Below, in pieces: positions 1 to 64,000 of a DNA stretch of 64,000 nucleotides. The notes below the pieces were generated by a model that saw nothing but the letters and a program-made list of their open reading frames with translations, had not been told where the DNA came from and ran no database searches. A program made the position numbers and the translations under genes. Each line of letters starts with the position of its first letter. The first letter of the stretch is position 1. The stretch lies in the NCBI RefSeq assembly GCF_900221005.1, contig NZ_OBQI01000003.1, forward strand, positions 496,001 to 560,000, in the 5' to 3' direction. Source of the DNA: Blastococcus aggregatus (GTDB lineage: Bacteria > Actinomycetota > Actinomycetes > Mycobacteriales > Geodermatophilaceae).

Positions 1-367
1 GCAGCGTCGCGTGGAACGTGGTGTCGAAGCAGGCCACCGCCGGCACGTCGGGCAGCAGGGCCCCCGCCGCCGTGATGCCGGCCAGGGCCCGCGGGTTGTG
101 CAGCGGCGCGAGATGGCTGATCGACCAGAGGTAGGAGACGACCAGCTCGTCGATCACCACGGGGCCGGTGTGCCGGGGTCCGCCGTGCACCACGCGGTGC
201 CCCACGGCGTCGACGGGCCCGGCTCCGGCGAGGAACTCCTCCAGCGGCGCGAGGTGCCGGTCGCCGTCCCACCGCTGCACGGTGGTGGCGGCGACGACCT
301 CGCCGTCGGGGTCCAGCACCCCCAGCTTCAGGCTGCTGGAGCCCGCGTTGACGACCAGCAGCCTCAC
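1..367 (-). CDS. ackA: Acetate kinase, N-terminal part (runs off the window)
   Basis: Acetate kinase interconverts acetyl phosphate + ADP and acetate + ATP in the cytoplasm. Only about 122 N-terminal residues are in the window. They show the family signature NAGSSSLK immediately after the start, then [14 protein letters not shown] and FDTTFH, all typical of the ASKHA-fold acetate kinases. The start is GTG at 367. It overlaps the stop of the upstream phosphoketolase gene (GTGA), so the two are translationally coupled. Phosphoketolase makes acetyl phosphate and this enzyme converts it to acetate with ATP gain, a coherent two-step pathway. The C-terminus lies beyond base 1. Confidence 0.93.
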
Positions 368-2796
368 GCCTCCGGCTCCTTCAGCGGGTCGCCGCCCGGC
401 GTGGCGGGGCCGGACGCCGGGGACCACTGCCAGTTCCGGATCTCGGGCAGATCCTCGCCGTGCGTGCGCACGTACTGACGGTGTTCGGTGATCATGTCGC
501 GGAGCCGGTCGCGGGCGTGCGAGCCGACGGCGTGCAGCCGCGGAACCCGGTCGATGACGTCGATGGCCAGGTTGTAGCGGTCCATGCGGTTCATGACGCA
601 GATGTCGAAGGGCGTCGTCGTCGTGCCCTCCTCCACGTACCCGCGCACGTGGAAGTTGTCGTGGTTGGCCCGCCGGTAGGTCAACCGGTGGATCAGCCAC
701 GGGTAGCCGTGATAGGCGAAGATCACCGGTTTGTCGCGGGTGAAGTAGGCGTCGAACTCCCGGTCGGAGAGCCCGTGCGGGTGCTCGCGGTCGTCCTGCA
801 GCCGCATGAGGTCCACGACGTTGACCACCCGGATGCGCAGGTCGGGGAACCAGCCGCGCAGGATCTCCACCGCCGCGAGGGTCTCCATGGTCGGCACGTC
901 ACCGGCGCAGCCGAGCACGACGTCGGGCTCGGTGCCTTCGTCGGTGCTGGCCCACGACCAGATCCCGATGCCCTTGGTGCAGTGCTCGACGGCGCTGTCG
1001 ATGTCCAGGTACTGCAGGGCCGGCTGCTTGCCCGCGACGATGATGTTCACGTACTGCTCGGTGCGCAGGCAGTGGTCGGCGACCGAGAGCAACGTGTTCG
1101 CGTCCGGCGGCAGGTAGACCCGGATGACGTCGGCCTTCTTGTTGACGGCGTGGTCGATGAAGCCCGGATCCTGGTGCGAGAAGCCGTTGTGGTCCTGGCG
1201 CCACACGTGCGAGGTCAGCAGGTAGTTCAGCGAGGCGATGGGCCGCCGCCACGGGATGTCGTTGGTGGTCTTGAGCCATTTCGCGTGCTGGTTGAACATC
1301 GAGTCGACGACGTGGATGAACGCCTCGTAGCAGGAGAAGAACCCGTGCCGGCCGGTGAGCAGGTAGCCCTCCAGCCAGCCCTGGCAGAGGTGCTCGGACA
1401 GCACCTCCATCACCCGCCCGTCCGGTGCCAGCGAGTCGTCGCCCGGTAGCCGCTCGGCCATCCACGCCCGGTCGGTGACCTCGAGGACCGCACCCAGCCG
1501 GTTGGAGTTGTTCTCGTCGGGAGCGAAGACGCGGAACGTCGTCATGTTCTCGCGCATCACCTCGCGCAGGAACGCCCCGAGCACCCGGGTCGCCTCCACC
1601 GCGCCGGTACCGGGCGCGTCCACCGGCACCGCGGAGTCGCGGAAGTCGGGCATCCGCAGAGGCTGCAGCAGCTTCCCGCCGTTGGCGTGCGGATTGGCGC
1701 TCATCCGCCGGTCGTGGGCGGGATGCAGGTCGCGGACGGCGGGCACGGGGGCGCCGTCGTCGTCGAACAGTTCCTCGGGCCGGTAGCTGCGCAGCCACTC
1801 CTCGAGCACCGCCCGGTGGCCGTCGTCCTCGCGGGCGTTCTTGAACGGCACCTGGTGCGACCGCCAGGTGCCCTCCACCTGCAGCCCGTCGACCTCGTGC
1901 GGCCCGGTCCAGCCCTTGGGCGAGGCCAGCACGATCATCGGCCAGCGCGGCCGTTCGGTCTCGCCCTCCTCGCGAGCGCGGCGCCGGATCTCCGCGATCT
2001 CGTCCAGGCAGCGGTCGAGCGTCGCGGCGAACCGCTGGTGCATGTCGGCGGGGTCGTCGCCCTCGACGAGGTAGGGCGTGTGGCCGTAGCCGCGCAGGAG
2101 CTCCATGAGCTCCTCGCGCGGGATCCGGGCCAGCACCGTCGGATTGGCGATCTTGTAGCCGTTGAGATGGAGGATCGGCAGGACCGCGCCGTCGGTGACC
2201 GGGTCGGCGAACTTGTTCGCGTGCCAGCTGGCCGCCAGGGGGCCGGTCTCGGCCTCGCCGTCGCCGATCACGGCCGCCACGACGAGGTCGGGGTTGTCGA
2301 ACGCCGCGCCGTAGGCGTGCGCGAGGGCGTAGCCGAGCTCGCCGCCCTCGTGGATGGACCCGGGCGTCTCCGGCGCGACGTGGCTGGGGATGCCACCGGG
2401 GAAGGAGAACTGGGTGAACAGCCGCCGCATGCCGGCCTCGTCCTGGGACACGTCGGGGTAGTAGTGGCTGTAGGTGCCCTCCAGCCAGGCGGCCGCGACC
2501 GGCCCCGGCCCGCCGTGCCCCGGGCCCATCACGTAGATCATGTCCAGGTCCCGCGCCCGGATCGCGCGGTTGAGGTGGGCGTACAGGAAGTTCAGGCCGG
2601 GGGTCGTCCCCCAGTGGCCCAGCAGCCGCGGCTTGATGTGCTCGGGCAGCAACGGCTCGCGCAGCAGCGGGTTGCCCATGAGGTAGATCTGGCCGACGGA
2701 CAGGTAGTTGGCGGCTCGCCACCAGGCGTCGAGCGAGGCGAGTTCGGCATCGCCCAGGGGGGCGGTGCCGACATGAGCATCCACGGAGCGCTCCAT
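364..2796 (-). CDS. xfp: Xylulose-5-phosphate/fructose-6-phosphate phosphoketolase
   Basis: This thiamine-diphosphate enzyme cleaves xylulose 5-phosphate (and usually fructose 6-phosphate) with phosphate to give acetyl phosphate and an aldose phosphate. At 810 residues it is full length for the family. Visible signatures are [11 protein letters not shown] near the N-terminus, GPGHGGP, the ThDP/Mg motif [30 protein letters not shown] and the C-terminal SHARD-type end. Its stop overlaps the ackA start, giving an acetyl-phosphate to acetate operon. The gene is divergent from the FAD/Fe-S dehydrogenase that begins at 3035. No clear promoter hexamers were recognised in the 238-bp divergent region. 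Confidence 0.95.
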
Positions 2797-2910
2797 CGGG
2801 CGATCCCATCCGACGGGTGCCCGATGAGCAAGCCCGTGGCCGGCGGCGCCCCCCGCTAACCTGGCCCCACCGGACGACCCGACCGCACCGGACGGTGCGA
2901 AGGAGCGCCC

Positions 2911-3054
2911 ATGACCGCCGCCCGTGGGGCACGCTGCGTTCGACGACGCGCGCCGTCCCGCGCCAGGCGACCCGCCCCATCGCGGTGGTGCCGATCACGG
3001 CAGGCGGCCACCCCTCGACCCACGGAGCCGCCCGATGACCGCGACCGCCCCTGA
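2911..3054 (+). CDS. Possible small upstream ORF overlapping the dehydrogenase start
   Basis: An ATG at 2911 is preceded by a near-perfect Shine-Dalgarno sequence (GAAGGAG, then GCGCCC). It opens a 47-codon Arg-rich frame that ends at 3054, 20 bases inside the following dehydrogenase gene and out of frame with it. The product looks like no family I know. It could be a translated leader, the old start of the dehydrogenase separated from it by a frameshift, or chance. Codon use in this frame is not convincing, so the call rests on the ribosome-binding site alone. Confidence 0.2.
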
Positions 3055-5893
3055 GCGCGCCGGGACCGACGCCCCCGGCCTGGCCGAGGCCCTGCGCCGC
3101 GCCGGGCTCCGCGACGTCGACGACTCGGGGCTGGCCCGGGCGCTGTACTCCTCCGACGCCTCGCTGTACCGGGTGCTCCCCCGCGCCGTCGTCCGCCCGC
3201 GCGACGTCGACGAGGTGCTCGCGACCCTGGCGGTCTGCCGCGAGCTGGGCGTGCCGCTGACCGCCCGCGGAGCCGGTACCTCGATCGCCGGGAACGCGGT
3301 GGGGCCGGGCGTCGTGCTCGACACCAGCCGGCACCTGAACCGGGTGCTTCAGATCGACCCCGAGGCCCGGACCGCCACGGTCGAGCCGGGCCTCGTGCAG
3401 TCCGCGCTGCAGGCCGCGGCCCGCCCCGCCGGCCTGCGCTTCGGCCCCGACCCGAGCACGCACAACCGCTGCACGATCGGCGGGATGATCGGCAACAACG
3501 CCTGCGGCTCGCGGGCGCTGGGGTACGGGCGCACCGCGGACAACGTCGTCGGCCTCGACGTCGTCACCGGCGGCGGCACGCGCCTCTCCCTCGGCCCCGG
3601 CACGGCGCCGGACGGGGGCGTGCTCACCGAGCTGCACGGCCTGGTCGCCGCCGATCTCGCGACGATCCGCACCGAGCTGGGCCGCTTCGGCCGCCAGGTG
3701 TCGGGTTACTCCCTCGAGCACCTGCTCCCCGAGCGCGGCTTCGACGTCGCCCGCGCGCTGGTCGGCAGCGAGGGGACGCTCGGGCTGGTGCTCGGTGCCA
3801 CCGTGCGGCTGGTCGCCGACGCCCCGTTCCGGGGGTTGGTCGTGCTCGGCTACCCCTCGATGGCCGACGCCGCGGACGCCACCCCCGCCCTGCTCCCCCA
3901 CCGGCCCACCGCGGTCGAGGGGCTGGACGCGCGCATGGTGCAGCGGCTGCGCGACGTCCCGGCCGCCGTCGTGCCCGACCTGCCGCGCGGCGAGGGCTGG
4001 CTCGTGGTGGAGCTGACCGGCGACAGCGTCGCCGAGATCGAGGACGCCGCCCGGCGGGTGCTCGCCGACGCCGGCGCGCTGGACTCCCTCGTCGTCACCG
4101 ACGCCGGTGAGGCGGCCGCCATCTGGCGGATCCGCGAGGACGGCGCCGGGCTCGCGGCGCGCACCTCCGACGGGCACCCGGCGCACGCCGGCTGGGAGGA
4201 CGCCGCCGTCCCGCCGGAGCGCCTGGGCGCCTACCTGCGCGAGTTCGAGGCGCTGCTGGACCAGCACGGCCTGCAGTGCGTCCCCTACGGCCACTTCGGC
4301 GACGGCTGCGTGCACGGCCGGATCGACTTCCCGTTCGGCGCCGGAGCCGAGCCCGACCGGGGCCGGTCGCGCTACCGCGCCTTCGTCGAGGACGCCGCCC
4401 GGCTGGTGGCGGGGTACGGCGGCTCGCTGTCCGGGGAGCACGGCGACGGCCGGGCCCGCAGCGAGCTGCTGCCGCTCATGTACTCCCCCGCCGTCATCGC
4501 CCTGTTCGAGCGGGTGAAGGCGGTGTTCGACCCGGACGACGTGCTGAACCCGGGCGTGCTGGTCCGGCCCGCCCGGCTCGACGACGACATCCGCATGGCG
4601 GCGGCGCCGGCCCTGCGGCGCGAGGACCGCCCGACGCTCGCGCTGGCCTACCGGCACGACGGCGGCGACTTCTCCGCCGCGGTGCACCGCTGCACCGGTG
4701 TCGGGAAGTGCCGCGCGGACCTGCAGTCCACCGGCGGGGTCATGTGCCCCTCGTGGCCGGCGACGCGGGAGGAGAAGGACACCACCCGCGGCCGGGCCCG
4801 GGTGCTCCAGGAGATGCTGGCCCCCGGCGGCCCGGTCGCCGGCTGGCGCTCGCCGGAGGTGCACGACGCCCTCGACCTCTGCCTGTCCTGCAAGGGCTGC
4901 TCGTCGGACTGCCCCACGGGCGTCGACATGGCCTCGTACAAGACCGAGGTGCTGCACCAGTCCTACCGGCGGCGGCTGCGCCCCCTCTCGCACTACACGC
5001 TGGGCTGGCTGCCGCGGTGGGCCGATCTCGCCGCCCGCGCCCCCCGCCTGGTCAACGGCATCCTGGGCTCGCGGCTCGGCGCCCGGCTGGCCAAGTGGGG
5101 CGCGGGCATGGACCAGCGCCGCGAGGTGCCGGCGTTCGCCGTCCGCACCTTCCGGCAGCAGTGGGCGGCGCGGCCGGCCCCGGCCGGAGACGGCGCCCCG
5201 GTGGCGCTGTGGGTCGACTCGTTCACCGACCACTTCGACCCGGACGTGGCGATGGCCGCCGCCGAGGTCCTGGAGGCGGCCGGCTACCGGGTGCAGGTGC
5301 CCGGCGCCGACACCTGCTGCGGGCTGACCTGGATCACCACCGGCCAGCTGGACGCCGCCCGGCGCATCCTCGGGCACACCGTCGCCGAGCTCGCCCCCGT
5401 CGTGGCCGCGGGCATCCCGGTCGTGGGCGTCGAGCCCTCGTGCACTGCCGTGCTGCGCGCCGAGGCGCTCGAGGTGGTGGGCGGCGCCGACGCCGAGGCC
5501 GTCGCGGCGGGCACGCGGACGCTGGCCGAGCAGCTCGCGGCCACGCCCGGATGGGAGCCGCCGTCGCTGGCCGGGCTGCAGGTCGTCGCGCAGCCGCACT
5601 GCCACCACGCCTCGGTGCTGGGCTGGTCGGCCGACGCCGCGCTGCTGCGCCGGGCCGGCGCGGAGGTCACCCGGCTGGGCGGCTGCTGCGGGCTCGCCGG
5701 CAACTGGGGCGTGGAGAAGGGCCACCACGACGTCTCGATGACGATCGCCGGGCAGCAGCTGCTCCCGGCCGTCGCGGAGCTCCCCGACGACGCCGTGGTC
5801 CTCGCCGACGGCTTCTCCTGCCGCACCCAGCTCGACCAGCTGGCCGGGCGGCGCGGGCTGCACCTCGCCGAGCTGCTGAACCGGGGACGCTGA
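3035..5893 (+). CDS. FAD-linked oxidase / Fe-S protein, D-lactate dehydrogenase (GlcD-GlcF fused) type
   Basis: A 952-residue fusion of a GlcD-like FAD oxidase and a GlcF-like iron-sulfur protein, as in Dld-II type D-lactate/2-hydroxyacid dehydrogenases that pass electrons to the respiratory chain. The N-terminal half has the PCMH-type FAD site (GAGTSIAGN, then GGMIGNNACGSRALGYGRT) and the C-terminal cap with GEHGDGRARSE. From about residue 552 there are cysteine motifs CTGVGKC and CLSCKGCSSDCP (4Fe-4S ferredoxin type). Two CCG motifs follow, near residues 762 and 882. ATG at 3035 was chosen because it follows GGAG and starts the conserved protein; the frame is open upstream to 2924. The substrate (D-lactate, glycolate or other) cannot be fixed from sequence. 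Confidence 0.88.
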   Translation: MTATAPERAGTDAPGLAEALRRAGLRDVDDSGLARALYSSDASLYRVLPRAVVRPRDVDEVLATLAVCRELGVPLTARGAGTSIAGNAVGPGVVLDTSRHLNRVLQIDPEARTATVEPGLVQSALQAAARPAGLRFGPDPSTHNRCTIGGMIGNNACGSRALGYGRTADNVVGLDVVTGGGTRLSLGPGTAPDGGVLTELHGLVAADLATIRTELGRFGRQVSGYSLEHLLPERGFDVARALVGSEGTLGLVLGATVRLVADAPFRGLVVLGYPSMADAADATPALLPHRPTAVEGLDARMVQRLRDVPAAVVPDLPRGEGWLVVELTGDSVAEIEDAARRVLADAGALDSLVVTDAGEAAAIWRIREDGAGLAARTSDGHPAHAGWEDAAVPPERLGAYLREFEALLDQHGLQCVPYGHFGDGCVHGRIDFPFGAGAEPDRGRSRYRAFVEDAARLVAGYGGSLSGEHGDGRARSELLPLMYSPAVIALFERVKAVFDPDDVLNPGVLVRPARLDDDIRMAAAPALRREDRPTLALAYRHDGGDFSAAVHRCTGVGKCRADLQSTGGVMCPSWPATREEKDTTRGRARVLQEMLAPGGPVAGWRSPEVHDALDLCLSCKGCSSDCPTGVDMASYKTEVLHQSYRRRLRPLSHYTLGWLPRWADLAARAPRLVNGILGSRLGARLAKWGAGMDQRREVPAFAVRTFRQQWAARPAPAGDGAPVALWVDSFTDHFDPDVAMAAAEVLEAAGYRVQVPGADTCCGLTWITTGQLDAARRILGHTVAELAPVVAAGIPVVGVEPSCTAVLRAEALEVVGGADAEAVAAGTRTLAEQLAATPGWEPPSLAGLQVVAQPHCHHASVLGWSADAALLRRAGAEVTRLGGCCGLAGNWGVEKGHHDVSMTIAGQQLLPAVAELPDDAVVLADGFSCRTQLDQLAGRRGLHLAELLNRGR

Positions 5894-5915
5894 CCCCGTC
5901 TGCCACGATGGTGGC

Positions 5916-6401
5916 GTGGACCTCGAGGAGACACTGCTGCCCGGCGTCGGCGTGCGCTACGAGATGAGGTGCAGCTCGGGGCAGTCGCTCGGCATCGTCG
6001 TCCAGCGCGAGGGTGGGGCGGAGATCTCCGTCTACGACGCCCGGGACCCCGACCGGGCCACGGGCATCTTCCGCCTGAGCCCGGAGGAGGCCGACGCCGT
6101 CGCCGAGGTGCTGGGCGCACCGCGGCTGACGCAGCGCTTCGCCGACCTGTCCAGGGAGGTGCCGGGCCTGGAGTCGGGCCGGCTGACGATCGCCCCGGAC
6201 TCGCCGTTCGTCGGCCGGCCCCTGGGTGACACCCGGGCCCGGACGCTCACGGGGTGCTCCATCGTCGCCGTCGTCCGCGGCATGGACGTCGTGCCCTCCC
6301 CGGGCCCGGAGCAGCTGCTGCAGGCCGGCGACGTGCTGGTGGCCATCGGCTCGGACTCGGGACTGAGCCAGCTCGACCGGCGGCTGTCCGGCCAGGAGTA
6401 G
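5916..6401 (+). CDS. KhtT-like regulatory subunit of a cation:proton antiporter
   Basis: A 161-residue cytoplasmic protein whose C-terminal half (about residues 75-155) is a TrkA-C/RCK-C domain, including a DVLVAIG-type strand near the end. Proteins of this size next to a CPA2 antiporter act as the gating subunit (KhtT in Bacillus, which controls K+/H+ exchange). The start GTG at 5916 follows the dehydrogenase stop by about 22 bases. It is separated from the antiporter by only 5 bases, which supports one transcription unit and a shared function. Confidence 0.82.
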   Translation: MDLEETLLPGVGVRYEMRCSSGQSLGIVVQREGGAEISVYDARDPDRATGIFRLSPEEADAVAEVLGAPRLTQRFADLSREVPGLESGRLTIAPDSPFVGRPLGDTRARTLTGCSIVAVVRGMDVVPSPGPEQLLQAGDVLVAIGSDSGLSQLDRRLSGQE

Positions 6402-6406
6402 GCCGC

Positions 6407-7570
6407 GTGGACCATGTCGCCGCGCTCCTCGTCGAGCTCGGCCTCCTCTTCCTCGGTCTGTCCGTGCTGGGGCTGGCCGCCCGCAGGCTCGGGCTGTCCC
6501 CCGTCCCGTTCGTCCTGCTCGCGGCCCTCGCCGTCGGCAACGGTGGACTCGTCCCCCTGGAGAACGCCGAGCCGTTCATCGAGGCCGCCGCGGAGATCGG
6601 CGTCGTCCTGCTGCTGCTGACGCTGGGGCTGGAGTTCTCCTCCAGCGAGCTGTTCGCGTCGTTCCGGCGGCACGCCCCCTCCGGACTGGTCGACCTGGCG
6701 CTCAACGCACCCCCCGGCTTCGTGGCCGGACTGCTCCTGGGGCTGCCGTGGGAGGGGTCGCTGGCGCTGGCCGGCGTCACCTGGATCTCCTCGTCCGGCA
6801 TCGTCGCCCGGCTCCTGGGCGACCTGGGCCGGCTGGCCAACCGCGAGACGCCGGCGGTGCTCGCGGTGCTGGTGCTGGAGGACCTGGCGATGGCGCTGTT
6901 CCTCCCCCTGCTCGTCGTCGCCCTCGCCGGGCAGGGGCCGATGGCGGCCCTGGGTGGCGTCGGCCTGGCCGTCGGCGCGGTGGTCCTGGTGCTGGCGGCC
7001 GCACAGCGGCACGGTCACCGGCTCGGCCGGCTGCTCACGCACGACGACGACGAGCAGGTGATGCTCCGGTTGATCGGGCTGACCCTGCTCGTCGCCGGCC
7101 TGGCCCAGGCGATGGGCGCCTCGGCCGCCGTCGGTGCGTTCCTGGTGGGCCTGGCGCTCCCGGCGTCGTTCGCCGCACGGGCGCGGGCGATCCTCGCCCC
7201 GCTGCGCGACCTGTTCGCCGCCACGTTCTTCGTCGCCTTCGGCCTGGCCACCGACCCCGGAACCATCCTCCCGATGCTGCCCGCCGCCCTCGCGCTGGCC
7301 GGCGTCACCACCCTCACCAAGATCGCCACCGGCTGGTTCGCCGCCCAGCGGGACGGCATCGGCGTCCCGGGCCGGCTGCGCGCCGGTACCGCGCTGGTGG
7401 CCCGCGGGGAGTTCTCCATCGTGATCGCGGGGCTGGCCGTCACCGCCGGGATCACGGCCGTCGGCCCGGTCGCCACCGCCTACGTGCTCGTGCTCGCGGT
7501 GGCCGGCACGGTGCTGACCCGGATCGCGGACCCGCTGTCGAGCCGTCTGGCGCCGGTACCGGCGCGCTGA
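6407..7570 (+). CDS. CPA2-family K+(Na+)/H+ antiporter, KhtU/KefB-like membrane subunit
   Basis: A 387-residue integral membrane protein with about 12 hydrophobic segments and the Na_H_exchanger fold of the CPA2 family (LGLEFSS after the third helix, VLEDLAMA in the middle). It lacks a C-terminal TrkA-N domain. That fits a KhtU-type antiporter whose regulatory domain is a separate protein, encoded immediately upstream. The frame is open back to 6254, but GTG at 6407 was chosen because it lies just after the KhtT-like stop and opens directly into the first membrane helix. It probably exports K+ or Na+ in exchange for protons at the plasma membrane. Confidence 0.85.
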   Translation: MDHVAALLVELGLLFLGLSVLGLAARRLGLSPVPFVLLAALAVGNGGLVPLENAEPFIEAAAEIGVVLLLLTLGLEFSSSELFASFRRHAPSGLVDLALNAPPGFVAGLLLGLPWEGSLALAGVTWISSSGIVARLLGDLGRLANRETPAVLAVLVLEDLAMALFLPLLVVALAGQGPMAALGGVGLAVGAVVLVLAAAQRHGHRLGRLLTHDDDEQVMLRLIGLTLLVAGLAQAMGASAAVGAFLVGLALPASFAARARAILAPLRDLFAATFFVAFGLATDPGTILPMLPAALALAGVTTLTKIATGWFAAQRDGIGVPGRLRAGTALVARGEFSIVIAGLAVTAGITAVGPVATAYVLVLAVAGTVLTRIADPLSSRLAPVPAR

Positions 7571-7574
7571 CCGG

Positions 7575-7599
7575 GCGCCCGCACCGTCCCGGCGGGCGC
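7575..7599. terminator. Hairpin between convergent antiporter and MFS genes
   Basis: Inverted repeat GCGCCCGC/GCGGGCGC with a 9-base loop just after the antiporter stop. There is no T-tract, as is usual for GC-rich actinobacteria. It could stop transcription from both sides. Confidence 0.5.
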
Positions 7600-7672
7600 G
7601 GGCAGCGGCGAGCACCACCCGGGGAAGCGCCGTGGCGATGCGCGCCGTCCGTGGCCCGTCGATCCCGTGCGC

Positions 7673-9262
7673 TCAGTGCAGCGGGACCTGCGCCTGCTCC
7701 TGGGCCAGCCGCTCGGCGCCCGAGGTGGTCTTGAGCGCCTTCTCCCGGATGAACAGGACGACGACCAGCGCCAGGGCGGCCAGCGGCGTGGCGATGAGGA
7801 ACAGCTCCGCGGTGGCGTCGCCGTAGGCGTTCTCCACCAGCGTGCGGGCCTCGGCCGGCAGCGTGCTCACGTCCGGCACGGCGCCGTCGCCGGAGCCCTC
7901 GCCGCCGCCCAACAGGCTCAGGTCGCCGGCGACCCGGCTGGCCAGCAGCGCACCCAGCACGCTGACCCCGATCGTCCCGCCCAGGCTGCGGAAGAACGAG
8001 ACCACCGAGGTGGCCGCGCCCAGCTCGGTGGCGGGGACGTCGTTCTGCGCGGCGAGCACCAGGTTCTGCATCAGCATGCCGACACCGGCACCCAGCACCG
8101 CCATGAAGACGCCGAGCAGCCACGGCGACGTCTGCGCGTCGATGGTGGAGAACAGGCCGAAGCCGATGGTCATCAGGATGCCGCCGGCGACCAGCCAGCC
8201 CTTCCAGCGGCCGGTCTTCGTGATCAGGCCACCGGCGACGGTGGAGGAGATCAGCAGACCGCCGACCAGCGGCAGCGTGAGCATGCCGGCCTTCGTGGGC
8301 GAGTAGCCCTGCGAGATCTGCAGGTACTGGGCGAGGAACACGGTGCCGCCGAACATCGCGATGCCGACCAGCGCGCTGGCGGTCACCGACAGGCTCACCG
8401 TGCGGCTGCGGAAGATCCCCAGCGGGATGATCGGCTCGTCGACCCGGCTCTCGACCAGCACGGTCGCGGCGAGCAGGAGGACGGTGCCGCCGACCATGAG
8501 CAGGGTCTCGGTGGACAGCCAGTCGTACCGGTCACCGGCGAAGGTGATCCACACCAGCAGCAGGCTCACGCCGCCGGTGAGCAGCAGCGCGCCCAGCCAG
8601 TCGATGCTGGCCTTCCGGCGCGTCACGGCGGGCAGCTTCAGCGTGCGCTGGACGAGCACCATCGCGAGCGCGGTGAACGGGACGCCGAGCAGGAAGCACC
8701 AGCGCCAGCCCAGCCACGAGGTGTCCACGATGACGCCGCCGATCAGCGGGCCGCCGACCGTGGCGACGGCGAAGATGCCGCCGAAGACGCCGGCGTAGCG
8801 GCCCAGTTCGCGCGGCGGGATCATCGCCGCCATCACGATCTGCACCAGGGCGGTGAGGCCACCGGCGCCCATGCCCTGCAGCGCGCGGGCCAGGATCAGC
8901 ATCGTGGTGTCCTGCGCGAAGCCGGCCATGAGCGAGCCGGCGATGAACAGCCCGAAGGAGATCTGCAGCAGCAGCTTCTGGCTGAACAGGTCGGCGAGCT
9001 TGCCCCACAGGGGGACCGTGGCGGTCATCGCCAGCAGCTCGGCGGTGACCACCCAGGTGTAGACCGACTGGCTGCCGCCGATCTCGGGGATGATCACCGG
9101 CAGCGCGTTGGACACGATCGTCGCGGCCAGGATGGCCACGAACATGCCCATGAACAGGCCGGACAGCGCCTGGAGCACCTCCCGGCGGCTCATCGGTGCG
9201 AGCACCGTCTCCGCCCCGGGCGGTGCTGACGCCGGGGCGGCGGGATCGGCGGTGGTGGACAC
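7673..9262 (-). CDS. DHA2 (EmrB/QacA) family MFS multidrug efflux pump
   Basis: A 529-residue inner-membrane drug:proton antiporter with about 14 transmembrane segments. It shows MFS motif A (GKLADLFSQK), ARALQGMGAG and the family's typical GGPLIGGVIVD. The start is GTG at 9262, preceded by GGAGAACC. An open frame continues upstream through the TetR gene, but that is a shadow in another frame. The pump follows a TetR repressor by 56 bases on the same strand. Two dyads lie before the repressor, so efflux is likely induced by a ligand of that TetR. The substrate is unknown. Confidence 0.9.
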   Translation of the reverse strand: MSTTADPAAPASAPPGAETVLAPMSRREVLQALSGLFMGMFVAILAATIVSNALPVIIPEIGGSQSVYTWVVTAELLAMTATVPLWGKLADLFSQKLLLQISFGLFIAGSLMAGFAQDTTMLILARALQGMGAGGLTALVQIVMAAMIPPRELGRYAGVFGGIFAVATVGGPLIGGVIVDTSWLGWRWCFLLGVPFTALAMVLVQRTLKLPAVTRRKASIDWLGALLLTGGVSLLLVWITFAGDRYDWLSTETLLMVGGTVLLLAATVLVESRVDEPIIPLGIFRSRTVSLSVTASALVGIAMFGGTVFLAQYLQISQGYSPTKAGMLTLPLVGGLLISSTVAGGLITKTGRWKGWLVAGGILMTIGFGLFSTIDAQTSPWLLGVFMAVLGAGVGMLMQNLVLAAQNDVPATELGAATSVVSFFRSLGGTIGVSVLGALLASRVAGDLSLLGGGEGSGDGAVPDVSTLPAEARTLVENAYGDATAELFLIATPLAALALVVVLFIREKALKTTSGAERLAQEQAQVPLH

Positions 9263-9318
9263 GGTTCTCCTCGGGTGCGTGCGCGTACGGGGTGGTGCGC
9301 TGTGGCGCGGTGCGGGGG

Positions 9319-9921
9319 TCAGGCGGCCGACGGGCCGGGCAGGCCCGCGGCGAGGGCGTCGACGGCCTCGCCGAAGAGCCGGTCGAGCGGCTCCCGGCCG
9401 CCGCGGCGGTGCCAGCGGTTCAGGGTCACGCGCAGGGCGCAGCTGAGGACGGCGGCCAGCAGCCCCGGGTACAGGTCGGTGTCGACGTCCAGGCCGGTGC
9501 GCGCGGCGATCGCCTCGGCCATCGCCCGCTCGTCGGCGGTGCCCAGCTCGACCAGCCGGGGCAGCAGGTCCGGCTCGGCGGCGATGACCGACAACCGCTG
9601 CAGCCAGGCCTCCCGGTCGGCGTCCAGATCGGCGAGGACCGAGCGAAGGGCGGCGCGCGCGGCGGGCAGCGGCGGGAGCTGCGGCTCCTGCTCGGCGAGG
9701 TGGACGGCGAAGGTGCGCTCGGTGCCGGCCGGGCGCAGCAGAGCCTCCTCCTTGACGGAGAAGTGGTTGAAGAACGTCCGGTAGGAGACCCCGGCGGCCG
9801 CGGCGATCTGCTCGACGGTGACCGCCGCGAGGCCGTGCTCGACGGCCAGCCGCAGGGTGGCGGCGGCCAGCGCGGCGCGGGTGTCCTGCTTCTTGCGCTC
9901 GCGGAGGCCGGGGGTGGTCAC
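9319..9921 (-). CDS. TetR/AcrR family repressor of the adjacent MFS pump
   Basis: A 200-residue regulator. The N-terminal helix-turn-helix reads TVEQIAAAAGVSYRTFFNHF, the standard TetR recognition region, and the rest is the divergent ligand-binding domain. I chose GTG at 9921 rather than the upstream start at 9978, because the longer version would read through two dyad operators (9943-9973). The gene is first in a tetR-MFS operon, so it most likely represses itself and the pump. Confidence 0.87.
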   Translation of the reverse strand: MTTPGLRERKKQDTRAALAAATLRLAVEHGLAAVTVEQIAAAAGVSYRTFFNHFSVKEEALLRPAGTERTFAVHLAEQEPQLPPLPAARAALRSVLADLDADREAWLQRLSVIAAEPDLLPRLVELGTADERAMAEAIAARTGLDVDTDLYPGLLAAVLSCALRVTLNRWHRRGGREPLDRLFGEAVDALAAGLPGPSAA

Positions 9922-9942
9922 GGCGTCCAGTCCAGCACTTCG

Positions 9943-9957
9943 TTGCACACTGTGCAA
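9943..9957. promoter_or_regulatory. TetR operator candidate 1
   Basis: Perfect dyad TTGCACA-C-TGTGCAA, 22 bases before the tetR start codon. Its size and position suit a TetR-family self-operator. Confidence 0.65.
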
Positions 9958-9960
9958 TCT

Positions 9961-9973
9961 TGCACGGAGTGCA
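9961..9973. promoter_or_regulatory. TetR operator candidate 2
   Basis: Second dyad TGCAC-GGA-GTGCA three bases beyond the first, sharing its half-site TTGCAC. Two adjacent sites suggest binding of two repressor dimers. Confidence 0.5.
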
Positions 9974-10008
9974 GTCACTCACACGCCGAGGCGGGTCCGG
10001 ACGTGCGA

Positions 10009-10041
10009 CAGGGCCGGGCAGCCGATGGCTGCCCGGCCCTG
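10009..10041. terminator. Strong hairpin downstream of the FabG-like gene
   Basis: A 15-bp perfect stem with a GAT loop (left arm CAGGGCCGGGCAGCC). It lies 37 bases after the stop of the reductase on the minus strand and also insulates the divergently starting tetR control region. Confidence 0.7.
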
Positions 10042-10078
10042 CCGGAGGTGCGCGCCCCTACCGTGAGGGGCGGGTGGA

Positions 10079-10843
10079 TCAGGCCTTCGGGCCACCCGCG
10101 GCGTAGACGACCTGGCCGCTGATGAAGCCGGCGCCCTCGCTGCAGAAGAACGACACGAGGTGCGCGATGTCCTCGGGCTGGCCGACGCGGGCCACCGGGA
10201 TCGAGGCGCCGGCGCCCTTGATGAAGTCGTCGAAGGGGATGCCCATGCGGTCGGCGGTCGCCTTGGTCATCTCGGTCTGGATGAAGCCGGGGGCGATGGC
10301 GTTGGCGGTGACGCCGAACTTGCCGAGCTCGATGGCGAGGGTCTTGGTGAAGCCCTGCAGGCCGGCCTTGGCGGTGGAGTAGTTGGCCTGGCCACGGTTG
10401 CCGAGCGCCGAGGTGCTGGACAGGTTGACGATCCGGCCCCACTTCTGCTCGATCATGTGCTTCTGAGCGGCGCGGGACATGAGGAAGGCACCCCGGAGGT
10501 GCACGTTCATGACGATGTCCCAGTCGGAGTCGCTCATCTTGAACAGCATGTTGTCGCGGAGCACGCCGGCGTTGTTCACCAGCACGACCGGGGCGCCGAG
10601 CTCGGCCGCGATGCGGTCGACGGCGGTCTGCACCTGCTCGGCGTCGCTGACGTCGGCACCGACGGCCAGACCCTGACCCCCGGCCGCCTTGATGGCGTCC
10701 ACGGTGCCCTGGGCCGACGCCTCGTCGAGGTCCAGGACGGCGACGGCGAAGCCGTCAGCGGCCAGACGCTGCGCCGTGGCGGCACCGATGCCGCGCGCAC
10801 CGCCGGTGACGATGGCCACCCGGGTGCTGTTTGCCTCGCTCAT
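10079..10843 (-). CDS. FabG-like short-chain dehydrogenase (3-oxoacyl-ACP/CoA reductase type)
   Basis: A 254-residue classical SDR using NADP(H) or NAD(H). The Rossmann motif TGGARGIG is at residues 13-20, NNAG at 90-93, and the catalytic triad is Ser142/143, Tyr155 and Lys159 (YSTAK). The C-terminal GFIQTEMT and YAAGG segments are those of 3-oxoacyl-ACP reductases and acetoacetyl-CoA reductases. ATG at 10843 follows GAGAGGGAGATTC; the frame is open a little further upstream but without a better site. It stands alone between terminators, so whether it works in fatty acid synthesis, oxidation or on another substrate is undecided. Confidence 0.85.
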   Translation of the reverse strand: MSEANSTRVAIVTGGARGIGAATAQRLAADGFAVAVLDLDEASAQGTVDAIKAAGGQGLAVGADVSDAEQVQTAVDRIAAELGAPVVLVNNAGVLRDNMLFKMSDSDWDIVMNVHLRGAFLMSRAAQKHMIEQKWGRIVNLSSTSALGNRGQANYSTAKAGLQGFTKTLAIELGKFGVTANAIAPGFIQTEMTKATADRMGIPFDDFIKGAGASIPVARVGQPEDIAHLVSFFCSEGAGFISGQVVYAAGGPKA

Positions 10844-10964
10844 GAATCTCCCTCTCGTCGGATCTCGTGCTGGGCCGATCCCGATCGAGCGGGACACGGC
10901 AAGCTGTCCGGCACCTTACGGGCACCGGGTGAGGCCGCCGTCACACGGGGCTATGCCTGCGGCG

Positions 10965-11384
10965 TCACGGCCAGATCGAGGCGACGATGATCGCTGCCAC
11001 CGCCAGCTGAGCCGCGGCGCTCACCAGGCTGGCCGGGTGGAACTGCACCTGGACCAGCGATGAACCCAGCGAGCCCGGTGTGACCAGGTTGAGCACGAGG
11101 AAGGCCAGCGCCTGGAGCAGCACCCCGAGGACCCCGAAGACCACCGTCCACCACAGTGCCCGGCCGAAGCCGTCGGTGGCATTGGTCCAGATGGTGGTGA
11201 AGGCGATCGCACCCTGGCCGAGGAACCCGGCCGACAACACGATGCCCGCGTTGATCGACCCGTCCTGGTAGATGTGCCGGCCCAGGTGGCCCGGGGTGAG
11301 CAGGTCGAGCGCCACGAACCCGAGCATCAGGAGCGCGATGCCCACGCCCGTGTAGGCGGCGGCGTAGCCGATGCTGGCCAGCAC
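10965..11384 (-). CDS. DUF350 family small membrane protein
   Basis: A 139-residue protein made of about four transmembrane helices, with the paired-helix pattern of DUF350 (for example GIALLMLGFVALDLLTPG and a second copy ending LVLNLVTPGS). The repeated D/NL-LTPG ends of the two helix pairs indicate an internal duplication. The GTG start at 11384 has GGAGG seven bases before it. Function is unknown; homologues lie next to many unrelated genes. Confidence 0.75.
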   Translation of the reverse strand: MLASIGYAAAYTGVGIALLMLGFVALDLLTPGHLGRHIYQDGSINAGIVLSAGFLGQGAIAFTTIWTNATDGFGRALWWTVVFGVLGVLLQALAFLVLNLVTPGSLGSSLVQVQFHPASLVSAAAQLAVAAIIVASIWP

Positions 11385-11468
11385 GAGTGGACCTCCGGAC
11401 GTCGGTGGGAACGGCGTGCCGTGTCTACCGCACCGGCCCCGGGGGCACACGCAGCGGGCGGCGCGGGT

Positions 11469-12890
11469 TCAGCCCGCCGGCGTCGCCGTCTCCTCCTCCG
11501 CCGCCCCCTCCCCCGGCGCGCGCCGGGGGTGGTGCAGCCGCCGCACCGAGGCCATCGCGGAGCGGCGGGCGTTCATCCGGCGGCGGGCGCGGGAGGTCCG
11601 GGGCGCCCGCGGCTCCTCCCGGAGCAGGGCGTCCAGCCAGTGGCCGCGCGGATCGACGTCCACCAGGAGTGCCTTGACCAGCAGGGTCAACGGGATGGCG
11701 AGCAGCGCGCCCAGCGCGCCGAGCACCCAGCCCCAGAAGAGCAGCGCGATGAAGGTGACCGTCATGGACAGGCCCACCGAGTCACCGACGAACCGGGGCT
11801 GGATCAGGGTCTGGACGACGAAGTTGAGCAGCGTGTAGATCACGAGGATCGCGATCAGCTCGCCCCAGCCGCCGGCGAGCAGGCCCAGCAGGGCCGGCGG
11901 GACGACGCCGAGCACGAAGCCGATGTTCGGCACGTAGTTGGTGATGAACGCCAGCAGGCCCCACAGCGGCGCGGCCGGCACGGCGAGGATCGCGAGGGCG
12001 ATCGCGTCACCCACGGCCACGATCGCCCCGAACACCGTGCTGACCAGCAGGTAGCTGCGGGTGCCCGAGGCGAAGAGGTTGAACGCGACCGGCAGGTGCG
12101 GCCGCTCCTTCGCGACCAGGGCCAGCCGGCGGCCGTAGCCGCTGGACTCGATGGCCATGAACACCAGCGCCGACAGCAGGAGCACCAGCGTGCTGGCGGC
12201 CGCCGTGATCCGCCCGAGCATGCCGGTCGCCAGGCCGACCACCGAGCCGTAGTCGATCTGCGCGACCAGGTCGGAGAGCTGGCCCGAGACCAGCCCGGCG
12301 TCGTTGAGGTCGGTGACCACGCCGTCGATGAGCTCCTCAGCGCGGCCGGCGTAGTCCGGCAGCAGCGCGGCCAGCTGCGCGACGCTGACCACCAGGAGCG
12401 CGACGAAGCCGAGCAGCACCGACCAGACCAGGACCAGCAGGACCACGGTCGCCACCCAGCGCGGGGCGCCGTGGCGGCGCAACCAGCTCGAGACCGGCAT
12501 GAGCCCGACGACGACGACGAGCGCGAGCAGGATCGGCCCGGCCAGCCAGGCGATCGCCCGCAGGCCGGCGATCGCGATCGTCGCGGCCGCCAGCCCGGCG
12601 AGCAGCAGCAGCCACCGCGGCACACCCGTGGGTGAGCCCTCGAAGGTGTCGGTCAGCGCGACGGCGCCGGACGCCGAGGGCAGCTCCTCGGGGACCTCCT
12701 CGCGGGGCGGCTCGGCCTCCTCGAGCACCGTCGGGTCGGTCGCTCCGGGGTCGTCCTCGGCGCGGACGGTCCGGCCAGGCAGCCCGTCCGCGGCAACGTC
12801 GTCGGCACCGTCGTCCGCGCGGAGCTCGCTGCCACGTGCGGCAGCGCGGGACGACTCCTGCCCGCTGCCGTGCACCGCCGGTCGCGCCAC
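11469..12890 (-). CDS. AI-2E/UPF0118 (PerM-like) family membrane transporter 1
   Basis: A 473-residue protein. The first 95 residues are acidic and disordered, followed by about eight membrane helices of the AI-2E transporter fold, with NYVPNIGFVLG and IQPRFVGDSVGLSM in the conserved C-terminal region. An Arg-rich tail follows. GTG at 12890 was chosen because GGGGAGACGCG precedes it; ATG at 12944 and 12965 are in frame alternatives. Members move AI-2, or in some cases Na+ or other solutes, so the substrate is open. A second, only distantly similar copy starts at 45358. Confidence 0.78.
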   Translation of the reverse strand: MARPAVHGSGQESSRAAARGSELRADDGADDVAADGLPGRTVRAEDDPGATDPTVLEEAEPPREEVPEELPSASGAVALTDTFEGSPTGVPRWLLLLAGLAAATIAIAGLRAIAWLAGPILLALVVVVGLMPVSSWLRRHGAPRWVATVVLLVLVWSVLLGFVALLVVSVAQLAALLPDYAGRAEELIDGVVTDLNDAGLVSGQLSDLVAQIDYGSVVGLATGMLGRITAAASTLVLLLSALVFMAIESSGYGRRLALVAKERPHLPVAFNLFASGTRSYLLVSTVFGAIVAVGDAIALAILAVPAAPLWGLLAFITNYVPNIGFVLGVVPPALLGLLAGGWGELIAILVIYTLLNFVVQTLIQPRFVGDSVGLSMTVTFIALLFWGWVLGALGALLAIPLTLLVKALLVDVDPRGHWLDALLREEPRAPRTSRARRRMNARRSAMASVRRLHHPRRAPGEGAAEEETATPAG

Positions 12891-13020
12891 CGCGTCTCCC
12901 CTTCCCCTGGTCGGGCCCCGCGTACCCCCGAAGGGTCCACCCATGCCCGGCGCGACGCACACCACCCCCGGCGTCGCGTCCGCCCTGGCCTCCCGGTCGC
13001 CGGCGTGCCAGGGTCCCGAG

Positions 13021-13264
13021 GTGGCTGCGTTCGAGGTCCGCGCGGCGATCCCCGCTGACGCCGGCGCGGTCGAGGACTACCACCACCGCTGCTTCACGAC
13101 GACGTACGCGGCCCAGCTGCGCGCCGGCGAGTTCCGCCCGCCGGACCGCGCCGGCACCAGGCAGCAGCTCTCCGACTGGTTCCTTCCCGGCTCGGGCGTC
13201 GAGACGCGGGTGGTCGTCCTCGGCGGTCTACGACGAGCAGGTGCTCGTCAAGCACTGCTCGTAG
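13021..13264 (+). pseudogene. Truncated GNAT-type acetyltransferase relic
   Basis: From GTG 13021 the frame encodes the beginning of a GNAT-like domain (FEVRAAIPADAGAVEDYHHRCF and on to WFLPGSG). It lasts about 65 residues and stops resembling anything near 13225, well before the acetyl-CoA-binding loop. A neighbouring frame then continues as VYDEQVLVKHC up to a TAG at 13262-13264. The 3' two thirds of the gene are missing and the DUF222 gene control region starts at once. I infer that insertion or recombination around the 13E12 element removed the rest. Assignment to GNAT is by general pattern only. Confidence 0.5.
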
Positions 13265-13282
13265 CGCGAGAACTGTCGTACC

Positions 13283-13298
13283 CCGAACGTACGTTCGA
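13283..13298. promoter_or_regulatory. LexA/SOS box directly before the DUF222-HNH gene
   Basis: CCGAAC-GTAC-GTTCGA matches the actinobacterial LexA consensus TCGAAC-N4-GTTCGA in all but the first base, and its centre (CGAACGTACGTTCG) is a perfect palindrome. It ends 4 bases before the ATG at 13302. No Shine-Dalgarno is visible, so the mRNA may be leaderless or nearly so and the box would cover the transcription start. Confidence 0.7.
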
Positions 13299-13301
13299 TC
13301 C

Positions 13302-14780
13302 ATGACGGTGACCGACCTGAGCCCGCCGGAGGGAGGGCTGGTCGAGTGGTGGCTGCACCAGCCGCCGTCGGTCGACCGGTTCCCGATCGAGCTGCTGACC
13401 GCCTCCGAGAAGGTCACCGAGCTGCAGCGGGTGCAGGCCCGCAAGGCGATGGACGACGCCTACGAGGCCGAGCTGCTGATGGCGCTGGCCGCCGACCGGC
13501 CGGACACCGACGATCCGCCGCCCGGTCATCCCGGCGCCCGCCGTCGCAGCGCGGGATCGCCGGTGCCGGGGACGTCGGACTTCCTGCCCGACGAGGTCGC
13601 GATGGTGCTCAACTGCGGGCGCCCGCACGCCACGGAGCTGCTGTCCGACGCGTATCAGCTGGTCGATCGGATGCCGGCGGTGCACGCGGCCCGGGCGGCG
13701 GGGCGGCTGGACGGGTACCGGGCGCGGATCTTCGCCGACGTGCTCGGCACGACCTCCGATGAGGTGGTCGCCGTCGTGGTGCCGAAGGTCCTCCCGTCCG
13801 CGGCGGGCTGGTCGTCGGGGACGCTGCGGAAGCGACTCATCGCCGCCGCGATCGCCGCCGATGAGGAGTTCGCCGAGCAGCGCCGGATCGAAGCCGAACG
13901 CCGCGCCGCGGTCCGGCTGTACCCGACCGCGGATGGCATGTCCGCGCTGACCACCGAGGCGCCGGCGGCGGTGACGGCGGCGATGTGGTCGGTGATCGAC
14001 CAGGCCGCGCAGCTGGCCAAGACCGCGGGCGATGACCGGCCGATCGGGGTGCTGCGCGCCGAGGCGCACGCCGCGTGCGTGCTCGGCACGCGCGACGGCG
14101 GCCCGGCCCTGACCGGGCACCTCACCATCACCGCACCGCTGTCGGCACTCCACCCCTCCGGCTCAGCACCCACCGCGGAGTCCGTGCCGACCATCGGCGG
14201 CAGCCCGATCACCACGGCGCACCTCCGCGAACTCCTCGCGCAGCTCGACGCTCTCGGCGTGCAGGCACCGCCCGGCGGCAGCCTCACCCTGGCCCTCACC
14301 GACGACGACGGCGCCCTCCTGACCACCGTCACCCACGCCGAACTCACCCGGCTCGCCTCCCGCGGCTGCGACGAGCACGGGAAGGCAGCCGACTGCGACT
14401 GCCCCGTCCTCGGTCCACCGCCGGAGGTTCCCGGCTACGCCCACACCGCAGCCCAGGAACGCTTCCTCCGACTCCGCGACCGCACCTGCCGTCACCCCGG
14501 CTGCGGCCAACCCGCCGGCCGCACCGACGCCGACCACGTCGTGGCCTACGACTGCGGCGGCCGCACGGCCTGCGACAACCTCTGCTGCCTGTGCCGCAGC
14601 CACCACCGGCTCAAGACCTTCGCCCGCGGCTGGCGCTTCGAGATGGACCCCGACGGCACCCTGCACGTCACCACACCGTCCGGCATCACCCGCAGCACCC
14701 GACCACCCGGCGTCCGCGAACAACGCGCACTCCCGCCCCCGAGACCCGGCCCGGTCGACCACAGCACCCCACCGTTCTGA
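13302..14780 (+). CDS. DUF222 / 13E12-repeat family protein with C-terminal HNH nuclease domain
   Basis: A 492-residue protein of the 13E12 family, widespread and multicopy in actinobacteria. DUF222 covers about residues 40-330. The HNH motif near the C-terminus has C-x4-C zinc ligands (CRHPGC), the catalytic DADHV, a conserved Asn and CRSHHRLK. The family is thought to be mobile or selfish, but no inverted repeats, transposase or target duplications are visible here. ATG 13302 is the only sensible start. A LexA-type box right upstream suggests DNA-damage induction, as is established for several 13E12 genes of Mycobacterium tuberculosis. Confidence 0.85.
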   Translation: MTVTDLSPPEGGLVEWWLHQPPSVDRFPIELLTASEKVTELQRVQARKAMDDAYEAELLMALAADRPDTDDPPPGHPGARRRSAGSPVPGTSDFLPDEVAMVLNCGRPHATELLSDAYQLVDRMPAVHAARAAGRLDGYRARIFADVLGTTSDEVVAVVVPKVLPSAAGWSSGTLRKRLIAAAIAADEEFAEQRRIEAERRAAVRLYPTADGMSALTTEAPAAVTAAMWSVIDQAAQLAKTAGDDRPIGVLRAEAHAACVLGTRDGGPALTGHLTITAPLSALHPSGSAPTAESVPTIGGSPITTAHLRELLAQLDALGVQAPPGGSLTLALTDDDGALLTTVTHAELTRLASRGCDEHGKAADCDCPVLGPPPEVPGYAHTAAQERFLRLRDRTCRHPGCGQPAGRTDADHVVAYDCGGRTACDNLCCLCRSHHRLKTFARGWRFEMDPDGTLHVTTPSGITRSTRPPGVREQRALPPPRPGPVDHSTPPF

Positions 14781-14793
14781 GGGGTGCCCGGGA

Positions 14794-15192
14794 TCAGCGG
14801 GGCGCGTCCAGGAGCTCGGTCATCGCGGAGAGGCCGAAGAACTGGGCCGTCATGCGCGCGGTCATCTCGCCGAGATCGGGGTCGGCGCCGGCGGCCAGCA
14901 GGTGCTGCACGGCGTCGGCGGCCTGCTTGAACACCGCCGCGGCCAGCGCGGTCTGCCCCTTGTCGTTGAGCCGGCCGTGGTCCGCGCCGCGCTCGAGCAG
15001 CGCCGCGACCGTGTGCCCGTGGGCGTAGTAGGCGGCCAGCAGCAGGAGCGTGTCCCCCGCGGTGTTCGTCAGATCGACCGGGACACCGGCGTCGACGAAG
15101 GCGGCCAGCTCCTCGGTGGACCCCTTGCGGGCCAGGTCGAACAGGTGACCGGCCGGAACCGTGCCGGTGGACGCGCTGCCTCCGCTGCTCAT
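14794..15192 (-). CDS. Ankyrin-repeat protein, tandem copy B
   Basis: A 132-residue cytosolic protein with about three ankyrin repeats (GDTLLLLAAYYAHGHTVAALLERGAD, then KGQTALAAAVFKQ, then LLAAGADPDLG). It is clearly a duplicate of the gene beginning at 15640. Both end with the same block, TAQFFGL-x-AM-x-ELLDA-x-R, but differ at the extreme N-terminus. Ankyrin repeats mediate protein binding and the partner is unknown. It is convergent with the DUF222 gene and 52 bases after copy A on the same strand, so the two are probably co-transcribed. Confidence 0.8.
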   Translation of the reverse strand: MSSGGSASTGTVPAGHLFDLARKGSTEELAAFVDAGVPVDLTNTAGDTLLLLAAYYAHGHTVAALLERGADHGRLNDKGQTALAAAVFKQAADAVQHLLAAGADPDLGEMTARMTAQFFGLSAMTELLDAPR

Positions 15193-15244
15193 GCCACGCA
15201 CCCTAGGAGGCATCGGCGCGGCTGCGGTAGTGCGGGGCTCCAGC

Positions 15245-15640
15245 TCACCGAGCGGCGTCGAGCAGCTCCAGCATCGCCGTGAGTCCGAAGAACTGCGCCG
15301 TCGCCCGGGCGCTCTGGCCACCCAGGTCCGGATCGGCGCCCGCAGCCAGCAGGTGCCCGACGGCCTCGCCCGACTGCTTGAACGCCGCCGCACCCAGCGC
15401 CGTCTGCCCCTTGTCGTTGACCCTCGCGTGGTCCGCACCGCGGGCCAGCAGGGCCGCCACCGTGTCGGCCTGGCCGTAGTAGGCGGCCAGCAGCAGCAGG
15501 GTGTCGCCCTTGTCGTTGGTCAGGTTCACCGGGACGCCGGCGTCCACGTAGGCCACCAGCTCGTCGGTGTGACCGAACCGCGCCAGGTCGAACACCCGCC
15601 CGGCCAGCTCGATGACCTCGGGGTCGATGGGTCCGCTCAC
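15245..15640 (-). CDS. Ankyrin-repeat protein, tandem copy A
   Basis: A 131-residue ankyrin protein starting with GTG at 15640, preceded by GGGGGA. Three repeats are visible (DKGDTLLLLAAYYGQADTV, KGQTALGAAAFKQSGEAV, AAGADPDLGGQSA). It is highly similar over its whole length to copy B downstream. Neither has a signal peptide or membrane helix. The strong conservation of AAYY and TAQFFGL in both copies suggests a shared binding surface. Confidence 0.8.
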   Translation of the reverse strand: MSGPIDPEVIELAGRVFDLARFGHTDELVAYVDAGVPVNLTNDKGDTLLLLAAYYGQADTVAALLARGADHARVNDKGQTALGAAAFKQSGEAVGHLLAAGADPDLGGQSARATAQFFGLTAMLELLDAAR

Positions 15641-15667
15641 TCCCCCAGCCTAGGAGGGAGCGGCGAC

Positions 15668-15703
15668 GGGGGCGCGGCACCGGACTGCCGGCACCGCGCC
15701 CCC
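15668..15703. terminator. Hairpin after the SDR gene
   Basis: GGGGGCGCGG pairs with CCGCGCCCCC across a partly paired 16-base centre, 6 bases after the SDR stop on the minus strand. Confidence 0.55.
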
Positions 15704-15708
15704 ACCGG

Positions 15709-16629
15709 TCACTCAGCGACGGCCGGTCGCACGCCGCGCTGGTCGGCGTTGGGCGCCGCCTTCGCCACGAGACCGGGCAGGACGTCGTCCAGTTCCTCGA
15801 CCGTCCAGCGCTGCCCCTTGTCGACGCCGGGACCGGCCTGCCAGCCCTCGGCCACGCTGATCATCCCGCCACGGACGTTGAACACCCGGCCGGTCACCTC
15901 GCGCGCCGCCGGCCCGGCCAGCCACACGACCAGCGGGGCGATGTTGTCCGCGGCGGACGGGTCGAACGCGGCGGGATCGGGCTTCTCCCGGTCGGGACGC
16001 AGGTTCTCCGTCATCCGGGTCAGGGCCGCCGGCGCCACCGCGTTGACCGTGACGCCGTACCGGCCCAGCTCCATCGCGGTGATCACGGTCATCGCCGCGA
16101 TCCCGGCCTTGGCCGCCCCGTAGTTGGACTGACCCGCGTTGCCGTAGATGCCCGAGGACGACGTCGTGTTGATGACCCGGGCGTCCACCGGGCGCCCTGC
16201 CTTGTGCTCCTCGCGCCAGTACGCGGCCGCGTGGCGCAGCGGGGCGAAGGTGCCCTTGAGGTGGACCTGGATCACCGAGTCCCACTCCTGCTCGGACATG
16301 TTCACCAGCATCCGGTCGCGCAGGATGCCGGCGTTGTTGACCAGCACGTCGAGGCGCCCGAAGTGCTCGATCGTCGACCGCACCAGGCGCTCGGCGGCGG
16401 CGAAGTCGGAGACGTCGTCCCCGTTCGCGATCGCCTGCCCGCCCAGGCCCCGGATCTCGTCGACCACCTCTCCCGCCGGCCCGGTCGACCCACCGGTGCC
16501 GTCGACCTCGGCCCCCAGGTCGTTGACGACGACGGCGTAACCGTGCCGCGCGAACTCCAGGGCATGTCCACGCCCGATGCCGCGAGCGGCCCCCGTCACG
16601 ATGACCACACGTTGCTCGTCCGACTGCAT
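15709..16629 (-). CDS. SDR oxidoreductase of the multifunctional-enzyme (Hsd4/MFE-2) type
   Basis: A 306-residue short-chain dehydrogenase. The motifs are TGAARGIG (residues 12-19), NNAG (98-101), Ser157-159, Tyr170 and Lys174. The long insert VNDLGAEVDGTGGSTGPAGEVVDEI after beta-2 and the C-terminal extension are those of peroxisomal MFE-2-like 3-hydroxyacyl-CoA dehydrogenases, used for fatty acid and sterol side-chain oxidation in actinobacteria. The ATG at 16629 has a strong AAGGAGG. It is divergent from an MFS pump at 16734 and fits the acyl-CoA catabolic genes downstream. Confidence 0.85.
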   Translation of the reverse strand: MQSDEQRVVIVTGAARGIGRGHALEFARHGYAVVVNDLGAEVDGTGGSTGPAGEVVDEIRGLGGQAIANGDDVSDFAAAERLVRSTIEHFGRLDVLVNNAGILRDRMLVNMSEQEWDSVIQVHLKGTFAPLRHAAAYWREEHKAGRPVDARVINTTSSSGIYGNAGQSNYGAAKAGIAAMTVITAMELGRYGVTVNAVAPAALTRMTENLRPDREKPDPAAFDPSAADNIAPLVVWLAGPAAREVTGRVFNVRGGMISVAEGWQAGPGVDKGQRWTVEELDDVLPGLVAKAAPNADQRGVRPAVAE

Positions 16630-16733
16630 CAGGCAGCCTCCTTCTTCTCGGTGGTCCTAGAATCCTGTTCCGAGATTGCCGGCGTCAACCGGCCGGCCGC
16701 CGCAGGCTGCCGTTCGAGCTCTCGAGGGGACGC

Positions 16734-18293
16734 ATGGCCACCGACGCGCGGACGACCGGCGAGGCCGCCGCACCACCCTCCACCACCCCCGAGGAGGCCG
16801 GCGCCGTCGAGGCGCCCGACGAACGCGCGGTCATGAGGGAGGCCTGGCTGACGCTCTCGGTCGTCAGCCTCGCCAGCATCTTCTCCGGCATGTCCGGCAG
16901 TGCCCTCAACGTCGCGCTGCCCACCGTCGTCCGGCACTTCGACGCGAGCGCGACCGCGGCCAGCTGGATGCTGCTGGCCTTCATGCTCGCCAACACCGTG
17001 CTGATGATCTTCTTCGGCCGGCTGGCCGACATGTTCGGCCGCCGCTCGATGTACCTCATGGGGCTGGCGACCTTCACCCTCGCCAGCTTCCTGTGCGGCC
17101 TGGCACCCAACGCCTGGACCGTCGTCGCGCTGCGCGTCCTGCAGGCGGCGGGGGCGGCGATGCTGCTGACCAACAGCGCCGCCCTCGTCACGGCCGCCTT
17201 CCCGCGCGCCCGGCTGGGCCAGGGCATGGGCATCTACCTGGCCTCGTTCTCGGTGGCCCAGCTGCTCGGCCCGACCGTCGGCGGTGTGCTCGCCGAGCAC
17301 GCGGGCTGGCGCTGGGTCTTCTGGTTCAACGTCCCGGTCGGGCTGCTCTGCCTGGCCTGGGGCGCCTGGGCACTCCCCCGCGTCGCCCGCTCCGGCCAAC
17401 GCCAGGGCATCGACATCCCGGGCAACCTGCTCGTCCTCGTGGCCCTCGGCAGCGGCCTGGCCGCGCTGTCGCAGGCGACCACCCTGGGCTGGACGAGCTG
17501 GGTGGTCATCGGCGGGCTGGTCGTCTTCGTCCTGGGCATGCCGACGTTCGTGCTCTTCGAGCGCCGGGTGACCCACCCCCTGGTCGACATGACGCTCTTC
17601 CGGGACCGGCCGTTCGCCCTCGGCCTGCTCGCCTCGTTCCTCAACTCCACGTCACAGGCGGGCGTGCTGCTGCTCTTCTCCCTCTACTTCCAGGCCGTGC
17701 AGGGCGTCGACCCGCTCACCGCCGGCCTGCGCGTCCTGCCCCTGGCGGTGGCGACGCTGATCTTCTCGTCGTCCTCCGGCCTGTTCCAGCGCTGGATCTC
17801 GCCGCGCGCGCTGGCCGTGGTCGGCAACCTGTGCACCGGCGCCGGGTTGTCGGTCCTGGCCTGGTCGGTGATCACGGAGGCCGGCTACGTCGCCATCGCC
17901 GCCGGCCTGGTGCTCGCCGGCGCCGGGTCCGGGCTGTTCATGCCGTCCAACACCACGGCGCTCATGGGGGCCATGCCGCACGAGCGGCTGGGCATCGCCA
18001 ACGCGATGCGGCTGATGCTGCAGCAGAGCGGGTTCGTCGTCGGCACGGCCGTCGTCCTGTCCGTGCTCACCGCCCCGCTCGCGCCCGAGCTGCGGCAGTA
18101 CGCCTTCGCCGGCACGTTGTCCGACGTCTCGGCCGACGGGCTCGCCGACCTCCTGCGCGGTTACCAGTGGACCCTGTTCACCATGCTCACGCTGAACGCG
18201 GCGACCGTGCTGACGTCGCTGGCCGCGCTGCGCGCGAGCAGGCGGACCGGCGGCGCGGTCACTCCCCTGGCAGGTCCGACAGCCGGCCGATGA
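16734..18293 (+). CDS. DHA2 family MFS transporter
   Basis: A 519-residue transporter with about 14 membrane segments and a 30-residue acidic N-terminus. Motif A is GRLADMFGRR, followed by QAAGAAMLLTNSAAL and the GPTVGGVLAEHAGWRW motif C region. ATG 16734 follows GAGGGGACGC. Its 3' end overlaps the 3' end of a convergent TetR gene by 35 bases, which makes that TetR a likely regulator. It is probably an efflux pump for a hydrophobic compound; the substrate is not predictable. It is only moderately similar to the pump at 7673-9262. Confidence 0.88.
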   Translation: MATDARTTGEAAAPPSTTPEEAGAVEAPDERAVMREAWLTLSVVSLASIFSGMSGSALNVALPTVVRHFDASATAASWMLLAFMLANTVLMIFFGRLADMFGRRSMYLMGLATFTLASFLCGLAPNAWTVVALRVLQAAGAAMLLTNSAALVTAAFPRARLGQGMGIYLASFSVAQLLGPTVGGVLAEHAGWRWVFWFNVPVGLLCLAWGAWALPRVARSGQRQGIDIPGNLLVLVALGSGLAALSQATTLGWTSWVVIGGLVVFVLGMPTFVLFERRVTHPLVDMTLFRDRPFALGLLASFLNSTSQAGVLLLFSLYFQAVQGVDPLTAGLRVLPLAVATLIFSSSSGLFQRWISPRALAVVGNLCTGAGLSVLAWSVITEAGYVAIAAGLVLAGAGSGLFMPSNTTALMGAMPHERLGIANAMRLMLQQSGFVVGTAVVLSVLTAPLAPELRQYAFAGTLSDVSADGLADLLRGYQWTLFTMLTLNAATVLTSLAALRASRRTGGAVTPLAGPTAGR

Positions 18294-18876
18294 TCGCCAG
18301 CGCGCTCTCGGTGACGACGGCGGCCTGCTCCTCGGTCTCGCAGCCGATGATCTGACGGCCGGCCTCCCCCATCGCCGCGGTGAGGATGGAGACCAGCAGC
18401 CGGTCCGCCGGCCCGGTGCCGACGGCGAGCAGCACGGCGTTCTGCCGGACCCAGTCGTTGCGCCGGCGACTGCGCACCAGGAAGAAGCCGGGCGGGCCGT
18501 CACCGTCGAGGAAGAGCCTCGCCAGCGCCCGCCGGGACCACGTCGTCTCCAGGTAGGCCCGCGCCCCGACGAGGAACAGCTCCGCCGGCGAGGTGGTGCC
18601 GGCTCGCCGCGCCAGGGCGACCGCGGTGGCGGCCTGCTCCTCGTAGGCCGCCTGGTGGTCCTCCCACACGGCCAGGAACAGCTCGGACTTACCGCCGTAG
18701 TGGTGGTAGAGGCTGCCCACGCTCAGCCCGGCGCGCTCGACCACGTCGGCCACGCTGCACTCGGCGAAGCCCTTCTGGGCGAAGACCTCGCCCGCGGCGG
18801 CGATGAGCGTCCGGCGCGTGTCGGCGGTCCGGCTCCACTGCCAGGCACTGCCCTGCGACTGCCCGCTCGTCCGCAC
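18259..18876 (-). CDS. TetR family regulator convergent with the MFS pump
   Basis: A 205-residue TetR protein with the HTH SVADVVERAGLSVGSLYHHYGGKSELF at about residues 42-68. The GTG start at 18876 lies at the end of a region with a plausible promoter (18916-18945). The 3' end overlaps the MFS gene. It is divergent from the MarR-acyl-CoA synthetase gene across a 151-bp gap, so it may control either neighbour. The ligand is unknown. Confidence 0.83.
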   Translation of the reverse strand: MRTSGQSQGSAWQWSRTADTRRTLIAAAGEVFAQKGFAECSVADVVERAGLSVGSLYHHYGGKSELFLAVWEDHQAAYEEQAATAVALARRAGTTSPAELFLVGARAYLETTWSRRALARLFLDGDGPPGFFLVRSRRRNDWVRQNAVLLAVGTGPADRLLVSILTAAMGEAGRQIIGCETEEQAAVVTESALAIIGRLSDLPGE

Positions 18877-18915
18877 CGGCCCACACCCCTCGACCCGACG
18901 ACTCGCGACGCCGGA

Positions 18916-18945
18916 ACCCTAGCGGCGAAGAGTGGTCTGCGTCAC
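18916..18945 (-). promoter_or_regulatory. Promoter candidate for the TetR gene
   Basis: On the minus strand GTGACG (18945-18940) and TAGGGT (18921-18916) are separated by 18 bases, a fair match to housekeeping -35 and -10 elements. The start codon lies about 40 bases further on. Confidence 0.35.
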
Positions 18946-19027
18946 CTCTCGGTCACGCCACGTCCACAGCGGAGTACGCCGAGCCTCTTGCAAAAGAACT
19001 TCGAACCCTGAATGGTTAGCGGCTGTG

Positions 19028-21139
19028 ATGGAAGCCACGCCCACCGGAGCGCGGACGGTCGCCCGCCTCGCCCGGTTCGTGGAGGTGGCCCTCGCCGACT
19101 GCGACCTGAGCCTGCCGCAGTACCGGCTGCTGAGCCTCCTCTCCGAGGGGTCCGTCAACGCCTCCACGCTCGCCCGCCGGCTGGTCGTCAGCCGTCCCAG
19201 CGTCACCGCGCTCGTCGACGGCCTGGTGGCCCGGGGCATGGTCGAGCGCGGCACGGATCCGGCCGACCGCCGGCACGTCACCCATCTCGTCACCGAGCGC
19301 GGCCAGGCCGTGCTCGACGCCGCCGACCGCACCGCCGCGTCCCGGTTGCAGGACCTGTCCGCCCACCTGTCCCCCGACGACGTCCCCGCCGCGCGCGCGG
19401 GTCTCGCCGCCTGGGGGCGCGCCCTCGACTCCTACCGCGAGACCGCAACGCGCGCCCGTCACTGGCCAACGAAGTCCACGACAGGAGACAGCATGCCGCC
19501 CACCACGTCCGAGGACACCGCAGCCCGGGAGGCCGGGGCGCCGTCCGCCGGCCAGCCCGACACCGCAGCCCTGGCCGCCCAGGCAGCCGCCACCGGGATG
19601 CTGAGCGCCTTCTGGGCCACCGTGCAGCCCGGCGCCCCCGCCATCCGCTCGGCCCAGGGCGACCGGACCTTCGCCGAGCTCAACGCCCGCACCAACCAGC
19701 TGTCCCGCGCCCTCCGCGCCCGCGGCCTGCAGGCCGGCGACTCGATCGCGCTCGTCAGCTCCAACCGCCCCGAGTTCGTCGAGACCCTCTACGCCGCGCA
19801 GCGCACCGGGCTCCGGCTCACGCCGGTCAACTGGCACCTCACCGCGGACGAGATCAACTACATCCTGCGCGACTGCGGAGCACGCGCCGTCGTGGTCGAC
19901 GGCCGCTTCGTCGACACCGTGGGCGAGGCGCTGGACGGCGTGGACGCCCGCGCGCTGCTCGTCGTCGACGGCGCCCACGACCGCTTCGAGGACTACGAGC
20001 AGGCGCTGGCCGCCGAGTCCGGCGAGGACATCGAGGACCCGGTCCTCGGCACCACGATGGCCTACACCTCGGGCACCACCGGCCGCCCCAAGGGCGTGCA
20101 CCGCCCGCCCGCGCCGCCCAGCGGGGCAGGCGCCTCGGAGCTGGCCACGCTCGTCGCGGAGGCCTCCGCCTACGTGCCCGGGCAGGACCTGAACCTGGTC
20201 ACCGGCCCGCTGTACCACTCGGCGCCGCTGCTCTTCTCGCTCAGCATGCCCCTGTCCCGCGGCGCCGGCGTCGTGCTCATGGACAAGTGGGACGCCGAGG
20301 AGACCCTGCGGCTCGTCGAGCGGCACCGGATCACCCACACCCACCTGGTGCCCACGATGTTCCACCGGATGATCTCGCTGCCCCAGGAGGTCAAGGACCG
20401 GTACGACCTCGGCAGCCTGCGCAACATCTGGCACGGCGCCGCACCCTGCCCGGTGCCGGTCAAGCAGGCGCTCATGGACTGGCTCGGCCCGATCGCGTGG
20501 GAGTACTACGCCGCGACCGAGGGCTTCGGCTCCGTCGTCGGTCCCGAGGAGTGGCTGGCCCGCCCCGGCACCGTCGGGCACCCGACCCCGGGGCACATCC
20601 GGATCCTCGACGACGCGCGCGAGGACCTCCCCGCCGGCGTGCCGGGCACCATCTACCTGCGGGCGCCGGACACCGGCCGGTTCGTGTACCTGGGCGACGA
20701 GGACAAGACCTCGTCCTCCTACCTCGGGGACTACTACACCCTCGGCGACGTCGGCTACCTCGACGAGGAGGGCTGGCTCTTCCTCACCGACCGCAGCGTC
20801 GACCTGATCATCTCCGGCGGGGTGAACGTCTACCCGGCCGAGGTCGAGGCGGTGCTCATCACCCACCCCTCGGTCGGCGACGTCGGCGTCATCGGCGTGC
20901 CCGACCCGGAGTGGGGCGAGTCGGTGAAGGCCGTCGTCGAGCTCCAGCCCGGCTACGAGCCCACCCCGGCGCTCGCCGAGGAGCTGCAGACCTGGGCCCG
21001 CGAGCGGCTGGCCCACTTCAAGTGCCCGCGCACGGTCGACTTCGTCGAGGAACTGCCGCGGACGCCGTCCGGCAAGTTGTCCAAGCGCGTCCTGCGGGAG
21101 AACTTCCGCCAGCAGGCCGCCGCCGGCACGGACGCCTGA
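19028..21139 (+). CDS. MarR domain fused in frame to a fatty-acyl/aryl-CoA synthetase
   Basis: A 703-residue frame. Residues 1-140 are a MarR winged-helix domain (LPQYRLLSLLSEG, STLARRLVVSRPSVTALVDGL, RGTDPADRRHVTHLVTERG). From residue 156 on it is a complete class I adenylate-forming enzyme. Its motifs are YTSGTTGRPKG (about 346), YYAATEGFG, YTLGDVGYLDEEGWLFLTDR, ISGGVNVYPAEVE and the catalytic Lys683 in TPSGKLSKR. No stop separates the two parts, yet ACAGGAGACAGC precedes the ATG at 19493 (residue 156), so the enzyme can also be made alone. It activates a carboxylate to its CoA thioester. It heads an operon with two acyl-CoA dehydrogenases, with the first gap 11 bases. MarR sensing of a CoA ester would be a natural logic. 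Confidence 0.8.
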   Translation: MEATPTGARTVARLARFVEVALADCDLSLPQYRLLSLLSEGSVNASTLARRLVVSRPSVTALVDGLVARGMVERGTDPADRRHVTHLVTERGQAVLDAADRTAASRLQDLSAHLSPDDVPAARAGLAAWGRALDSYRETATRARHWPTKSTTGDSMPPTTSEDTAAREAGAPSAGQPDTAALAAQAAATGMLSAFWATVQPGAPAIRSAQGDRTFAELNARTNQLSRALRARGLQAGDSIALVSSNRPEFVETLYAAQRTGLRLTPVNWHLTADEINYILRDCGARAVVVDGRFVDTVGEALDGVDARALLVVDGAHDRFEDYEQALAAESGEDIEDPVLGTTMAYTSGTTGRPKGVHRPPAPPSGAGASELATLVAEASAYVPGQDLNLVTGPLYHSAPLLFSLSMPLSRGAGVVLMDKWDAEETLRLVERHRITHTHLVPTMFHRMISLPQEVKDRYDLGSLRNIWHGAAPCPVPVKQALMDWLGPIAWEYYAATEGFGSVVGPEEWLARPGTVGHPTPGHIRILDDAREDLPAGVPGTIYLRAPDTGRFVYLGDEDKTSSSYLGDYYTLGDVGYLDEEGWLFLTDRSVDLIISGGVNVYPAEVEAVLITHPSVGDVGVIGVPDPEWGESVKAVVELQPGYEPTPALAEELQTWARERLAHFKCPRTVDFVEELPRTPSGKLSKRVLRENFRQQAAAGTDA

Positions 21140-21150
21140 GGGGACCGGAC

Positions 21151-22413
21151 ATGCCCCTGACCGTCCGCCCGATCCCCACGCTCGACGAGCGCATCAACGA
21201 CATCCGGATGCGCACGGCCGAGATCGTCAACGACGACATCCTCCCCAACGAGCGCGCGCTGTGGCGCTCCGCCCGCGGCGGCTCCGTGGAGTCCGAGCCG
21301 GCCGTGGTCGAGGCCAAGGAGCTCCGCGAGCAGATCAAGCAGAAGGTCCGGAAGGCCGGCCTGTGGGCGCCGCACCTGCCGCCGGAGTACGGCGGCATGG
21401 GGCTGGACTTCCTCGCCCACGCCTACATGAACGAGGTGCTCGCCTACGCCACCGGCGCCGCGGCCCTGTTCGGCGTCGTCGCCCCCAACTCGGGCAACCA
21501 GAAGATCCTGCTCAAGTACGGCACCGACGAGCAGAAGGAGCAGTGGCTCCGCCCGCTCGTCGAGGGCGAGATGGAGTCCGGCTTCTCGATGACCGAGCCG
21601 GAGAACCCCGGCTCGGACCCGCGCTCGCTCACCACGACCGCCGTCCGGGACGGCGACGACCTGGTCCTCAACGGGCACAAGTGGTTCACCTCGAACGGCA
21701 TCGCCGCGGACTTCTTCATCGTGATGACCCGCGTCGTCGACGCCGACCACGACCCGGCGACCGGCCGGGGCCAGATGGCCCAGCTCATCGTGCCGACCGA
21801 CACCCCGGGCGTGAACATCGTCCGCGGTGTCGGCATCTGGGGCCGGCCGACGTCGGACCACGTCGAGGTCCGCTACGAGGACGTGCGCGTGCCCGCGAAG
21901 AACCTGCTGGGCGCCGTCGGCCAGGGCCACCAGGCCGCCCAGGACCGGCTCGGCGCCGGTCGCGTCTTCCACTGCATGAACTCGATCGGGCAGATGTGGC
22001 GCGCCTTCGACCTCATGGTCGAGCGGGCCACCACCCGCACCGTCCACGGCGGGCCGCTCCAGGACAAGCAGTTCGTCCAGGGCTTCATCGCCGACAGCTA
22101 CATGGACATCAGCGCCGCCCGCCTGATGACCATCCAGGCCGCCGAGCGCGTCGCCCGGAACGACCGGGGCGCCCGCACCGACATCTCGTCGATCAAGGTG
22201 TTCGTGCCCGCGGCCTACTCCCGGGTCGTCGACCGGGCCATCCAGGTGTGGGGAGCGGCCGGGGTCTCCAGCGACCTGCCGCTGTCCAGCATGTACCTCG
22301 GCGCGCGCACCCTGCGTCTCGCCGACGGACCGGACGAGGTGCACAAGGTGCTGATCGCCAAGCACGTCCTCGACCGGTACGCCACCGAGGGCGGTTGGGA
22401 CTTCGGCAACTGA
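21151..22413 (+). CDS. Acyl-CoA dehydrogenase (ACAD10/11-like)
   Basis: A 420-residue flavoprotein dehydrogenase making the 2,3-double bond of acyl-CoA. Visible are the substrate/FAD segment SGFSMTEPENPGSDPR, NGHKWFTSNG, and the C-terminal RTLRLADGPDEVHK block that holds the base and FAD contacts in the ACAD11 group. ATG 21151 follows GAGGGGACCGGAC, 11 bases after the synthetase stop, and the conserved protein begins there although the frame is open upstream. Next to a CoA synthetase and a second dehydrogenase, it belongs to a beta-oxidation-type pathway. Confidence 0.9.
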   Translation: MPLTVRPIPTLDERINDIRMRTAEIVNDDILPNERALWRSARGGSVESEPAVVEAKELREQIKQKVRKAGLWAPHLPPEYGGMGLDFLAHAYMNEVLAYATGAAALFGVVAPNSGNQKILLKYGTDEQKEQWLRPLVEGEMESGFSMTEPENPGSDPRSLTTTAVRDGDDLVLNGHKWFTSNGIAADFFIVMTRVVDADHDPATGRGQMAQLIVPTDTPGVNIVRGVGIWGRPTSDHVEVRYEDVRVPAKNLLGAVGQGHQAAQDRLGAGRVFHCMNSIGQMWRAFDLMVERATTRTVHGGPLQDKQFVQGFIADSYMDISAARLMTIQAAERVARNDRGARTDISSIKVFVPAAYSRVVDRAIQVWGAAGVSSDLPLSSMYLGARTLRLADGPDEVHKVLIAKHVLDRYATEGGWDFGN

Positions 22414-22485
22414 CGCCCCGCACGACCGCGCACCCACCGTGCGCAGATCTTGTCCAACCCGCACCACTTCTGAGAGGTTCACCCC

Positions 22486-23598
22486 ATGCTGATGGCTTTC
22501 GACAAGGAGCAGGAAGAGCTGCGCCGGACCCTGCGCCGCTTCCTCGAGACCAAGGCCTCCTCCGAGGAGGTCCGCCGCCTCATGGAGACCGAGGAGGGCT
22601 ACGACGCCGCCGTCTGGAAGCAGATGGCCGACCAGCTCGGCCTGCAGGGCCTGGCCATCCCCGAGGAGTTCGGTGGCTCCGGCTTCGGCATCCTCGAGAC
22701 CGCGCTGGTCACCGAGGAGATGGGCCGCGCGCTGCTGCCCGCCCCCTACCTGGCGACCGTCCTCGGCGCCAACCTGCTCCAGCTGTCGGACGACCAGCAG
22801 GCCAAGGCCGACCTCCTCCCGGGCATCGCGGACGGCTCGACCATCGCGACCGTCGCGCTGGCCGAGGCCGACGGCACGTGGACCGCGGACAACCTGTCGA
22901 CGACCGCCACCGCGGCCGGCGACGGCTGGACCCTCGAGGGCCAGAAGTCCTACGTCCTGGACGGCACCACGGCCTCCCTGCTGCTGGTCGTCGCGCAGGC
23001 CCCGGGCGGCCCCAGCGTCTTCGCGGTCGAGGGCGACGCCGCCGGCGTCACCCGCCGGTCGCTGGACACCCTGGACATGACCCGCAAGCTCGCCGAGGTC
23101 GGCTTCGCCGGCACCCCGGCGCGGCTCATCGGCGCCGAGGGCGACGCCGCGACGCTGGTCCCCCGCCTGATGCAGATCGCGGTCGTCCTGCTGGCCACCG
23201 AGCAGGTCGGTGGCGCCCAGCGCTGCCTCGAGCGCACGGTCGAGTACGTCAACATCCGCTTCCAGTTCGGCCGCCCGGTCGGCAGCTTCCAGGCCGTCAA
23301 GCACCGCTGCGCCGACATGCTGCTCGAGGTCGAGTCCGCCCGCTCCGCGGCGTACTACGCCCTGTGGGCGCTGGCCGAGGACGGCGACGACGCCGCCATC
23401 TCGGTGGACCTGGCGAAGGCGTACTGCTCGGAGGCCTACTGGATCGCGGCCTCCGACTCCATCCAGCTGCACGGCGGCATCGCGTTCACGTGGGAGCACG
23501 ACGCCCACCTGTACTACCGCCGGGCCAAGTCCACGAGCCTGCTGTTCGGCACCCCCACGGAGCGCTGGGACGCCGTGGCGGAGAAGCTGCTCGCCTGA
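22486..23598 (+). CDS. Acyl-CoA dehydrogenase (FadE-type, short form)
   Basis: A 370-residue acyl-CoA dehydrogenase family protein with the N-terminal helical domain (FDKEQEELRRTLRRFL), IPEEFGGSGFG and the C-terminal IQLHGGIAFTWEHDAHLYYRRAK. The usual SM/FAMTE-type FAD loop in the middle is degenerate (VALAEADGTW). That is common in the non-catalytic or paired subunits of the heterotetrameric steroid-side-chain FadE enzymes, so it may work with the dehydrogenase encoded 72 bases upstream. Pairing is inferred, not shown. The ATG at 22486 follows GAGAGG. Confidence 0.85.
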   Translation: MLMAFDKEQEELRRTLRRFLETKASSEEVRRLMETEEGYDAAVWKQMADQLGLQGLAIPEEFGGSGFGILETALVTEEMGRALLPAPYLATVLGANLLQLSDDQQAKADLLPGIADGSTIATVALAEADGTWTADNLSTTATAAGDGWTLEGQKSYVLDGTTASLLLVVAQAPGGPSVFAVEGDAAGVTRRSLDTLDMTRKLAEVGFAGTPARLIGAEGDAATLVPRLMQIAVVLLATEQVGGAQRCLERTVEYVNIRFQFGRPVGSFQAVKHRCADMLLEVESARSAAYYALWALAEDGDDAAISVDLAKAYCSEAYWIAASDSIQLHGGIAFTWEHDAHLYYRRAKSTSLLFGTPTERWDAVAEKLLA

Positions 23599-23613
23599 CC
23601 TCCCGCGCACCCG

Positions 23614-23652
23614 CGACCCCCGCGTCGGCCCTCCGGGCCGGCGCGGGGGTCG
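23614..23652 (+). terminator. Terminator of the acyl-CoA synthetase/dehydrogenase operon
   Basis: CGACCCCCGCG and CGGCCC pair with GGGCCG and CGCGGGGGTCG with one internal mismatch and a TCC loop, followed by TT. It starts 15 bases after the stop. Confidence 0.7.
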
Positions 23653-23735
23653 TTGCACGTCCGGGCCCGGACACCGCTCCGAGCCCGTCTGCCCGTCGTC
23701 GGGCGGCCGGGCGGCGGACCGGCTAGAACGAGGGC

Positions 23736-24488
23736 ATGTGCCATGACCACGACAGCCGTCCCCCCGCCCCACCGCGCAGCGGCGAGGTCGCCGAGCGGGC
23801 CTCCCTCACGCTGACCTCCGCCGACGGCACGCAGTTCGCCGCCGCCTACGCCGCGCCGACCGGCACACCGGGCGCCGGGGTCGTCGTGCTGCCCGACATC
23901 CGCGGTCTGCACCCCTACTACGTATCGCTGGCCGAGCGCTTCGCCGAGGCCGGCGTCCCCGCCGTCGCCATCGACTGGTTCGGCCGCACCGCCGGCCTGC
24001 CCGAGGGCGGCACGCGCGGTGAGGACTTCGGCTGGCAGGAGCACATCCCGCAGACGACCGCCGCCGGCATCGACGCCGACATCGTCGCCGCCATGAGCGA
24101 GCTGCGCGCGCGGCACGGTGCCGATCTGCCCGTGGTCACGGTGGGCTTCTGCTTCGGCGGGAGCCACTCCTGGCGGCAGTCCGGCGGGGACCTCGGCCTG
24201 GCCGGATGCGCGGGCTTCTACGGCCGCCCCTCGATGGTCGGGGACGCCGCGGACCGTGCCCACCTGCCCACGGTGATGCTGATCGCCGGCGCCGACTCCG
24301 CGACTCCCGTCAAGGATCAGCTCGCGCTGGCCGAGACGATGCGCCGCGCCGGAGCGGAGGTGGACGCACCCGTCTACGAGGGGGCGCCGCACTCCTTCTT
24401 CGACCGCTCCTACGGCGACTGGAGCGACGCCTGCCGGGACGCCTGGGAGCACGTCCTCGCGCTCACCGACCGGGTCGCCCGCCACTGA
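23736..24488 (+). CDS. Dienelactone hydrolase family alpha/beta hydrolase
   Basis: A 250-residue cytosolic hydrolase of the DLH family. The nucleophile is the Cys in GFCFGG (GxCxGG instead of the usual GxSxG), with PDIRGLHPYYVSLAERFAEAG near the N-terminus. The late motifs HSFFDR (His) and a preceding Asp complete the Cys-Asp-His triad. Classical members open dienelactone in chloroaromatic degradation, but most act on unknown esters. The start at 23736 (GTG) gives an N-terminal extension with Cys and His (MCHDHD); a later start is possible. Confidence 0.85.
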   Translation: MCHDHDSRPPAPPRSGEVAERASLTLTSADGTQFAAAYAAPTGTPGAGVVVLPDIRGLHPYYVSLAERFAEAGVPAVAIDWFGRTAGLPEGGTRGEDFGWQEHIPQTTAAGIDADIVAAMSELRARHGADLPVVTVGFCFGGSHSWRQSGGDLGLAGCAGFYGRPSMVGDAADRAHLPTVMLIAGADSATPVKDQLALAETMRRAGAEVDAPVYEGAPHSFFDRSYGDWSDACRDAWEHVLALTDRVARH

Positions 24489-24504
24489 GCCGGGTACGAA
24501 CGGC

Positions 24505-24544
24505 CGCGGCCGGGTGGACCAGCTCCCTGGTCCACCCGGCCGCG
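24505..24544. terminator. Bidirectional terminator between the hydrolase and the peptide-transport operon
   Basis: An 18-bp perfect stem (CGCGGCCGGGTGGACCAG) with a CTCC loop lies between two converging genes. It is one of the strongest hairpins in the window. Confidence 0.75.
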
Positions 24545-24576
24545 GGTGGTGCGTCGTGCTCTGCTGCGGAGTGCGA

Positions 24577-25608
24577 TCAGGCAGGCGCCGAGGCCAGCTG
24601 CCGGTCGCCCTCGGGGGCCTGGTCCCCCACCAGCGGGAAGTGGCAGGCCACGAACTGGCCCTGCGCCACCTCGCGCATCTGCGGCTCCTCGGCCGCGCAC
24701 AGGTCCGCCGCCCGGGGGCAGCGGGTCCGGAAGCGGCAGCCCGACGGCGGGTTGACCGGCGAGGGGAGCTCCCCCACCAGTCCGGCGTCGCTGTGCTTGG
24801 CGTCCGGGTCCGGCTCCGGGATGGAGGCCAGCAGCGCAGCCGTGTACGGGTGCGCCGGACCGGCGTAGAGCTGGTCCGAGGGTGCGACCTCGCAGATCTT
24901 GCCGAGGTACATCACCGCGACGCGGTCGCTGATGTTCTTCACCACGGCCAGGTCGTGGGCGATGAAGACCATCGTGAGGTCGAACTCGGCCTTCAGGTCC
25001 TCGAGCAGGTTGAGGATCTGTGCCTGCACCGAGACGTCCAGCGCGGACACCGGCTCGTCGCAGATCAGCACCTCCGGCCGCATGATCAGCGAGCGCGCGA
25101 TCGACACCCGCTGGCACTGACCACCGGACATCTCGTGCGGCCGGCGCGAGCCGGCCCGCTCCGGATCGAGCCCGACCTCGGCCAGCATCTGGTCGACCCG
25201 TGGGTCGCTGCTGTCCTTGCCCTCCCAGATCGACAGGCCCTCGGCGACGATGTCCTTGACCCGGCGCCGCGGGTTCAGCGACGAGATCGGGTCCTGGTAG
25301 ATCATCTGCAGCTTGGTGCGGCTGCGCCGGAGCTCGTCGGCACTGAGCGAGCTCAGGTCCTTCTCGTCGAAGATGATCTTGCCGCTGGTCGGCCGGGGCG
25401 CCTGCATGATCGCCCGCCCGGTCGTCGACTTGCCGCAGCCGGACTCGCCGACCAGGCCCAGCGTCTCGCCCTTGGCGATGTCGAAGCTGATGCCCGAGAC
25501 GGCGTGGACCTTCTGCCCCTTCTCCAGCGGGAACTCGACCACCAGACCCTCGACACGCAGGACGATGTCGTCCCGGTCCCGGAGGTGGGCGGTACCGGTG
25601 CCGGCCAT
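24577..25608 (-). CDS. dppF: Peptide ABC transporter ATPase, DppF/OppF type
   Basis: A 343-residue ABC ATPase with Walker A GESGCGKST, Q-loop YQDPISSLNPR, signature MSGGQCQRV and Walker B VLICDEPVSALD. A C-terminal oligopeptide-transporter domain carries the spaced cysteines (GCRFRTRC, LC, ACHFP) that in this family can hold an Fe-S cluster. ATG 25608 overlaps the stop of the partner ATPase gene (TGATG). It is the last gene of the operon SBP-B-C-D-F and would pair with DppD to power peptide uptake. Confidence 0.92.
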   Translation of the reverse strand: MAGTGTAHLRDRDDIVLRVEGLVVEFPLEKGQKVHAVSGISFDIAKGETLGLVGESGCGKSTTGRAIMQAPRPTSGKIIFDEKDLSSLSADELRRSRTKLQMIYQDPISSLNPRRRVKDIVAEGLSIWEGKDSSDPRVDQMLAEVGLDPERAGSRRPHEMSGGQCQRVSIARSLIMRPEVLICDEPVSALDVSVQAQILNLLEDLKAEFDLTMVFIAHDLAVVKNISDRVAVMYLGKICEVAPSDQLYAGPAHPYTAALLASIPEPDPDAKHSDAGLVGELPSPVNPPSGCRFRTRCPRAADLCAAEEPQMREVAQGQFVACHFPLVGDQAPEGDRQLASAPA

Positions 25609-26708
25609 CAGGCTGCTCCTGCCGTTGCGAGAACCGTGCTGTCCAGGGGGGTGCCGGCAGCGGTGCGCCCGGCGGCCACGTTGCGCGCGAGCGCTTCCTG
25701 GCCGGCGGTCGTCCCGACCGGGAAGTGGCACGCGGCCTCGTGCCCGGCGGCGTGCGGTGCGAGCACCGGCGTCTCCGTCAGGCACTTGTCCTGCGCGTAG
25801 TTGCACCGGGGGGCGAAGGGGCACCCCGCCGGCGGGTCCACCAGGTCCGGCGGCCGGCCCGGGATGGCCTGCAGCCTGGAGTGGCTCGGCTGGTGCAGCC
25901 GCGGGATCGACCGCAGCAGCCCCTCGGTGTACGGGTGCCGGTTGCGGGCGAACAGCTCACGGGTGGGAGCCCGCTCGACGACCCGGCCCGCGTACATGAC
26001 GGCGATCTCGTCCGCTCGCCCGGCGACCACGCCGAGGTCGTGGGTGATGATGATCAGCCCCATGTTGCGCTGGGTCTGCTGGGACTCCAGCAGGTCCAGG
26101 ATCTGGCGCTGGACGGTGACGTCCAGCGCCGTCGTCGGCTCGTCGGCGACCAGGAGCTTGGGGCTGCAGGCCAGCGCGATCGCGATGGTGACGCGCTGCC
26201 GCATGCCGCCGGAGAGCTGGTGGGGGTACTCCCCCAGCCGACGCTCCGCCGCCGGGATGCCGACGGACTTGAGCAGCTCGACGGCGTGCGCCTTGGCGAC
26301 CTTGCCCTTCTCGTTCAGGTGGATCCCGAGGGACTCGGTGATCTGCTCGCCGATCTTGGTGACCGGGTTGAGCGAGGTCATCGGGTCCTGCAGGACCATC
26401 GCCATCTCGGCGCCCCAGATGGTGCGCATCTCCTTGTTCTTCATGGTCGTGAGCTCACGACCCTCGAAGCGCACGGAGCCCTCGCGGATGGTGTTCGCCT
26501 TGGGCAGCAGGTTCATGATCGACCGCGAGAGCACGGTCTTGCCCGAACCGGACTCACCGACGATGCCGAGCGTCTTGCCCCGGTCCACCCGGAGCGAGAC
26601 GCCGTCCACCGCCTTGACGATCCCGCGCGGGGTGTCGAAGTAGGTGCGCAGGTCGTCGACCTCGAGCAGCGGCTCGTTCGCCCGGCCTTCCTTCTGCGAG
26701 GCGGTCAC
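25608..26708 (-). CDS. dppD: Peptide ABC transporter ATPase, DppD/OppD type
   Basis: A 366-residue ABC ATPase. Walker A is GESGSGKT, the Q-loop LQDPMTSLNP, the signature LSGGMRQRV and Walker B LLVADEPTTALD. The C-terminal Cys-rich segment (GCPFAPRC, C, ACHFP) is characteristic of Opp/Dpp ATPases. GTG 26708 overlaps the stop of the permease gene (GTGA), showing translational coupling. It works with the F-type ATPase at the cytoplasmic face of the membrane. Confidence 0.92.
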   Translation of the reverse strand: MTASQKEGRANEPLLEVDDLRTYFDTPRGIVKAVDGVSLRVDRGKTLGIVGESGSGKTVLSRSIMNLLPKANTIREGSVRFEGRELTTMKNKEMRTIWGAEMAMVLQDPMTSLNPVTKIGEQITESLGIHLNEKGKVAKAHAVELLKSVGIPAAERRLGEYPHQLSGGMRQRVTIAIALACSPKLLVADEPTTALDVTVQRQILDLLESQQTQRNMGLIIITHDLGVVAGRADEIAVMYAGRVVERAPTRELFARNRHPYTEGLLRSIPRLHQPSHSRLQAIPGRPPDLVDPPAGCPFAPRCNYAQDKCLTETPVLAPHAAGHEAACHFPVGTTAGQEALARNVAAGRTAAGTPLDSTVLATAGAA

Positions 26709-27637
26709 AGGTTGCTCCCTCGGACATCGAAGCGGGTGCGGAGCGAGTCGCCGACCAGGTTCAGCGACAGCACCGTGAGGAACATGGCGATGGAGGGGAT
26801 GAGCACGACGTGCGGGGCCTCGCTGAGGTACCGCTTGCCGTCGAAGATCATCCCGCCCCAGGTGGGTGCCGGCTGCTGGACGCTGAGCCCGAGGAAGGCC
26901 AGCGTCCCTTCCAGGACGATCACCACACCCATCGCGACCAGGCCGAACGCGGCCACCGGGAGCACCACGTTGGGCAGGATCTCCCGGGCGAGCACCCGGG
27001 AGTTCTTCGCACCCATCGTCCGGGAGGCCCGGACGAACTCCCGCTCGGCGACGGCGAGCGTCGTCGCCCGCGCCACACGGGTGTAGATCGGGATCGACAG
27101 GAAGCCGACGATCAGCGAGATCACGACCAGGCTCCGGCCGACGAACGCCAGCAGCACGAGCAGCAGGACGAGCGCCGGGAACGCCAGGATGATGTTGATG
27201 ATCGTCATCAGGACGGTCTCGAGCTTGCCGCGGAAGAAGCCCGCGATGATGCCGATGAAGCCGCCGACGACCATGCCGATGGCGACGGCCGTGACGCTGA
27301 TGGTCACCGAGACGCGCGCACCGTGGACCAGGCGGGCCAGGGTGTCGCGGCCCAGGCCGTCGGTGCCCAGCCAGTGCTCGGGGCCGGGGTAGGCCAGCTT
27401 GTTGAGCACGTCGGGGACCAGCGGGTCCTTGACCGGCAGGAGGTTGGCGAAGACGGCGCAGATGAGCACCACCACCAACCAGACCGTGGCCAGCCAGAAG
27501 GTGACGCCGAAGCCGCGCTTGCGCTTCTTACCGGGTGCCGCGGCGGCCGAGGTCTCCGCGATCAGCCCGTCGGCAGGCGCCAGCTCGGAGGTGACCCCGG
27601 GATGGGGGGCACCGAGATTGGGCGCGGGCGTGCTCAT
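26705..27637 (-). CDS. dppC: Peptide ABC transporter permease, DppC/OppC type
   Basis: A 310-residue BPD_transp_1 permease with an N-terminal helix (about residues 45-67), then LGTDGLGRDTLARLVHGARVS and five further helices. The EAA loop is in ASRTMGAKNSRVLAREILPN. The end SLNLVGDSLRTRFDVRG is typical of the C subunit. It forms the membrane channel together with DppB, which begins 42 bases upstream on the same strand. Confidence 0.92.
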   Translation of the reverse strand: MSTPAPNLGAPHPGVTSELAPADGLIAETSAAAAPGKKRKRGFGVTFWLATVWLVVVLICAVFANLLPVKDPLVPDVLNKLAYPGPEHWLGTDGLGRDTLARLVHGARVSVTISVTAVAIGMVVGGFIGIIAGFFRGKLETVLMTIINIILAFPALVLLLVLLAFVGRSLVVISLIVGFLSIPIYTRVARATTLAVAEREFVRASRTMGAKNSRVLAREILPNVVLPVAAFGLVAMGVVIVLEGTLAFLGLSVQQPAPTWGGMIFDGKRYLSEAPHVVLIPSIAMFLTVLSLNLVGDSLRTRFDVRGSNL

Positions 27638-27679
27638 GCTTCTCCCTGTGCGTTCGATCCGTGCACGGTGGGCGGGGGA

Positions 27680-28639
27680 TCAGACTCGTGCCGCAGAGCG
27701 TCCATGCGAGATCCTCGGGTCCAGGTACGAGTAAAGGATGTCGACGGTGAAGTTCACGACGACGTAGCTGACGGCGATGACCAGCGCGACGCCCTGCACC
27801 ATGAGGAGGTCGCGCACCAGCACGGCCTCCAGCAGGAGACGACCGACGCCGGGCACTGCGAACAGGGTCTCGATGACGACCGACCCACCGATGATCGCTC
27901 CGACCTGCACGCCGGCCACCGTCAACAGCGAGAACGACGACGGGCGCAGTGCGTGCCGGAAGAGGATCCGCCGGTTGGAGACGCCCTTCACCCGGGCCAT
28001 GGTCACGAAGTCCTGCTGCAACGTCGCGATCATGTCCGTGCGGAGGAGCCGGGTGTAGACCGCCATCTCGGCGATCGCCAGCGACAGCGCCGGGAGCAAC
28101 GCCGACCGGAGGTTCTGCACCGGGTTGTCGGTGAAGTTCACCCAGCCGGTCGCGGGCAGGACGCCCAGCCACACGGCGAAGATCAGGATGAGCAGGATCG
28201 CCACCATGAAGTTCGGCACCGCGAGGAGGCCGAAGCTGGTGCTGCTGATCACCTTGTCGGTGCGGGTGCCGGCCCGGTAGGCCGACAGCATCCCGACCGG
28301 GATGGCGATCGCCAGGGCGATGACGATGGCGAGGAGCCCGATCTCCGCGGTGACGGGCAGTCGCTCGACGATCGCCTGGCTGACCGGCTCGTTCGTCCGG
28401 TAGGAGCGACCGAAGTCGCCGGTCAGCGCGTCCCCGATCCAGTGCAGGTAGCGCACCGGGAGGGGGTCGTCGAGGCTCAGCTCGGCGCGGACGGCCGCGA
28501 TCGCCTCGGGCGTCGCGTTCTCCGCACCCAGGATCTGCAGCGCCGGGTCACCGGGCAGCAGGCTGGTCATCAGGAAGGTCAGGATCGACACCGCCAGCAG
28601 GGTGGCGATGAGCGACGGGAGCCTGCGTAGGACATACAC
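27680..28639 (-). CDS. dppB: Peptide ABC transporter permease, DppB/OppB type
   Basis: A 319-residue permease with six helices. The N-terminal LRRLPSLIATLLAVSILTFLM helix, the LPGDPA motif, the long periplasm-facing loop, the EAA loop (ARVKGVSNRRILFRHALRPS) and the final YLDPRI are diagnostic of DppB/OppB. The GTG start at 28639 is 6 bases after the stop of solute-binding protein 1, so that copy is the operon's own receptor. Confidence 0.92.
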   Translation of the reverse strand: MYVLRRLPSLIATLLAVSILTFLMTSLLPGDPALQILGAENATPEAIAAVRAELSLDDPLPVRYLHWIGDALTGDFGRSYRTNEPVSQAIVERLPVTAEIGLLAIVIALAIAIPVGMLSAYRAGTRTDKVISSTSFGLLAVPNFMVAILLILIFAVWLGVLPATGWVNFTDNPVQNLRSALLPALSLAIAEMAVYTRLLRTDMIATLQQDFVTMARVKGVSNRRILFRHALRPSSFSLLTVAGVQVGAIIGGSVVIETLFAVPGVGRLLLEAVLVRDLLMVQGVALVIAVSYVVVNFTVDILYSYLDPRISHGRSAARV

Positions 28640-28645
28640 GGGCGT

Positions 28646-30322
28646 CTACTCCACTCGCCAGACGTGGCCCCACATGGCGGTGGAGGCGTTGGCACCGTTG
28701 CCCTCGGTGTCGTCCGGGAACGTCCAGCCGTCCAGGTTGCGGATGGCCTCCTTCGTGGCGAGCACCGTCAGGGTGCCGCCGCTGAAGGCGTTGGGGACGT
28801 TCTCGTTGAGGATCAGGCCGATCTCCTCGACCGCCGCCTTGCGGGCGTCGACCTCGGTCGTCGTGCGCAGGATCTCCAGCTGCTCGTCGATCTCCGGGCT
28901 CTGGAAGGCGGTCATGTTCAGCGGGCCGTCGGTGAAGGCGTCGTCGAAGACCAGGTACGGGTCGCGGTCGGCGCCGACGCGGGTGCAGCCGGTGTCGTAG
29001 TCGCGGGCCAGCATGTCCTGGATCCAGGCGGCCTGCTCGGTCGCCTGCAGCTCGACCTGCGCGCCCAGCGCCTGCCACAGCGCCTGGTAGAGCTGGGAGA
29101 GCTCGTTGAGGCTCGGGTCCGGCGGGCACTGGAACATGAACGACAGCGGGGTGCCGACGGGCTTGCCGTCGCTGCGCTCCGGGTCGTTGACGTAGTCGTC
29201 GTACAGCTCCTGCGCCTTCTCGAGGTCGTAGGCCGGGTAGGACTCGGCGACCTTCTCGGAGTACCAGGCGCTGTCCGGGCTCCAGAACTGCGTCTGCGGC
29301 GGCGTGACGCCGGAACCGCCGAGGACCTCGATCAGGGCCTCCTGGTCCACGGCGTGCACCAGGGCCTGGCGGACGCGGATGTCGTCGAACGGCGCGCGGC
29401 TGGTGTTGAGCGTCAGTCCACCGGAGTTGCTGCCCAGGTGCTCGAAGTTGTTGACGCCCTCGAGGTCGCGGGCCCGGATGACGGTGCTCTGGCGGAGCGA
29501 CTGCATGACGTCGATGTCACCGCTCTGCAGCGAGGCCAGGCGGGTGTCCTCGTCGGGGATCGGGCGGAACACGATCTCGTCGAGGTAGGGCTTGCCCTCC
29601 TGCCAGTAGTTCGCGTTCTTCTCGACCACCAGGCGGCTGTCGCGCTGCCAGCTGACGAACGTGAAGGGGCCGGTGCCGACCGGGTTCGCACCGGCGTCGG
29701 GGCCGGCGGCGGCCGCGGCGGTCGGCGAGAACGGCCAGCCGGAGGCGCCCACGAGGAGGTCGGGGAAGGCGGCGTTGGTCTCGGCCAGCTTGTAGACGAC
29801 GGTGAGGTCGTCGACGACGTCCAGCGAGGTCACCTGGGCCAGCTGGGCGGCGAGCCGGGAGCCGGTGCCCTTCAGGTAGGTGTCGAAGATCGTCTTCAGC
29901 GCCTCGGCGTTGAGCGGGGTGCCGTCGTGGAACGTCACGTCGGGACGCAGCGTCAGCGTCCACTCCGTGAGGTCCTCGTTCGGCTCGAGCGACTCGGCGA
30001 GGTAGGGGCGGACCTCGCCGTCGGCGGAGCGCTGCATCAGCGGGTCGTAGATCGCGTACGCGACGTTGAGGCCGGGCTGGTTGAACGTGCCCTCGTGGGG
30101 CATCCAGCTGTTCGTCTCGGCCTCGAGCCCGACGGTGATCGAGCCACCCTCGACCGGGTCACCGGCCTCGACGGCTTCGCTCACCGCGCCGGCCTCGGCG
30201 TCCCCGTTCCCGTCCTCGGAGCCGCCACCGCAGGCGGCGCTGCCGAGCAGGAGACCAACGAGGCCCACGGAAGCGAGGGCCCGCTTCCACGGACCTCTCA
30301 TCGGGCGCCGATGTACTCGCAT
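28646..30322 (-). CDS. dppA: Peptide-binding lipoprotein 1 (SBP family 5), head of the dpp operon
   Basis: A 558-residue extracellular solute-binding protein of family 5. A signal peptide (PWKRALASVGLVGLLLG) ends at lipobox Cys31, so it is a membrane-anchored lipoprotein. Family marks are VAYAIYDPLM, FHDGTPLNAEALK, NPVGTGPFTFVSWQR and FRPIPDEDTRLASLQSGDID. ATG 30322 follows AAGGAG. With this start the lipobox Cys is at 31, exactly as in copies 2-5. It is the only copy directly linked to the permease genes (6 bases to dppB). The ligand-side segment reads ADRDPYLVFDDAF. A CRP-type dyad lies 106 bp upstream. Confidence 0.93.
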   Translation of the reverse strand: MRVHRRPMRGPWKRALASVGLVGLLLGSAACGGGSEDGNGDAEAGAVSEAVEAGDPVEGGSITVGLEAETNSWMPHEGTFNQPGLNVAYAIYDPLMQRSADGEVRPYLAESLEPNEDLTEWTLTLRPDVTFHDGTPLNAEALKTIFDTYLKGTGSRLAAQLAQVTSLDVVDDLTVVYKLAETNAAFPDLLVGASGWPFSPTAAAAAGPDAGANPVGTGPFTFVSWQRDSRLVVEKNANYWQEGKPYLDEIVFRPIPDEDTRLASLQSGDIDVMQSLRQSTVIRARDLEGVNNFEHLGSNSGGLTLNTSRAPFDDIRVRQALVHAVDQEALIEVLGGSGVTPPQTQFWSPDSAWYSEKVAESYPAYDLEKAQELYDDYVNDPERSDGKPVGTPLSFMFQCPPDPSLNELSQLYQALWQALGAQVELQATEQAAWIQDMLARDYDTGCTRVGADRDPYLVFDDAFTDGPLNMTAFQSPEIDEQLEILRTTTEVDARKAAVEEIGLILNENVPNAFSGGTLTVLATKEAIRNLDGWTFPDDTEGNGANASTAMWGHVWRVE

Positions 30323-30427
30323 GTAATTACTCCTTGAGATCTTGCGTGCCGGCACAGCGACAGGCCGGCGAACGGCGCGTCGATGTGCGAGCGCCCACAG
30401 CGCGTGCTCGGAGTCTGTCTTACGGGA

Positions 30428-30441
30428 GTGGGCTGCGTCAC
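30428..30441. promoter_or_regulatory. CRP/GlxR-type dyad before peptide-binding protein 1
   Basis: GTGg-GCTGCG-TCAC, one mismatch to GTGA-N6-TCAC, 106 bp before the start codon. It is followed (minus strand) by the ACTCCGA block shared by the six control regions. Confidence 0.5.
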
Positions 30442-30474
30442 TAGGCGGCTCGCCACTCTCGTCGGGTGTCGAAC

Positions 30475-30491
30475 TATGCGATGCGCACAAC
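30475..30491. promoter_or_regulatory. Second shared element, copy 1
   Basis: TATGCGATGCGCACAAC, nearly the same as the element before copy 6 (TATGCGGACCGCACAAC) and lying at the same distance (33-34 bases) beyond the CRP-type dyad. Confidence 0.35.
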
Positions 30492-30503
30492 GTCCCTGTG
30501 CGC
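30483..30503. terminator. Weak hairpin after peptide-binding protein 2
   Basis: GCGCACA/TGTGCGC with a 7-base loop, 25 bases after the stop of copy 2. It overlaps the second shared element, so it may be regulatory instead. Confidence 0.3.
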
Positions 30504-30527
30504 TCCCGGCGGGGCGCCCGGCCCAGG

Positions 30528-32216
30528 TCACCCGGCCAGCCAGACGTGGCCCCACATCACCTGCGCGCCGGCCGCTCCGTTGCCCGTCGTCCCGTCCGGG
30601 AAGGTCCAGCCGGCCAGGTTCTTGACCGCCTCGCGCCCTGCCATGACGGTGAGCGTCCCGCCGCTGAAGGTGTTGGGCACGTTCTCGTTGACCACCAGCC
30701 CGATCTCCTCGACGGCCGCCTTGCGCGTGGCGAGGTCGGTGGTGGTCCGCAGGATGTCGAGCTGCGCGTCGATCTCCGGGCTCTGGAAGGCCGTCATGTT
30801 CAGCGGCCCCTCGGTGAAGGCGGCGTCGAACACGATGAACGGGTCGCTGTCGGCGCCCACCCGGGTGCATCCGGTGTCGTAGTCGCGGGCCAGCATCTTC
30901 TGGATCCAGGTCGCCTGCTCCACCTGCTCGAGCTCGACCTGGGCGCCGAGGGCGCCGTAGAGCGACTGCACCAGCTGGGCCACCTCGTTGAGGCTGGGAT
31001 CCGGCGGGCAGCTGTAGGTGAAGGACAGGTGCGTCCCCACCGGCAGGCCGTCGGAACGGTCCGGGTCGTCGACGTAGTCGTCGTACAGCTCCTGGGCCTT
31101 CTCGACGTCGTACGTCGGATAGGCCTCGGCCACCTCCTCCGACCAGTACGGCGAGTCCTCGCTGAAGAACTGCGTGGTCGGAGGTGTGACCCCTGCTCCG
31201 CCGAGGACCTCGATGATCGCCTCCTGGTCGAGCGCGTGGGCCAGGGCCTGCCGGACCCGGACGTCGTCGAACGGCGGCTTGCTCGTGTTGACCGTACCGC
31301 CGCCGGAGTTGCTGCCGAGGTGCTCGTAGTTGTCGATGCCGTCGAGGTCGCGCGCGCGGATCACCGTGCTCTGCCGCAGCGACTGCATCACGTCGACGTC
31401 ACCGCTGCGCAGGGACGCCAGGCGGGTGTCCTCGTCGGGGATCGGCCGGAAGGTGATCCGGTCCAGGTGCGGCAGCCCCGGCCGCCAGTAGTCCGCGTTC
31501 TTCTCCACGACCAGCTGGCTGTCGCGCTGCCAGCTGACGAACCGGAACGGGCCGGTGCCCACCGGGCGGGCACCGGCGTCCTCGCCGGCCGCGGCTGCGG
31601 CCGTCGGCGAGAACGGCCACCCCGGGGAGGAGATCAGCAGGACGGGGAACGCGGCGTTGGCCTCCACCAGGCGGTAGACCACGGTGAGCTCGTCGACGAC
31701 GTCCAGCGAGGTGACCTCGTCGAGCGAGGCGGCCGTGTTGGTCCCCGGCGCCGTCAGGTACTCGTCGAAGATCGTCTTCAGCGCCTGCGCGTCCAGCGGC
31801 GTGCCGTCGTGGAACCGCACGTCCGGCCGCAGCGTCAGCGTCCACTCGGTGAGGTCGGCGTTCGGCTGCATCGACTCGGCCAGGTACGGCTCGACGTCGC
31901 CGTCCTCCGTCCGGTGCATGAGCGGGTCGTAGAGGGCGTAGGCGACGTTGACGCCCGGCTGGTTGAACGTCCCCTTGCCGGGGAGCCAGCTGCTGGTCTC
32001 GGCCTCCAGCCCGACGACGATCTCGCCTCCGTCGACCGGCTCGCCCTGCTCGGAGATGTCGACGATCGCGCCTTCCTGCGGCTCCTCGGCGCCACCACCA
32101 CCCCCGCCGTCGTCCCCGCTGCCGCAGGCGGCGCCGCCGAGCAGCAGACCCACCAGCCCTGCGGAGACGGCCGCCCGCTTCCACGAGCCCGCCGTCGGAC
32201 GCCGATCTCCCCGCAT
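30528..32216 (-). CDS. Peptide-binding lipoprotein 2 (orphan SBP family 5)
   Basis: A 562-residue paralogue of the dpp receptor. The signal peptide ends at lipobox Cys31 (LLLGGAAC), followed by a Gly-rich, acidic linker. The core FRPIPDEDTRLASLRSGDVDVMQSLRQSTVIRA is shared with the other copies. The segment that in copy 1 reads ADRDPYLVFDDAF is ADSDPFIVFDAAF here. ATG 32216 follows GGGGAG with 7-base spacing. No permease gene follows, because the next gene is copy 1 after a 205-bp control region. I infer that it delivers other peptides to the same DppBCDF channel. Confidence 0.9.
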   Translation of the reverse strand: MRGDRRPTAGSWKRAAVSAGLVGLLLGGAACGSGDDGGGGGGAEEPQEGAIVDISEQGEPVDGGEIVVGLEAETSSWLPGKGTFNQPGVNVAYALYDPLMHRTEDGDVEPYLAESMQPNADLTEWTLTLRPDVRFHDGTPLDAQALKTIFDEYLTAPGTNTAASLDEVTSLDVVDELTVVYRLVEANAAFPVLLISSPGWPFSPTAAAAAGEDAGARPVGTGPFRFVSWQRDSQLVVEKNADYWRPGLPHLDRITFRPIPDEDTRLASLRSGDVDVMQSLRQSTVIRARDLDGIDNYEHLGSNSGGGTVNTSKPPFDDVRVRQALAHALDQEAIIEVLGGAGVTPPTTQFFSEDSPYWSEEVAEAYPTYDVEKAQELYDDYVDDPDRSDGLPVGTHLSFTYSCPPDPSLNEVAQLVQSLYGALGAQVELEQVEQATWIQKMLARDYDTGCTRVGADSDPFIVFDAAFTEGPLNMTAFQSPEIDAQLDILRTTTDLATRKAAVEEIGLVVNENVPNTFSGGTLTVMAGREAVKNLAGWTFPDGTTGNGAAGAQVMWGHVWLAG

Positions 32217-32325
32217 GTGCCCACTCCCCGACCGAGATGCCCGCCGGCACGACGACGGCGGCCGTCGGACGGCGCCCCCGCTGCGCACGCACCCCGTGGC
32301 GCGCGCTCGGAGTCTGGACCATGCT

Positions 32326-32339
32326 GTGAGCTGCGTCAC
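32326..32339. promoter_or_regulatory. CRP/GlxR-type dyad before peptide-binding protein 2
   Basis: GTGA-GCTGCG-TCAC, a perfect match to the half-site pair, 110 bp before the start codon. Confidence 0.6.
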
Positions 32340-32364
32340 TAGATGTCGTCGCGGCATCACCGAC

Positions 32365-32380
32365 GGTGCGTCCGCACAGC
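32365..32380. promoter_or_regulatory. Second shared element, copy 2
   Basis: GGTGCGTCCGCACAGC, with inner palindrome GTGCG-TC-CGCAC, 25 bases beyond the CRP-type dyad and abutting the terminator of copy 3. Confidence 0.3.
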
Positions 32381-32417
32381 ACGACGGCCCGGGCGAAGAT
32401 CTCGCCCGGGCCGTCGT
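32381..32417. terminator. Terminator of peptide-binding protein 3
   Basis: A 16-bp perfect stem (ACGACGGCCCGGGCGA) with a 5-base loop, 15 bases after the stop of copy 3. The stem is almost identical to that after copy 5 (36161-36199). Confidence 0.75.
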
Positions 32418-32432
32418 TGCTGTGCGGTTGGA

Positions 32433-34112
32433 TCAGTCGGTCACCCAGACGTGGGCCCACATGGTGTCGGCGTTCGCCGCACCGGTGCCCTTGGTGGTGC
32501 TGTCGGGGAACGTCCAGCCGTCGATGTTCTTCACGGCGTCGCGACCGGCCAGGACGGTGAGCGTGCCACCGACGTAGGTGTGGATGGCCTCCTCGTTCAG
32601 GACCAGCCCGATCTCCTCGATCGCCGCCTTGCGCTCGTCGATGTCACGGGTGGCCTTGAGGTTCTCCAGCTGCTCGTCGATCCGCGGGTCCTGGTAGGCG
32701 CTCATGTTGAGCGGACCCTCGGTGAAGGCGCCGTCCAGGAGGACGTAGGGGTCGCCGTCACCACCCACACGGGTGCAGCCCGTCTCGTAGTCCCGGCCCA
32801 GCATCCGCTGGATCCAGGCCGCCTGCTCCAGCTGCTCGATCTCCACCTCGGCACCGATACCGCTCCAGAACGACTGGATCAGCTGCGCCAGCTCGTTGAG
32901 GCTCGGGTCCGGCGGGCAGCGGAACGTGAACGACAAGGGCGTGCCGACCGGCTTGCCGTCCGAGCGGTCCGGGTCGTTGATGTACTCCTCGTACAGCTCC
33001 TGGGCCTTCTCGACGTCGTACTCCGGGTAGGCGTCGGCCACCTTCTCCGACCAGTACGGGCTGTCCTCGCTGAAGAACTGGGTCTGCGCGGGGGTGATGC
33101 CGGCGCCGCCCAGCGTGGCGATCAGCGACTCCTGGTCCAGCGCGTGCGCCAGCGCCCGGCGGACTCGGACGTCGTCGAACGGCGCGATGCTGGTGTTCAG
33201 CGTCGTCGCACCGGCGTTGCTGCCCAGGTTCTCGTAGTTGCTGATGCCGTCGAGTTCGCGGGCGCGGACGACGGTGCTCTGCCGCAGCGACTGCATGACG
33301 TCGATGTCACCGCTCTGCAGCGAGGCCAGGCGGGTGTCCTCGTCCGGGATCGGCCGGAAGGTGATCTCGTCGAGGTGCGGGAGGCCCGGCTGCCAGTAGT
33401 CGGGGTTCTTCTTCACGACCAGCCGGCTGTCGCGCTGCCAGCTCTCGAACACGAAGGGACCGGTGCCCACCGGGTTCGCGCCGGCATCCGGGCCGGCGGC
33501 GGCGGCGGCGGTCGGCGAGAACGGCCAGCCGGCGGCGGTGATCAGCGCGTCGGGGAATGAGGCGTTGGTCGCCGCCAGGTTGTAGACGACGGTGTACTCG
33601 TCGACGACGTCCATCGACTCCACCTCGGCCAGCGAGGCGGCCAGCCGCGACGTCGGCGCCTTGAGGTAGTCGTCGAAGACCGTCTTCAGCGCCTCGGCGT
33701 TGAGCGGGGTGCCGTCGTGGAAGTTGATGCCCTCGCGCAGCGTCAGCGTGTACTCGGTGAGGTCCTCGTTGGCCTCGAGGGACTCGGCGAGGTAGGGCTG
33801 CACGGAGCCGTCCTCCGCCCGCTGCATCAGCGGGTCGTAGATCGCGTGCGCGATCGTCAGCCCCGGCTGGTTGAACGTTCCCTCGCTCGGCAGCCAGCTG
33901 TTGGTCTCGGCCTCCAGGCCGATGGTGATCGAGCCGCCCTCGACCGGATCGCCGGCCTCGCCGCCGTCGCTCTGCGCGCCGGGCTCGACGCCTCCGTTCC
34001 CGTCACCGTCTCCACCGCCGCAGGCGGCGGTGCCCAGCAGGACACCCACCAGCCCTGCAGCGGCGAGTGCCCGTGTCCACGGGCCTCTCGACGGGCGCCG
34101 AAGTCCTCGCAT
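32433..34112 (-). CDS. Peptide-binding lipoprotein 3 (orphan SBP family 5)
   Basis: A 559-residue paralogue with lipobox Cys31 (VLLGTAAC) and ATG 34112 after GGGGAG. The core FRPIPDEDTRLASLQSGDIDVMQSLRQSTVVRA is intact. The variable C-lobe segment is GDGDPYVLLDGAF and the end is GTGAANADTMWAHVW. It also differs in having EGINFHDGTPLN. It is transcribed alone between two control regions, with its own terminator. A ligand different from that of copies 1 and 2 is likely but not derivable from sequence. Confidence 0.9.
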   Translation of the reverse strand: MRGLRRPSRGPWTRALAAAGLVGVLLGTAACGGGDGDGNGGVEPGAQSDGGEAGDPVEGGSITIGLEAETNSWLPSEGTFNQPGLTIAHAIYDPLMQRAEDGSVQPYLAESLEANEDLTEYTLTLREGINFHDGTPLNAEALKTVFDDYLKAPTSRLAASLAEVESMDVVDEYTVVYNLAATNASFPDALITAAGWPFSPTAAAAAGPDAGANPVGTGPFVFESWQRDSRLVVKKNPDYWQPGLPHLDEITFRPIPDEDTRLASLQSGDIDVMQSLRQSTVVRARELDGISNYENLGSNAGATTLNTSIAPFDDVRVRRALAHALDQESLIATLGGAGITPAQTQFFSEDSPYWSEKVADAYPEYDVEKAQELYEEYINDPDRSDGKPVGTPLSFTFRCPPDPSLNELAQLIQSFWSGIGAEVEIEQLEQAAWIQRMLGRDYETGCTRVGGDGDPYVLLDGAFTEGPLNMSAYQDPRIDEQLENLKATRDIDERKAAIEEIGLVLNEEAIHTYVGGTLTVLAGRDAVKNIDGWTFPDSTTKGTGAANADTMWAHVWVTD

Positions 34113-34218
34113 GTGTTTTCTCCCCGAACGTGTGCGTGCCGACGCGACGACGGACGGCCGCATGGCCGTCCGTCAGCGCGCGCGCTCCGTGAGCGCGGTC
34201 GGAGTGTGCACTACGTCG

Positions 34219-34232
34219 GTGAGCCACGTCAC
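34219..34232. promoter_or_regulatory. CRP/GlxR-type dyad before peptide-binding protein 3
   Basis: GTGA-GCCACG-TCAC, 107 bp before the start codon. On the minus strand a further GTGA half-site lies about 20 bases upstream. Confidence 0.6.
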
Positions 34233-34269
34233 TAGTTGTTGTCGCTCTATCACGATCGGATGCGCCGCG

Positions 34270-34302
34270 CGGTGGCCCGGGAGGGTCTCCCCCGGGCCAC
34301 CG
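34270..34302. terminator. Terminator of peptide-binding protein 4
   Basis: CGGTGGCCCGGG pairs with CCCGGGCCACCG around a 9-base centre, 13 bases after the stop of copy 4. Confidence 0.65.
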
Positions 34303-34315
34303 AGCGGCGCTCAGA

Positions 34316-35992
34316 TCAGTCGGCCAGCCAGACGAACCCCCACATGGTCGTGGCGCCCGGCACCCCGTCACCCTTCGTGCCGTCCGGGAACTCCCAGCCG
34401 TCGACGTTCTTGACCGCCTCCTGCACGGCGACATCGGTGAGCGTGTAACCGGTGAAGACGTTCGGCACGTTCTCGCTGATGTCCATGCTGATGTCCGCCA
34501 CCGCCGCCTTGCGCTCGTCGAGGTCAGCGGTGGTCCGCAGCGTCTCCAGCCCCTCGTCGATCGTCGGGCTGGTGTACCCGGTGAAGTTGAGCGGACCGGG
34601 CGTGAACGCGTTCTTCAGCGTGATGTACGGATCCGCCTCGTCGCCGACCCGCCAGCACTGCACCTCGTAGTCCTTCGCCAGCCCGTTCTGGATGTGGGCC
34701 GCCTGCTCCACCGTGTTGAGCTTGACGTCCATGCCCAGCGCGCTCCAGAACGACTGGTAGAGCTGGGAGAGCTCGTTGAGGCTCGGGTCGGGCGGGCAGT
34801 TGTAGGTGAAGGAGATGTCGGTCCCGACCGGCTGGCCGTCGGAGCGCTGCGGGTCGTTGATGTACTCGTCGTAGAGCTCCTGTGCCTTCTCCACGTCGTA
34901 GGTCGGGAAGGCGTCGGCGGCCTCCTCGGAGTAGAACGGGCTGTCCGGGCTGAAGTACTGGGTGGCCTCCGGGGTCAGCCCGGTGCCGCCGATCACGTCG
35001 ATGAGCGCCGGCTGGTCCATGCCGTACGCCATCGCCTGCCGCACCCGCAGGTCGTCGAACGGCGCCTTGGTGGTGTTGAAGATCGAGCCACCACTGTTGT
35101 TGCCCAGGTACTCGTAGTTGTCCACCCCGTCGATGTCGCGGGCCCGGCTGACCGTGCCCTGCCGCAGGGTCTGCATGGCGTCGATGTCACCGCTCTGCAG
35201 GCTCGCCAGCCGGGTGTCCTCGTCCGGGATCGGCCGGAAGGTGACCTTGTCCAGGTGGGGCAGCCCCTCCTGCCAGTAGTTGTCGTTCTTCTCCACGACC
35301 AGGTTGCTGTCCCGCTGCCAGCTGACGAACGTGAAGGGACCGGTCCCCACCGGGTTGGCACCGGCGTCCTCGCCGAACTCCTCCGCCGCGGTGGGCGAGA
35401 ACGGCCAGCCCGCCGCGCCGGTCAGCACGGACGGGAACGCGGCGTTGGTCTTGTTGAGGGTGTACGTCACCGCGAGGTCGTCCACGACGTCCAGAGAGGT
35501 GACGTCCGCCAGCGAGTTCTTCACGTTCGACGTCGGTGCCATCAGGTACTTGTCGAAGATCGTCTTGAGCGCCTCACCGTTGAGCGGGGTGCCGTCGTGG
35601 AACTGCACGTCCGGCCGCAGCGTGAGCGTCCAGGCGGTGAAGTCCTCGTTGGGCTCCATCGACTCGGCGAGGTACGGCTTGATCTCACCGTCCTCCGTCC
35701 GCTTCATCAGCGGGTCGTAGATGGCGTAGGCGACAGTGGTGCCGGCGTTGGCGCCCCCGTACTCCCCCGGTAGCCAACTGTTGGTCTCGGCCTCCAGGCC
35801 GACCGTGATCTCGCCGCCCTCGACCGGCTCACCCTGCTCCGAGATCCCACCCCCGCCCGCCGAGGACGGGTCGCTCCCCTCGGAGTCGTCGCCACCCCCG
35901 CAGGCGGCCGTCCCCAGCAGCAGACCCACGAGGCCCGCGGCAGCGAGCGTGCGCCCCCACGGCCCTCCCCTCAGACGCCGATGTCCTCGCAT
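34316..35992 (-). CDS. Peptide-binding lipoprotein 4 (orphan SBP family 5)
   Basis: A 558-residue paralogue with lipobox Cys31. It is one of the more divergent copies: the mature start reads SWLPGEYGGANAGTTVAYAIYDPLM instead of FNQPG, AEEFGEDAG replaces the AAAAG run, and the variable segment is DEADPYITLKNAF. ATG 35992 is used because GAGAGG stands 6 bases before it and it places the lipobox at 31; an in-frame GTG lies at 35998. Shared changes such as SQYFxPDSPFYSEE and LMKR relate it to copy 6. Confidence 0.9.
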   Translation of the reverse strand: MRGHRRLRGGPWGRTLAAAGLVGLLLGTAACGGGDDSEGSDPSSAGGGGISEQGEPVEGGEITVGLEAETNSWLPGEYGGANAGTTVAYAIYDPLMKRTEDGEIKPYLAESMEPNEDFTAWTLTLRPDVQFHDGTPLNGEALKTIFDKYLMAPTSNVKNSLADVTSLDVVDDLAVTYTLNKTNAAFPSVLTGAAGWPFSPTAAEEFGEDAGANPVGTGPFTFVSWQRDSNLVVEKNDNYWQEGLPHLDKVTFRPIPDEDTRLASLQSGDIDAMQTLRQGTVSRARDIDGVDNYEYLGNNSGGSIFNTTKAPFDDLRVRQAMAYGMDQPALIDVIGGTGLTPEATQYFSPDSPFYSEEAADAFPTYDVEKAQELYDEYINDPQRSDGQPVGTDISFTYNCPPDPSLNELSQLYQSFWSALGMDVKLNTVEQAAHIQNGLAKDYEVQCWRVGDEADPYITLKNAFTPGPLNFTGYTSPTIDEGLETLRTTADLDERKAAVADISMDISENVPNVFTGYTLTDVAVQEAVKNVDGWEFPDGTKGDGVPGATTMWGFVWLAD

Positions 35993-36090
35993 GTGCACCC
36001 TCTCGACCCTGTCGCACGGTCCGGCGGGAGCCGCTTCGGTCCCCGCCGGGCACGCTCCTGGAGCGCGCCCGTCGGAGTGTTGCGCACAAC

Positions 36091-36104
36091 GTGATCCGCG
36101 TCAC
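36091..36104. promoter_or_regulatory. CRP/GlxR-type dyad before peptide-binding protein 4
   Basis: GTGA-TCCGCG-TCAC, 99 bp before the start codon. Confidence 0.6.
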
Positions 36105-36160
36105 TACAATCGGTCACAGTTACCCAACCGAGACCTTGGGCGACGACGGGCCGGGGAACG

Positions 36161-36199
36161 CACGACGGCCCGGGCGTCGTGCTCGCCCGGGCCGTCGTG
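36161..36199. terminator. Terminator of peptide-binding protein 5
   Basis: A 16-bp perfect stem (CACGACGGCCCGGGCG) with a 7-base loop, 17 bases after the stop of copy 5. Confidence 0.75.
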
Positions 36200-36216
36200 A
36201 GGTGCTGCCGATCAGG

Positions 36217-37893
36217 TCAGTCGGTGACCCAGACGTGGCCCCACATGATCTGCGACGAGGCCGCGCCGTTGCCCGGCGTGCCCTCGGGGAAGGTCCAGCC
36301 GTCCAGGTTCTTCACCGCGTCGCGGGTGGCCATGACGGTCAGCGTGCCTCCGCTGAAGGTGTTGGGGACCTGCTCGTTCAGGACCTCACCGATGGCCTCG
36401 ACGGCGGCCTTGCGGGCCTCCGTGTCGACCGTGGTCTTGAGGACGTCGAGCTGCTCGTCGATCTCCGGGCTCTGGAACGCCGTCATGTTCAGCGGACCCT
36501 CGGTGAAGGCCTGCGAGAACACGATGTAGGGGTCGCGGTCCGCGCCCACACGGGTGCAGCCCATCTCGTAGTCACGGGCGAGCATGTCCTGGATCCAGGC
36601 GGCCTGCTCGGTCTGCTGCAGCGTGACCTCGGCACCCAGCGCGTTGAAGAACGCCTGGTAGAGCTGCGAGAGCTCGTTGAGGCTCGGGTCCGGCGGGCAC
36701 TGGAAGGTGAAGGAGATGGGCGAACCCACGGCCTTGCCGTCCGAGCGCTCCGGGTCCTCGACGTAGGAGTCGTAGAGCTCCTGCGCCTTCGCCATGTCGT
36801 ACGTCGGGTAGGACTCCTCGAGCGCCTCCGAGTAGTACGGGCTGTCGGGGCTGAAGAACTGCGTCTGCTTCGGGGTCACGCCCGAACCACCGAGCACCTC
36901 GATGAGCGCGTCCTGGTCCATGGCGTACGCCATGGCCTGACGGACGCGGACGTCGTCGAACGGCGCCTTGCTGGTGTTCATCGTCGTACCGCCGGAGTTG
37001 CTGCCGAGGTACTCGAAGTTGCTCACGCCGTCGAGGTCGCGGGCGCGCACGACGGTGCTCTGCCGGAGCGACTGCATGACGTCGATGTCACCGCTCTGCA
37101 GGGACGCCAGGCGGGTGTCCTCGTCGGGGATCGGCCGGAACACGATCTCGTCGAGGTAGGGCTTGCCCTCCTGCCAGTAGTTCGCGTTCTTCTTGACGAC
37201 CAGCCGGCTGTCGCGCTGCCAGCTCTCGAACACGAACGGGCCGGTGCCGACCGGGTTCGCACCGGCGTCGGCACCCGCCGCAGCAGCGGCGGTCGGCGAG
37301 AACGGCCAGCCGGCAGCGGTGACGAGCTCGTCCGGGAACGCCGCGTTCGGCTCGGTGAGCTGGTAGGTGACGGTGAGGTCGTCGACGACGTCCAGCGAGG
37401 ACACCTCGGCGAGGCTCGCGGCCACCCGGGAACCGGGGACCTTGAGGTAGTCGTCGAAGATCGTCTTCAGCGCCTGCGCGTCCAGCGCGGTGCCGTCGTG
37501 GAACTGCACCTCGGGGCGGAGCTTCAGCGTCCACGCGGTGAGCTCGGCGTTGGGCTCCATCGACTCGGCCAGGTAGGGCTCGACGGCGCCGTCCGCGGTG
37601 CGCTGCATCAGCGGGTCGTAGATCGCGTAGGCGACGTTCGTCCCGGGCTGGTTGAACGTGCCCTCGCTCGGCAGCCAGCTGTTGGTCTCGGCCTCGAGCC
37701 CGACGGTGATCGAACCGCCGGTGACCGGGTCGCCGGCCTCGCCGACGTCGGAGACCGCGCCGGCCTCGGCGTCCCCGTTGCTGTCCTCGTCCCCGCTGCC
37801 GCAGGCTGCGCTGCCCAGCAGGAGACCCACGAGGCCCGCGGAGACGAGGGCCCGCTTCCACGGCCCTCTCATCGGGCGCCGGTGTTGCTGCAT
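36217..37893 (-). CDS. Peptide-binding lipoprotein 5 (orphan SBP family 5)
   Basis: A 558-residue paralogue, the closest relative of copy 1. It has the same PMRGPWKRAL signal-peptide start, lipobox Cys31, NANYWQEGKPYLDEIVFRPIPDED, and the variable segment ADRDPYIVFSQAF. ATG 37893 follows AGGAG, also as in copy 1. Between bases 37045 and 37220 its DNA is nearly the same as copy 1 (29461-29640), pointing to recent duplication or gene conversion. Its CRP-type dyad is degenerate, unlike those of copies 2, 3, 4 and 6, so its expression may differ. Confidence 0.9.
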   Translation of the reverse strand: MQQHRRPMRGPWKRALVSAGLVGLLLGSAACGSGDEDSNGDAEAGAVSDVGEAGDPVTGGSITVGLEAETNSWLPSEGTFNQPGTNVAYAIYDPLMQRTADGAVEPYLAESMEPNAELTAWTLKLRPEVQFHDGTALDAQALKTIFDDYLKVPGSRVAASLAEVSSLDVVDDLTVTYQLTEPNAAFPDELVTAAGWPFSPTAAAAAGADAGANPVGTGPFVFESWQRDSRLVVKKNANYWQEGKPYLDEIVFRPIPDEDTRLASLQSGDIDVMQSLRQSTVVRARDLDGVSNFEYLGSNSGGTTMNTSKAPFDDVRVRQAMAYAMDQDALIEVLGGSGVTPKQTQFFSPDSPYYSEALEESYPTYDMAKAQELYDSYVEDPERSDGKAVGSPISFTFQCPPDPSLNELSQLYQAFFNALGAEVTLQQTEQAAWIQDMLARDYEMGCTRVGADRDPYIVFSQAFTEGPLNMTAFQSPEIDEQLDVLKTTVDTEARKAAVEAIGEVLNEQVPNTFSGGTLTVMATRDAVKNLDGWTFPEGTPGNGAASSQIMWGHVWVTD

Positions 37894-38000
37894 GTCTTTA
37901 CTCCTCGACCACGTGTGCGTGTCACCGCGACGGCGAGCCGGGAGGCAGGCGCGTCGGGGCGCGGGCGCGCGAAGCGCCTGGTCGAAGTGTCCCTGGGAGT

Positions 38001-38014
38001 GTGCGGAGAGTCAT
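38001..38014. promoter_or_regulatory. Degenerate CRP-type dyad before peptide-binding protein 5
   Basis: GTGc-GGAGAG-TCAt at the position of the dyads in the other copies, 108 bp before the start codon, with one mismatch in each half-site. Confidence 0.3.
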
Positions 38015-38049
38015 TGGGCGGCTCGCCACCGTCACGGACGGTTACCCCC

Positions 38050-38065
38050 GGCGGTCCGCACAGCG
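38050..38065. promoter_or_regulatory. Second shared element, copy 5
   Basis: GGCGGTCCGCACAGCG, containing GCGG-T-CCGC, 35 bases beyond the CRP-type position. Confidence 0.3.
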
Positions 38066-38094
38066 GGGTCGGTGTGCTAATCCGCGCACGCCAG

Positions 38095-38126
38095 GGCGGC
38101 CCGGGCGAGGTTCCGCCCGGACCGCC
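38095..38126. terminator. Terminator of peptide-binding protein 6
   Basis: GGCGGCCCGGGCG pairs with CGCCCGGACCGCC with one mismatch and a 6-base loop, 16 bases after the stop of copy 6. Confidence 0.65.
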
Positions 38127-38142
38127 GTGGTGTGTCAGGCGG

Positions 38143-39822
38143 TTACTCGGTCGTCCAGACGTGGCCCCACATGGCCGTGGCGTCGGGCGTGCCGTTGCCC
38201 TCGGCGCCGTCAGGGAAGACCCAGCCGTCGACGTTCTTCACGACGTCCCGCACCGCGATGACCGTCAGCGTGCCGCCGGTGTACGTGACGGGCACCTGCT
38301 CGGCCAGCACCATGCTGATCGCCTCGGCGGCGGCCTTGCGCTCCTCGACGTCCGTCGTGGTGCGCATGATCGCCAGGTTCTCGTCGATCACCGGGTCGGT
38401 GAACTTGGTGACGTTCGGGATGCCGGGGGTGAAGGACCGGAAGAACACGTAGTACGGGTCACGGGCGGCGCCGTGCCGGGTGCACCCGGCGTCGTAGTCC
38501 CCGGCGATGACCTGCTGGGTGTAGGCCGACTGCTCCACCTGCTCCAGCTCGACCTGCATGCCCAGCGCGTTCCAGAACGACTGGTACAGCTGGGAGAGCT
38601 CGTTCAGGCTCGGGTCCGGCGGGCAGGTGTAGGTGAAGGAGATGTCCTCGCCGACCGCCTTGCCGTCGCTGCGCGCCGGGTCGTTCTTGTACTCGTCGTA
38701 CAGCTTCTGGGCCTCCTCGGGGTCGTTCGTCGGCCACTCGTCGGCGACCTTCTCCGAGTAGTACGGGTCGTTGGGTCCGAAGAACTGGGTGGACGGCGGG
38801 GTGAGCCCGGTGCCACCCAGGACCTCGATGAGCGCGTCCTGGTCCAGGGCGAGGGCCATGGCCTTGCGCACCCGCAGGTCGTCGAACGGCGCCTTGCCGG
38901 TGTTGATGTTCGAACCACCGGTGTTGTTGCCGAGGAACTCGTAGTTGTCCACGCCGTCGACCTCGCGGGCCCGCGCCACCGTGCTCTGCCGCAGCGACTG
39001 CAGGGCGTCGATGTCACCGCTCTGCAGGCTCGCCAGTCGGGTGTCCTCGTCGGGGATCGGCCGGAAGGTGATCTTGTCGAGGTGCGGCAGCCCCGGCTGC
39101 CAGTAGTTCTCGTTCTTCTCGACGATCAGCTGGCTGTCCCGCTGCCAGCTGACGAACTTGAAGGGACCGGTGCCGACGGGGTTCGAGCCGGCCTCCTCGC
39201 CGAACTGCGCTGCAGCCGTGGGCGAGAAGGGCCAGCCGGCCGGGTCGGTGAGCAGGTCGGGGAAGGCCGCGTTCGGCGCCTTCAACGTGTAGGTGACCGT
39301 GAGCTCGTCGACGACGTCCAGGGACGTCACGTCGGCGAGGTCGGCCGCGAGCCTGGACCCGGGCGCCTTGAGGTAGGTGTCCCAGATGGTCTTCAGGGCC
39401 TCGCCGTTCAGCGGCGTGCCGTCGTGGAACTGCACGTCCGGGCGCAGCGTGAGCGTCCAGACCGTGAGGTCCTCGTTCGGCTCCATCGACTCGGCCAGGT
39501 AGGGCTCGGGAGAGCCTTCGGAGGTCCGCTTCATCAGCGGGTCGTAGATGGCGTAGGCGACGTTGTAACCGGGGTTGCCGAAGTTGGCCGTTCCGGGCAA
39601 CCAGCTGTTGGTCTCGGCCTCCAGGCCCACGGTGATCTCGCCACCGTCGACCGGGTCACCGGCGTCCGAGGCGTCGACGACCGCGCCCTCCTCGCCGCTG
39701 CCGCTGTCCCCACCGTCAGAACCGCAGGCCGCTGTCGCCATGAGCAGCCCGACGATCCCTGCGGAAGCGACGGCCCGTCCTGTCCGGCGCCACCGTCCCG
39801 CCCAGTGCGAATGTCCGCGCAA
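38143..39822 (-). CDS. Peptide-binding lipoprotein 6 (orphan SBP family 5), probable TTG start
   Basis: A 559-residue paralogue and the most divergent one: the lipobox is MATAAC (Cys33), the mature start is SWLPGTANFGNPGYNVAYAIYDPLM, and the variable segment is AARDPYYVFFRSF followed by TPGIPNVTKF. A GTG at 39831 is in frame but has GAGGG directly abutting it. The TTG at 39822 has GAGGGG eight bases before it and aligns with the ATG-CGA-GGA-CAT start of copy 4. The gene lies next to the PucR-type regulator, 176 bp away on the same strand. Copies 4 and 6 form a subgroup. Confidence 0.87.
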   Translation of the reverse strand: MRGHSHWAGRWRRTGRAVASAGIVGLLMATAACGSDGGDSGSGEEGAVVDASDAGDPVDGGEITVGLEAETNSWLPGTANFGNPGYNVAYAIYDPLMKRTSEGSPEPYLAESMEPNEDLTVWTLTLRPDVQFHDGTPLNGEALKTIWDTYLKAPGSRLAADLADVTSLDVVDELTVTYTLKAPNAAFPDLLTDPAGWPFSPTAAAQFGEEAGSNPVGTGPFKFVSWQRDSQLIVEKNENYWQPGLPHLDKITFRPIPDEDTRLASLQSGDIDALQSLRQSTVARAREVDGVDNYEFLGNNTGGSNINTGKAPFDDLRVRKAMALALDQDALIEVLGGTGLTPPSTQFFGPNDPYYSEKVADEWPTNDPEEAQKLYDEYKNDPARSDGKAVGEDISFTYTCPPDPSLNELSQLYQSFWNALGMQVELEQVEQSAYTQQVIAGDYDAGCTRHGAARDPYYVFFRSFTPGIPNVTKFTDPVIDENLAIMRTTTDVEERKAAAEAISMVLAEQVPVTYTGGTLTVIAVRDVVKNVDGWVFPDGAEGNGTPDATAMWGHVWTTE

Positions 39823-39929
39823 TGTGTCCACCCCTCGACGTGTTACCTGCCGGCACGGCGGACGGCCCGGAACGGGCCGGCCCCAGTGCGTGAGCGCTCT
39901 TCGCGCTGGGCGAAGTGTCCTCCATCACA

Positions 39930-39943
39930 GTGAGGGGCGTCAC
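39930..39943. promoter_or_regulatory. CRP/GlxR-type dyad before peptide-binding protein 6
   Basis: GTGA-GGGGCG-TCAC, 108 bp before the TTG start. Confidence 0.6.
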
Positions 39944-39976
39944 TAGTCGTGCTGCCACTGTCACGAGGGGTTCCGT

Positions 39977-39993
39977 TATGCGGACCGCACAAC
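39977..39993. promoter_or_regulatory. Second shared element, copy 6
   Basis: TATGCGGACCGCACAAC with perfect inner palindrome TGCGG-A-CCGCA, 33 bases beyond the CRP-type dyad and just after the stop of the PucR-type gene. Confidence 0.4.
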
Positions 39994-39998
39994 GGGCC

Positions 39999-41276
39999 TC
40001 AGGAGCTGCCGGCGTCGCCCAGCACGGACGGGTCCAGCAGGCGGAGCGCCTCGACCGCGACGAACAGCCGCGCCACGCTGCGCGGATCCTCCAGCGACTG
40101 GCCGCTCAGCTGCTCGAGGCGGGCCAGGCGGTTGCGCACCGTGTTCCGGTGGCAGAAGAGCAGCCGGCCGGTCTCGGTCGAGTTGCCGTTGGTCGCCAGC
40201 CAGGTGGCCAGCGTGGCGAGCAGGGTCTGCTGCTCGACGTCGGGCAGCTCCATCACCGCGCCGAGGAGCAGGCGGGAGACCTCCGTGGAGGTCTCGACCG
40301 ACGACGCGAGCAGCGCGGCCACCGGATCGTCGTCGATGGCCGTCACCCCGACCGCCCCCGCCGGGAGGCAGCGGCGGGCCACCATGGCCCGCGCCACCGC
40401 CGCGGAGGTCTGGAGCGCGTCGTCGTAGGAGCGGCTCAGCCCGACCCGGCCGGTCGCCAGGGCGCCGAGCAGCTCGCGGATGGAGGTGACGGTCCGCCAC
40501 TCCCCGATCGCGACGATGCCCACCGTGCCGTCGGCGGTCGTCCGCCAGGCGGAGCGCACACCGTGGCCGGCCAGGAACTCCTCGACGCCGGGCAACGCGG
40601 GCGCGCCGGCCGCCACCGGCTCCGCCGAGACCGCCACGTAGGGGCCCTCCTCGGGCAGCCCGAGCCGGACGAGACTTCCGCCGAGCCGGGACCACTCCCC
40701 CAGCCGCCCGTCCACCAGGGCGTCGAGCAGGACGCGCCGCCGCTCGCGGTCCGCGTCCAGCAGTGCGGTCAGCCCGGCATCGTGACCGCGGGCGAGCGCG
40801 CCGGCCTGCTCGTCGAGCACCGCCCAGAGAGCGACCGACTCCTGCAGGCAGGCGGCCATCTCCTCGGCCGGGCGTGCGGCAGCGCGCTCTGCGACCGCAC
40901 GCCACACGGCCGCCGTCACCGAGCGGAGACCGCGCAGCGCGACGGCCAGCGGCACGTTCTGCTCGGCGCGACGCCGCCCCAGCGCCACGACCTCGGTGGC
41001 GGAGGCATCCGCCGACGGGGTCTCGCCGGCGAGTCGGCCCAGGGTGGCGTCGAGCAGCACGCCCACCTCGGCGAGCAGCACGACGGCGTCGAGCCGCCGG
41101 TACGCCTTCTCCGCCGTCCGGAGCTGCTGGACCACCTCCGCCGCGAGCGCGTCGAGGCCGCCGTCCAGCAGTTCCGCGGCGACCTCGCCGAGCACCGACG
41201 TCCGCCCCGCGCCCCCGTCACCGGGACGGCAGGGCGGGCACGTCCGCGCCTGGTCGGGCTGGAACGGCTCGGGCAC
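39999..41276 (-). CDS. PucR/CdaR-type transcriptional regulator
   Basis: A 425-residue regulator ending in the PucR C-terminal helix-turn-helix (LATWLATNGNSTETGRLLFCHRNTVRNRLARLE, then ARLFVAVEALRLL). A GGDEF-like middle region (VGLSRSYDDALQTSAAVARAM) is typical of CdaR/PucR proteins. The N-terminal 170 residues are helical and of no known family. GTG 41276 has GGAGG before it; the open frame continues upstream without a ribosome site. It stands at the promoter-side end of the six-receptor array on the same strand, and is therefore the best local candidate for its control. It is divergent from an acyl-CoA dehydrogenase, which it may also regulate. Confidence 0.83.
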   Translation of the reverse strand: MPEPFQPDQARTCPPCRPGDGGAGRTSVLGEVAAELLDGGLDALAAEVVQQLRTAEKAYRRLDAVVLLAEVGVLLDATLGRLAGETPSADASATEVVALGRRRAEQNVPLAVALRGLRSVTAAVWRAVAERAAARPAEEMAACLQESVALWAVLDEQAGALARGHDAGLTALLDADRERRRVLLDALVDGRLGEWSRLGGSLVRLGLPEEGPYVAVSAEPVAAGAPALPGVEEFLAGHGVRSAWRTTADGTVGIVAIGEWRTVTSIRELLGALATGRVGLSRSYDDALQTSAAVARAMVARRCLPAGAVGVTAIDDDPVAALLASSVETSTEVSRLLLGAVMELPDVEQQTLLATLATWLATNGNSTETGRLLFCHRNTVRNRLARLEQLSGQSLEDPRSVARLFVAVEALRLLDPSVLGDAGSS

Positions 41277-41399
41277 TGCGCCTCCGGTGGTCTGCGCCCG
41301 ACGGGCGGGCGAGCGCGGCGATGTCCCCCCGAGTGTTCCGGACGGCGTTCGCTGCGCCGGTGCTGGTGTGGTCGTCGAGCAGAACAATTAGTTAGAGCC

Positions 41400-41427
41400 T
41401 TGCACTTTTCCAGGGGAGCACTAGGTT
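41400..41427 (+). promoter_or_regulatory. Promoter candidate for the third acyl-CoA dehydrogenase
   Basis: TTGCAC (41400-41405) and TAGGTT (41422-41427) are 16 bases apart in an unusually AT-rich patch, 31 bases before the start codon. A small dyad TCGGG-AGA-CCCGA follows at the expected transcription start. Confidence 0.5.
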
Positions 41428-41457
41428 CGGGAGACCCGAGCGCCCGAAGGAGTGCGT

Positions 41458-42771
41458 ATGGCTACCGAGACCACCACGGCCGAGCAACTGGACACCCCGA
41501 GTCAGGTCCGCAGCGCCGTCAAGGCTTTCATCGACGAGCACTGGGATCCCTCCGCATCCCTCAAGGACTGGCTGGGCGTCCTGGCTGACTCCGGCTGGGC
41601 GGTGCCGCAGTGGCCCGCGCAGTGGTTCGGCAAGGGTCTGACCAACGACCTGGCCGCCGTCGCCTACGACGAGTTCAAGAAGATCAACGCCGTCGGGCCG
41701 CCGCCGGGCCTGTCCCGCATGCTCGCCGCGCCGACGATCATCTCGCACGGCACCGACGAGCAGCGGTCCGCCTACGTCCGGCGGATCCTGGTCGGCGAGG
41801 ACGCCTGGTGCCAGCTGTTCAGCGAGCCGGGTGCGGGTTCCGACCTCGCCGCGCTGCAGACGCGCGCCGAGCTGGACGGTGACGAGTACGTCGTCAACGG
41901 CCAGAAGGTGTGGACCTCGGGTGCCATGGGCTCGGACGTGGGCATGCTCATCGCCCGCACCGACCCCGACGCCGTCAAGCACGCCGGCATCACGTACTTC
42001 GCCATCGAGATGGACCAGCCGGGCATCGAGGTGCGCCCGCTGCGCCAGATCACCGGCGAGGCGCACTTCGCCGAGGTCTTCCTCACCGACGCCCGCGTCA
42101 GCGCCGACAACATCATCGGTGGCCTGAACAACGGCTGGAACGTGGCCCGGACGACGCTGGCCAACGAGCGCGTCGGCCTCGGCGGTGGCGGGTCCCTCGG
42201 GTTCCCGCTGTCGGCTCCCGGCGGTCGCCGCTCGGCGAAGCTCCTCGAGCAGTCCGTCGGGGAGTTCGTCGACTCGCAGAAGCGCGCGGCCACCGGCGGT
42301 CGCGTGCCGGCCATGATGATGGTCCGCAACGGCGAGGCGCTGGCCAAGATGGCCAAGTCCATGGGCCGCGACCAGGACCCGTCCGTGCGGCAGGGCATCG
42401 CCCGGGTGCACGCGCTGACCTCGCTCAACCGCTGGAACACGCTCCGTGCGCGTGCCGCGGTCGAGGCCGGCGGCCGCCCCGGCCCCGAGGCGTCGCTGGG
42501 CAAGCTGATGGTCTCGCGCATCACCCGCATGTCGCGCGACGTCGGCATGGAGATCGCCGGCCCCTCGGGGATGCTCGCCGGCGAGGATGGTCCGCTCAAC
42601 GGCGCGCTCGCCCTGCAGTTCCTCGGTGCGCCCGCGCCCTCGATCTACGGCGGGTCCGACGAGGTCCAGCACAACATCATCGGTGAGCGGGTGCTGGGTC
42701 TCCCCCGCGAGCCCGACGCGTCGAAGGACGTCCCGTTCCGCTCGCTGCGGACGGGCACCCAGTCGCAGTAG
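41458..42771 (+). CDS. Acyl-CoA dehydrogenase (FadE family)
   Basis: A 437-residue acyl-CoA dehydrogenase. FAD and substrate contacts are seen in CQLFSEPGAGSDLAAL, NGQKVWTSGA, and the C-terminal IYGGSDEVQHNIIGERVLGLPREP. ATG 41458 is preceded by GAAGGAG with 5-base spacing. It is a single-gene unit with its own promoter and a strong terminator, divergent from the PucR-type regulator. Substrate chain length or type cannot be read from sequence. It is not a close copy of the two dehydrogenases at 21-23.6 kb. Confidence 0.9.
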   Translation: MATETTTAEQLDTPSQVRSAVKAFIDEHWDPSASLKDWLGVLADSGWAVPQWPAQWFGKGLTNDLAAVAYDEFKKINAVGPPPGLSRMLAAPTIISHGTDEQRSAYVRRILVGEDAWCQLFSEPGAGSDLAALQTRAELDGDEYVVNGQKVWTSGAMGSDVGMLIARTDPDAVKHAGITYFAIEMDQPGIEVRPLRQITGEAHFAEVFLTDARVSADNIIGGLNNGWNVARTTLANERVGLGGGGSLGFPLSAPGGRRSAKLLEQSVGEFVDSQKRAATGGRVPAMMMVRNGEALAKMAKSMGRDQDPSVRQGIARVHALTSLNRWNTLRARAAVEAGGRPGPEASLGKLMVSRITRMSRDVGMEIAGPSGMLAGEDGPLNGALALQFLGAPAPSIYGGSDEVQHNIIGERVLGLPREPDASKDVPFRSLRTGTQSQ

Positions 42772-42785
42772 GCACACCGCACCAG

Positions 42786-42835
42786 CACGGAGGCCCGTGG
42801 CCCGCCCTCTCGGGGGTGGACCACGGGCCTCCGTG
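42786..42835 (+). terminator. Terminator of the acyl-CoA dehydrogenase gene
   Basis: A 15-bp perfect stem (CACGGAGGCCCGTGG) with a 20-base loop, 14 bases after the stop. Its right arm runs into the 17-bp tandem repeat. Confidence 0.65.
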
Positions 42836-42875
42836 CGTTCCGGGCCTCCGTGCGTTCCGGGCCTCCGTGCGTTCC
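42825..42875. repeat. 17-bp tandem repeat, three exact copies
   Basis: Unit GGGCCTCCGTGCGTTCC repeated three times without a mismatch, starting in the right arm of the terminator hairpin. Copy number probably varies between strains by slippage. Confidence 0.85.
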
Positions 42876-42903
42876 GGGGCCGGACCGCCCGGGCCTCGCC
42901 GGC

Positions 42904-43449
42904 TCAGGTGTCGGCGGCGTCGCTGGCGGCCTGCGGCCGCCCGCCGAACACGTCGGCGGCCACCTCGCGGCGGGCCTCGGCGAGCCACGTGTGCTGCTCG
43001 TCGGCCTGGTCGATCAGCCGCTCGAAGAGATCGGCGTCGATCCGGGTGTCCACTTCCGCGACCTCCCGCAGGGTCTCGAAGCCCGCGCGCTTGGCGAGGA
43101 CCGCGGTGGCGATGAACTCGAACTCGATGACGTCGCTCAGCGGCGAGCGGGAGAGCAGCCGGCCGTTGAGCTTGGCGCGCGACAGCTTCTCGCCGACCCA
43201 GGTCGCCAGCTGCTTGTACTGGCGGACCGGCACGCCCAGTGCGGCCATCGTCGTGCGCAGGCCGGCGCGCTCCTCGCGCAGCTCGTCGAGCAGTTGCTCG
43301 AGCGGCTGCTCGTACGGGGTGCCGCGCCAGCGGCCGATCATCCGGCTGACCAGCTCGATGCCGCCGGTCGCGGCGGCCAGGTGGTCGTTGCAGTAGACGC
43401 CGAGCAGCTCGGGGTGGCGCGGGGCTGCCCCGGTGGACGACTCGGGCAC
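42904..43449 (-). CDS. Uncharacterised helical, ferritin-like protein
   Basis: A 181-residue protein without signal or membrane helix, predicted to be almost all alpha-helical. Carboxylate and histidine residues recur at the places expected for a four-helix ferritin-like bundle (YCNDHLAAATGG, DVIEFEFIATAV, DQADEQHTWLAEAR). Metal binding is only a guess. GTG 43449 was chosen because AGGAGG stands five bases before it; an in-frame ATG at 43482 has none. I do not recognise the family with certainty. Confidence 0.6.
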   Translation of the reverse strand: MPESSTGAAPRHPELLGVYCNDHLAAATGGIELVSRMIGRWRGTPYEQPLEQLLDELREERAGLRTTMAALGVPVRQYKQLATWVGEKLSRAKLNGRLLSRSPLSDVIEFEFIATAVLAKRAGFETLREVAEVDTRIDADLFERLIDQADEQHTWLAEARREVAADVFGGRPQAASDAADT

Positions 43450-43603
43450 GGTGCCTCCTGACGACGACGGACTCCGGGCCATTGTGGCCGTCTCCGGGCT
43501 CCCCCGCTCGGCGTGGCGGCCGGTCAGGCGGGCGGCAGGAGCTCGCCAGGTCGGTCAGCGACCCCCGACGCGGGCCAGGTCCGCGGCCCCGTGTCGCCGG
43601 GGT

Positions 43604-44188
43604 TCATCCCGCTGCCCGCCCGAGCAGCCGGGCGGCGGCCGGGCGCAGCTCGCGCTCCAGCTCCCAGAGCCCCGCGGCCAGCCGCTGGCCGACCGCCTGC
43701 CGCGAGATGCCCAGCGCGGCGGCGGCCTCCGCCTGCGTCCGCCCCTCCTCGACCAGGCCGATGGCCTCCCACGCCTGCGGGCTGCGCCGCTCGACGAGGG
43801 CGGCCAGGGCGCTCAGCACCGCTTGCGCGTCCTCGGCGTCGGTCACGGCGGCCCCGCGCACCGCGACGCGTGCCGACCGCTGCTTGGCCGCCTCGACCGC
43901 GCGTCTCGCCGCGAGGAAGGCGGCCCCCGAGGCGGCCCGGGTGCTGGCCGGCAGGGGGGTCTGCACCGGACCGGCGCCGACGCCGACGCTCCAGGCGCCC
44001 TCGCGCAGCAGGTCCAGGACGACGCCGACGACGACGGCGGGGTCGTCGAGCAGGCCCTGGAACTCGTCGCCGGCGGTCCGTTCGAACGGCAGCAGTACGT
44101 CCGCGCCCTGCAGCCCCAGCAAGGCCTCATCGACACGGTCGGGACCACGTCGACTCGCTCGCTGGTCGACAGTCAGGACGAAGGGCAC
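43604..44188 (-). CDS. SatD-like protein with C-terminal helix-turn-helix
   Basis: A 194-residue protein. The N-terminal 100 residues resemble the SatD family (FVLTVDQRASRR at the start, then FERTAGDEFQGLLDDP). The C-terminal 60 residues form a sigma-70-region-4-like helix-turn-helix (AWEAIGLVEEGRTQAEAAAALGISRQAVGQRL). It is a probable DNA-binding protein; the target is unknown. The start at 44188 (GTG) gives the conserved beginning directly. Its neighbours on both sides are uncharacterised. Confidence 0.6.
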   Translation of the reverse strand: MPFVLTVDQRASRRGPDRVDEALLGLQGADVLLPFERTAGDEFQGLLDDPAVVVGVVLDLLREGAWSVGVGAGPVQTPLPASTRAASGAAFLAARRAVEAAKQRSARVAVRGAAVTDAEDAQAVLSALAALVERRSPQAWEAIGLVEEGRTQAEAAAALGISRQAVGQRLAAGLWELERELRPAAARLLGRAAG

Positions 44189-44237
44189 GCAACGAACCTA
44201 GATCGCTGCGGGATCCGACCGTCCCGATGCGGGGTCC

Positions 44238-44789
44238 TCACGTCCGGGCAGCCCATACGACCCCCGCCGCCGCAGCGGCCCACAAGAGGCTGGCCAAGGT
44301 CCCGATCATGAAGCGAGGACCGGCTACGGGCTTCTTCAGATCCTCCTGTCGCCCCCAGCTCTTCAGCAACAGCAGAGCCGCTACCCCCTCGGGCCAGGAG
44401 AAGCACAAGCATGCGTAGGTGACGAGGCGCTCCATCGGACCCAGCCATGCTGCGCCGACGAGTTCTCCTTGGTGCGCCATGCCGACTTCGGCGTGCGGCC
44501 AGGACGTATCTGCGAGTCGAAGTACGGACGTCGCGACGACCGCGCCACCGACCGTCGCGGCGATGCCGGCCGCGCTCACGACTCCCACGAGCGTGACTCG
44601 CGACAGCTCCTCGGCCCATACGGCCGCGAGAGCCGCCAGCCCCATGGCGACGACCATGACCGCGATGACAGCCGATTCCTGGACGACACATCCCCAGCGG
44701 CTCGTGCAGCGGCTCCTGTACTGGGCGAAGGACCGGAAGAAGAGCAACAAGGGCAGGACGGCAATGGCGACCGACGCCGAGAAGAGCAC
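44238..44789 (-). CDS. Hypothetical membrane protein of atypical composition
   Basis: A 183-residue protein with about four hydrophobic helices (residues 3-20, 38-60, 67-90 and near the C-terminus), otherwise unrecognised. The gene is visibly poorer in G+C than its surroundings and uses AT-ending codons more freely, which suggests transfer or relaxed selection. It sits between the SatD-like and PPOX genes on the same strand. Confidence 0.5.
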   Translation of the reverse strand: MLFSASVAIAVLPLLLFFRSFAQYRSRCTSRWGCVVQESAVIAVMVVAMGLAALAAVWAEELSRVTLVGVVSAAGIAATVGGAVVATSVLRLADTSWPHAEVGMAHQGELVGAAWLGPMERLVTYACLCFSWPEGVAALLLLKSWGRQEDLKKPVAGPRFMIGTLASLLWAAAAAGVVWAART

Positions 44790-44812
44790 CGGAGGATGCT
44801 AGCGAGCAAGCC

Positions 44813-45280
44813 TCAGAGCTTGTCGACGACGTCTGGCGGGAAGCCGCCCGTGGCGATCGGCCCCCAGCCCGTCGGCGTGATCCGCAGCAGCGACTTGCCC
44901 TGCCGGACCATCGCCGCGCGGTACTCGTCCCAGTCCGGGTGCTCCCCGCTGATGGCGCGGTAGTAGTCGACCAGCGGCTCCAGCGCCTCGGGCAGGTCGA
45001 GCACCTCGGCCTCGCCGTCGACCTGGACCCAGGGCCCGTCGAAGTCGTCGGACAGCACGCACAGCGACACCGTCGACGTCCGGCGGGCGTTGGCGACCTT
45101 CGCCCGCTGCGGATAGGTGGAGACGACGATGCGCCCCTCGCCGTCCACCCCGCAGGTCACGGGCGAGAGCTGCACCCCCGCCTCGCGGCGCCGGGTCAGC
45201 AGCACCGCCTTGTGGCGGGGTCGGAGGAACTCCAGGAGGGCATCGCGGTCGACACGGTCGGCAGTGGCGGTCCTCGGCAT
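44813..45280 (-). CDS. PPOX-class F420-dependent oxidoreductase (split-barrel flavin fold)
   Basis: A 155-residue split beta-barrel protein of the pyridoxamine-phosphate-oxidase-like superfamily. AVLLTRRREAGVQLSPVTCGVDGEGRIVVSTY and RAKVANARRTSTVSLCVL are typical of the actinobacterial F420-binding group (Rv1155-like). It probably reduces an unknown substrate with F420H2, or binds a flavin. The ATG at 45280 is the only good start. It is divergent from the AI-2E gene with 77 bases between. Confidence 0.78.
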   Translation of the reverse strand: MPRTATADRVDRDALLEFLRPRHKAVLLTRRREAGVQLSPVTCGVDGEGRIVVSTYPQRAKVANARRTSTVSLCVLSDDFDGPWVQVDGEAEVLDLPEALEPLVDYYRAISGEHPDWDEYRAAMVRQGKSLLRITPTGWGPIATGGFPPDVVDKL

Positions 45281-45357
45281 GACCCGACGCTACGACGCGG
45301 GTGTGACGAACGCCGTCCGGCCGGTCGGGACGGGCCGCGTGTGCTGTGATCACTGCC

Positions 45358-46704
45358 ATGAGGTTGCGTCTGCCCACTCTCAAGTTCGCGCCTCGAGGCG
45401 ACTCCGCCCCGGTCGGGACCGCGACCGAGCCGCCGCGTCCCCATCCGCACTCGTCGGGGGTCACGGCCGCGCCGGTCACCGACGCCGTCACCGGTGCGCC
45501 GGAGACCCAGGCGCCAGCCCCGGACCACGGCCGCGGCGCACGCCTGCAGGCCGCGTCACGCGTCCTGGCCACCGCCGCCGCGCAGTTCCTGCTCATCGCG
45601 GCCGCGCTCGTCCTCCTCGGGTACGTGCTGGGCAAGCTCTGGGTGATCCTGCTGCCGGTCGTCCTCGGCCTGCTCATCGCCACGGTGCTCTGGCCGCCCG
45701 TGCGATTCCTGCGCAGGCACGGCTGGCCGCCGGCGCTGGCGGCCGGCCTCGTGGTCATCGTCTTCCTCGGCGCGTTCGGCGGGCTCATCGCCGCGATCGC
45801 CCCGTCGGTCGCCGACCAGGTCGTGGAACTGGCCGACCAGGCGACCGCCGGTCTGCAGGACGTGCAGGAGTGGCTGACCGGCCCGCCGTTCAACCTGGGC
45901 GAGGACCAGCTCGGGGACGCCGTCGACTCCGCGATCAACTCGATCCAGGGCAACGCGCAGAACATCGCGGGCTACGCGGTGACCGGGGTCTCCGCCGTCG
46001 GCAACGGGCTGATCAACCTGGTCCTGGCGCTCGTCCTCTGCTTCTTCTTCCTCAAGGACGGCACCCGCTGGGTCCCGTGGCTGGCCGCGCAGACGGGCCC
46101 GCGGGCGGGCCGGCACGTGGCCGCGCTGTCGAACAAGACCTGGTCGACCCTGTCGGAGTTCATCCGCCAGCAGGCGCTGGTCGGCTTCATCGACGCGTTC
46201 TTCATCGGCATCGGCCTGTGGATCTTCGATGTGCCGCTGATCCTGCCGCTGGCCGTGCTGACCTTCTTCGGCGCCTTCATCCCGATCATCGGTGCCTTCG
46301 TCGCCGGCGCGTTCGCCGTCCTCATCGCCCTCGTCGACGAGGGCCTCACCACCGCCCTGATCATCTTCGGCATCGTGCTGCTGGTGCAGCAGATCGAGGG
46401 CAACGTGCTGCAGCCGATCATCCAGGGGCGCGGGTTCAACCTGCACGCCGGCGTGGTGATCCTGGCGGTCACCGCGGGCAGCAGCCTCTCCGGGATCATC
46501 GGCGCCTTCCTCGCCGTCCCGGTGACCGCGCTCATCGCCGTCGTCTACCGGTACGTCCGTGACGAGCTGGACGGGCGACATCCCGAGGTCACCGGCGACG
46601 GCACGCGTGCCAGGCTCGAGGGCGATCAGCACGGCACGCAGCTGCAGGACGAGCCGGCGCCGCCGGACGCCGAGATCCCGACCGGGTCCGCCACCTCCGC
46701 CTGA
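45358..46704 (+). CDS. AI-2E/UPF0118 (PerM-like) family membrane transporter 2
   Basis: A 448-residue protein with about eight membrane helices after a 75-residue cytosolic N-terminus, and an acidic C-terminal tail. The conserved C-terminal helices contain FFGAFIPIIGAFVAGAFAVL and EGNVLQPIIQGRGFNLH. It belongs to the same family as the gene at 11469-12890, but is much diverged from it. ATG 45358 and an in-frame GTG 45346 are both possible, neither with a clear ribosome site. Transport substrate unknown. Confidence 0.78.
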   Translation: MRLRLPTLKFAPRGDSAPVGTATEPPRPHPHSSGVTAAPVTDAVTGAPETQAPAPDHGRGARLQAASRVLATAAAQFLLIAAALVLLGYVLGKLWVILLPVVLGLLIATVLWPPVRFLRRHGWPPALAAGLVVIVFLGAFGGLIAAIAPSVADQVVELADQATAGLQDVQEWLTGPPFNLGEDQLGDAVDSAINSIQGNAQNIAGYAVTGVSAVGNGLINLVLALVLCFFFLKDGTRWVPWLAAQTGPRAGRHVAALSNKTWSTLSEFIRQQALVGFIDAFFIGIGLWIFDVPLILPLAVLTFFGAFIPIIGAFVAGAFAVLIALVDEGLTTALIIFGIVLLVQQIEGNVLQPIIQGRGFNLHAGVVILAVTAGSSLSGIIGAFLAVPVTALIAVVYRYVRDELDGRHPEVTGDGTRARLEGDQHGTQLQDEPAPPDAEIPTGSATSA

Positions 46705-46790
46705 CCCCCGTGGGGAGGCGTCCCGGGAATGTGCCGGGGCGCCGCAGGGCTGCACCAGCAAGCCGTCGTTTTCCGTCGAGAGGACCACCC

Positions 46791-47753
46791 GTGACCCAGC
46801 GACCCGAGGACCTCGTCGAGCTCCTCCCCGGGGCGGATCGCTTCCTCGCCCGCGAGGAGGCGGTGGCCGGTGACCCGGCCCGCCGCCAGGGGCTGGTGCT
46901 CGTGCACGACGTCGCCGGCGACTTCGACGCCGCCTCCGCGGGCGCGATGGCCGGCTCGCACCTGCTCGCGGGGCTGCCGCACGAGGTGATCGCCCGCTTC
47001 GACGCCGACGCGCTGGTGGACTACCGGGCCCACCGGCCACGGATCACCTTCAGCGGCGACCGCTACGAGACCTTCCTGGCACCGCAGATCCAGCTCTACG
47101 CCGTCGAGGACGACGCGGGGACGCCGTTCCTGCTGCTGCACGGCGCGGAGCCGGACTACCAGTGGGAGCGCTTCGTCGCCGCCGTCATCCAGCTCGTCGA
47201 GCGGCTCGGGGTCACCTCGGTGCTCGCGCTGCAGGCCATCCCCATGCCCGTGCCGCACACCCGGCCGGTCACCGTCACCGCGCACGCCACGCGCCGCGCG
47301 CTGATCGCGCAGTACCCCGTCTACTGGGGCGAGATGCGGATCCCGGGCAGCGTCGCCGCGCTCCTGGAGATCCGGCTCGGCGAGGCCGGCGTCGACGCGC
47401 TCGGGGTGGCTGCGCACGTGCCGCACTACCTCTCCCAGGCCACGTACCCGGCCGCCTCGCTCACGCTCGTGGAGCACCTGGAGCAGCTCACCGGGCTGCA
47501 CGTGCCGACCGAGTCGCTGCGCGAGGCCGCCGAGGCCCACCGCACGGAGGTCGACGAGCAGATCGCCCGGTCGACGGAGAACACCGCGGTCGTGGCGGCC
47601 CTCGAGCAGCAGTACGACGCCTTCACCACCGCCCGCGAGAACAGCGACCTGCTGAGCACCGAGGGCGCGGTGCCGACGGCGGAGGAGATCGGCGCGGAGT
47701 TCGAGCGGTTCCTGGCCGACCAGGACCGCAAGCACCCCCGTGGCGGCGAGTGA
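46791..47753 (+). CDS. PAC2 family protein
   Basis: A 320-residue protein of the PAC2 family, named after a proteasome assembly chaperone; the actinobacterial members have no settled function. The core VLVHDVAGDFDAASAGAMAG, YQLYAVEDD-type strand and the ALQAIPMPVPHTRP loop are characteristic. GTG 46791 follows GAGAGGA. Its 3' end overlaps the PabB-PabC gene by 14 bases, which links the two translationally, though no functional link is known. Confidence 0.8.
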   Translation: MTQRPEDLVELLPGADRFLAREEAVAGDPARRQGLVLVHDVAGDFDAASAGAMAGSHLLAGLPHEVIARFDADALVDYRAHRPRITFSGDRYETFLAPQIQLYAVEDDAGTPFLLLHGAEPDYQWERFVAAVIQLVERLGVTSVLALQAIPMPVPHTRPVTVTAHATRRALIAQYPVYWGEMRIPGSVAALLEIRLGEAGVDALGVAAHVPHYLSQATYPAASLTLVEHLEQLTGLHVPTESLREAAEAHRTEVDEQIARSTENTAVVAALEQQYDAFTTARENSDLLSTEGAVPTAEEIGAEFERFLADQDRKHPRGGE

Positions 47754-49536
47754 CCCGGCCCTGGACGACTCCGGGCTGACCGACCGGGTATCCGGCCGGT
47801 TCGACGACCTCGTCGCCGGTTCCGCCCTCGCCTTCCCGCGCGCGGACCGGGTGCTGGTCGCCCGCGAACCGGCCGAGGTGGCTCCTCTCCTCGCCGAGGT
47901 CGAGCGGGCGACCGCCGGCGGGGCGTGGGCCTTCGGCTACCTGGCGTACGAGGCCGCGGTCGGCCTCGACCCGGGCCTCGCGGTCCCGCGCCGGCCCCCG
48001 GGCGAGACGCTGCCCCTGGCGGTCTTCGGGCTGACCGGCGAGGTGACCACTCCCCCGCCGATCGGTCCTCCGCCGGGCCGGGCGCGCGACTACACGGCGG
48101 GCCCCTGGCGGCGCGGCTGGACGCCGGAGGGCCACCGGGACGCCGTCGGCCCCGTCCGGGCCTCGATCGCCGCCGGGGACGCCTACCAGCTGAACCTGAC
48201 GGTGCGGATGCACGCTCCGGTGACCGGCGACCTCGAGCAGCTCTACGCCGATCTGGCCCACCGGCAGCGCGGCTCCTGGGCGGCCTACCTCGATGTCGGC
48301 AGCCACGTCGTCGTCAGCGCCAGCCCCGAGCTCTTCCTCGACTGGACCGGCGACCTGCTGCGCACCCGCCCGATGAAGGGCACCGCGCGCCGGGGCGCCA
48401 CGCCCGCCGAGGACGACGTCGCGCGCCGGGCGCTGCTGGCCAGCGACAAGGAGCGCGCCGAGAACCTGATGATCGTCGACCTGCTGCGCAACGACCTGGG
48501 CCGGATCGCCGAGGTGGGCAGCGTCGAGGTGCCCACGCTGTTCCGCGCCGAGCGCTACGAGACGGTCTGGCAGCTCACCTCCGACGTCACCGCGCGGCCC
48601 CGGCCGGACGTCGGGCTGGTCGAGGTGTTCCGCGCCCTGTTCCCCTCGGGCTCGGTGACCGGCGCCCCGAAGCAGCGGGCGATGGAGCTGATCCGGGAGC
48701 TCGAGCCCGAGCCACGCGGGGTCTACTGCGGCGCGATCGGCGTGGTCGCGCCGCCCGGGCAGGCCTTCCGCGCCCGCTTCTCGGTGGCGATCCGGACCGT
48801 CACCGTGGAGCGGGCCACCGGGATCGCCGTCTACGGCACCGGCGGGGGCATCACCTGGGCCTCGGACGCCGCCGCCGAGCACGACGAACTGCTGGCGAAG
48901 GCCGCGATCCTCACCGAGCCCTACGAGGAGTTCGCGCTGCTGGAGACGATGGCCCGGACGCCCGGCGGCGGGCTGCGCAACCTGGAGCGGCACCTGGCCC
49001 GGCTGGCCGGCTCCGCCACCTGGGCCGGCTTCCCGCTCGACCTCGCCGTCGCCCGCCGACGCCTGGCCGAGGTGGCCGCCGAACCGGGCCCGGCGCGCGT
49101 GCGCCTCGTCCTGCGACGCGGCGGTGAGCTGGAGGTCCAGACCGGGCCGCCGCCGGTGCCGGCCACCGGTCCCGTGCGGCTGGCCGTCGACGACGTCCCC
49201 GTGGACGCCGACGACGTCTGGCTGCGGCACAAGACGACCCGGCGGACCGTGTACGGAGAGCGGGCGGCCCGGTGGCCCGACGCCGACGACGTCGTCCTCG
49301 TCTCCTCCCGCGGCGAGGTGACCGAGACGACCATCGCGAATCTGGCCGTCCGCCTCGACGGGCGCTGGTGGACCCCGCCGGTCTCGGCCGGATGCCTGCC
49401 CGGCGTCGAGCGCGGCCGGCTGGTCGACGAGGGCGTGCTGCACGAGCGCCGGCTCACCCCGGCGGACCTGACCGCGGCCGAGGGCCTCGCCGTCGTCAAC
49501 TCCCTGCGCGGCTGGAGGAGTGCGGAACTGCTGTAA
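47740..49536 (+). CDS. pabBC: Bifunctional aminodeoxychorismate synthase component I / aminodeoxychorismate lyase
   Basis: A 598-residue fusion for p-aminobenzoate (folate) synthesis. Residues about 1-395 are PabB: AGDAYQLNLTVRM, LRTRPMKGTARRG, AENLMIVDLLRNDLGRIAEVGSV, GSVTGAPKQRAMELI and YCGAIGV are chorismate-binding signatures. Residues about 400-598 are a PabC-like PLP fold type IV lyase (RNLERHLARL near its start, the Lys in WLRHKTTRR, EVTETTIANL at the end). One protein thus turns chorismate plus ammonia into p-aminobenzoate, needing only a glutamine amidotransferase (PabA) from elsewhere. It starts with GTG inside the PAC2 gene. Confidence 0.9.
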   Translation: MAASDPALDDSGLTDRVSGRFDDLVAGSALAFPRADRVLVAREPAEVAPLLAEVERATAGGAWAFGYLAYEAAVGLDPGLAVPRRPPGETLPLAVFGLTGEVTTPPPIGPPPGRARDYTAGPWRRGWTPEGHRDAVGPVRASIAAGDAYQLNLTVRMHAPVTGDLEQLYADLAHRQRGSWAAYLDVGSHVVVSASPELFLDWTGDLLRTRPMKGTARRGATPAEDDVARRALLASDKERAENLMIVDLLRNDLGRIAEVGSVEVPTLFRAERYETVWQLTSDVTARPRPDVGLVEVFRALFPSGSVTGAPKQRAMELIRELEPEPRGVYCGAIGVVAPPGQAFRARFSVAIRTVTVERATGIAVYGTGGGITWASDAAAEHDELLAKAAILTEPYEEFALLETMARTPGGGLRNLERHLARLAGSATWAGFPLDLAVARRRLAEVAAEPGPARVRLVLRRGGELEVQTGPPPVPATGPVRLAVDDVPVDADDVWLRHKTTRRTVYGERAARWPDADDVVLVSSRGEVTETTIANLAVRLDGRWWTPPVSAGCLPGVERGRLVDEGVLHERRLTPADLTAAEGLAVVNSLRGWRSAELL

Positions 49537-49542
49537 CGGCAA

Positions 49543-49573
49543 CAGGCCGCGACCGGATCCCGGTCGCGGCCTG
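49543..49573. terminator. Bidirectional terminator between pabBC and catalase
   Basis: A 14-bp perfect stem (CAGGCCGCGACCGG) with an ATC loop, 6 bases after pabBC and 20 after katA. Confidence 0.7.
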
Positions 49574-49592
49574 CCGCGGTGTGCGGTGCTGC

Positions 49593-51260
49593 CTACGTCG
49601 CGAGGACGTCCCGCTCGTTCGGCACGCAGTGGGTCATGACCAGGCCGGTCACGTCCCGCGGGCCGTTCTTGCCGAGGTTGGCCGCGCGCTGCAGCTCGGC
49701 CTCGGTGAGGGTCTGCGTCTGCAGCGGCGCCAGGCCGCGGACGTCGTCGGCGGAGATGCCGATGCCGTCGCCGACGCGCTGGCCGAGCTCGTCCTCGGCC
49801 ATGAACAGGTGCCAGATCATCCGCTCCTGGATCGGCCGGTCGCACTGGGAGAGGCCGTCGATCAGGTTGGCGACCAGCTCGTCCTTCTCCCACTGCTCCG
49901 ACAGCAGGTAGCGCTGGCCGGCCTGCGTGTAGTCGTCGGTGCGCGGGATCCGCTTGCGGGTGACCCGGCCGGTGATGACCGGCCCCTGCTCGTCGTGCGT
50001 CGGGTACTCGGCCTCGCGGAGCCCGCCGGTGATCGAGGGCTCGTAGTTCACGTGCGGGTTCTGGCCCGGGGCGAGGTCGACGCCGTAGGACATCTGCCCG
50101 TCGCGCTGGTTGGTGTGGACCTTCGCGTTCTTGGCCGAGTTCACCGGCAGCTGGAGGTAGTTCGGGCCGACGCGGTAGCGCTGGGTGTCGGAGTAGGAGA
50201 ACGTCCGGCCGACGAGCATCTTGTCGTCGGAGAAGTCCAGCCCGTCGACCAGCACGCCGGTGCCGAAGGCGATCTGCTCGCTCTCGTCGAAGAAGTTCTC
50301 CGGGGCGCGGTTCAGCGTCATCGTGCCGACCTTGCGCAGCGGGAAGTCGTTCTCCGGCCACGTCTTGGTGTCGTCGAGCGGGTCGAAGTCGAGCTCGGGG
50401 TGCTCGTCGTCGCTCATGATCTGCACGTGCAGGTCCCAGGACGGGTACTCGCCGCGCTCGATGGCCTCGTAGAGGTCCTTCGTGTGGACGCCCAGGTCCT
50501 TGCCCTGGGCGATCTCGGCATCCTCCGCGGTCCAGGACTTCACGGCCTGCTGGGGCAGCCAGTGGTACTTGACCAGCACGGTCTCGCCCTGGGCGTTGAC
50601 CCACTTGTAGGTGTTGACGCCGAAGCCCTGCATGTTCCGGTAGCTGGCGGGGATGCCGCGCGGGCCGAGGACGAGGGTGATCATGTGCATCGCCTCGGGC
50701 GACTGCGACCAGAAGTCGAAGACCCGGTTGGCGACCTGCCGGTCGAAGTTCACCGGGTCCGGCTTCTGCGAGTGGATGAAGTCGGGGAACTTGATCGCGT
50801 CCCGGATGAAGAAGACACCGAGGTTGTTGCCGACGAGGTCCCAGTTGCCGTCCTCGGTGTAGAACTTCACCGCGAAGCCGCGCGGGTCGCGCGCCGCCTC
50901 GGAGGAGTCCCGGCCACCGGCCACGGTGGAGAAGCGCAGGGCGACCTCGGTCTCCTTGCCCTTCTCCTGGAAGAGCTTGGCGCGGGTGTACCTGCTGATG
51001 GGCTCGTCGCCGACGGTGCCGTCGGCGACGAAGACGCCGAACGCGGTGGCGCCACGGGCGTGCACGACGCGCTCCGGGATGCGCTCCCGGTCGAAGTGGC
51101 TGATCTTCTCGAGGAACTGGTAGTTCTCCAGGGTGGCCGGGCCGCGTGCGCCCACCGTCCGCTGGTTCTGGTTGTCGTAGACCGGGTGGCCCTGACGGTT
51201 GGTCAGGACGGCGCGGTCGGCCTCGCTCGGAGCCGGTCCCTGCGATGCGACATCGGTCAT
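49593..51260 (-). CDS. katA: Monofunctional haem catalase
   Basis: A 555-residue clade-3/2-like small-subunit catalase that converts hydrogen peroxide to water and oxygen. Key parts are the distal His in [35 protein letters not shown]-type residues with the distal Asn ([13 protein letters not shown]), and the proximal haem Tyr in [19 protein letters not shown] 51260 has AGGAGGAG before it, lying inside the 3' end of the Fur-type regulator gene, whose stop overlaps this start (ATGA). Such fur-kat pairs are peroxide-responsive. Confidence 0.95.
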
Positions 51261-51712
51261 GTGGATGCTCCTCCTACTGTTTCGGACTCTTCTGCTGCCT
51301 GTCCGTGGCAGCGGCGACACAGCCCCCAGAACACGACCTCGGCCTCGTCGACGACGAAGCCGGCCGTGTCCGAGGGGCTCAGGCACGGGGCGGCGCCGAC
51401 GGCGCAGTCGACGTCGGCGACCGCGCCGCACGAACGGCAGACCAGGTGGTGGTGGTTGTCGCCCACCCGCAACTCGAAGAGCGCGGGCGCGCCGGCGGGC
51501 TCGATCCGCCGGGCGAGCCCCACGGAGACCAGGGCCTCGAGCACGCCGTACACGGTCTGGGGGGACAGCGTCGGGTGCTGGGCCCGGGCGCCGGTGACGA
51601 TCGTGTCGGCATCGGCGTGGGGGTGTGCGGAGAGGACGTCGAGCACCGACAGCCGGGGCCGGGTGACGCGCAGCCCCGCCTCCCGCAGCCGGTGCGTCCA
51701 GGTCGTCTCCAT
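51257..51712 (-). CDS. Fur/PerR family regulator (CatR/FurA-like) of catalase
   Basis: A 151-residue Fur-family repressor. The winged helix covers about residues 12-80 ([22 protein letters not shown]). [10 protein letters not shown] and the later CRRC carry the Cys pairs of the structural zinc, and His residues in NHHHL serve the regulatory metal site. Overlap with katA shows co-transcription, so it is most likely a peroxide-sensing autorepressor like CatR of Streptomyces. A 25-bp dyad at 51731-51755, 19 bases before the ATG at 51712, is its probable operator. Confidence 0.88.
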
Positions 51713-51730
51713 CGGGTCCCACTCAACCCC

Positions 51731-51755
51731 CTTGTTTTGAACGAGTCAAATCAAG
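51731..51755. promoter_or_regulatory. Fur/PerR-type operator before the fur-katA operon
   Basis: CTTGTTTTGA-ACGAG-TCAAATCAAG: ten-base arms with a single mismatch, in an AT-rich island unusual for this genome. Position and form fit an autorepressor box. Confidence 0.7.
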
Positions 51756-51765
51756 GGTGAGAGCC

Positions 51766-52668
51766 TCAGGCGAAGACGATGGTGCGCGGGCCCTCGACGA
51801 TGACGCGGTCCTCCACGTGCCAGGTCACGGCCTGGGCCAGCACCTGCCGCTCGACGTAGCGGCCGACGCGGCGCATGTCCTCGACCGTGGCGCGGTGGTC
51901 GACGCGGGCGACCTCCTGCTCGATGATCGGGCCGGCGTCGAGCTCGGGGGTCACGTAGTGCGCCGTCGCCCCGATCAGCTTGACGCCGCGGTCGTGCGCC
52001 GCCTGGTAGGGGTTCGCGCCGACGAACGCCGGCAGGAAGCTGTGGTGGATGTTGATCAGCCGCTCCGGGAACCGGCTGCAGAAGTCGGCCGACACGATCT
52101 GCATGTACCGGGCCAGGACGACCAGGTCGACGTCGCCGATCAGCTCCAGCGCCCGCGCCTCGGCGTCGGCCTTCGTCGCCGGCGTCACCGGGACGTGGTG
52201 GAACGGGATGCCGGCGGCGGCGGCGACCGGCGCCAGGTCGGGGTGGTTGGAGAGCACCGCGACGATGTCGGCCCGCAGGTCGCCGGCGCGCACCCGGTAG
52301 ATCAGCTCCTGCAGCACGTGGTCGGCGCGGCTGACGAACACCGCGACGGTCGGCCGGTGCGCGGCCTCGGTGAGCCGCCAGGTCAGCTCCCACTCCCCCG
52401 CCACCGCGGCCAGCCGGGCCTCGAGCTCGGCCCGGCGGGACGCCAGCCCGGCCAGAACGAACTCCAGCCGCAGCGTGAAGGTGCCGCCGCTGGGGTCCGA
52501 CGAGTGCTGCTGGGAGTCGGTGATGTTGGCGCCGAGCTCGGTGAGCAGCCCGCTGAGCAGGTGCACGATCCCGGGCCGGTCAGGGCAGCGGACGACCAGC
52601 CGCCCGAGGTCGTCGGTGCTGGGATCGGGCGTGGTGGACATGCCGGCAAGCGTGGCAGAAACGGCCAT
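51766..52668 (-). CDS. purU: Formyltetrahydrofolate deformylase
   Basis: PurU hydrolyses 10-formyl-tetrahydrofolate to formate and tetrahydrofolate, feeding purine synthesis and balancing one-carbon units. The N-terminal ACT domain (VVRCPDRPGIVHLLSGLLTELGANITD) is followed by the formyltransferase fold: VLSNHPDL, INIHHSFLPAF and GATAHYVTPELDAGPIIEQ with the catalytic Asn/His/Asp set. ATG 52668 has GAGGG at five bases; ATG 52641 is the alternative and gives 291 residues. The gene lies alone between the NHEJ operon and fur-katA. Confidence 0.93.
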   Translation of the reverse strand: MAVSATLAGMSTTPDPSTDDLGRLVVRCPDRPGIVHLLSGLLTELGANITDSQQHSSDPSGGTFTLRLEFVLAGLASRRAELEARLAAVAGEWELTWRLTEAAHRPTVAVFVSRADHVLQELIYRVRAGDLRADIVAVLSNHPDLAPVAAAAGIPFHHVPVTPATKADAEARALELIGDVDLVVLARYMQIVSADFCSRFPERLINIHHSFLPAFVGANPYQAAHDRGVKLIGATAHYVTPELDAGPIIEQEVARVDHRATVEDMRRVGRYVERQVLAQAVTWHVEDRVIVEGPRTIVFA

Positions 52669-52689
52669 TTCCGCCCTCACCCAGGGGGG

Positions 52690-53616
52690 TCACGCCTCCG
52701 GCAGCGGCGCGCGGGTGGCGCCGGCGACGTCGAAGAGGTCGCCGTACTGCTCGACCCGGGCCAGGACGTCGTCGGTGGTGAACCGCAGCTCCGCCGGGTC
52801 CAGCGAGCCGTCCCGCACCGCGTCGACCTCGTCCCACCCGACCGGCGTGGACACCGTCGCGCCGGGCCGGGCGCGCAGCGAGTAGGGCGCCACGGTGGTC
52901 TTGGCCGGGTTGTTCTGGCTCCAGTCGATGAGCACCTTGCCCGGGCGCAGCGCCTTCTCCATCCGCCAGACGACATCGTCGGGCGTCTCGGCGGAGAGCT
53001 CCTGGGCCAGCAGCTTCGCGTACCGGCTCGGGTGCTCGCGGTCGGCCGGGGCCTCGATGGGCGCGTACACCTGCATGCCCTTGGAGCCCGACGTCTTGAC
53101 CACCGGGTCCAGCCCGTCGGCCTCCAGCCGCTGGCCGAGCCGCTCGGCAACCGCGCAGCACTCGGCGATGCCGGTCTCCGGCCCGGGATCGAGGTCGAGC
53201 ACGAGCAGGTCGGGCAGCGCCGGCTGCCCGTCGTCGTCGACCCGCCACTGGGGCACGTGCACCTCGAGGGCGGCGAGGTTGGCCGCCCAGGCGAGGTCGG
53301 CGGTCGACTCCAGCAGCACCATGTCGAGCGTCTCCCGGCCGCGCGTGCTGCCGGGGCTGGGGATCGTCACCCGGCGGACCCACTCCGGCGCGTGCCGGGC
53401 GCTGTTCTTCTCGAAGAACGTCTGGCCCTCGACGCCGTCGGGCCAGCGGGTGAAGGTGACCGGCCGGCCGGCCAGGTGCGGCAGCAGCACCGGCGCGATG
53501 CGCACGTAGTAGTCGATGACCTGCGCCTTGGTGAACCCCACCTCGGGGAAGAGCACCTTCTCCAGGTTGGACACCGCCAGCGTCCGGCCGTCGATCTCCA
53601 CCCGCTGCTTGCTCAC
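52690..53616 (-). CDS. NHEJ DNA polymerase/primase domain protein (LigD-Pol, stand-alone)
   Basis: A 308-residue archaeo-eukaryotic-primase-type polymerase that fills ends during non-homologous end joining. The metal-binding pair is Asp141/Asp143 (LVLDLDPG), with a third Asp in VLIDWSQNNPAKTT. VTFTRWPDGVEGQTFFEKN and TSGSKGMQVY are LigD-Pol hallmarks. GTG 53616 overlaps the ligase stop (GTGA). In mycobacteria this domain is fused to the ligase; here it is a separate product of the same operon. Confidence 0.9.
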   Translation of the reverse strand: MSKQRVEIDGRTLAVSNLEKVLFPEVGFTKAQVIDYYVRIAPVLLPHLAGRPVTFTRWPDGVEGQTFFEKNSARHAPEWVRRVTIPSPGSTRGRETLDMVLLESTADLAWAANLAALEVHVPQWRVDDDGQPALPDLLVLDLDPGPETGIAECCAVAERLGQRLEADGLDPVVKTSGSKGMQVYAPIEAPADREHPSRYAKLLAQELSAETPDDVVWRMEKALRPGKVLIDWSQNNPAKTTVAPYSLRARPGATVSTPVGWDEVDAVRDGSLDPAELRFTTDDVLARVEQYGDLFDVAGATRAPLPEA

Positions 53617-55100
53617 GGCTCGACCACCACGTCGTCGGGCTCCAGGTCGTCCCGCACGCCCTTCCAGGACGGGTGCCGCAGCCGGTTGTCCGCCGTCCAC
53701 ACCGCGAACGCGACCTCGCCGACGAGGTCGGGCTCGACCCAGTGCACGTCCTTCGTGACCTCGCGCGGCAACGTGCCGTCGAAGGGCGAGGTCGACCGCG
53801 GCGTGAACCCGCCCTGCAGGTCGCGGAGGTCCTGGTCGCGGAAGCCGGTCCCCACGTGACCGACGTAGACCAGCCGGCCCTCGTCGTCGGGCACCCCGAT
53901 CAGCAGCGAGCCGATGCCGCCGGCCCGCCGGCCCTGCCCCGGCCGCCACCCTCCGACGACGACGGCCTGGGTGCGGACGTTCTTCAGCTTGCGCCAGTCG
54001 GGGCTGCGCACCCCCGGTCGGTACACGGAATCCAGGCGCTTGGCGACGACGCCCTCGAGCCCGTTCTCCTCGCTCGCGGCCAGCACGCCCTCGCCGCCGC
54101 CGGAGAACCAGGGCGTCGCCACCCAGCGCTGCCCGGCGAGGCCGAGGGCGTCGAGCCGGGCACGGCGCTCGGCGTACGGGCGGTTCGAGAGGTCCTCGCC
54201 GTCCCAGGACAGCAGGTCGAAGACCAGGAAGCTGACCGGGCGGGCGGCGGCCAGCCGCGGCACCTCGGGGCCGGTGCGGTGCATCCGGTTCTGCAGCGCG
54301 CCGAAGTCCGGGCGCCCGTCGGCGTCCATCAGCACGATCTCGCCGTCGACCACCGCGTCGTGGCCGGCCAAGGCGGCGGGCAGCCGGCCCACCTCCGGAT
54401 AGCGGACGGTGATCCCGGTGCCCTTCCGCGAGGTGAGCACCAGCGTTCCGCCGTGCACCGCTGCCATGGCACGGACGCCGTCCCACTTGAACTCGTAGCC
54501 CCAGCGGTCGTCCTCCTCGGGCGGCGGCAGGCTGCCCGCGGTCGCGAGCATGGGCAGCGGCGCGGGGGTGGGCTCCGCCGACGGCTCCGTGTCCCGGGGG
54601 GATGTGTCGAGCTTGCGGACGTTCCAGGTGCCGTCGGTCAGCCGGTAGATGACGTAGCGGCCGACCAGGCGCCGGCCGTCGAAGGTGACGGTGATGTGGT
54701 CGTCGTCCCACTTCTCCGTCGCGTAGCGCCCGGCGTCCCAGATGCTGACCTCGCCGCCGCCGTACTCGCCGGCCGAGATCGTGCCGGAGAAGGAGGCGTA
54801 CTCCAGCGGGTGGTCCTCGGTGGGGACGGCGAGCCGCCTCGGCCCCTGCTCGGTCGGCGGCCCCTTGGGTACCGCCCAGCTCTTCAGGACGCCGTCGCGC
54901 TCCAGCCGCAGGTCCCAGTGCACCCGCTCGCCGGCCCGCCCTCGCGGGGTGTGGTGCTCGTGCACGACGAAGGTGTCGCCGTCGCCCGCCGGCAGCGGCT
55001 GCCCTGAGGGCGGCACGGGTTCGGCCGTCCGCGCCGGGTCGCGCTTGGCGCGGTACTCGGCGAGCGGGTCGTCCGGCCGGCCGCTCGGGCGGGCGGGCAC
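53613..55100 (-). CDS. ligD: NHEJ ATP-dependent DNA ligase with 3'-phosphoesterase domain (LigD PE-Lig)
   Basis: A 495-residue protein. Residues about 43-165 are the phosphoesterase domain (HEHHTPRGRAGERVHWDLRLE) that trims 3' ends. Residues 180-495 are the ligase, with the nucleotidyl Lys205 in EFKWDGVRAM, then DGEIV, GVVAKR and the oligonucleotide-binding domain (RPGVRSPDWRKLKN). It seals breaks brought together by Ku, whose gene ends one base before this GTG start. The domain order PE-Lig without Pol is a split form of LigD; the Pol part is encoded next. Confidence 0.92.
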   Translation of the reverse strand: MPARPSGRPDDPLAEYRAKRDPARTAEPVPPSGQPLPAGDGDTFVVHEHHTPRGRAGERVHWDLRLERDGVLKSWAVPKGPPTEQGPRRLAVPTEDHPLEYASFSGTISAGEYGGGEVSIWDAGRYATEKWDDDHITVTFDGRRLVGRYVIYRLTDGTWNVRKLDTSPRDTEPSAEPTPAPLPMLATAGSLPPPEEDDRWGYEFKWDGVRAMAAVHGGTLVLTSRKGTGITVRYPEVGRLPAALAGHDAVVDGEIVLMDADGRPDFGALQNRMHRTGPEVPRLAAARPVSFLVFDLLSWDGEDLSNRPYAERRARLDALGLAGQRWVATPWFSGGGEGVLAASEENGLEGVVAKRLDSVYRPGVRSPDWRKLKNVRTQAVVVGGWRPGQGRRAGGIGSLLIGVPDDEGRLVYVGHVGTGFRDQDLRDLQGGFTPRSTSPFDGTLPREVTKDVHWVEPDLVGEVAFAVWTADNRLRHPSWKGVRDDLEPDDVVVEP

Positions 55101-55101
55101 G

Positions 55102-56103
55102 TCAGGCGCTGCGACGGGCGCGCTTGGCCGGGGGCTTGTCGGCGCTCGCGGTCTTCTTCGCCGTCGTCGTCTTCGTGGCCGTCTTCTTCGCAGCGGCTGC
55201 CTTCTTCGCGGGCGCCTTCGCGGCGACCGCCTTCTTCGCGGGCGCGCGCTTGGCGGGGGCCTTCTTCGCCGGGCTCTCGTCGTCCTCCGCCGTCTCGTCC
55301 TTGGCGGCGTCGTCCTTCGCGGCGGAGCCGCCCTTGGCCCGCTCGACGCTGCGGCGCAGGGCGCTCATCAGGTCGACCACCGCGGCGCCGTCGTCGTCGG
55401 GGACCTCCGGCGGCTGCTGCACCTCGCCGCCGCTCTGCTTGGCCTCGAGGAGCGCGGTCATCGCCTCGCGGTAGTCGTCGGTGAACTCGGTGGGGTCGAA
55501 CGCGCCCGACATCGACGAGATGAGCGCCTCGGCCATCGACAGCTCCTGCGGCCGGACGGAGACCTCCTCGTCGAGGAAGGCGAAGTCGGGACGGCGGATC
55601 TCGTCGGGCCAGCGCATCGTGTGCAGCACGAGGACCCCGTCGCGGACGCGCATCGCCGCCAGCGACTCCCGCTGCCGGATCGCGATCTTGGTGATCGCCA
55701 CCTGGCCGGCGTTCTCGAGGGCGTCGCGCAGCAGCACGTAGGGCCGCGTCGCGGGACCGTCGGGCTCCAGGTAATAGGTCTTCTCGAACTGGATCGGATC
55801 GATCTCGGCCTGGTCGACGAACTGCAGCACCTCGATCTCGCGCCGGGTGCTCAGCGGCAGCTCGTCGAAGTCGTCGTCGGTGAGGACGACGACCTGGCCG
55901 TCGGGCAGCTCGTAGCCCTTGGCGATGTCGCTGTACTCGACCTCCTCGCCGTCGATCGAGCAGACCCGCTTGTACTTCACCCGGCCGCCGTCCGCGGCGT
56001 GCACCTGGTGGAACCGGATGTCCTTGTCCTCGGTGGCCGAATACAGCTTCACGCCGATGCTGACGAGCCCGAAGGACACGGCCCCGCGCCAGATGGATCG
56101 CAT
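55102..56103 (-). CDS. ku: Ku protein, DNA end-binding factor of NHEJ
   Basis: A 333-residue bacterial Ku with the core from MRSIWRGAVSFGLVSIGVKLYSATE to about residue 255. The C-terminal tail of some 70 residues is rich in Lys, Ala and Pro, with repeated PAKKA-like units. Ku rings slide onto double-strand breaks and recruit LigD; the basic tail binds DNA in other actinobacteria. The ATG at 56103 follows GGAAGGGG. It is the first gene of a Ku-ligase-polymerase operon with no gaps. Desiccation or radiation resistance would fit a Geodermatophilaceae host. Confidence 0.95.
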   Translation of the reverse strand: MRSIWRGAVSFGLVSIGVKLYSATEDKDIRFHQVHAADGGRVKYKRVCSIDGEEVEYSDIAKGYELPDGQVVVLTDDDFDELPLSTRREIEVLQFVDQAEIDPIQFEKTYYLEPDGPATRPYVLLRDALENAGQVAITKIAIRQRESLAAMRVRDGVLVLHTMRWPDEIRRPDFAFLDEEVSVRPQELSMAEALISSMSGAFDPTEFTDDYREAMTALLEAKQSGGEVQQPPEVPDDDGAAVVDLMSALRRSVERAKGGSAAKDDAAKDETAEDDESPAKKAPAKRAPAKKAVAAKAPAKKAAAAKKTATKTTTAKKTASADKPPAKRARRSA

Positions 56104-56240
56104 GCCGCCCCTTCCCGAGTGGCCCGCAGTGGGCCCGGACCGACCCGAACCGGGTCAAGATCACACGATAGGTGCGCAGACCCACCCACGGCAGGTCGAC
56201 GGACACCCCGCCTCCCCCGGTCGGAGGACACGCCCGACAC

Positions 56241-56256
56241 GCCGGGCACGCCCGGC
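56241..56256. terminator. Hairpin after the DUF1360 gene
   Basis: GCCGGGC-AC-GCCCGGC, 7 bases after the stop on the minus strand. Confidence 0.45.
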
Positions 56257-56263
56257 GGGGGGA

Positions 56264-56857
56264 TCAGCGCGCGGCGTCGTCCACGCCGTCGGGCTCGTCG
56301 GTCCCGACCGCGCCGGTGAACAGGCCGTTCTGGATGGCGTCGTAGGCGAACTGGAGGACGTCCGAGCCGGCGATCATGGTCATGGTCAGCGCGGCCAGGC
56401 GGGTGGCCCGGGGCGCGCTGACGTACCCGAACACGAACCCGGTGCCCACCCACTGGGCCAGGCAGAACGGGCAGGTGAGCAGCTCTCCGACGGCGTGCTT
56501 GACGCCGCCGTGCTCGCGGACCTCCTCGGCGACCTCCGCGTGACCGGAGGGGCCCTCGAAGCGGACGAACGGCGCCCGCAGCGGGGCGGTCACCGGGTCC
56601 TTGGCGATCCGCCGGGCCAGCCGGAAGGTCGCCACGGTCAGCAGCGCGACGTCACCGGGCGGGATCCGCTCCGGCAGCTCCCGGCCGGAGGCCCGCACGG
56701 CCGCGGCCGCGGCGGACACCAGACCCACGTAGACCCCCATGGCGCCCAGGTCCGCGCCGAGCGGCCGGGGCTCGCCGTCGGTGTACTCGTGCTTCTGGGT
56801 CCGGGCCCACCGGCGGACCGGGGCACCGATCCGCTGGACCTCGTCTGCGATCGCCAT
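56264..56857 (-). CDS. DUF1360 family membrane protein
   Basis: A 197-residue protein with two or three weak membrane helices (residues about 38-56, 66-80, 130-155). The DUF1360 hallmark is LLTCPFCLAQWVG. The CxxC suggests a redox or metal site. Relatives occur in sporulating firmicutes (YjcA-like) and many actinobacteria, without known function. The ATG at 56857 is well placed. It is convergent with nothing and followed by a small hairpin. Confidence 0.72.
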   Translation of the reverse strand: MAIADEVQRIGAPVRRWARTQKHEYTDGEPRPLGADLGAMGVYVGLVSAAAAAVRASGRELPERIPPGDVALLTVATFRLARRIAKDPVTAPLRAPFVRFEGPSGHAEVAEEVREHGGVKHAVGELLTCPFCLAQWVGTGFVFGYVSAPRATRLAALTMTMIAGSDVLQFAYDAIQNGLFTGAVGTDEPDGVDDAAR

Positions 56858-57041
56858 GGCCCCGCGCTACCCGCCGTCGGGCGGGTGAACCTCCGGCTCG
56901 CCGGCCGTGCGGCAGCGCACACGAGGCATGGCGACGGAGGTCACGGGTAGGGCCGCACGACGACGCCGGTCGCCAGCGACCGGCTGCCCGTCCCGCAGGG
57001 GACGACGAGCGCGGGTGCGCCCGCCCGACGACAGGAGACGC

Positions 57042-57473
57042 ATGACCGACCCCGGAACCACCGACGGCACGACGCAGGCCGAGGGCCAGACGGCCCGGGA
57101 CATCTTCCCCGAGGACGACGGCATCCCCGAGACCGCGCAGGACGACTCGCCCACGATGCAGCGCGCCGAGGATCCGCAGTTCGAGGCGCTGCCCGGGGAG
57201 CACCCGACCGCGACGACCGACTTCGGCACCACCGCCTCCGAGCAGGCCGAGGGCGAGTCCCTGTCCGGCCGGCTGGACCGGGAGCTGCCCGACGACGCCG
57301 CGGGCGTCCGCCCGGCCGAGGACCCGCAGCGTGCGGACGTCCAGCTGGAGCAGGACCTGGACACCAGCGATTCGGGGACCGACCGGACCGCCGACGACAT
57401 GGCGGCCACGGGCGACGCCGCCATCGGCGGCGAGGGCCCCGAGGAGTCCGCCGTCCACCTGACCGACGGCTGA
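57042..57473 (+). CDS. DUF5709 family acidic protein
   Basis: A 143-residue, very acidic, probably disordered cytosolic protein. It shows the actinobacterial DUF5709 pattern (DDGIPETAQDDSP, GESLSGRLDRELPD, DDAAGVRPAEDPQ). ATG 57042 follows ACAGGAGACGC. It has no known role; it is found in actinobacteria and stands here beside an anti-anti-sigma gene. It is not homologous to its neighbours. Confidence 0.72.
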   Translation: MTDPGTTDGTTQAEGQTARDIFPEDDGIPETAQDDSPTMQRAEDPQFEALPGEHPTATTDFGTTASEQAEGESLSGRLDRELPDDAAGVRPAEDPQRADVQLEQDLDTSDSGTDRTADDMAATGDAAIGGEGPEESAVHLTDG

Positions 57474-57679
57474 CCGCCGGCACTCCCTCGCGACCTCCCC
57501 GGGGAGCGCGCGGCACGACTCGCGCCCCCGGGGTGGGTTGGCGCGTCCCCGCTCGGTTGTCTACCTTGGGTCCGCGGTTCAGCAGGGTGCCGCACCGGGG
57601 CAGGTCCCACGAGGACCGGCTCCGGCCGCGTCGACCACGCGCTGGACCGGGGGGATCCGTACCTCGGATCGCGCAGCGG

Positions 57680-57685
57680 TAGATT
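57680..57685 (+). promoter_or_regulatory. Possible -10 element for the STAS gene
   Basis: TAGATT, 46 bases before the GTG at 57732. No convincing -35 is seen. The rest of the 258-bp gap from 57474 shows nothing recognisable. Confidence 0.25.
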
Positions 57686-57731
57686 GACCGGGCGGTGTGC
57701 CAGCGCGCCGCCGCCGAGAGGAGCACGATCC

Positions 57732-58130
57732 GTGACCACTTCTGACCTGCCCGCCGAGGGACAGCCCGAGATGTCGACCGAGGGCACCGAGGCACCCTTC
57801 GACGACGTGATCACGCTCTCCACCTCCACCGACGAGGACGGCGTGGTGACGGTGAAGGTCGTCGGCGAGGTGGACACCTTCACCGCTCCGGTGCTGCGTT
57901 CGACGCTGGACGGCCAGCTCGAGCAGTCCCCACGCGAACTCGTCATCGACCTCTCCGGCGTCCAGTTCCTGGGCTCGGCCGGCCTGGCCGTGCTGGTCGA
58001 GACGCAGAAGTCCGCCCGCAGCCGGGAGGTCGCCCTCCGCCTGATCGCCACGACCCGCGCCGTCACGCGGCCGCTCGAGGTGACCGGTCTGATCGACCTC
58101 TTCACGATCGCGGACAGCACCGCACGCTGA
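57732..58130 (+). CDS. STAS-domain anti-anti-sigma factor
   Basis: A 132-residue RsbV/SpoIIAA-like protein. The STAS core starts near residue 27, with the phosphorylatable Ser82 in DLSGVQFLGSAGLAVL. In partner switching the unphosphorylated form binds the anti-sigma kinase and frees the sigma factor. A matching anti-sigma/sigma pair and a SpoIIE phosphatase lie 1-4 kb away. GTG 57732 follows AGGAG with 8-base spacing. A monocistronic unit with a strong terminator. Confidence 0.88.
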   Translation: MTTSDLPAEGQPEMSTEGTEAPFDDVITLSTSTDEDGVVTVKVVGEVDTFTAPVLRSTLDGQLEQSPRELVIDLSGVQFLGSAGLAVLVETQKSARSREVALRLIATTRAVTRPLEVTGLIDLFTIADSTAR

Positions 58131-58165
58131 CGCTGACCCCGAGCCCCCGCACGGGGGGCGTCGAC

Positions 58166-58198
58166 GAAGGCCCTCCCGGGAGAACCGGGAGGGCCTTC
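58166..58198. terminator. Bidirectional terminator between STAS and topoisomerase IB genes
   Basis: A 14-bp perfect stem (GAAGGCCCTCCCGG) with a GAGAA loop, followed by GTCGTT. It lies between two converging genes. Confidence 0.75.
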
Positions 58199-58203
58199 GT
58201 CGT

Positions 58204-59232
58204 TCAGGCCGACAGCAGCCGGCAGACCGCCTGTTCCAGCACCCGCTGCACGTCGCGGTCTGCGTCGGCCTTCTCGGCGGGCCGCAGGGCGTCCGCGACG
58301 GTCTCCCCGTGCTCGTACCGGTCGACCACCCGCGGGTCCACGTAGCTGGCCCTGCACACCGCGGGGGTGTTGCCCAGCTGCTCGCTGACCTGCCGGTACG
58401 CGGCGCTGACGATGCGCTTCCGGGCCGTGCGCGACGTCGGTGCGGGCGCCTCCGCCAGCGTCGCCGCCATGAGCACCGTGGCGTTCCAGGTACGGAAGTC
58501 CTTGGCCGTGATCTCCGCGCCGCTGATCTCCTTGAGGTAGGCGTTGATCTCGGCGCTGGTCACGTCCCGCCAGGAGCCGTCCTCGACCTGGTAGGCCAGC
58601 AGCTCCTCCCCCGTGCCCTCGGGCCGATCCAGCAGCTGCCGGACGACGGTGGCCGTGGGCCGGTCGGTGAGCTCCACCTCGCGCTCGATGCCGCCCTTGG
58701 CGGTGTAGGAGAAGAAGGTCCGCTCGCCCCGCACGCGGACGTGGTCCCGGCGCAGGGTGGCCAGGCCGTAGGTGCCGTTCTCCTCGGCGTACTGCTCGCT
58801 GCCGATGCGGAAGGCGGCCAGGTCGAGCAGCCGGATGGCCGTGGCCAGCACGCGCTCCCGGTTGAGCCCGCGGGTGCGCAGGGCGGCGACCACCTCGTCC
58901 CGCACGTCGGGCAGCTGGTGGGCGATCTCCAGCACCCGTTCGTGCTTCTCGGCGTCCCTCCGGGCCCGCCACTGGTCGTGGTACCGGTACTGCCGGCGCC
59001 CAGCCGCGTCCACCCCGGTGGCCTGGATGTGACCGTTCGGCCACGGGCAGATCCAGACGTCCTTCCAGGCCGGCGGGATGGCGAGACCGCGGATGCGGTC
59101 GAGCCGGTCGTCCCGGATCAGCGCGCCGTCGAGGTCGTAGTAGGCGAAGCCCCGGCCTGCCCGGCGCCGCCGGTAGCCGGGCCCGTTCACGTCACTCCGC
59201 CGCAGTCTCACCGCCGGAGGATGGGCACGCAC
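58204..59232 (-). CDS. DNA topoisomerase IB (poxvirus/bacterial type)
   Basis: A 342-residue type IB topoisomerase that relaxes supercoils through a 3'-phosphotyrosine. The N-terminal RLRRSD-x4-GPGYRRRRAGRGFAYYD and IPPAWKDVWICPWPNGHIQATG match the family. Catalytic residues are visible in ITAKDFRTWNATV and SYVDPRV (nucleophile Tyr297). GTG 59232 has GGAG four bases before it; GTG 59211 gives the conserved beginning RLRRSD directly and is a close alternative. The gene lies inside the stress-sigma region, but no functional tie is known. Confidence 0.88.
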   Translation of the reverse strand: MRAHPPAVRLRRSDVNGPGYRRRRAGRGFAYYDLDGALIRDDRLDRIRGLAIPPAWKDVWICPWPNGHIQATGVDAAGRRQYRYHDQWRARRDAEKHERVLEIAHQLPDVRDEVVAALRTRGLNRERVLATAIRLLDLAAFRIGSEQYAEENGTYGLATLRRDHVRVRGERTFFSYTAKGGIEREVELTDRPTATVVRQLLDRPEGTGEELLAYQVEDGSWRDVTSAEINAYLKEISGAEITAKDFRTWNATVLMAATLAEAPAPTSRTARKRIVSAAYRQVSEQLGNTPAVCRASYVDPRVVDRYEHGETVADALRPAEKADADRDVQRVLEQAVCRLLSA

Positions 59233-59269
59233 GACGCTCCGCAAACGCCGGAGCTCGCGCCGTCACCCG

Positions 59270-61114
59270 TCAGCGGAGGTCCACCAGGCCGCCGAGGCCG
59301 CTGACCTCCAGCACCTGCCGGGTCACGCCGCCGTCGACCGCATGCACCACGAGGCGCCAGCCCTCGTCACGGGCGATCCGCGCCACCGCCAGCACCACGC
59401 GCACGGCGGCGCTGCTGAACAGCGCGACGTCCCGGAGATCCAGCTCGACCCGGGCGGTGCCGCCGTGGCTGGCTTCCAGCAGCCGGATCCGCAACGAGTC
59501 CGCACCGGCTTCGTCGACGGCTCCGCTGACGCGCACGACCGGCCGGGGGCCGTCGCGATCGACGACGAGCACCGGCCCGTCGGCCCCGCTCCCCGGGGCG
59601 GACGGCGCGTCGGGGCTGCGCCGCAGCCGCACCGTCAGGGTCACCGTGGTGCCCGCCCGGTCGTCCAGCGACACACCGTCGACGAGCTGGCGCATGATCA
59701 GCAGCCCGCGGCCGCGGTCGCCCGGATCGTGGTCGGGAGCGCGCCAGGTGCCGTCGTCGTGGACCGTGACGGTGAGCACCCCGTCCGGGTCCACCGCCGC
59801 GCGCACCGACATGGGTCCGGGCTCCCGCCCCCGGTAGGCGTGCTCGGCGGCATTGGCGCAGGCCTCGCCGACCGCGGCCATCACGCCCACCCGGTCGTTC
59901 TCGCCCATCCCGAGCTCGGTCAGCCAGGCGGTGAGCCGCCGGCGGATGCCCGGCAACGAGGCCGGGACGGCGGGCAGGTCCAGCCGGAGCGGCCCCTGGG
60001 TCGTGGCGCGGCGGTGCGCCACGAGGACGGCGACGTCGTCGGGCCAGTCCTGCGGCGGGCGGACGAGCTCCGCGATCTCGACGGCGAGCCCCGAGGCCGT
60101 GGCCGGGTCCCCGGCGCCCGGCCTGCCCAGCACCTCCCGCGAGGCCGACACCAGCCGCTCGAGGGCGACGGCGTAGTCGCTGCTGCTCCCCGCGAGCGCG
60201 CCGTTGGAGAACAGCACGAGCGTGGCCCCGTGCCCGAGGACGAAGCGGTGCACCGGCGTCCCGGCCCCCGGCATGCTGCCCAGGGGCGGACGCGGCGTGA
60301 CGGCGAGGAACGAGGCGGTGCCGTCATCGCCCACGACCAGTGGCGCCGGGTGCCCCGCCGTGGTGAAGGCCAGCTCGCCCGTACCCGAGTCCAGCACGCC
60401 GTAGAAGACCGAGGCCCCTTCGACGTCGTCCATCAGCGCGGCGAAGGAGTCCAGCCCGGCCAGCACGGCCGCCGGGTCGGGATCGCGCAGGGCCGTGGAC
60501 CGCATCGCCCCGCGCAGCCGGCTCATCGCCCCGGCCGCGGCGACCCCGTGCCCCACCGCGTCGCCGACCACGAGAGCCACCCGGCCGTCGCCCAGCGGCA
60601 CCGCGTCGTACCAGTCCCCACCCGCGGCGCGGACCGACGTCGCGCGGTGGTAGCTGCCGGCCAGCGCCAGGTCGGGCAGCATCGGCAGGAACGGCGGAAG
60701 GAGCGAGGACTGGGCCGCCGCCACCGCGTCGGCGTCCGCGCCGGGCAGGAGGGCGGTGTCCGGGTCGTGCTCGATGACCACCACCGCGCCCGGCTCCCCG
60801 GCCACCCGCATCGGACGGAGCACCACGATGACCGCCGGGCCGCCGGCGCCCAGCGAGCCGCTCACCGTCTCGGCCCGGCCGGTGCCGATGACGGCGTCCA
60901 CCACGTCGGCCAGCGGGCGGCCGGCCACGTGCGGCAGGTTCCCGCGTCCGGCGCCCAGGCGACGGGCGCCGGCGTTGGCCCACACGGTCCGGCCACCGGC
61001 CGCCAGGCAGTAGATCGGCGTGGGCGCGTCCTCCAGCGCCGCGAGCAGGACGTCGCCTCCCTCCGCCCCGGAGGTGTGCGGAAGGGGTGGCAGACTGCCC
61101 TGGCTGGTGCTCAT
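59270..61114 (-). CDS. PP2C phosphatase / histidine-kinase-like ATPase / STAS multidomain stress regulator
   Basis: A 614-residue cytosolic protein. Order: a PAS-like sensor (about 25-120), a SpoIIE PP2C phosphatase (150-365; metal Asp in GGDWYDAV 167-170, GDAVGHG 185-191, DDVAVLV), an HATPase domain (375-500; intact N-box GEACANAAEHAY, DDGTWR, GRGLLIMRQL) and a STAS domain (520-610; LDLRDVALFSSAAVRVVL). It thus carries phosphatase, anti-sigma-like kinase and antagonist modules in one chain. It probably dephosphorylates STAS antagonists upstream of SigF. ATG 61114 has only a weak ribosome site. It is divergent from the anti-sigma/sigF operon. Confidence 0.85.
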   Translation of the reverse strand: MSTSQGSLPPLPHTSGAEGGDVLLAALEDAPTPIYCLAAGGRTVWANAGARRLGAGRGNLPHVAGRPLADVVDAVIGTGRAETVSGSLGAGGPAVIVVLRPMRVAGEPGAVVVIEHDPDTALLPGADADAVAAAQSSLLPPFLPMLPDLALAGSYHRATSVRAAGGDWYDAVPLGDGRVALVVGDAVGHGVAAAGAMSRLRGAMRSTALRDPDPAAVLAGLDSFAALMDDVEGASVFYGVLDSGTGELAFTTAGHPAPLVVGDDGTASFLAVTPRPPLGSMPGAGTPVHRFVLGHGATLVLFSNGALAGSSSDYAVALERLVSASREVLGRPGAGDPATASGLAVEIAELVRPPQDWPDDVAVLVAHRRATTQGPLRLDLPAVPASLPGIRRRLTAWLTELGMGENDRVGVMAAVGEACANAAEHAYRGREPGPMSVRAAVDPDGVLTVTVHDDGTWRAPDHDPGDRGRGLLIMRQLVDGVSLDDRAGTTVTLTVRLRRSPDAPSAPGSGADGPVLVVDRDGPRPVVRVSGAVDEAGADSLRIRLLEASHGGTARVELDLRDVALFSSAAVRVVLAVARIARDEGWRLVVHAVDGGVTRQVLEVSGLGGLVDLR

Positions 61115-61188
61115 CCCAGGCCAGGGAACAACAGGCCTCCGACCTCGGCAACCTCGCCCGGGCACGCGCCGGACGTGCGACAGCGCAC

Positions 61189-61215
61189 GTTTGCGGTTCT
61201 CCGCCTCGGGGGTAG
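61189..61215 (+). promoter_or_regulatory. SigF/SigB-type promoter before the anti-sigma/sigF operon
   Basis: GTTT (61189-61192), 17 bases, then GGGTAG (61210-61215), close to the actinobacterial SigF consensus GTTT-N15-17-GGGTA. It lies 98 bases before the anti-sigma start, implying autoregulation. Confidence 0.65.
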
Positions 61216-61312
61216 TAGACGCCGTCGGCTCGGCGCCTGCCGCGGCCGGATGAGCAGAATGGATGCCGCGCCTCGACAACCGAGTGCGCCGGGACGAAGG
61301 AGCTGCACACGG

Positions 61313-61810
61313 ATGGTCGACTCGAGGGGCGCCCTCGCGCAGGACGGACGGCGCGCGGAACGGCTGGAGCTCCGGGTGCCGATCACCCCGATGCAGCTCC
61401 CGGCGGTCCGTGCGATGGCCGGTGACCTGGCCATCCGGATGGACTACGACCTGGACAGCGTCGAGGATCTCCGCCTCGCGGTGGACGAGGCCTGCGCGAC
61501 GCTCGCCAGCGTCGGCCTGGGCGACGCGCCGCTGACCGTCGTCTTCGAGACCACCCGCACGGGCCTGCACATCGAGGCCTGGGTGCCGACCGCCGAGGGC
61601 GTCGACGTCCCGCGCGACGGGTTCGGCTGGGCCGTGCTCGCGACGCTGGTGGACGCGGTCGAGGGCCGGCCGGCCACGCAGGACCGGGTGCCCGGTGGCG
61701 ACGGCTCCGACTCCCCGGTCGCCGTGATCGCCATGGACAAGTACCTGCCGGGTCAGCGCCCCGCCGAGCTGGCGGGTGGCGCAGGGCAGAACCTCTCGGT
61801 GGCCCGGTGA
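61313..61810 (+). CDS. Anti-sigma factor of the UsfX/RsbW family
   Basis: A 165-residue GHKL-ATPase-fold anti-sigma factor that should bind SigF. LDSVEDLRLAVDEACATL is closely like UsfX of M. tuberculosis. As there, the N-box Asn that coordinates Mg-ATP in RsbW and SpoIIAB is replaced (Thr63), so kinase activity is doubtful. The C-terminal half (FGWAVLATLVDAVE) also fits UsfX. ATG 61313 follows AAGGAG. Its stop overlaps the sigF start (GTGA), the standard anti-sigma/sigma coupling. Confidence 0.85.
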   Translation: MVDSRGALAQDGRRAERLELRVPITPMQLPAVRAMAGDLAIRMDYDLDSVEDLRLAVDEACATLASVGLGDAPLTVVFETTRTGLHIEAWVPTAEGVDVPRDGFGWAVLATLVDAVEGRPATQDRVPGGDGSDSPVAVIAMDKYLPGQRPAELAGGAGQNLSVAR

Positions 61811-62790
61811 CCCGGTCGCCCGCCACCGATCCGACCGGGATCAGGGTGGACCCACGGGACGGCGTCCCGCCGGAGCCGCGGGAGGCGCCGGATCAGACCG
61901 CGACGGCCACCGAAGCGCCTGCCCCGGAGCCGCTCGTCGCCGAGGAGCCGTCGGCCGAGGCGGCCTCCGCCGCCGAGGCTGCCCCCGCCGCCGAGGCTGC
62001 CCCCGTGGAGGACGCTCCCCCGCTGTCGGACAACCGGCGCCGCGCCCAGCGCACCGCCCCGCTCTTCACCGAACTGGCGACCCTGGAGAAGGGTGACCCG
62101 CGTCGCGAGCGGCTGCGCGAGATCCTCGTCGAGGAGCACCTTCCGCTGGTGCGGCACTTCGCCCGCCGGTTCAGCAACCGCGGCGAGCCCTTCGACGACC
62201 TCCTCCAGGTCGGCACCCTCGGGCTGATCGCAGCGATCGACCGGTTCGACCCGAGCCGCGGCGTGGAGTTCCTCTCCTTCGCGGTGCCGACGATCACCGG
62301 TGAGATCAAGCGGCACTTCCGCGACCAGGGCTGGTCGGTGCGGGTTCCGCGCCGGCTGCAGGAGCTGCACCTGTCGCTCAACGCCGCGGTGGGCGAGCTG
62401 GCCCAGAAGAACGGCCGCGCACCCACGCCGAGCGAGCTGGCCCAGCACCTGGGCATCCCGCGCGAGGAGGTCCTCGAGGGCCTCGCCGTCGCGAACGCCT
62501 ACCGCAGCAGCTCGCTCGACGAGCGGCTCTCCGGGGACGACGACTCCCCCACCCTCGCCGCGACGCTGGGCGAGGAGGACGCCGCGCTCGAGGGCGTGGA
62601 GTACCGGGAGTCGCTGCAGCCGCTGCTGGCCACCATCCCGGCCCGCGAGCGCCGGATCCTCATCCTGCGGTTCTTCGGGAACATGACCCAGTCGCAGATC
62701 GCCGCGGACATCGGCATCTCGCAGATGCACGTCTCGCGGCTGCTGTCCCAGACGCTGGCCAAGCTGCGCGAAGGCCTGCTCAAGGATTGA
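61807..62790 (+). CDS. sigF: RNA polymerase sigma factor SigF/SigB family
   Basis: A 327-residue sigma-70-type factor. An Ala/Glu/Pro-rich disordered stretch of some 70 residues comes first (with three AEAA-type repeats). Region 2 follows (LPLVRHFARRF, EPFDDLLQVGTLGLIAAIDRFDPSRGVEFLSFAVPTITGEIKRHF in pieces), then region 3 (VPRRLQELHLSLN) and region 4 (RFFGNMTQSQIAADIGISQMHVSRLL). It directs the general stress regulon. The N-terminal extension is longer than in M. tuberculosis SigF. It is cotranscribed with its UsfX-like antagonist. Confidence 0.92.
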   Translation: MTRSPATDPTGIRVDPRDGVPPEPREAPDQTATATEAPAPEPLVAEEPSAEAASAAEAAPAAEAAPVEDAPPLSDNRRRAQRTAPLFTELATLEKGDPRRERLREILVEEHLPLVRHFARRFSNRGEPFDDLLQVGTLGLIAAIDRFDPSRGVEFLSFAVPTITGEIKRHFRDQGWSVRVPRRLQELHLSLNAAVGELAQKNGRAPTPSELAQHLGIPREEVLEGLAVANAYRSSSLDERLSGDDDSPTLAATLGEEDAALEGVEYRESLQPLLATIPARERRILILRFFGNMTQSQIAADIGISQMHVSRLLSQTLAKLREGLLKD

Positions 62791-62796
62791 TCCCGT

Positions 62797-62813
62797 GCGG
62801 TCCTCCGGACCGC
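62797..62813. terminator. First hairpin after sigF
   Basis: GCGGTCC-TCC-GGACCGC, 6 bases after the sigF stop. Confidence 0.5.
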
Positions 62814-62816
62814 TAC

Positions 62817-62877
62817 GGCGAGTGCGACGAAGTGGTGGCCATCGACTGCTGATCGCCACCACTTCGTCGCACTCGCC
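62817..62877. repeat. Perfect 23-bp inverted repeat
   Basis: The left arm (62817-62839, beginning GGCGAGTGCGACGAAG) and right arm (62855-62877) are exact complements, with a 15-base loop. It may act as a second terminator between the convergent sigF and SPFH genes. Its length and less GC-biased arms look more like a dispersed palindromic element. Confidence 0.8.
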
Positions 62878-62911
62878 CCCGCGCGGCCCGGCAGAGGTAC
62901 CTCTGCCTACG

Positions 62912-64000
62912 TCACTGGGGGCGGGGCGCGTCGTCGCCCGGCAGGTCCGGGGTGACCTCCGACAGCGGCGGCGGGGTGGGGATCACCGGGGTCGAGTCGG
63001 TGATGCTGGTCAGCTCGATCTTCGCCTCGGGCTGGTCGGCCGCCTTGGGCAGCTGCGACTCGAACCAGCTGCTGGTGTCGATGCCGCCGTCGGCAGGAGC
63101 GCTGCGGCCCTCGACCGAGGGGCCGACGTCCATCCACGAGGTGCCCTTCTCGGCGCCGCCCAGACCGGCCAACCCCTCGAGCGCCTTGCTGAACTCGCTG
63201 GGGACGATCCACATCTTGTTGGCGTCGCCCTTCGCGATCTGCGGGAGCGTCTGCAGGTACTGGTAGGCCAGCAGCCCCTGGTCGGGCTTGCCGTCGTGGA
63301 TGGCCTGGAAGACCGTCTCGATCGACTTCGCCTGACCCTGCGCCTGCAGGAACAGCGCGGCCCGCTCACCCTCGGCGCGCAGGATGCGGCTCTGCCGCTC
63401 CGCCTCCGCCTCGAGGATCGCGGCCTGCTTGCGGCCCTCCGCGGAGAGGATCGCCGAGGCCTTGTCGCCCTCGGCCGAGGTGATCGCCGCCTGGCGGTGC
63501 CCCTCGGCGGTGAGGATGACCGCGCGCTTGTCGCGGTCGGCGCGCATCTGCTTCTCCATGGAGTCCTGGATGGAGTGCGGCGGGTCGATCGCCTTGATCT
63601 CCACCCGGGCCACCCGCAGGCCCCACGGGCCCGTGGTCCCGTCGAGCACCTCGCGCAGCTGGCTGTTGATGCCGTCGCGACCGGTCAGCGCGCCCTCGAG
63701 GTTGAGCCCACCGACGACGTTGCGCAGCGTCGTCGTGGTCAGCTGCTCCATGCCGGTGATGTAGTTCGCGATCCCGTAGACGGCCAGCTTGGGGTCGGTC
63801 ACCTGGAAGTAGACGACGGTGTCGATGCCGACCTGCAGGTTGTCGGCGGTGATGACCGGCTGGGGCGGGAACGAGATCACCTGCTCGCGCAGGTCGATCG
63901 TCGCGCGCACGCGGTCGACGAACGGCACCAGGATCGACAGGCCGGGGCTCAGCGTGCGGCTGTAGCGGCCCAGCCGCTCGATCACCTTGGCCTGGGCCTG
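62912..64000 (-). CDS. SPFH/band-7 (stomatin/prohibitin-like) protein, N-terminus off the window
   Basis: At least 362 residues are in the window, and the start lies beyond base 64000. The SPFH domain runs from QAQAKVIERLGRYSRTLSPGLSILVPF to IKAIDPP. A long coiled-coil rich in repeated AEG(x)2QA(A) units follows, then a low-complexity Pro/Thr tail with GDDAPRPQ at the end. Such proteins oligomerise on the membrane and organise lipid domains or regulate proteases; the N-terminal membrane hairpin should lie just outside the window. In actinobacteria a NfeD partner gene often lies upstream, here not visible. Confidence 0.9.
   Translation of the reverse strand, partial: QAQAKVIERLGRYSRTLSPGLSILVPFVDRVRATIDLREQVISFPPQPVITADNLQVGIDTVVYFQVTDPKLAVYGIANYITGMEQLTTTTLRNVVGGLNLEGALTGRDGINSQLREVLDGTTGPWGLRVARVEIKAIDPPHSIQDSMEKQMRADRDKRAVILTAEGHRQAAITSAEGDKASAILSAEGRKQAAILEAEAERQSRILRAEGERAALFLQAQGQAKSIETVFQAIHDGKPDQGLLAYQYLQTLPQIAKGDANKMWIVPSEFSKALEGLAGLGGAEKGTSWMDVGPSVEGRSAPADGGIDTSSWFESQLPKAADQPEAKIELTSITDSTPVIPTPPPLSEVTPDLPGDDAPRPQ

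Follow-up and report, generated by a model that had tools for sequence, protein, structure and literature searches.

A six-receptor lipoprotein array upstream of one DppBCDF-type importer in Blastococcus aggregatus

The window, a 64,000-nucleotide stretch of Blastococcus aggregatus DNA, contains six family-5 (SBP_bac_5) receptor lipoprotein genes arranged head-to-tail upstream of the genes for one DppBCDF-type importer, all on the minus strand. The operon copy, SBP1 (28646..30322), ends 6 nt before dppB and is followed by the genes for a DppB-type permease (27680..28639; PF00528 and PF19300), a DppC-type permease (26705..27637; PF00528), a DppD-type ATPase (25608..26708; PF00005 and PF08352) and a DppF-type ATPase with an open frame of 24577..25824 (PF00005 and PF08352); from the overlap with dppD, the true start of dppF is probably nearer 25600. 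Upstream lie the receptor cassettes SBP2 (30528..32216), SBP3 (32433..34112), SBP4 (34316..35992), SBP5 (36217..37893) and SBP6 (38143..39822), whose identities to SBP1 in the alignment (73, 72, 65, 80 and 66%, respectively) are far above chance. The first-pass annotation had described a complete dpp operon preceded by five further receptors on the same strand, and all of these genes lie where it had placed them.

All six receptors have the family-5 fold, with PF00496 (cluster C) scores of 256.6–278.8 bits against a cut-off of 32.4. SBP1 to SBP5 are 558, 562, 559, 558 and 558 aa long, and SBP6 is 562 aa with a GTG start at 39831 or 559 aa with a TTG start at 39822, so the 558–562 residues given earlier agree with the measured lengths. 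The TTG start, at the end coordinate of the first-pass annotation, is preferred because its distance from a GAGGGG box is more favourable and because it yields an MRGH start as in some other copies. The Cys of the lipobox AAC motif, read by eye, is residue 31 in SBP1–SBP5, as the first-pass annotation had it for five receptors, and is aligned in SBP6. The common core FRPIPDEDTRLASL is identical in all six, and the six ADRDPY-type segments also read in the alignment as claimed. At the DNA level, 300-nt repeat families occur six times with a spacing of 1880–1926 nt. An assembly artefact is ruled out, since the copies are 20–35% different from SBP1 and the array is also found in other genomes. 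A tRNA call at 37239–37318 was rejected; it falls inside SBP5 and lacks a full anticodon.

Alignment of the regions upstream of the receptors detected a common element on the minus strand before SBP1 (TAGTGACGCAGCCCAC, 30428..30443), SBP2 (TAGTGACGCAGCTCAC, 32326..32341), SBP3 (TAGTGACGTGGCTCAC, 34219..34234), SBP4 (TAGTGACGCGGATCAC, 36091..36106), SBP5 (CAATGACTCTCCGCAC, 38001..38016, degenerate) and SBP6 (TAGTGACGCCCCTCAC, 39930..39945). By a loose rule the element is present before 33 of 43 receptor copies (10 miss it) and by a strict rule before 25. The pattern TAGTGACNNNNNTCAC with at most one mismatch has 23 genomic sites, 18 of them outside the array, compared with 7 for a control pattern. 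The element may be a common promoter or operator that turns all receptors on together; a consensus scan of 24400–41500 returned no sigma-70 promoters. A second palindrome, TGTGCGNNNCGCAT, was discarded: it is exact only before SBP1 and SBP6, and its loose matches in the window number 10 where 32 are expected by chance.

Most spacers also carry a stem directly after the receptor stop codon. These stems, on the minus strand, follow SBP6 (38078..38142, 14 bp, z −5.1), SBP5 (36152..36216, 16 bp, z −4.3), SBP4 (34251..34315, 14 bp, z −7.4) and SBP3 (32368..32432, 17 bp, z −10.1), and no significant stem was found after SBP2 (z 0.12). The earlier description of five self-contained cassettes suits SBP3–SBP6 best, each with an element (that of SBP5 degenerate) and a strong stem; SBP2 has the element without a significant stem. 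Across the arrays, long post-stop stems occur in 22 of 30 receptor-to-receptor spacers versus none of the 7 junctions into dppB. No U-run follows them and they are absent from the output of a terminator scan, whose four matches (3.3 expected by chance) all fall within genes; no Rfam family or riboswitch reached its gathering score in the window, spacers included. The stems might terminate or protect the receptor transcripts.

Five DppB-type permeases are encoded in the genome, each with its own adjacent receptor. Receptors of the array subfamily number eight (six in the array and two dispersed) versus one operon permease, an excess of receptors without a permease of their own that is one mark of a multi-receptor, single-permease importer. 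Because every DppB-type permease already has an adjacent receptor, SBP2–SBP6 are left without another partner channel; the separate permease genes that would have spoken against sharing were sought throughout the genome and not found. Gene content thus gives good support to the proposal that SBP2–SBP6 use the DppBCDF channel of the operon, and all six receptors probably feed it.

A precedent for several receptors serving one importer exists in Pseudomonas aeruginosa, where one DppBCDF works with five receptors, DppA1–A5, as shown by experiment in the accounts cited (PMC4206461, PMC12728205). The first-pass annotation had named only Borrelia, and the Pseudomonas system is both closer and, in those accounts, experimentally tested (PMC4206461, PMC12728205). 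Like the array, it has paralogous receptors of the same cluster serving one DppBCDF, with a regulator gene (PsdR) adjacent; as far as those accounts describe it, four receptor genes are close to the permease genes and the fifth is elsewhere, and the receptors have distinct ligand profiles. It differs in having five rather than six receptors, with a porin and other genes between, in that four of the five bind di-/tripeptides, and in keeping the Gly-Asp-Asn motif. Phylum and neighbouring genes also differ from those of Blastococcus, and probably the type of regulator. In Borrelia burgdorferi, the available account describes five oligopeptide-binding proteins in one import system (PMC5736914); unlike the array, this system has two heterodimeric permeases and its receptors are for peptides (PMC5736914). 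A search of open-licence papers returned, among the matches listed, nothing on this Blastococcus array. The use of several receptors per DppBCDF is already known from Pseudomonas; the Blastococcus set is larger, looks old, is reshuffled from time to time, and may have ligands other than ordinary dipeptides.

The search of related genomes and the tree of receptor copies that the first-pass annotation had proposed were both carried out. Arrays of four to six copies are found in 6 of the 23 Blastococcus genomes searched, which form one clade with 100% support in an rpoB tree, and also in strain DSM 44205, which that tree does not include. Two array species have only four copies, and in one genome (G011) one of six copies is broken by a frameshift or stop. 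Among 396 actinobacterial genomes, with at most three candidates scored per genome, receptors of only 414–465 bits were seen, in two genomes besides that of the window. Copies 1, 2, 3, 5 and 6 form cross-species clades and copy 4 a looser group. Since copies group across species, the six-fold state appears ancestral and looks to predate the split of the array-carrying Blastococcus clade. dN/dS is well under 1 in all 11 pairs compared, one of which, the copy-5 pair with massiliensis, is of uncertain orthology, the massiliensis copy falling outside the copy-5 clade; a DppC pair in a wrong frame was disregarded. The earlier suggestion that the extra receptors widen the ligand range is compatible with diverged copies kept under purifying selection, which is not proof of it.

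A PucR-type regulator gene (39999..41387, minus strand; PF13556 HTH_30 and PF17853) lies upstream of SBP6, and among the 23 genomes searched its close ortholog is found only in the array genomes. Divergent from it is an acyl-CoA dehydrogenase gene (41452..42771, plus strand; PF02770). On the other side of the array, the plus strand encodes an acyl-CoA ligase whose open frame also includes an N-terminal MarR domain (18932..21139; PF00501 and PF12802), two further acyl-CoA dehydrogenases (21142..22413, an open stretch with an approximate start, and 22486..23598; both PF00441) and a dienelactone-hydrolase-family enzyme (23736..24488; PF01738). The ligase and the dehydrogenases at 22486 and 41452 each occur in 6 of the 23 genus genomes, and the catabolic genes co-occur with the array in 6/6 array genomes versus 0/17 others. 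As the array genomes form a single clade in the rpoB tree (which does not include DSM 44205), this counts as one event, not six, and co-occurrence was dropped as independent evidence of function.

The label "peptide permease" fared less well than the gene assignments, and we regard it as weak. In E. coli DppA, according to the available account, Arg383 grips the carboxyl end of the dipeptide and Asp436 the amino end (PMC12136057). The Arg383 segment is missing in all 42 readable copies (one broken copy is unreadable). The Asp436 place, counted from Asp-Pro across an aligner gap, is acidic in only 5 of 42 (3 Asp, 2 Glu) and remains doubtful, since the next residue is acidic in SBP1–SBP5 of the window and a one-residue shift would restore the acid. 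The ADRDPY-type segment coincides with the place of the DppA Gly-Asp-Asn dipeptide motif. Of the two copies run against NCBIfam models, SBP1 and SBP6 reach 102.9 and 92.6 bits for DppA (NF043070; cut-off 1005) and 157.8 and 153.7 bits for NikA (TIGR02294; cut-off 393). The window DppB scores highest on nickel-type models (309 and 278 bits, versus 198 on a DppB-type model), and DppC and both ATPases score highest on oligopeptide models, all below cut-off. The points of resemblance to the NikA/NikBCDE system are these DppB scores and the Ala that NikA has at the DppA Asp436 place, as SBP1, 2, 5 and 6 do when counted from Asp-Pro; the array differs in that SBP1 stays below the NikA cut-off. With Arg383 missing, Asp436 doubtful and acyl-CoA genes flanking the array, a non-peptide acid would be our better guess for the ligand than an ordinary dipeptide.

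The nearest relatives found are single-receptor dppBCDF operons in two other Blastococcus genomes, G008 and G021, which have the same receptor-BCDF gene order, a receptor 52–53% identical over the best segment and, in G008, a DppB 60% identical. Unlike the array, they have one receptor, without the upstream element by the loose rule. An acyl-CoA dehydrogenase gene follows dppF in G021, and none was called after dppF in G008.

The best explanation, to which we assign a probability of about 0.65, is one DppBCDF importer with six duplicated, jointly switched receptors that broaden its range, perhaps for acids. The receptors would derive from duplications of one receptor gene, and the lipoproteins would dock in turn on the single DppBC channel and so extend what is imported. 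Less surely, the ligands may be a set of related organic acids supplying the adjacent acyl-CoA ligase and acyl-CoA dehydrogenases. Six natural receptors on one channel offer a case in which specificity could change without altering the permease, and seven strains are available for comparing natural cassette swaps; the system would bear on receptor competition for one channel and on how actinobacterial importers acquire new substrates. Labels such as "dipeptide" or "peptide ABC transporter" call for caution in genomes of this kind, where fold and family are their basis: of the best-known dipeptide grip at least a part is lacking in these receptors, and several of the neighbouring genes encode acyl-CoA enzymes.

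The most serious competitor, which we hold to be possible but clearly less probable, is an ordinary peptide importer whose six receptors recognise di-, tri- or oligopeptides with a grip other than that of DppA, with the acyl-CoA genes as bystanders. The fold is common to DppA, AppA and OppA, and the receptors of one DppBCDF in P. aeruginosa split di-/tripeptides in the account available (PMC12728205). Absence of both DppA residues is no bar to peptides, since it is common among distant family-5 rows (Asp436 is present in 10 of 30 such rows, both residues in 9). The possible shift at Asp436, the oligopeptide scores of DppC and the ATPases and the single-clade origin of the co-occurrence also suit it. 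The absence of the Arg383 segment from every readable copy and the nickel-type leaning of DppB argue against it; furthermore, no peptidase family exceeded its cut-off in the scanned subset of window genes, and an out-of-clade relative also adjoins an acyl-CoA dehydrogenase.

Recombination occasionally appears to rewrite cassettes. Cassettes 3–4 are 72–92% identical to those of the sister strain, versus 97–99% in most permease bins. In strain TF02-09, position 1 is a chimera: its promoter, leader and 3′ flank are of the copy-1 type, its body is of the copy-4 type, and over most of its length this body is 83–100% identical per 120-nt window to the strain's own unlinked copy. That the array as a whole is a recombining repertoire, its bodies swapped among positions, unlinked copies and other lineages while promoters and ends stay constant, we consider unlikely; if true, the permease-coupled position 1 could be re-armed with a new specificity and the channel left unchanged.

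A dosage effect, in which all six receptors share one ligand and duplication simply provides more receptor for a nutrient that is scarce, is also unlikely, as much as the shared element before most copies and the large invariant part of the chain might suggest it. Copies kept for dosage alone should be nearly identical, whereas SBP2–SBP6 diverge substantially from SBP1 and their differences track ortholog groups across species. In a raw count without chance control over 35 of 43 rows (8 hard to place were left out), 51 positions are mostly fixed inside ortholog groups and different between them; from the same count, figures for invariant positions beyond residue 375 were set aside on account of a truncated row. 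Finally, decay of SBP2–SBP6 into silent or non-functional duplicates, to which the broken G011 copy and the four-copy species might point, is very improbable, given the low dN/dS in every pair and the open frame, lipobox and upstream element kept by all six copies in the window.

The array consists of six family-5 solute-binding lipoproteins encoded on the reverse strand, SBP6 to SBP1 in order of transcription (39822 to 28646), and of DppB, C, D and F-type genes downstream of SBP1 (28639 to 24577). All six receptors carry a lipobox cysteine and the FRPIPDEDTRLASL core, and copies 2–6 are 73, 72, 65, 80 and 66% identical to SBP1 in the alignment. A gap of 6 nt separates SBP1 from dppB, and the spacers between the remaining copies measure about 200–250 nt. 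The coordinates and motifs that the first-pass annotation gave were correct on re-examination. The six-receptor array is real and well conserved, and represents a known arrangement in enlarged form. Earlier reports describe a single DppBCDF with five receptors, DppA1–A5, in Pseudomonas aeruginosa, four of them close to the operon and the fifth elsewhere (PMC4206461); these receptors differ in their di- and tripeptide profiles, and one has no detected ligand (PMC12728205). Five receptors are also described in Borrelia (PMC5736914). Two to three receptors also lie near one permease in several Pseudomonas loci examined here, so the principle of several receptors serving one permease is already established. 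As far as our literature searches go, what is new is a set of six uniform cassettes that recombine and whose order is largely conserved in a clade of actinobacteria, together with a dipeptide grip that is at least partly missing.

The genome encodes 13 family-5 receptors and five DppB-type permeases (PF19300), each with a C partner and an adjoining receptor. No spare permease is thus available to pair with copies 2–6; a separate permease was what the first-pass annotation had named as refuting a shared channel, so this check comes out in favour of its reading. Two further receptors of the array subfamily lie elsewhere without a permease (C4:272349 and C5:84722), giving eight subfamily receptors to one operon permease. 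One orphan receptor of a different subfamily is found at C6:653337.

Unbroken stems of at least 12 bp (G-U allowed) occur within 65 nt past the stop codon in 22 of 30 receptor-to-receptor spacers and at none of seven junctions into dppB; 65-nt stretches within genes have a median stem of 5–6 bp and a maximum of 17 bp. For the four stems in the window the z-scores range from -4.3 to -10.1, vs 0.12 for the SBP2–SBP1 spacer. This pattern suggests that copies 3–6 are separate transcription units and that copy 1 is co-transcribed with the permease, with possible read-through from copy 2. Upstream regions of 43 copies align on TAGTGAC, 5 nt, YCAC, about 13 nt and ANACTCC, the intervening stretches being weakly conserved. 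Under a loose rule the element is present 79–135 nt 5′ of the start in 33 of 43 copies, including all six in the window, and in none of three outgroup upstream regions; a strict rule retains 25 of 43, and shuffled upstream regions yield 1 in 4300. The exact 16-mer TAGTGACNNNNNTCAC has four sites in the genome, 5′ of SBP2, 3, 4 and 6. Allowing one mismatch gives 23 sites (the four exact sites, that of SBP1 and 18 elsewhere) vs 7 for a control pattern, and the SBP5 element is degenerate. The middle of the element varies, but its GTGAC and GTCAC half-sites generally remain symmetric, as expected of a protein-binding site. Since the paralogs share ancestry, conservation of the element is weaker evidence than the copy number implies.

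The organism is a Blastococcus, and the closest named loci come from strains of that genus. At a threshold of E 1e-100 or better, nine of 40 genomes (23 of the genus, the window's own included) contain a receptor match: six are array genomes with 4–6 consecutive copies, and the other three have one receptor each (634–666 bits). A seventh carrier, DSM 44205, was found via its permease; its locus covers five complete copies plus the end of another. An rpoB tree of 23 genomes unites the six array genomes in a single clade (100% support). Gene order near the array is the same in all seven carriers, within the extent of the loci and as far as a simple gene caller that overlooked some genes in some loci, e.g. 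the hydrolase in CCUG 61487, can tell. A tree of array and dispersed receptors (43 copies, with three outgroup rows) recovers cross-species clades for copies 1, 2 and 6 (100/100 each), for copy 3 (99/93) and for copy 5 (97/97); copy 4 sits in a looser group with dispersed copies, position 5 of Candidatus B. massiliensis falls outside the copy-5 clade, and 21 of 43 inner branches lack strong support. The six-fold state is best dated to before the clade split, the number having later fallen to four in TF02-09 and in B. aurantiacus, its sister (97%) in the rpoB tree. Eleven pairs covering all six copies, copy 6 by a single pair, give dN/dS values of 0.17–0.45. A frameshift or stop interrupts copy 5 of strain TML/M2B (L072:12972-14646). 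A genome from a different family of the phylum has two tandem related receptors (G194:C2:46270-50031, 443–465 bits), possibly an independent start of an array.

The window was compared with its close relative DSM 44205 in 300-nt bins. Identity is 95–99% across dppBCDF apart from one bin, 97–98% in SBP6, 93–98% in SBP1, 92–99% in most flanking enzyme bins and 88–92% in the MFS gene. The exceptional bin, at the start of dppC (27410-27700), is 76% identical, with 98–99% on both sides. SBP5 is intermediate (86–95%), and SBP4 and SBP3 with their spacers (32200-36300) fall to 72–92%, the change being abrupt on the SBP5 side and gradual toward SBP2. Faster protein evolution alone cannot account for this stretch, because synonymous divergence is also high: 0.39 for copy 3 and 0.37 for copy 4, vs 0.04 for dppB (about tenfold) and 0.10–0.23 for copies 1, 2 and 5, and nearly as high as to the distant massiliensis (0.42 and 0.45). 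The SBP3 and SBP4 cassettes have likely been replaced. In the receptor tree, window copy 3 clusters with copies from CCUG 61487 and massiliensis (100/99) rather than with its DSM 44205 counterpart. Position 1 of TF02-09 (L069:12447-14123) joins a copy-1-type promoter, leader and 3′ flank to a copy-4-type body closest to an unlinked copy of the same strain, and position 1 of B. aurantiacus (L071:6149-7825) is a finer mosaic with copy-1-type promoter and ends around an other-copy body. Together, these bin identities, synonymous divergences, tree placements and mosaics indicate exchange of cassettes within arrays and with unlinked copies, and probably also between lineages. The array would gain in interest if such exchange alters the ligand range.

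The fold is that of a family-5 receptor, and solved members near the model bind, by their entry titles, peptides, glutathione, nickel complexes, opines and sialic acid, a variety such that the fold does not tell the ligand. The best models are nickel-type for DppB and oligopeptide-type for DppC and the ATPases, every score being below its cut-off. In E. coli DppA, Arg383 and Asp436 hold the carboxyl and amino ends of the dipeptide. The Arg383 segment is missing from all 42 readable array-family copies in the alignment. When residues are counted back from the common Asp-Pro, copies 1, 2, 5 and 6 have Ala at the Asp436 place, copy 3 has Gly and copy 4 has Asp. By this count 5 of 42 copies are acidic there, but the aligner placed a gap at this point and the next residue is Asp or Glu in window copies 1–5, so that moving the alignment by one residue would restore an acid. 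Among 30 distant rows of the same alignment, Asp is present in 10 (mostly Pseudomonas), nine of them with Arg, and 20 have neither residue; the pair is thus a mark of DppA-like receptors and is frequently lost. The Gly-Asp-Asn motif is retained in P. aeruginosa DppA1–5 (PMC12728205). Two cysteines (399 and 446 of copy 1) and Arg448 are common to all 42 readable copies and three outgroup rows; we guess that the former may form a disulfide and that there may be a carboxylate anchor.

The neighbours encode an acyl-CoA ligase with a MarR domain, three acyl-CoA dehydrogenases, a dienelactone-hydrolase-family enzyme and a PucR-type regulator. Searches with four of them (regulator, ligase and two dehydrogenases) in 23 genus genomes gave close matches to the regulator and both dehydrogenases in 6/6 array genomes and 0/17 others, with the same counts for the ligase among the candidates scored (48 in many genomes). 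The regulator scores at least 509 bits in array genomes vs at most 166 for a paralog present in all 23. As the carriers form one clade, this co-occurrence counts as one event. Evidence less tied to the clade comes from G021, a Blastococcus genome outside it, where a single-receptor relative is followed by an acyl-CoA dehydrogenase; in G008, which also has a single-receptor operon, none was called at the corresponding place. In genome G012, flavin monooxygenase-like and aldehyde dehydrogenase genes lie nearby. With the DppA grip residues at least partly missing and acyl-CoA enzymes as neighbours, including in G021, we favour organic acids over peptides as the putative ligands, with modest confidence. 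The MarR-type HTH domain and the ligase share one open frame of 735 aa (18932-21139). A TetR regulator (18259-18876) with an under-cut-off match to ScbR-type autoregulator receptors adjoins an EmrB-type MFS exporter, and an end-joining pair of Ku and LigD-type ligase genes is adjacent at 53613-56103.
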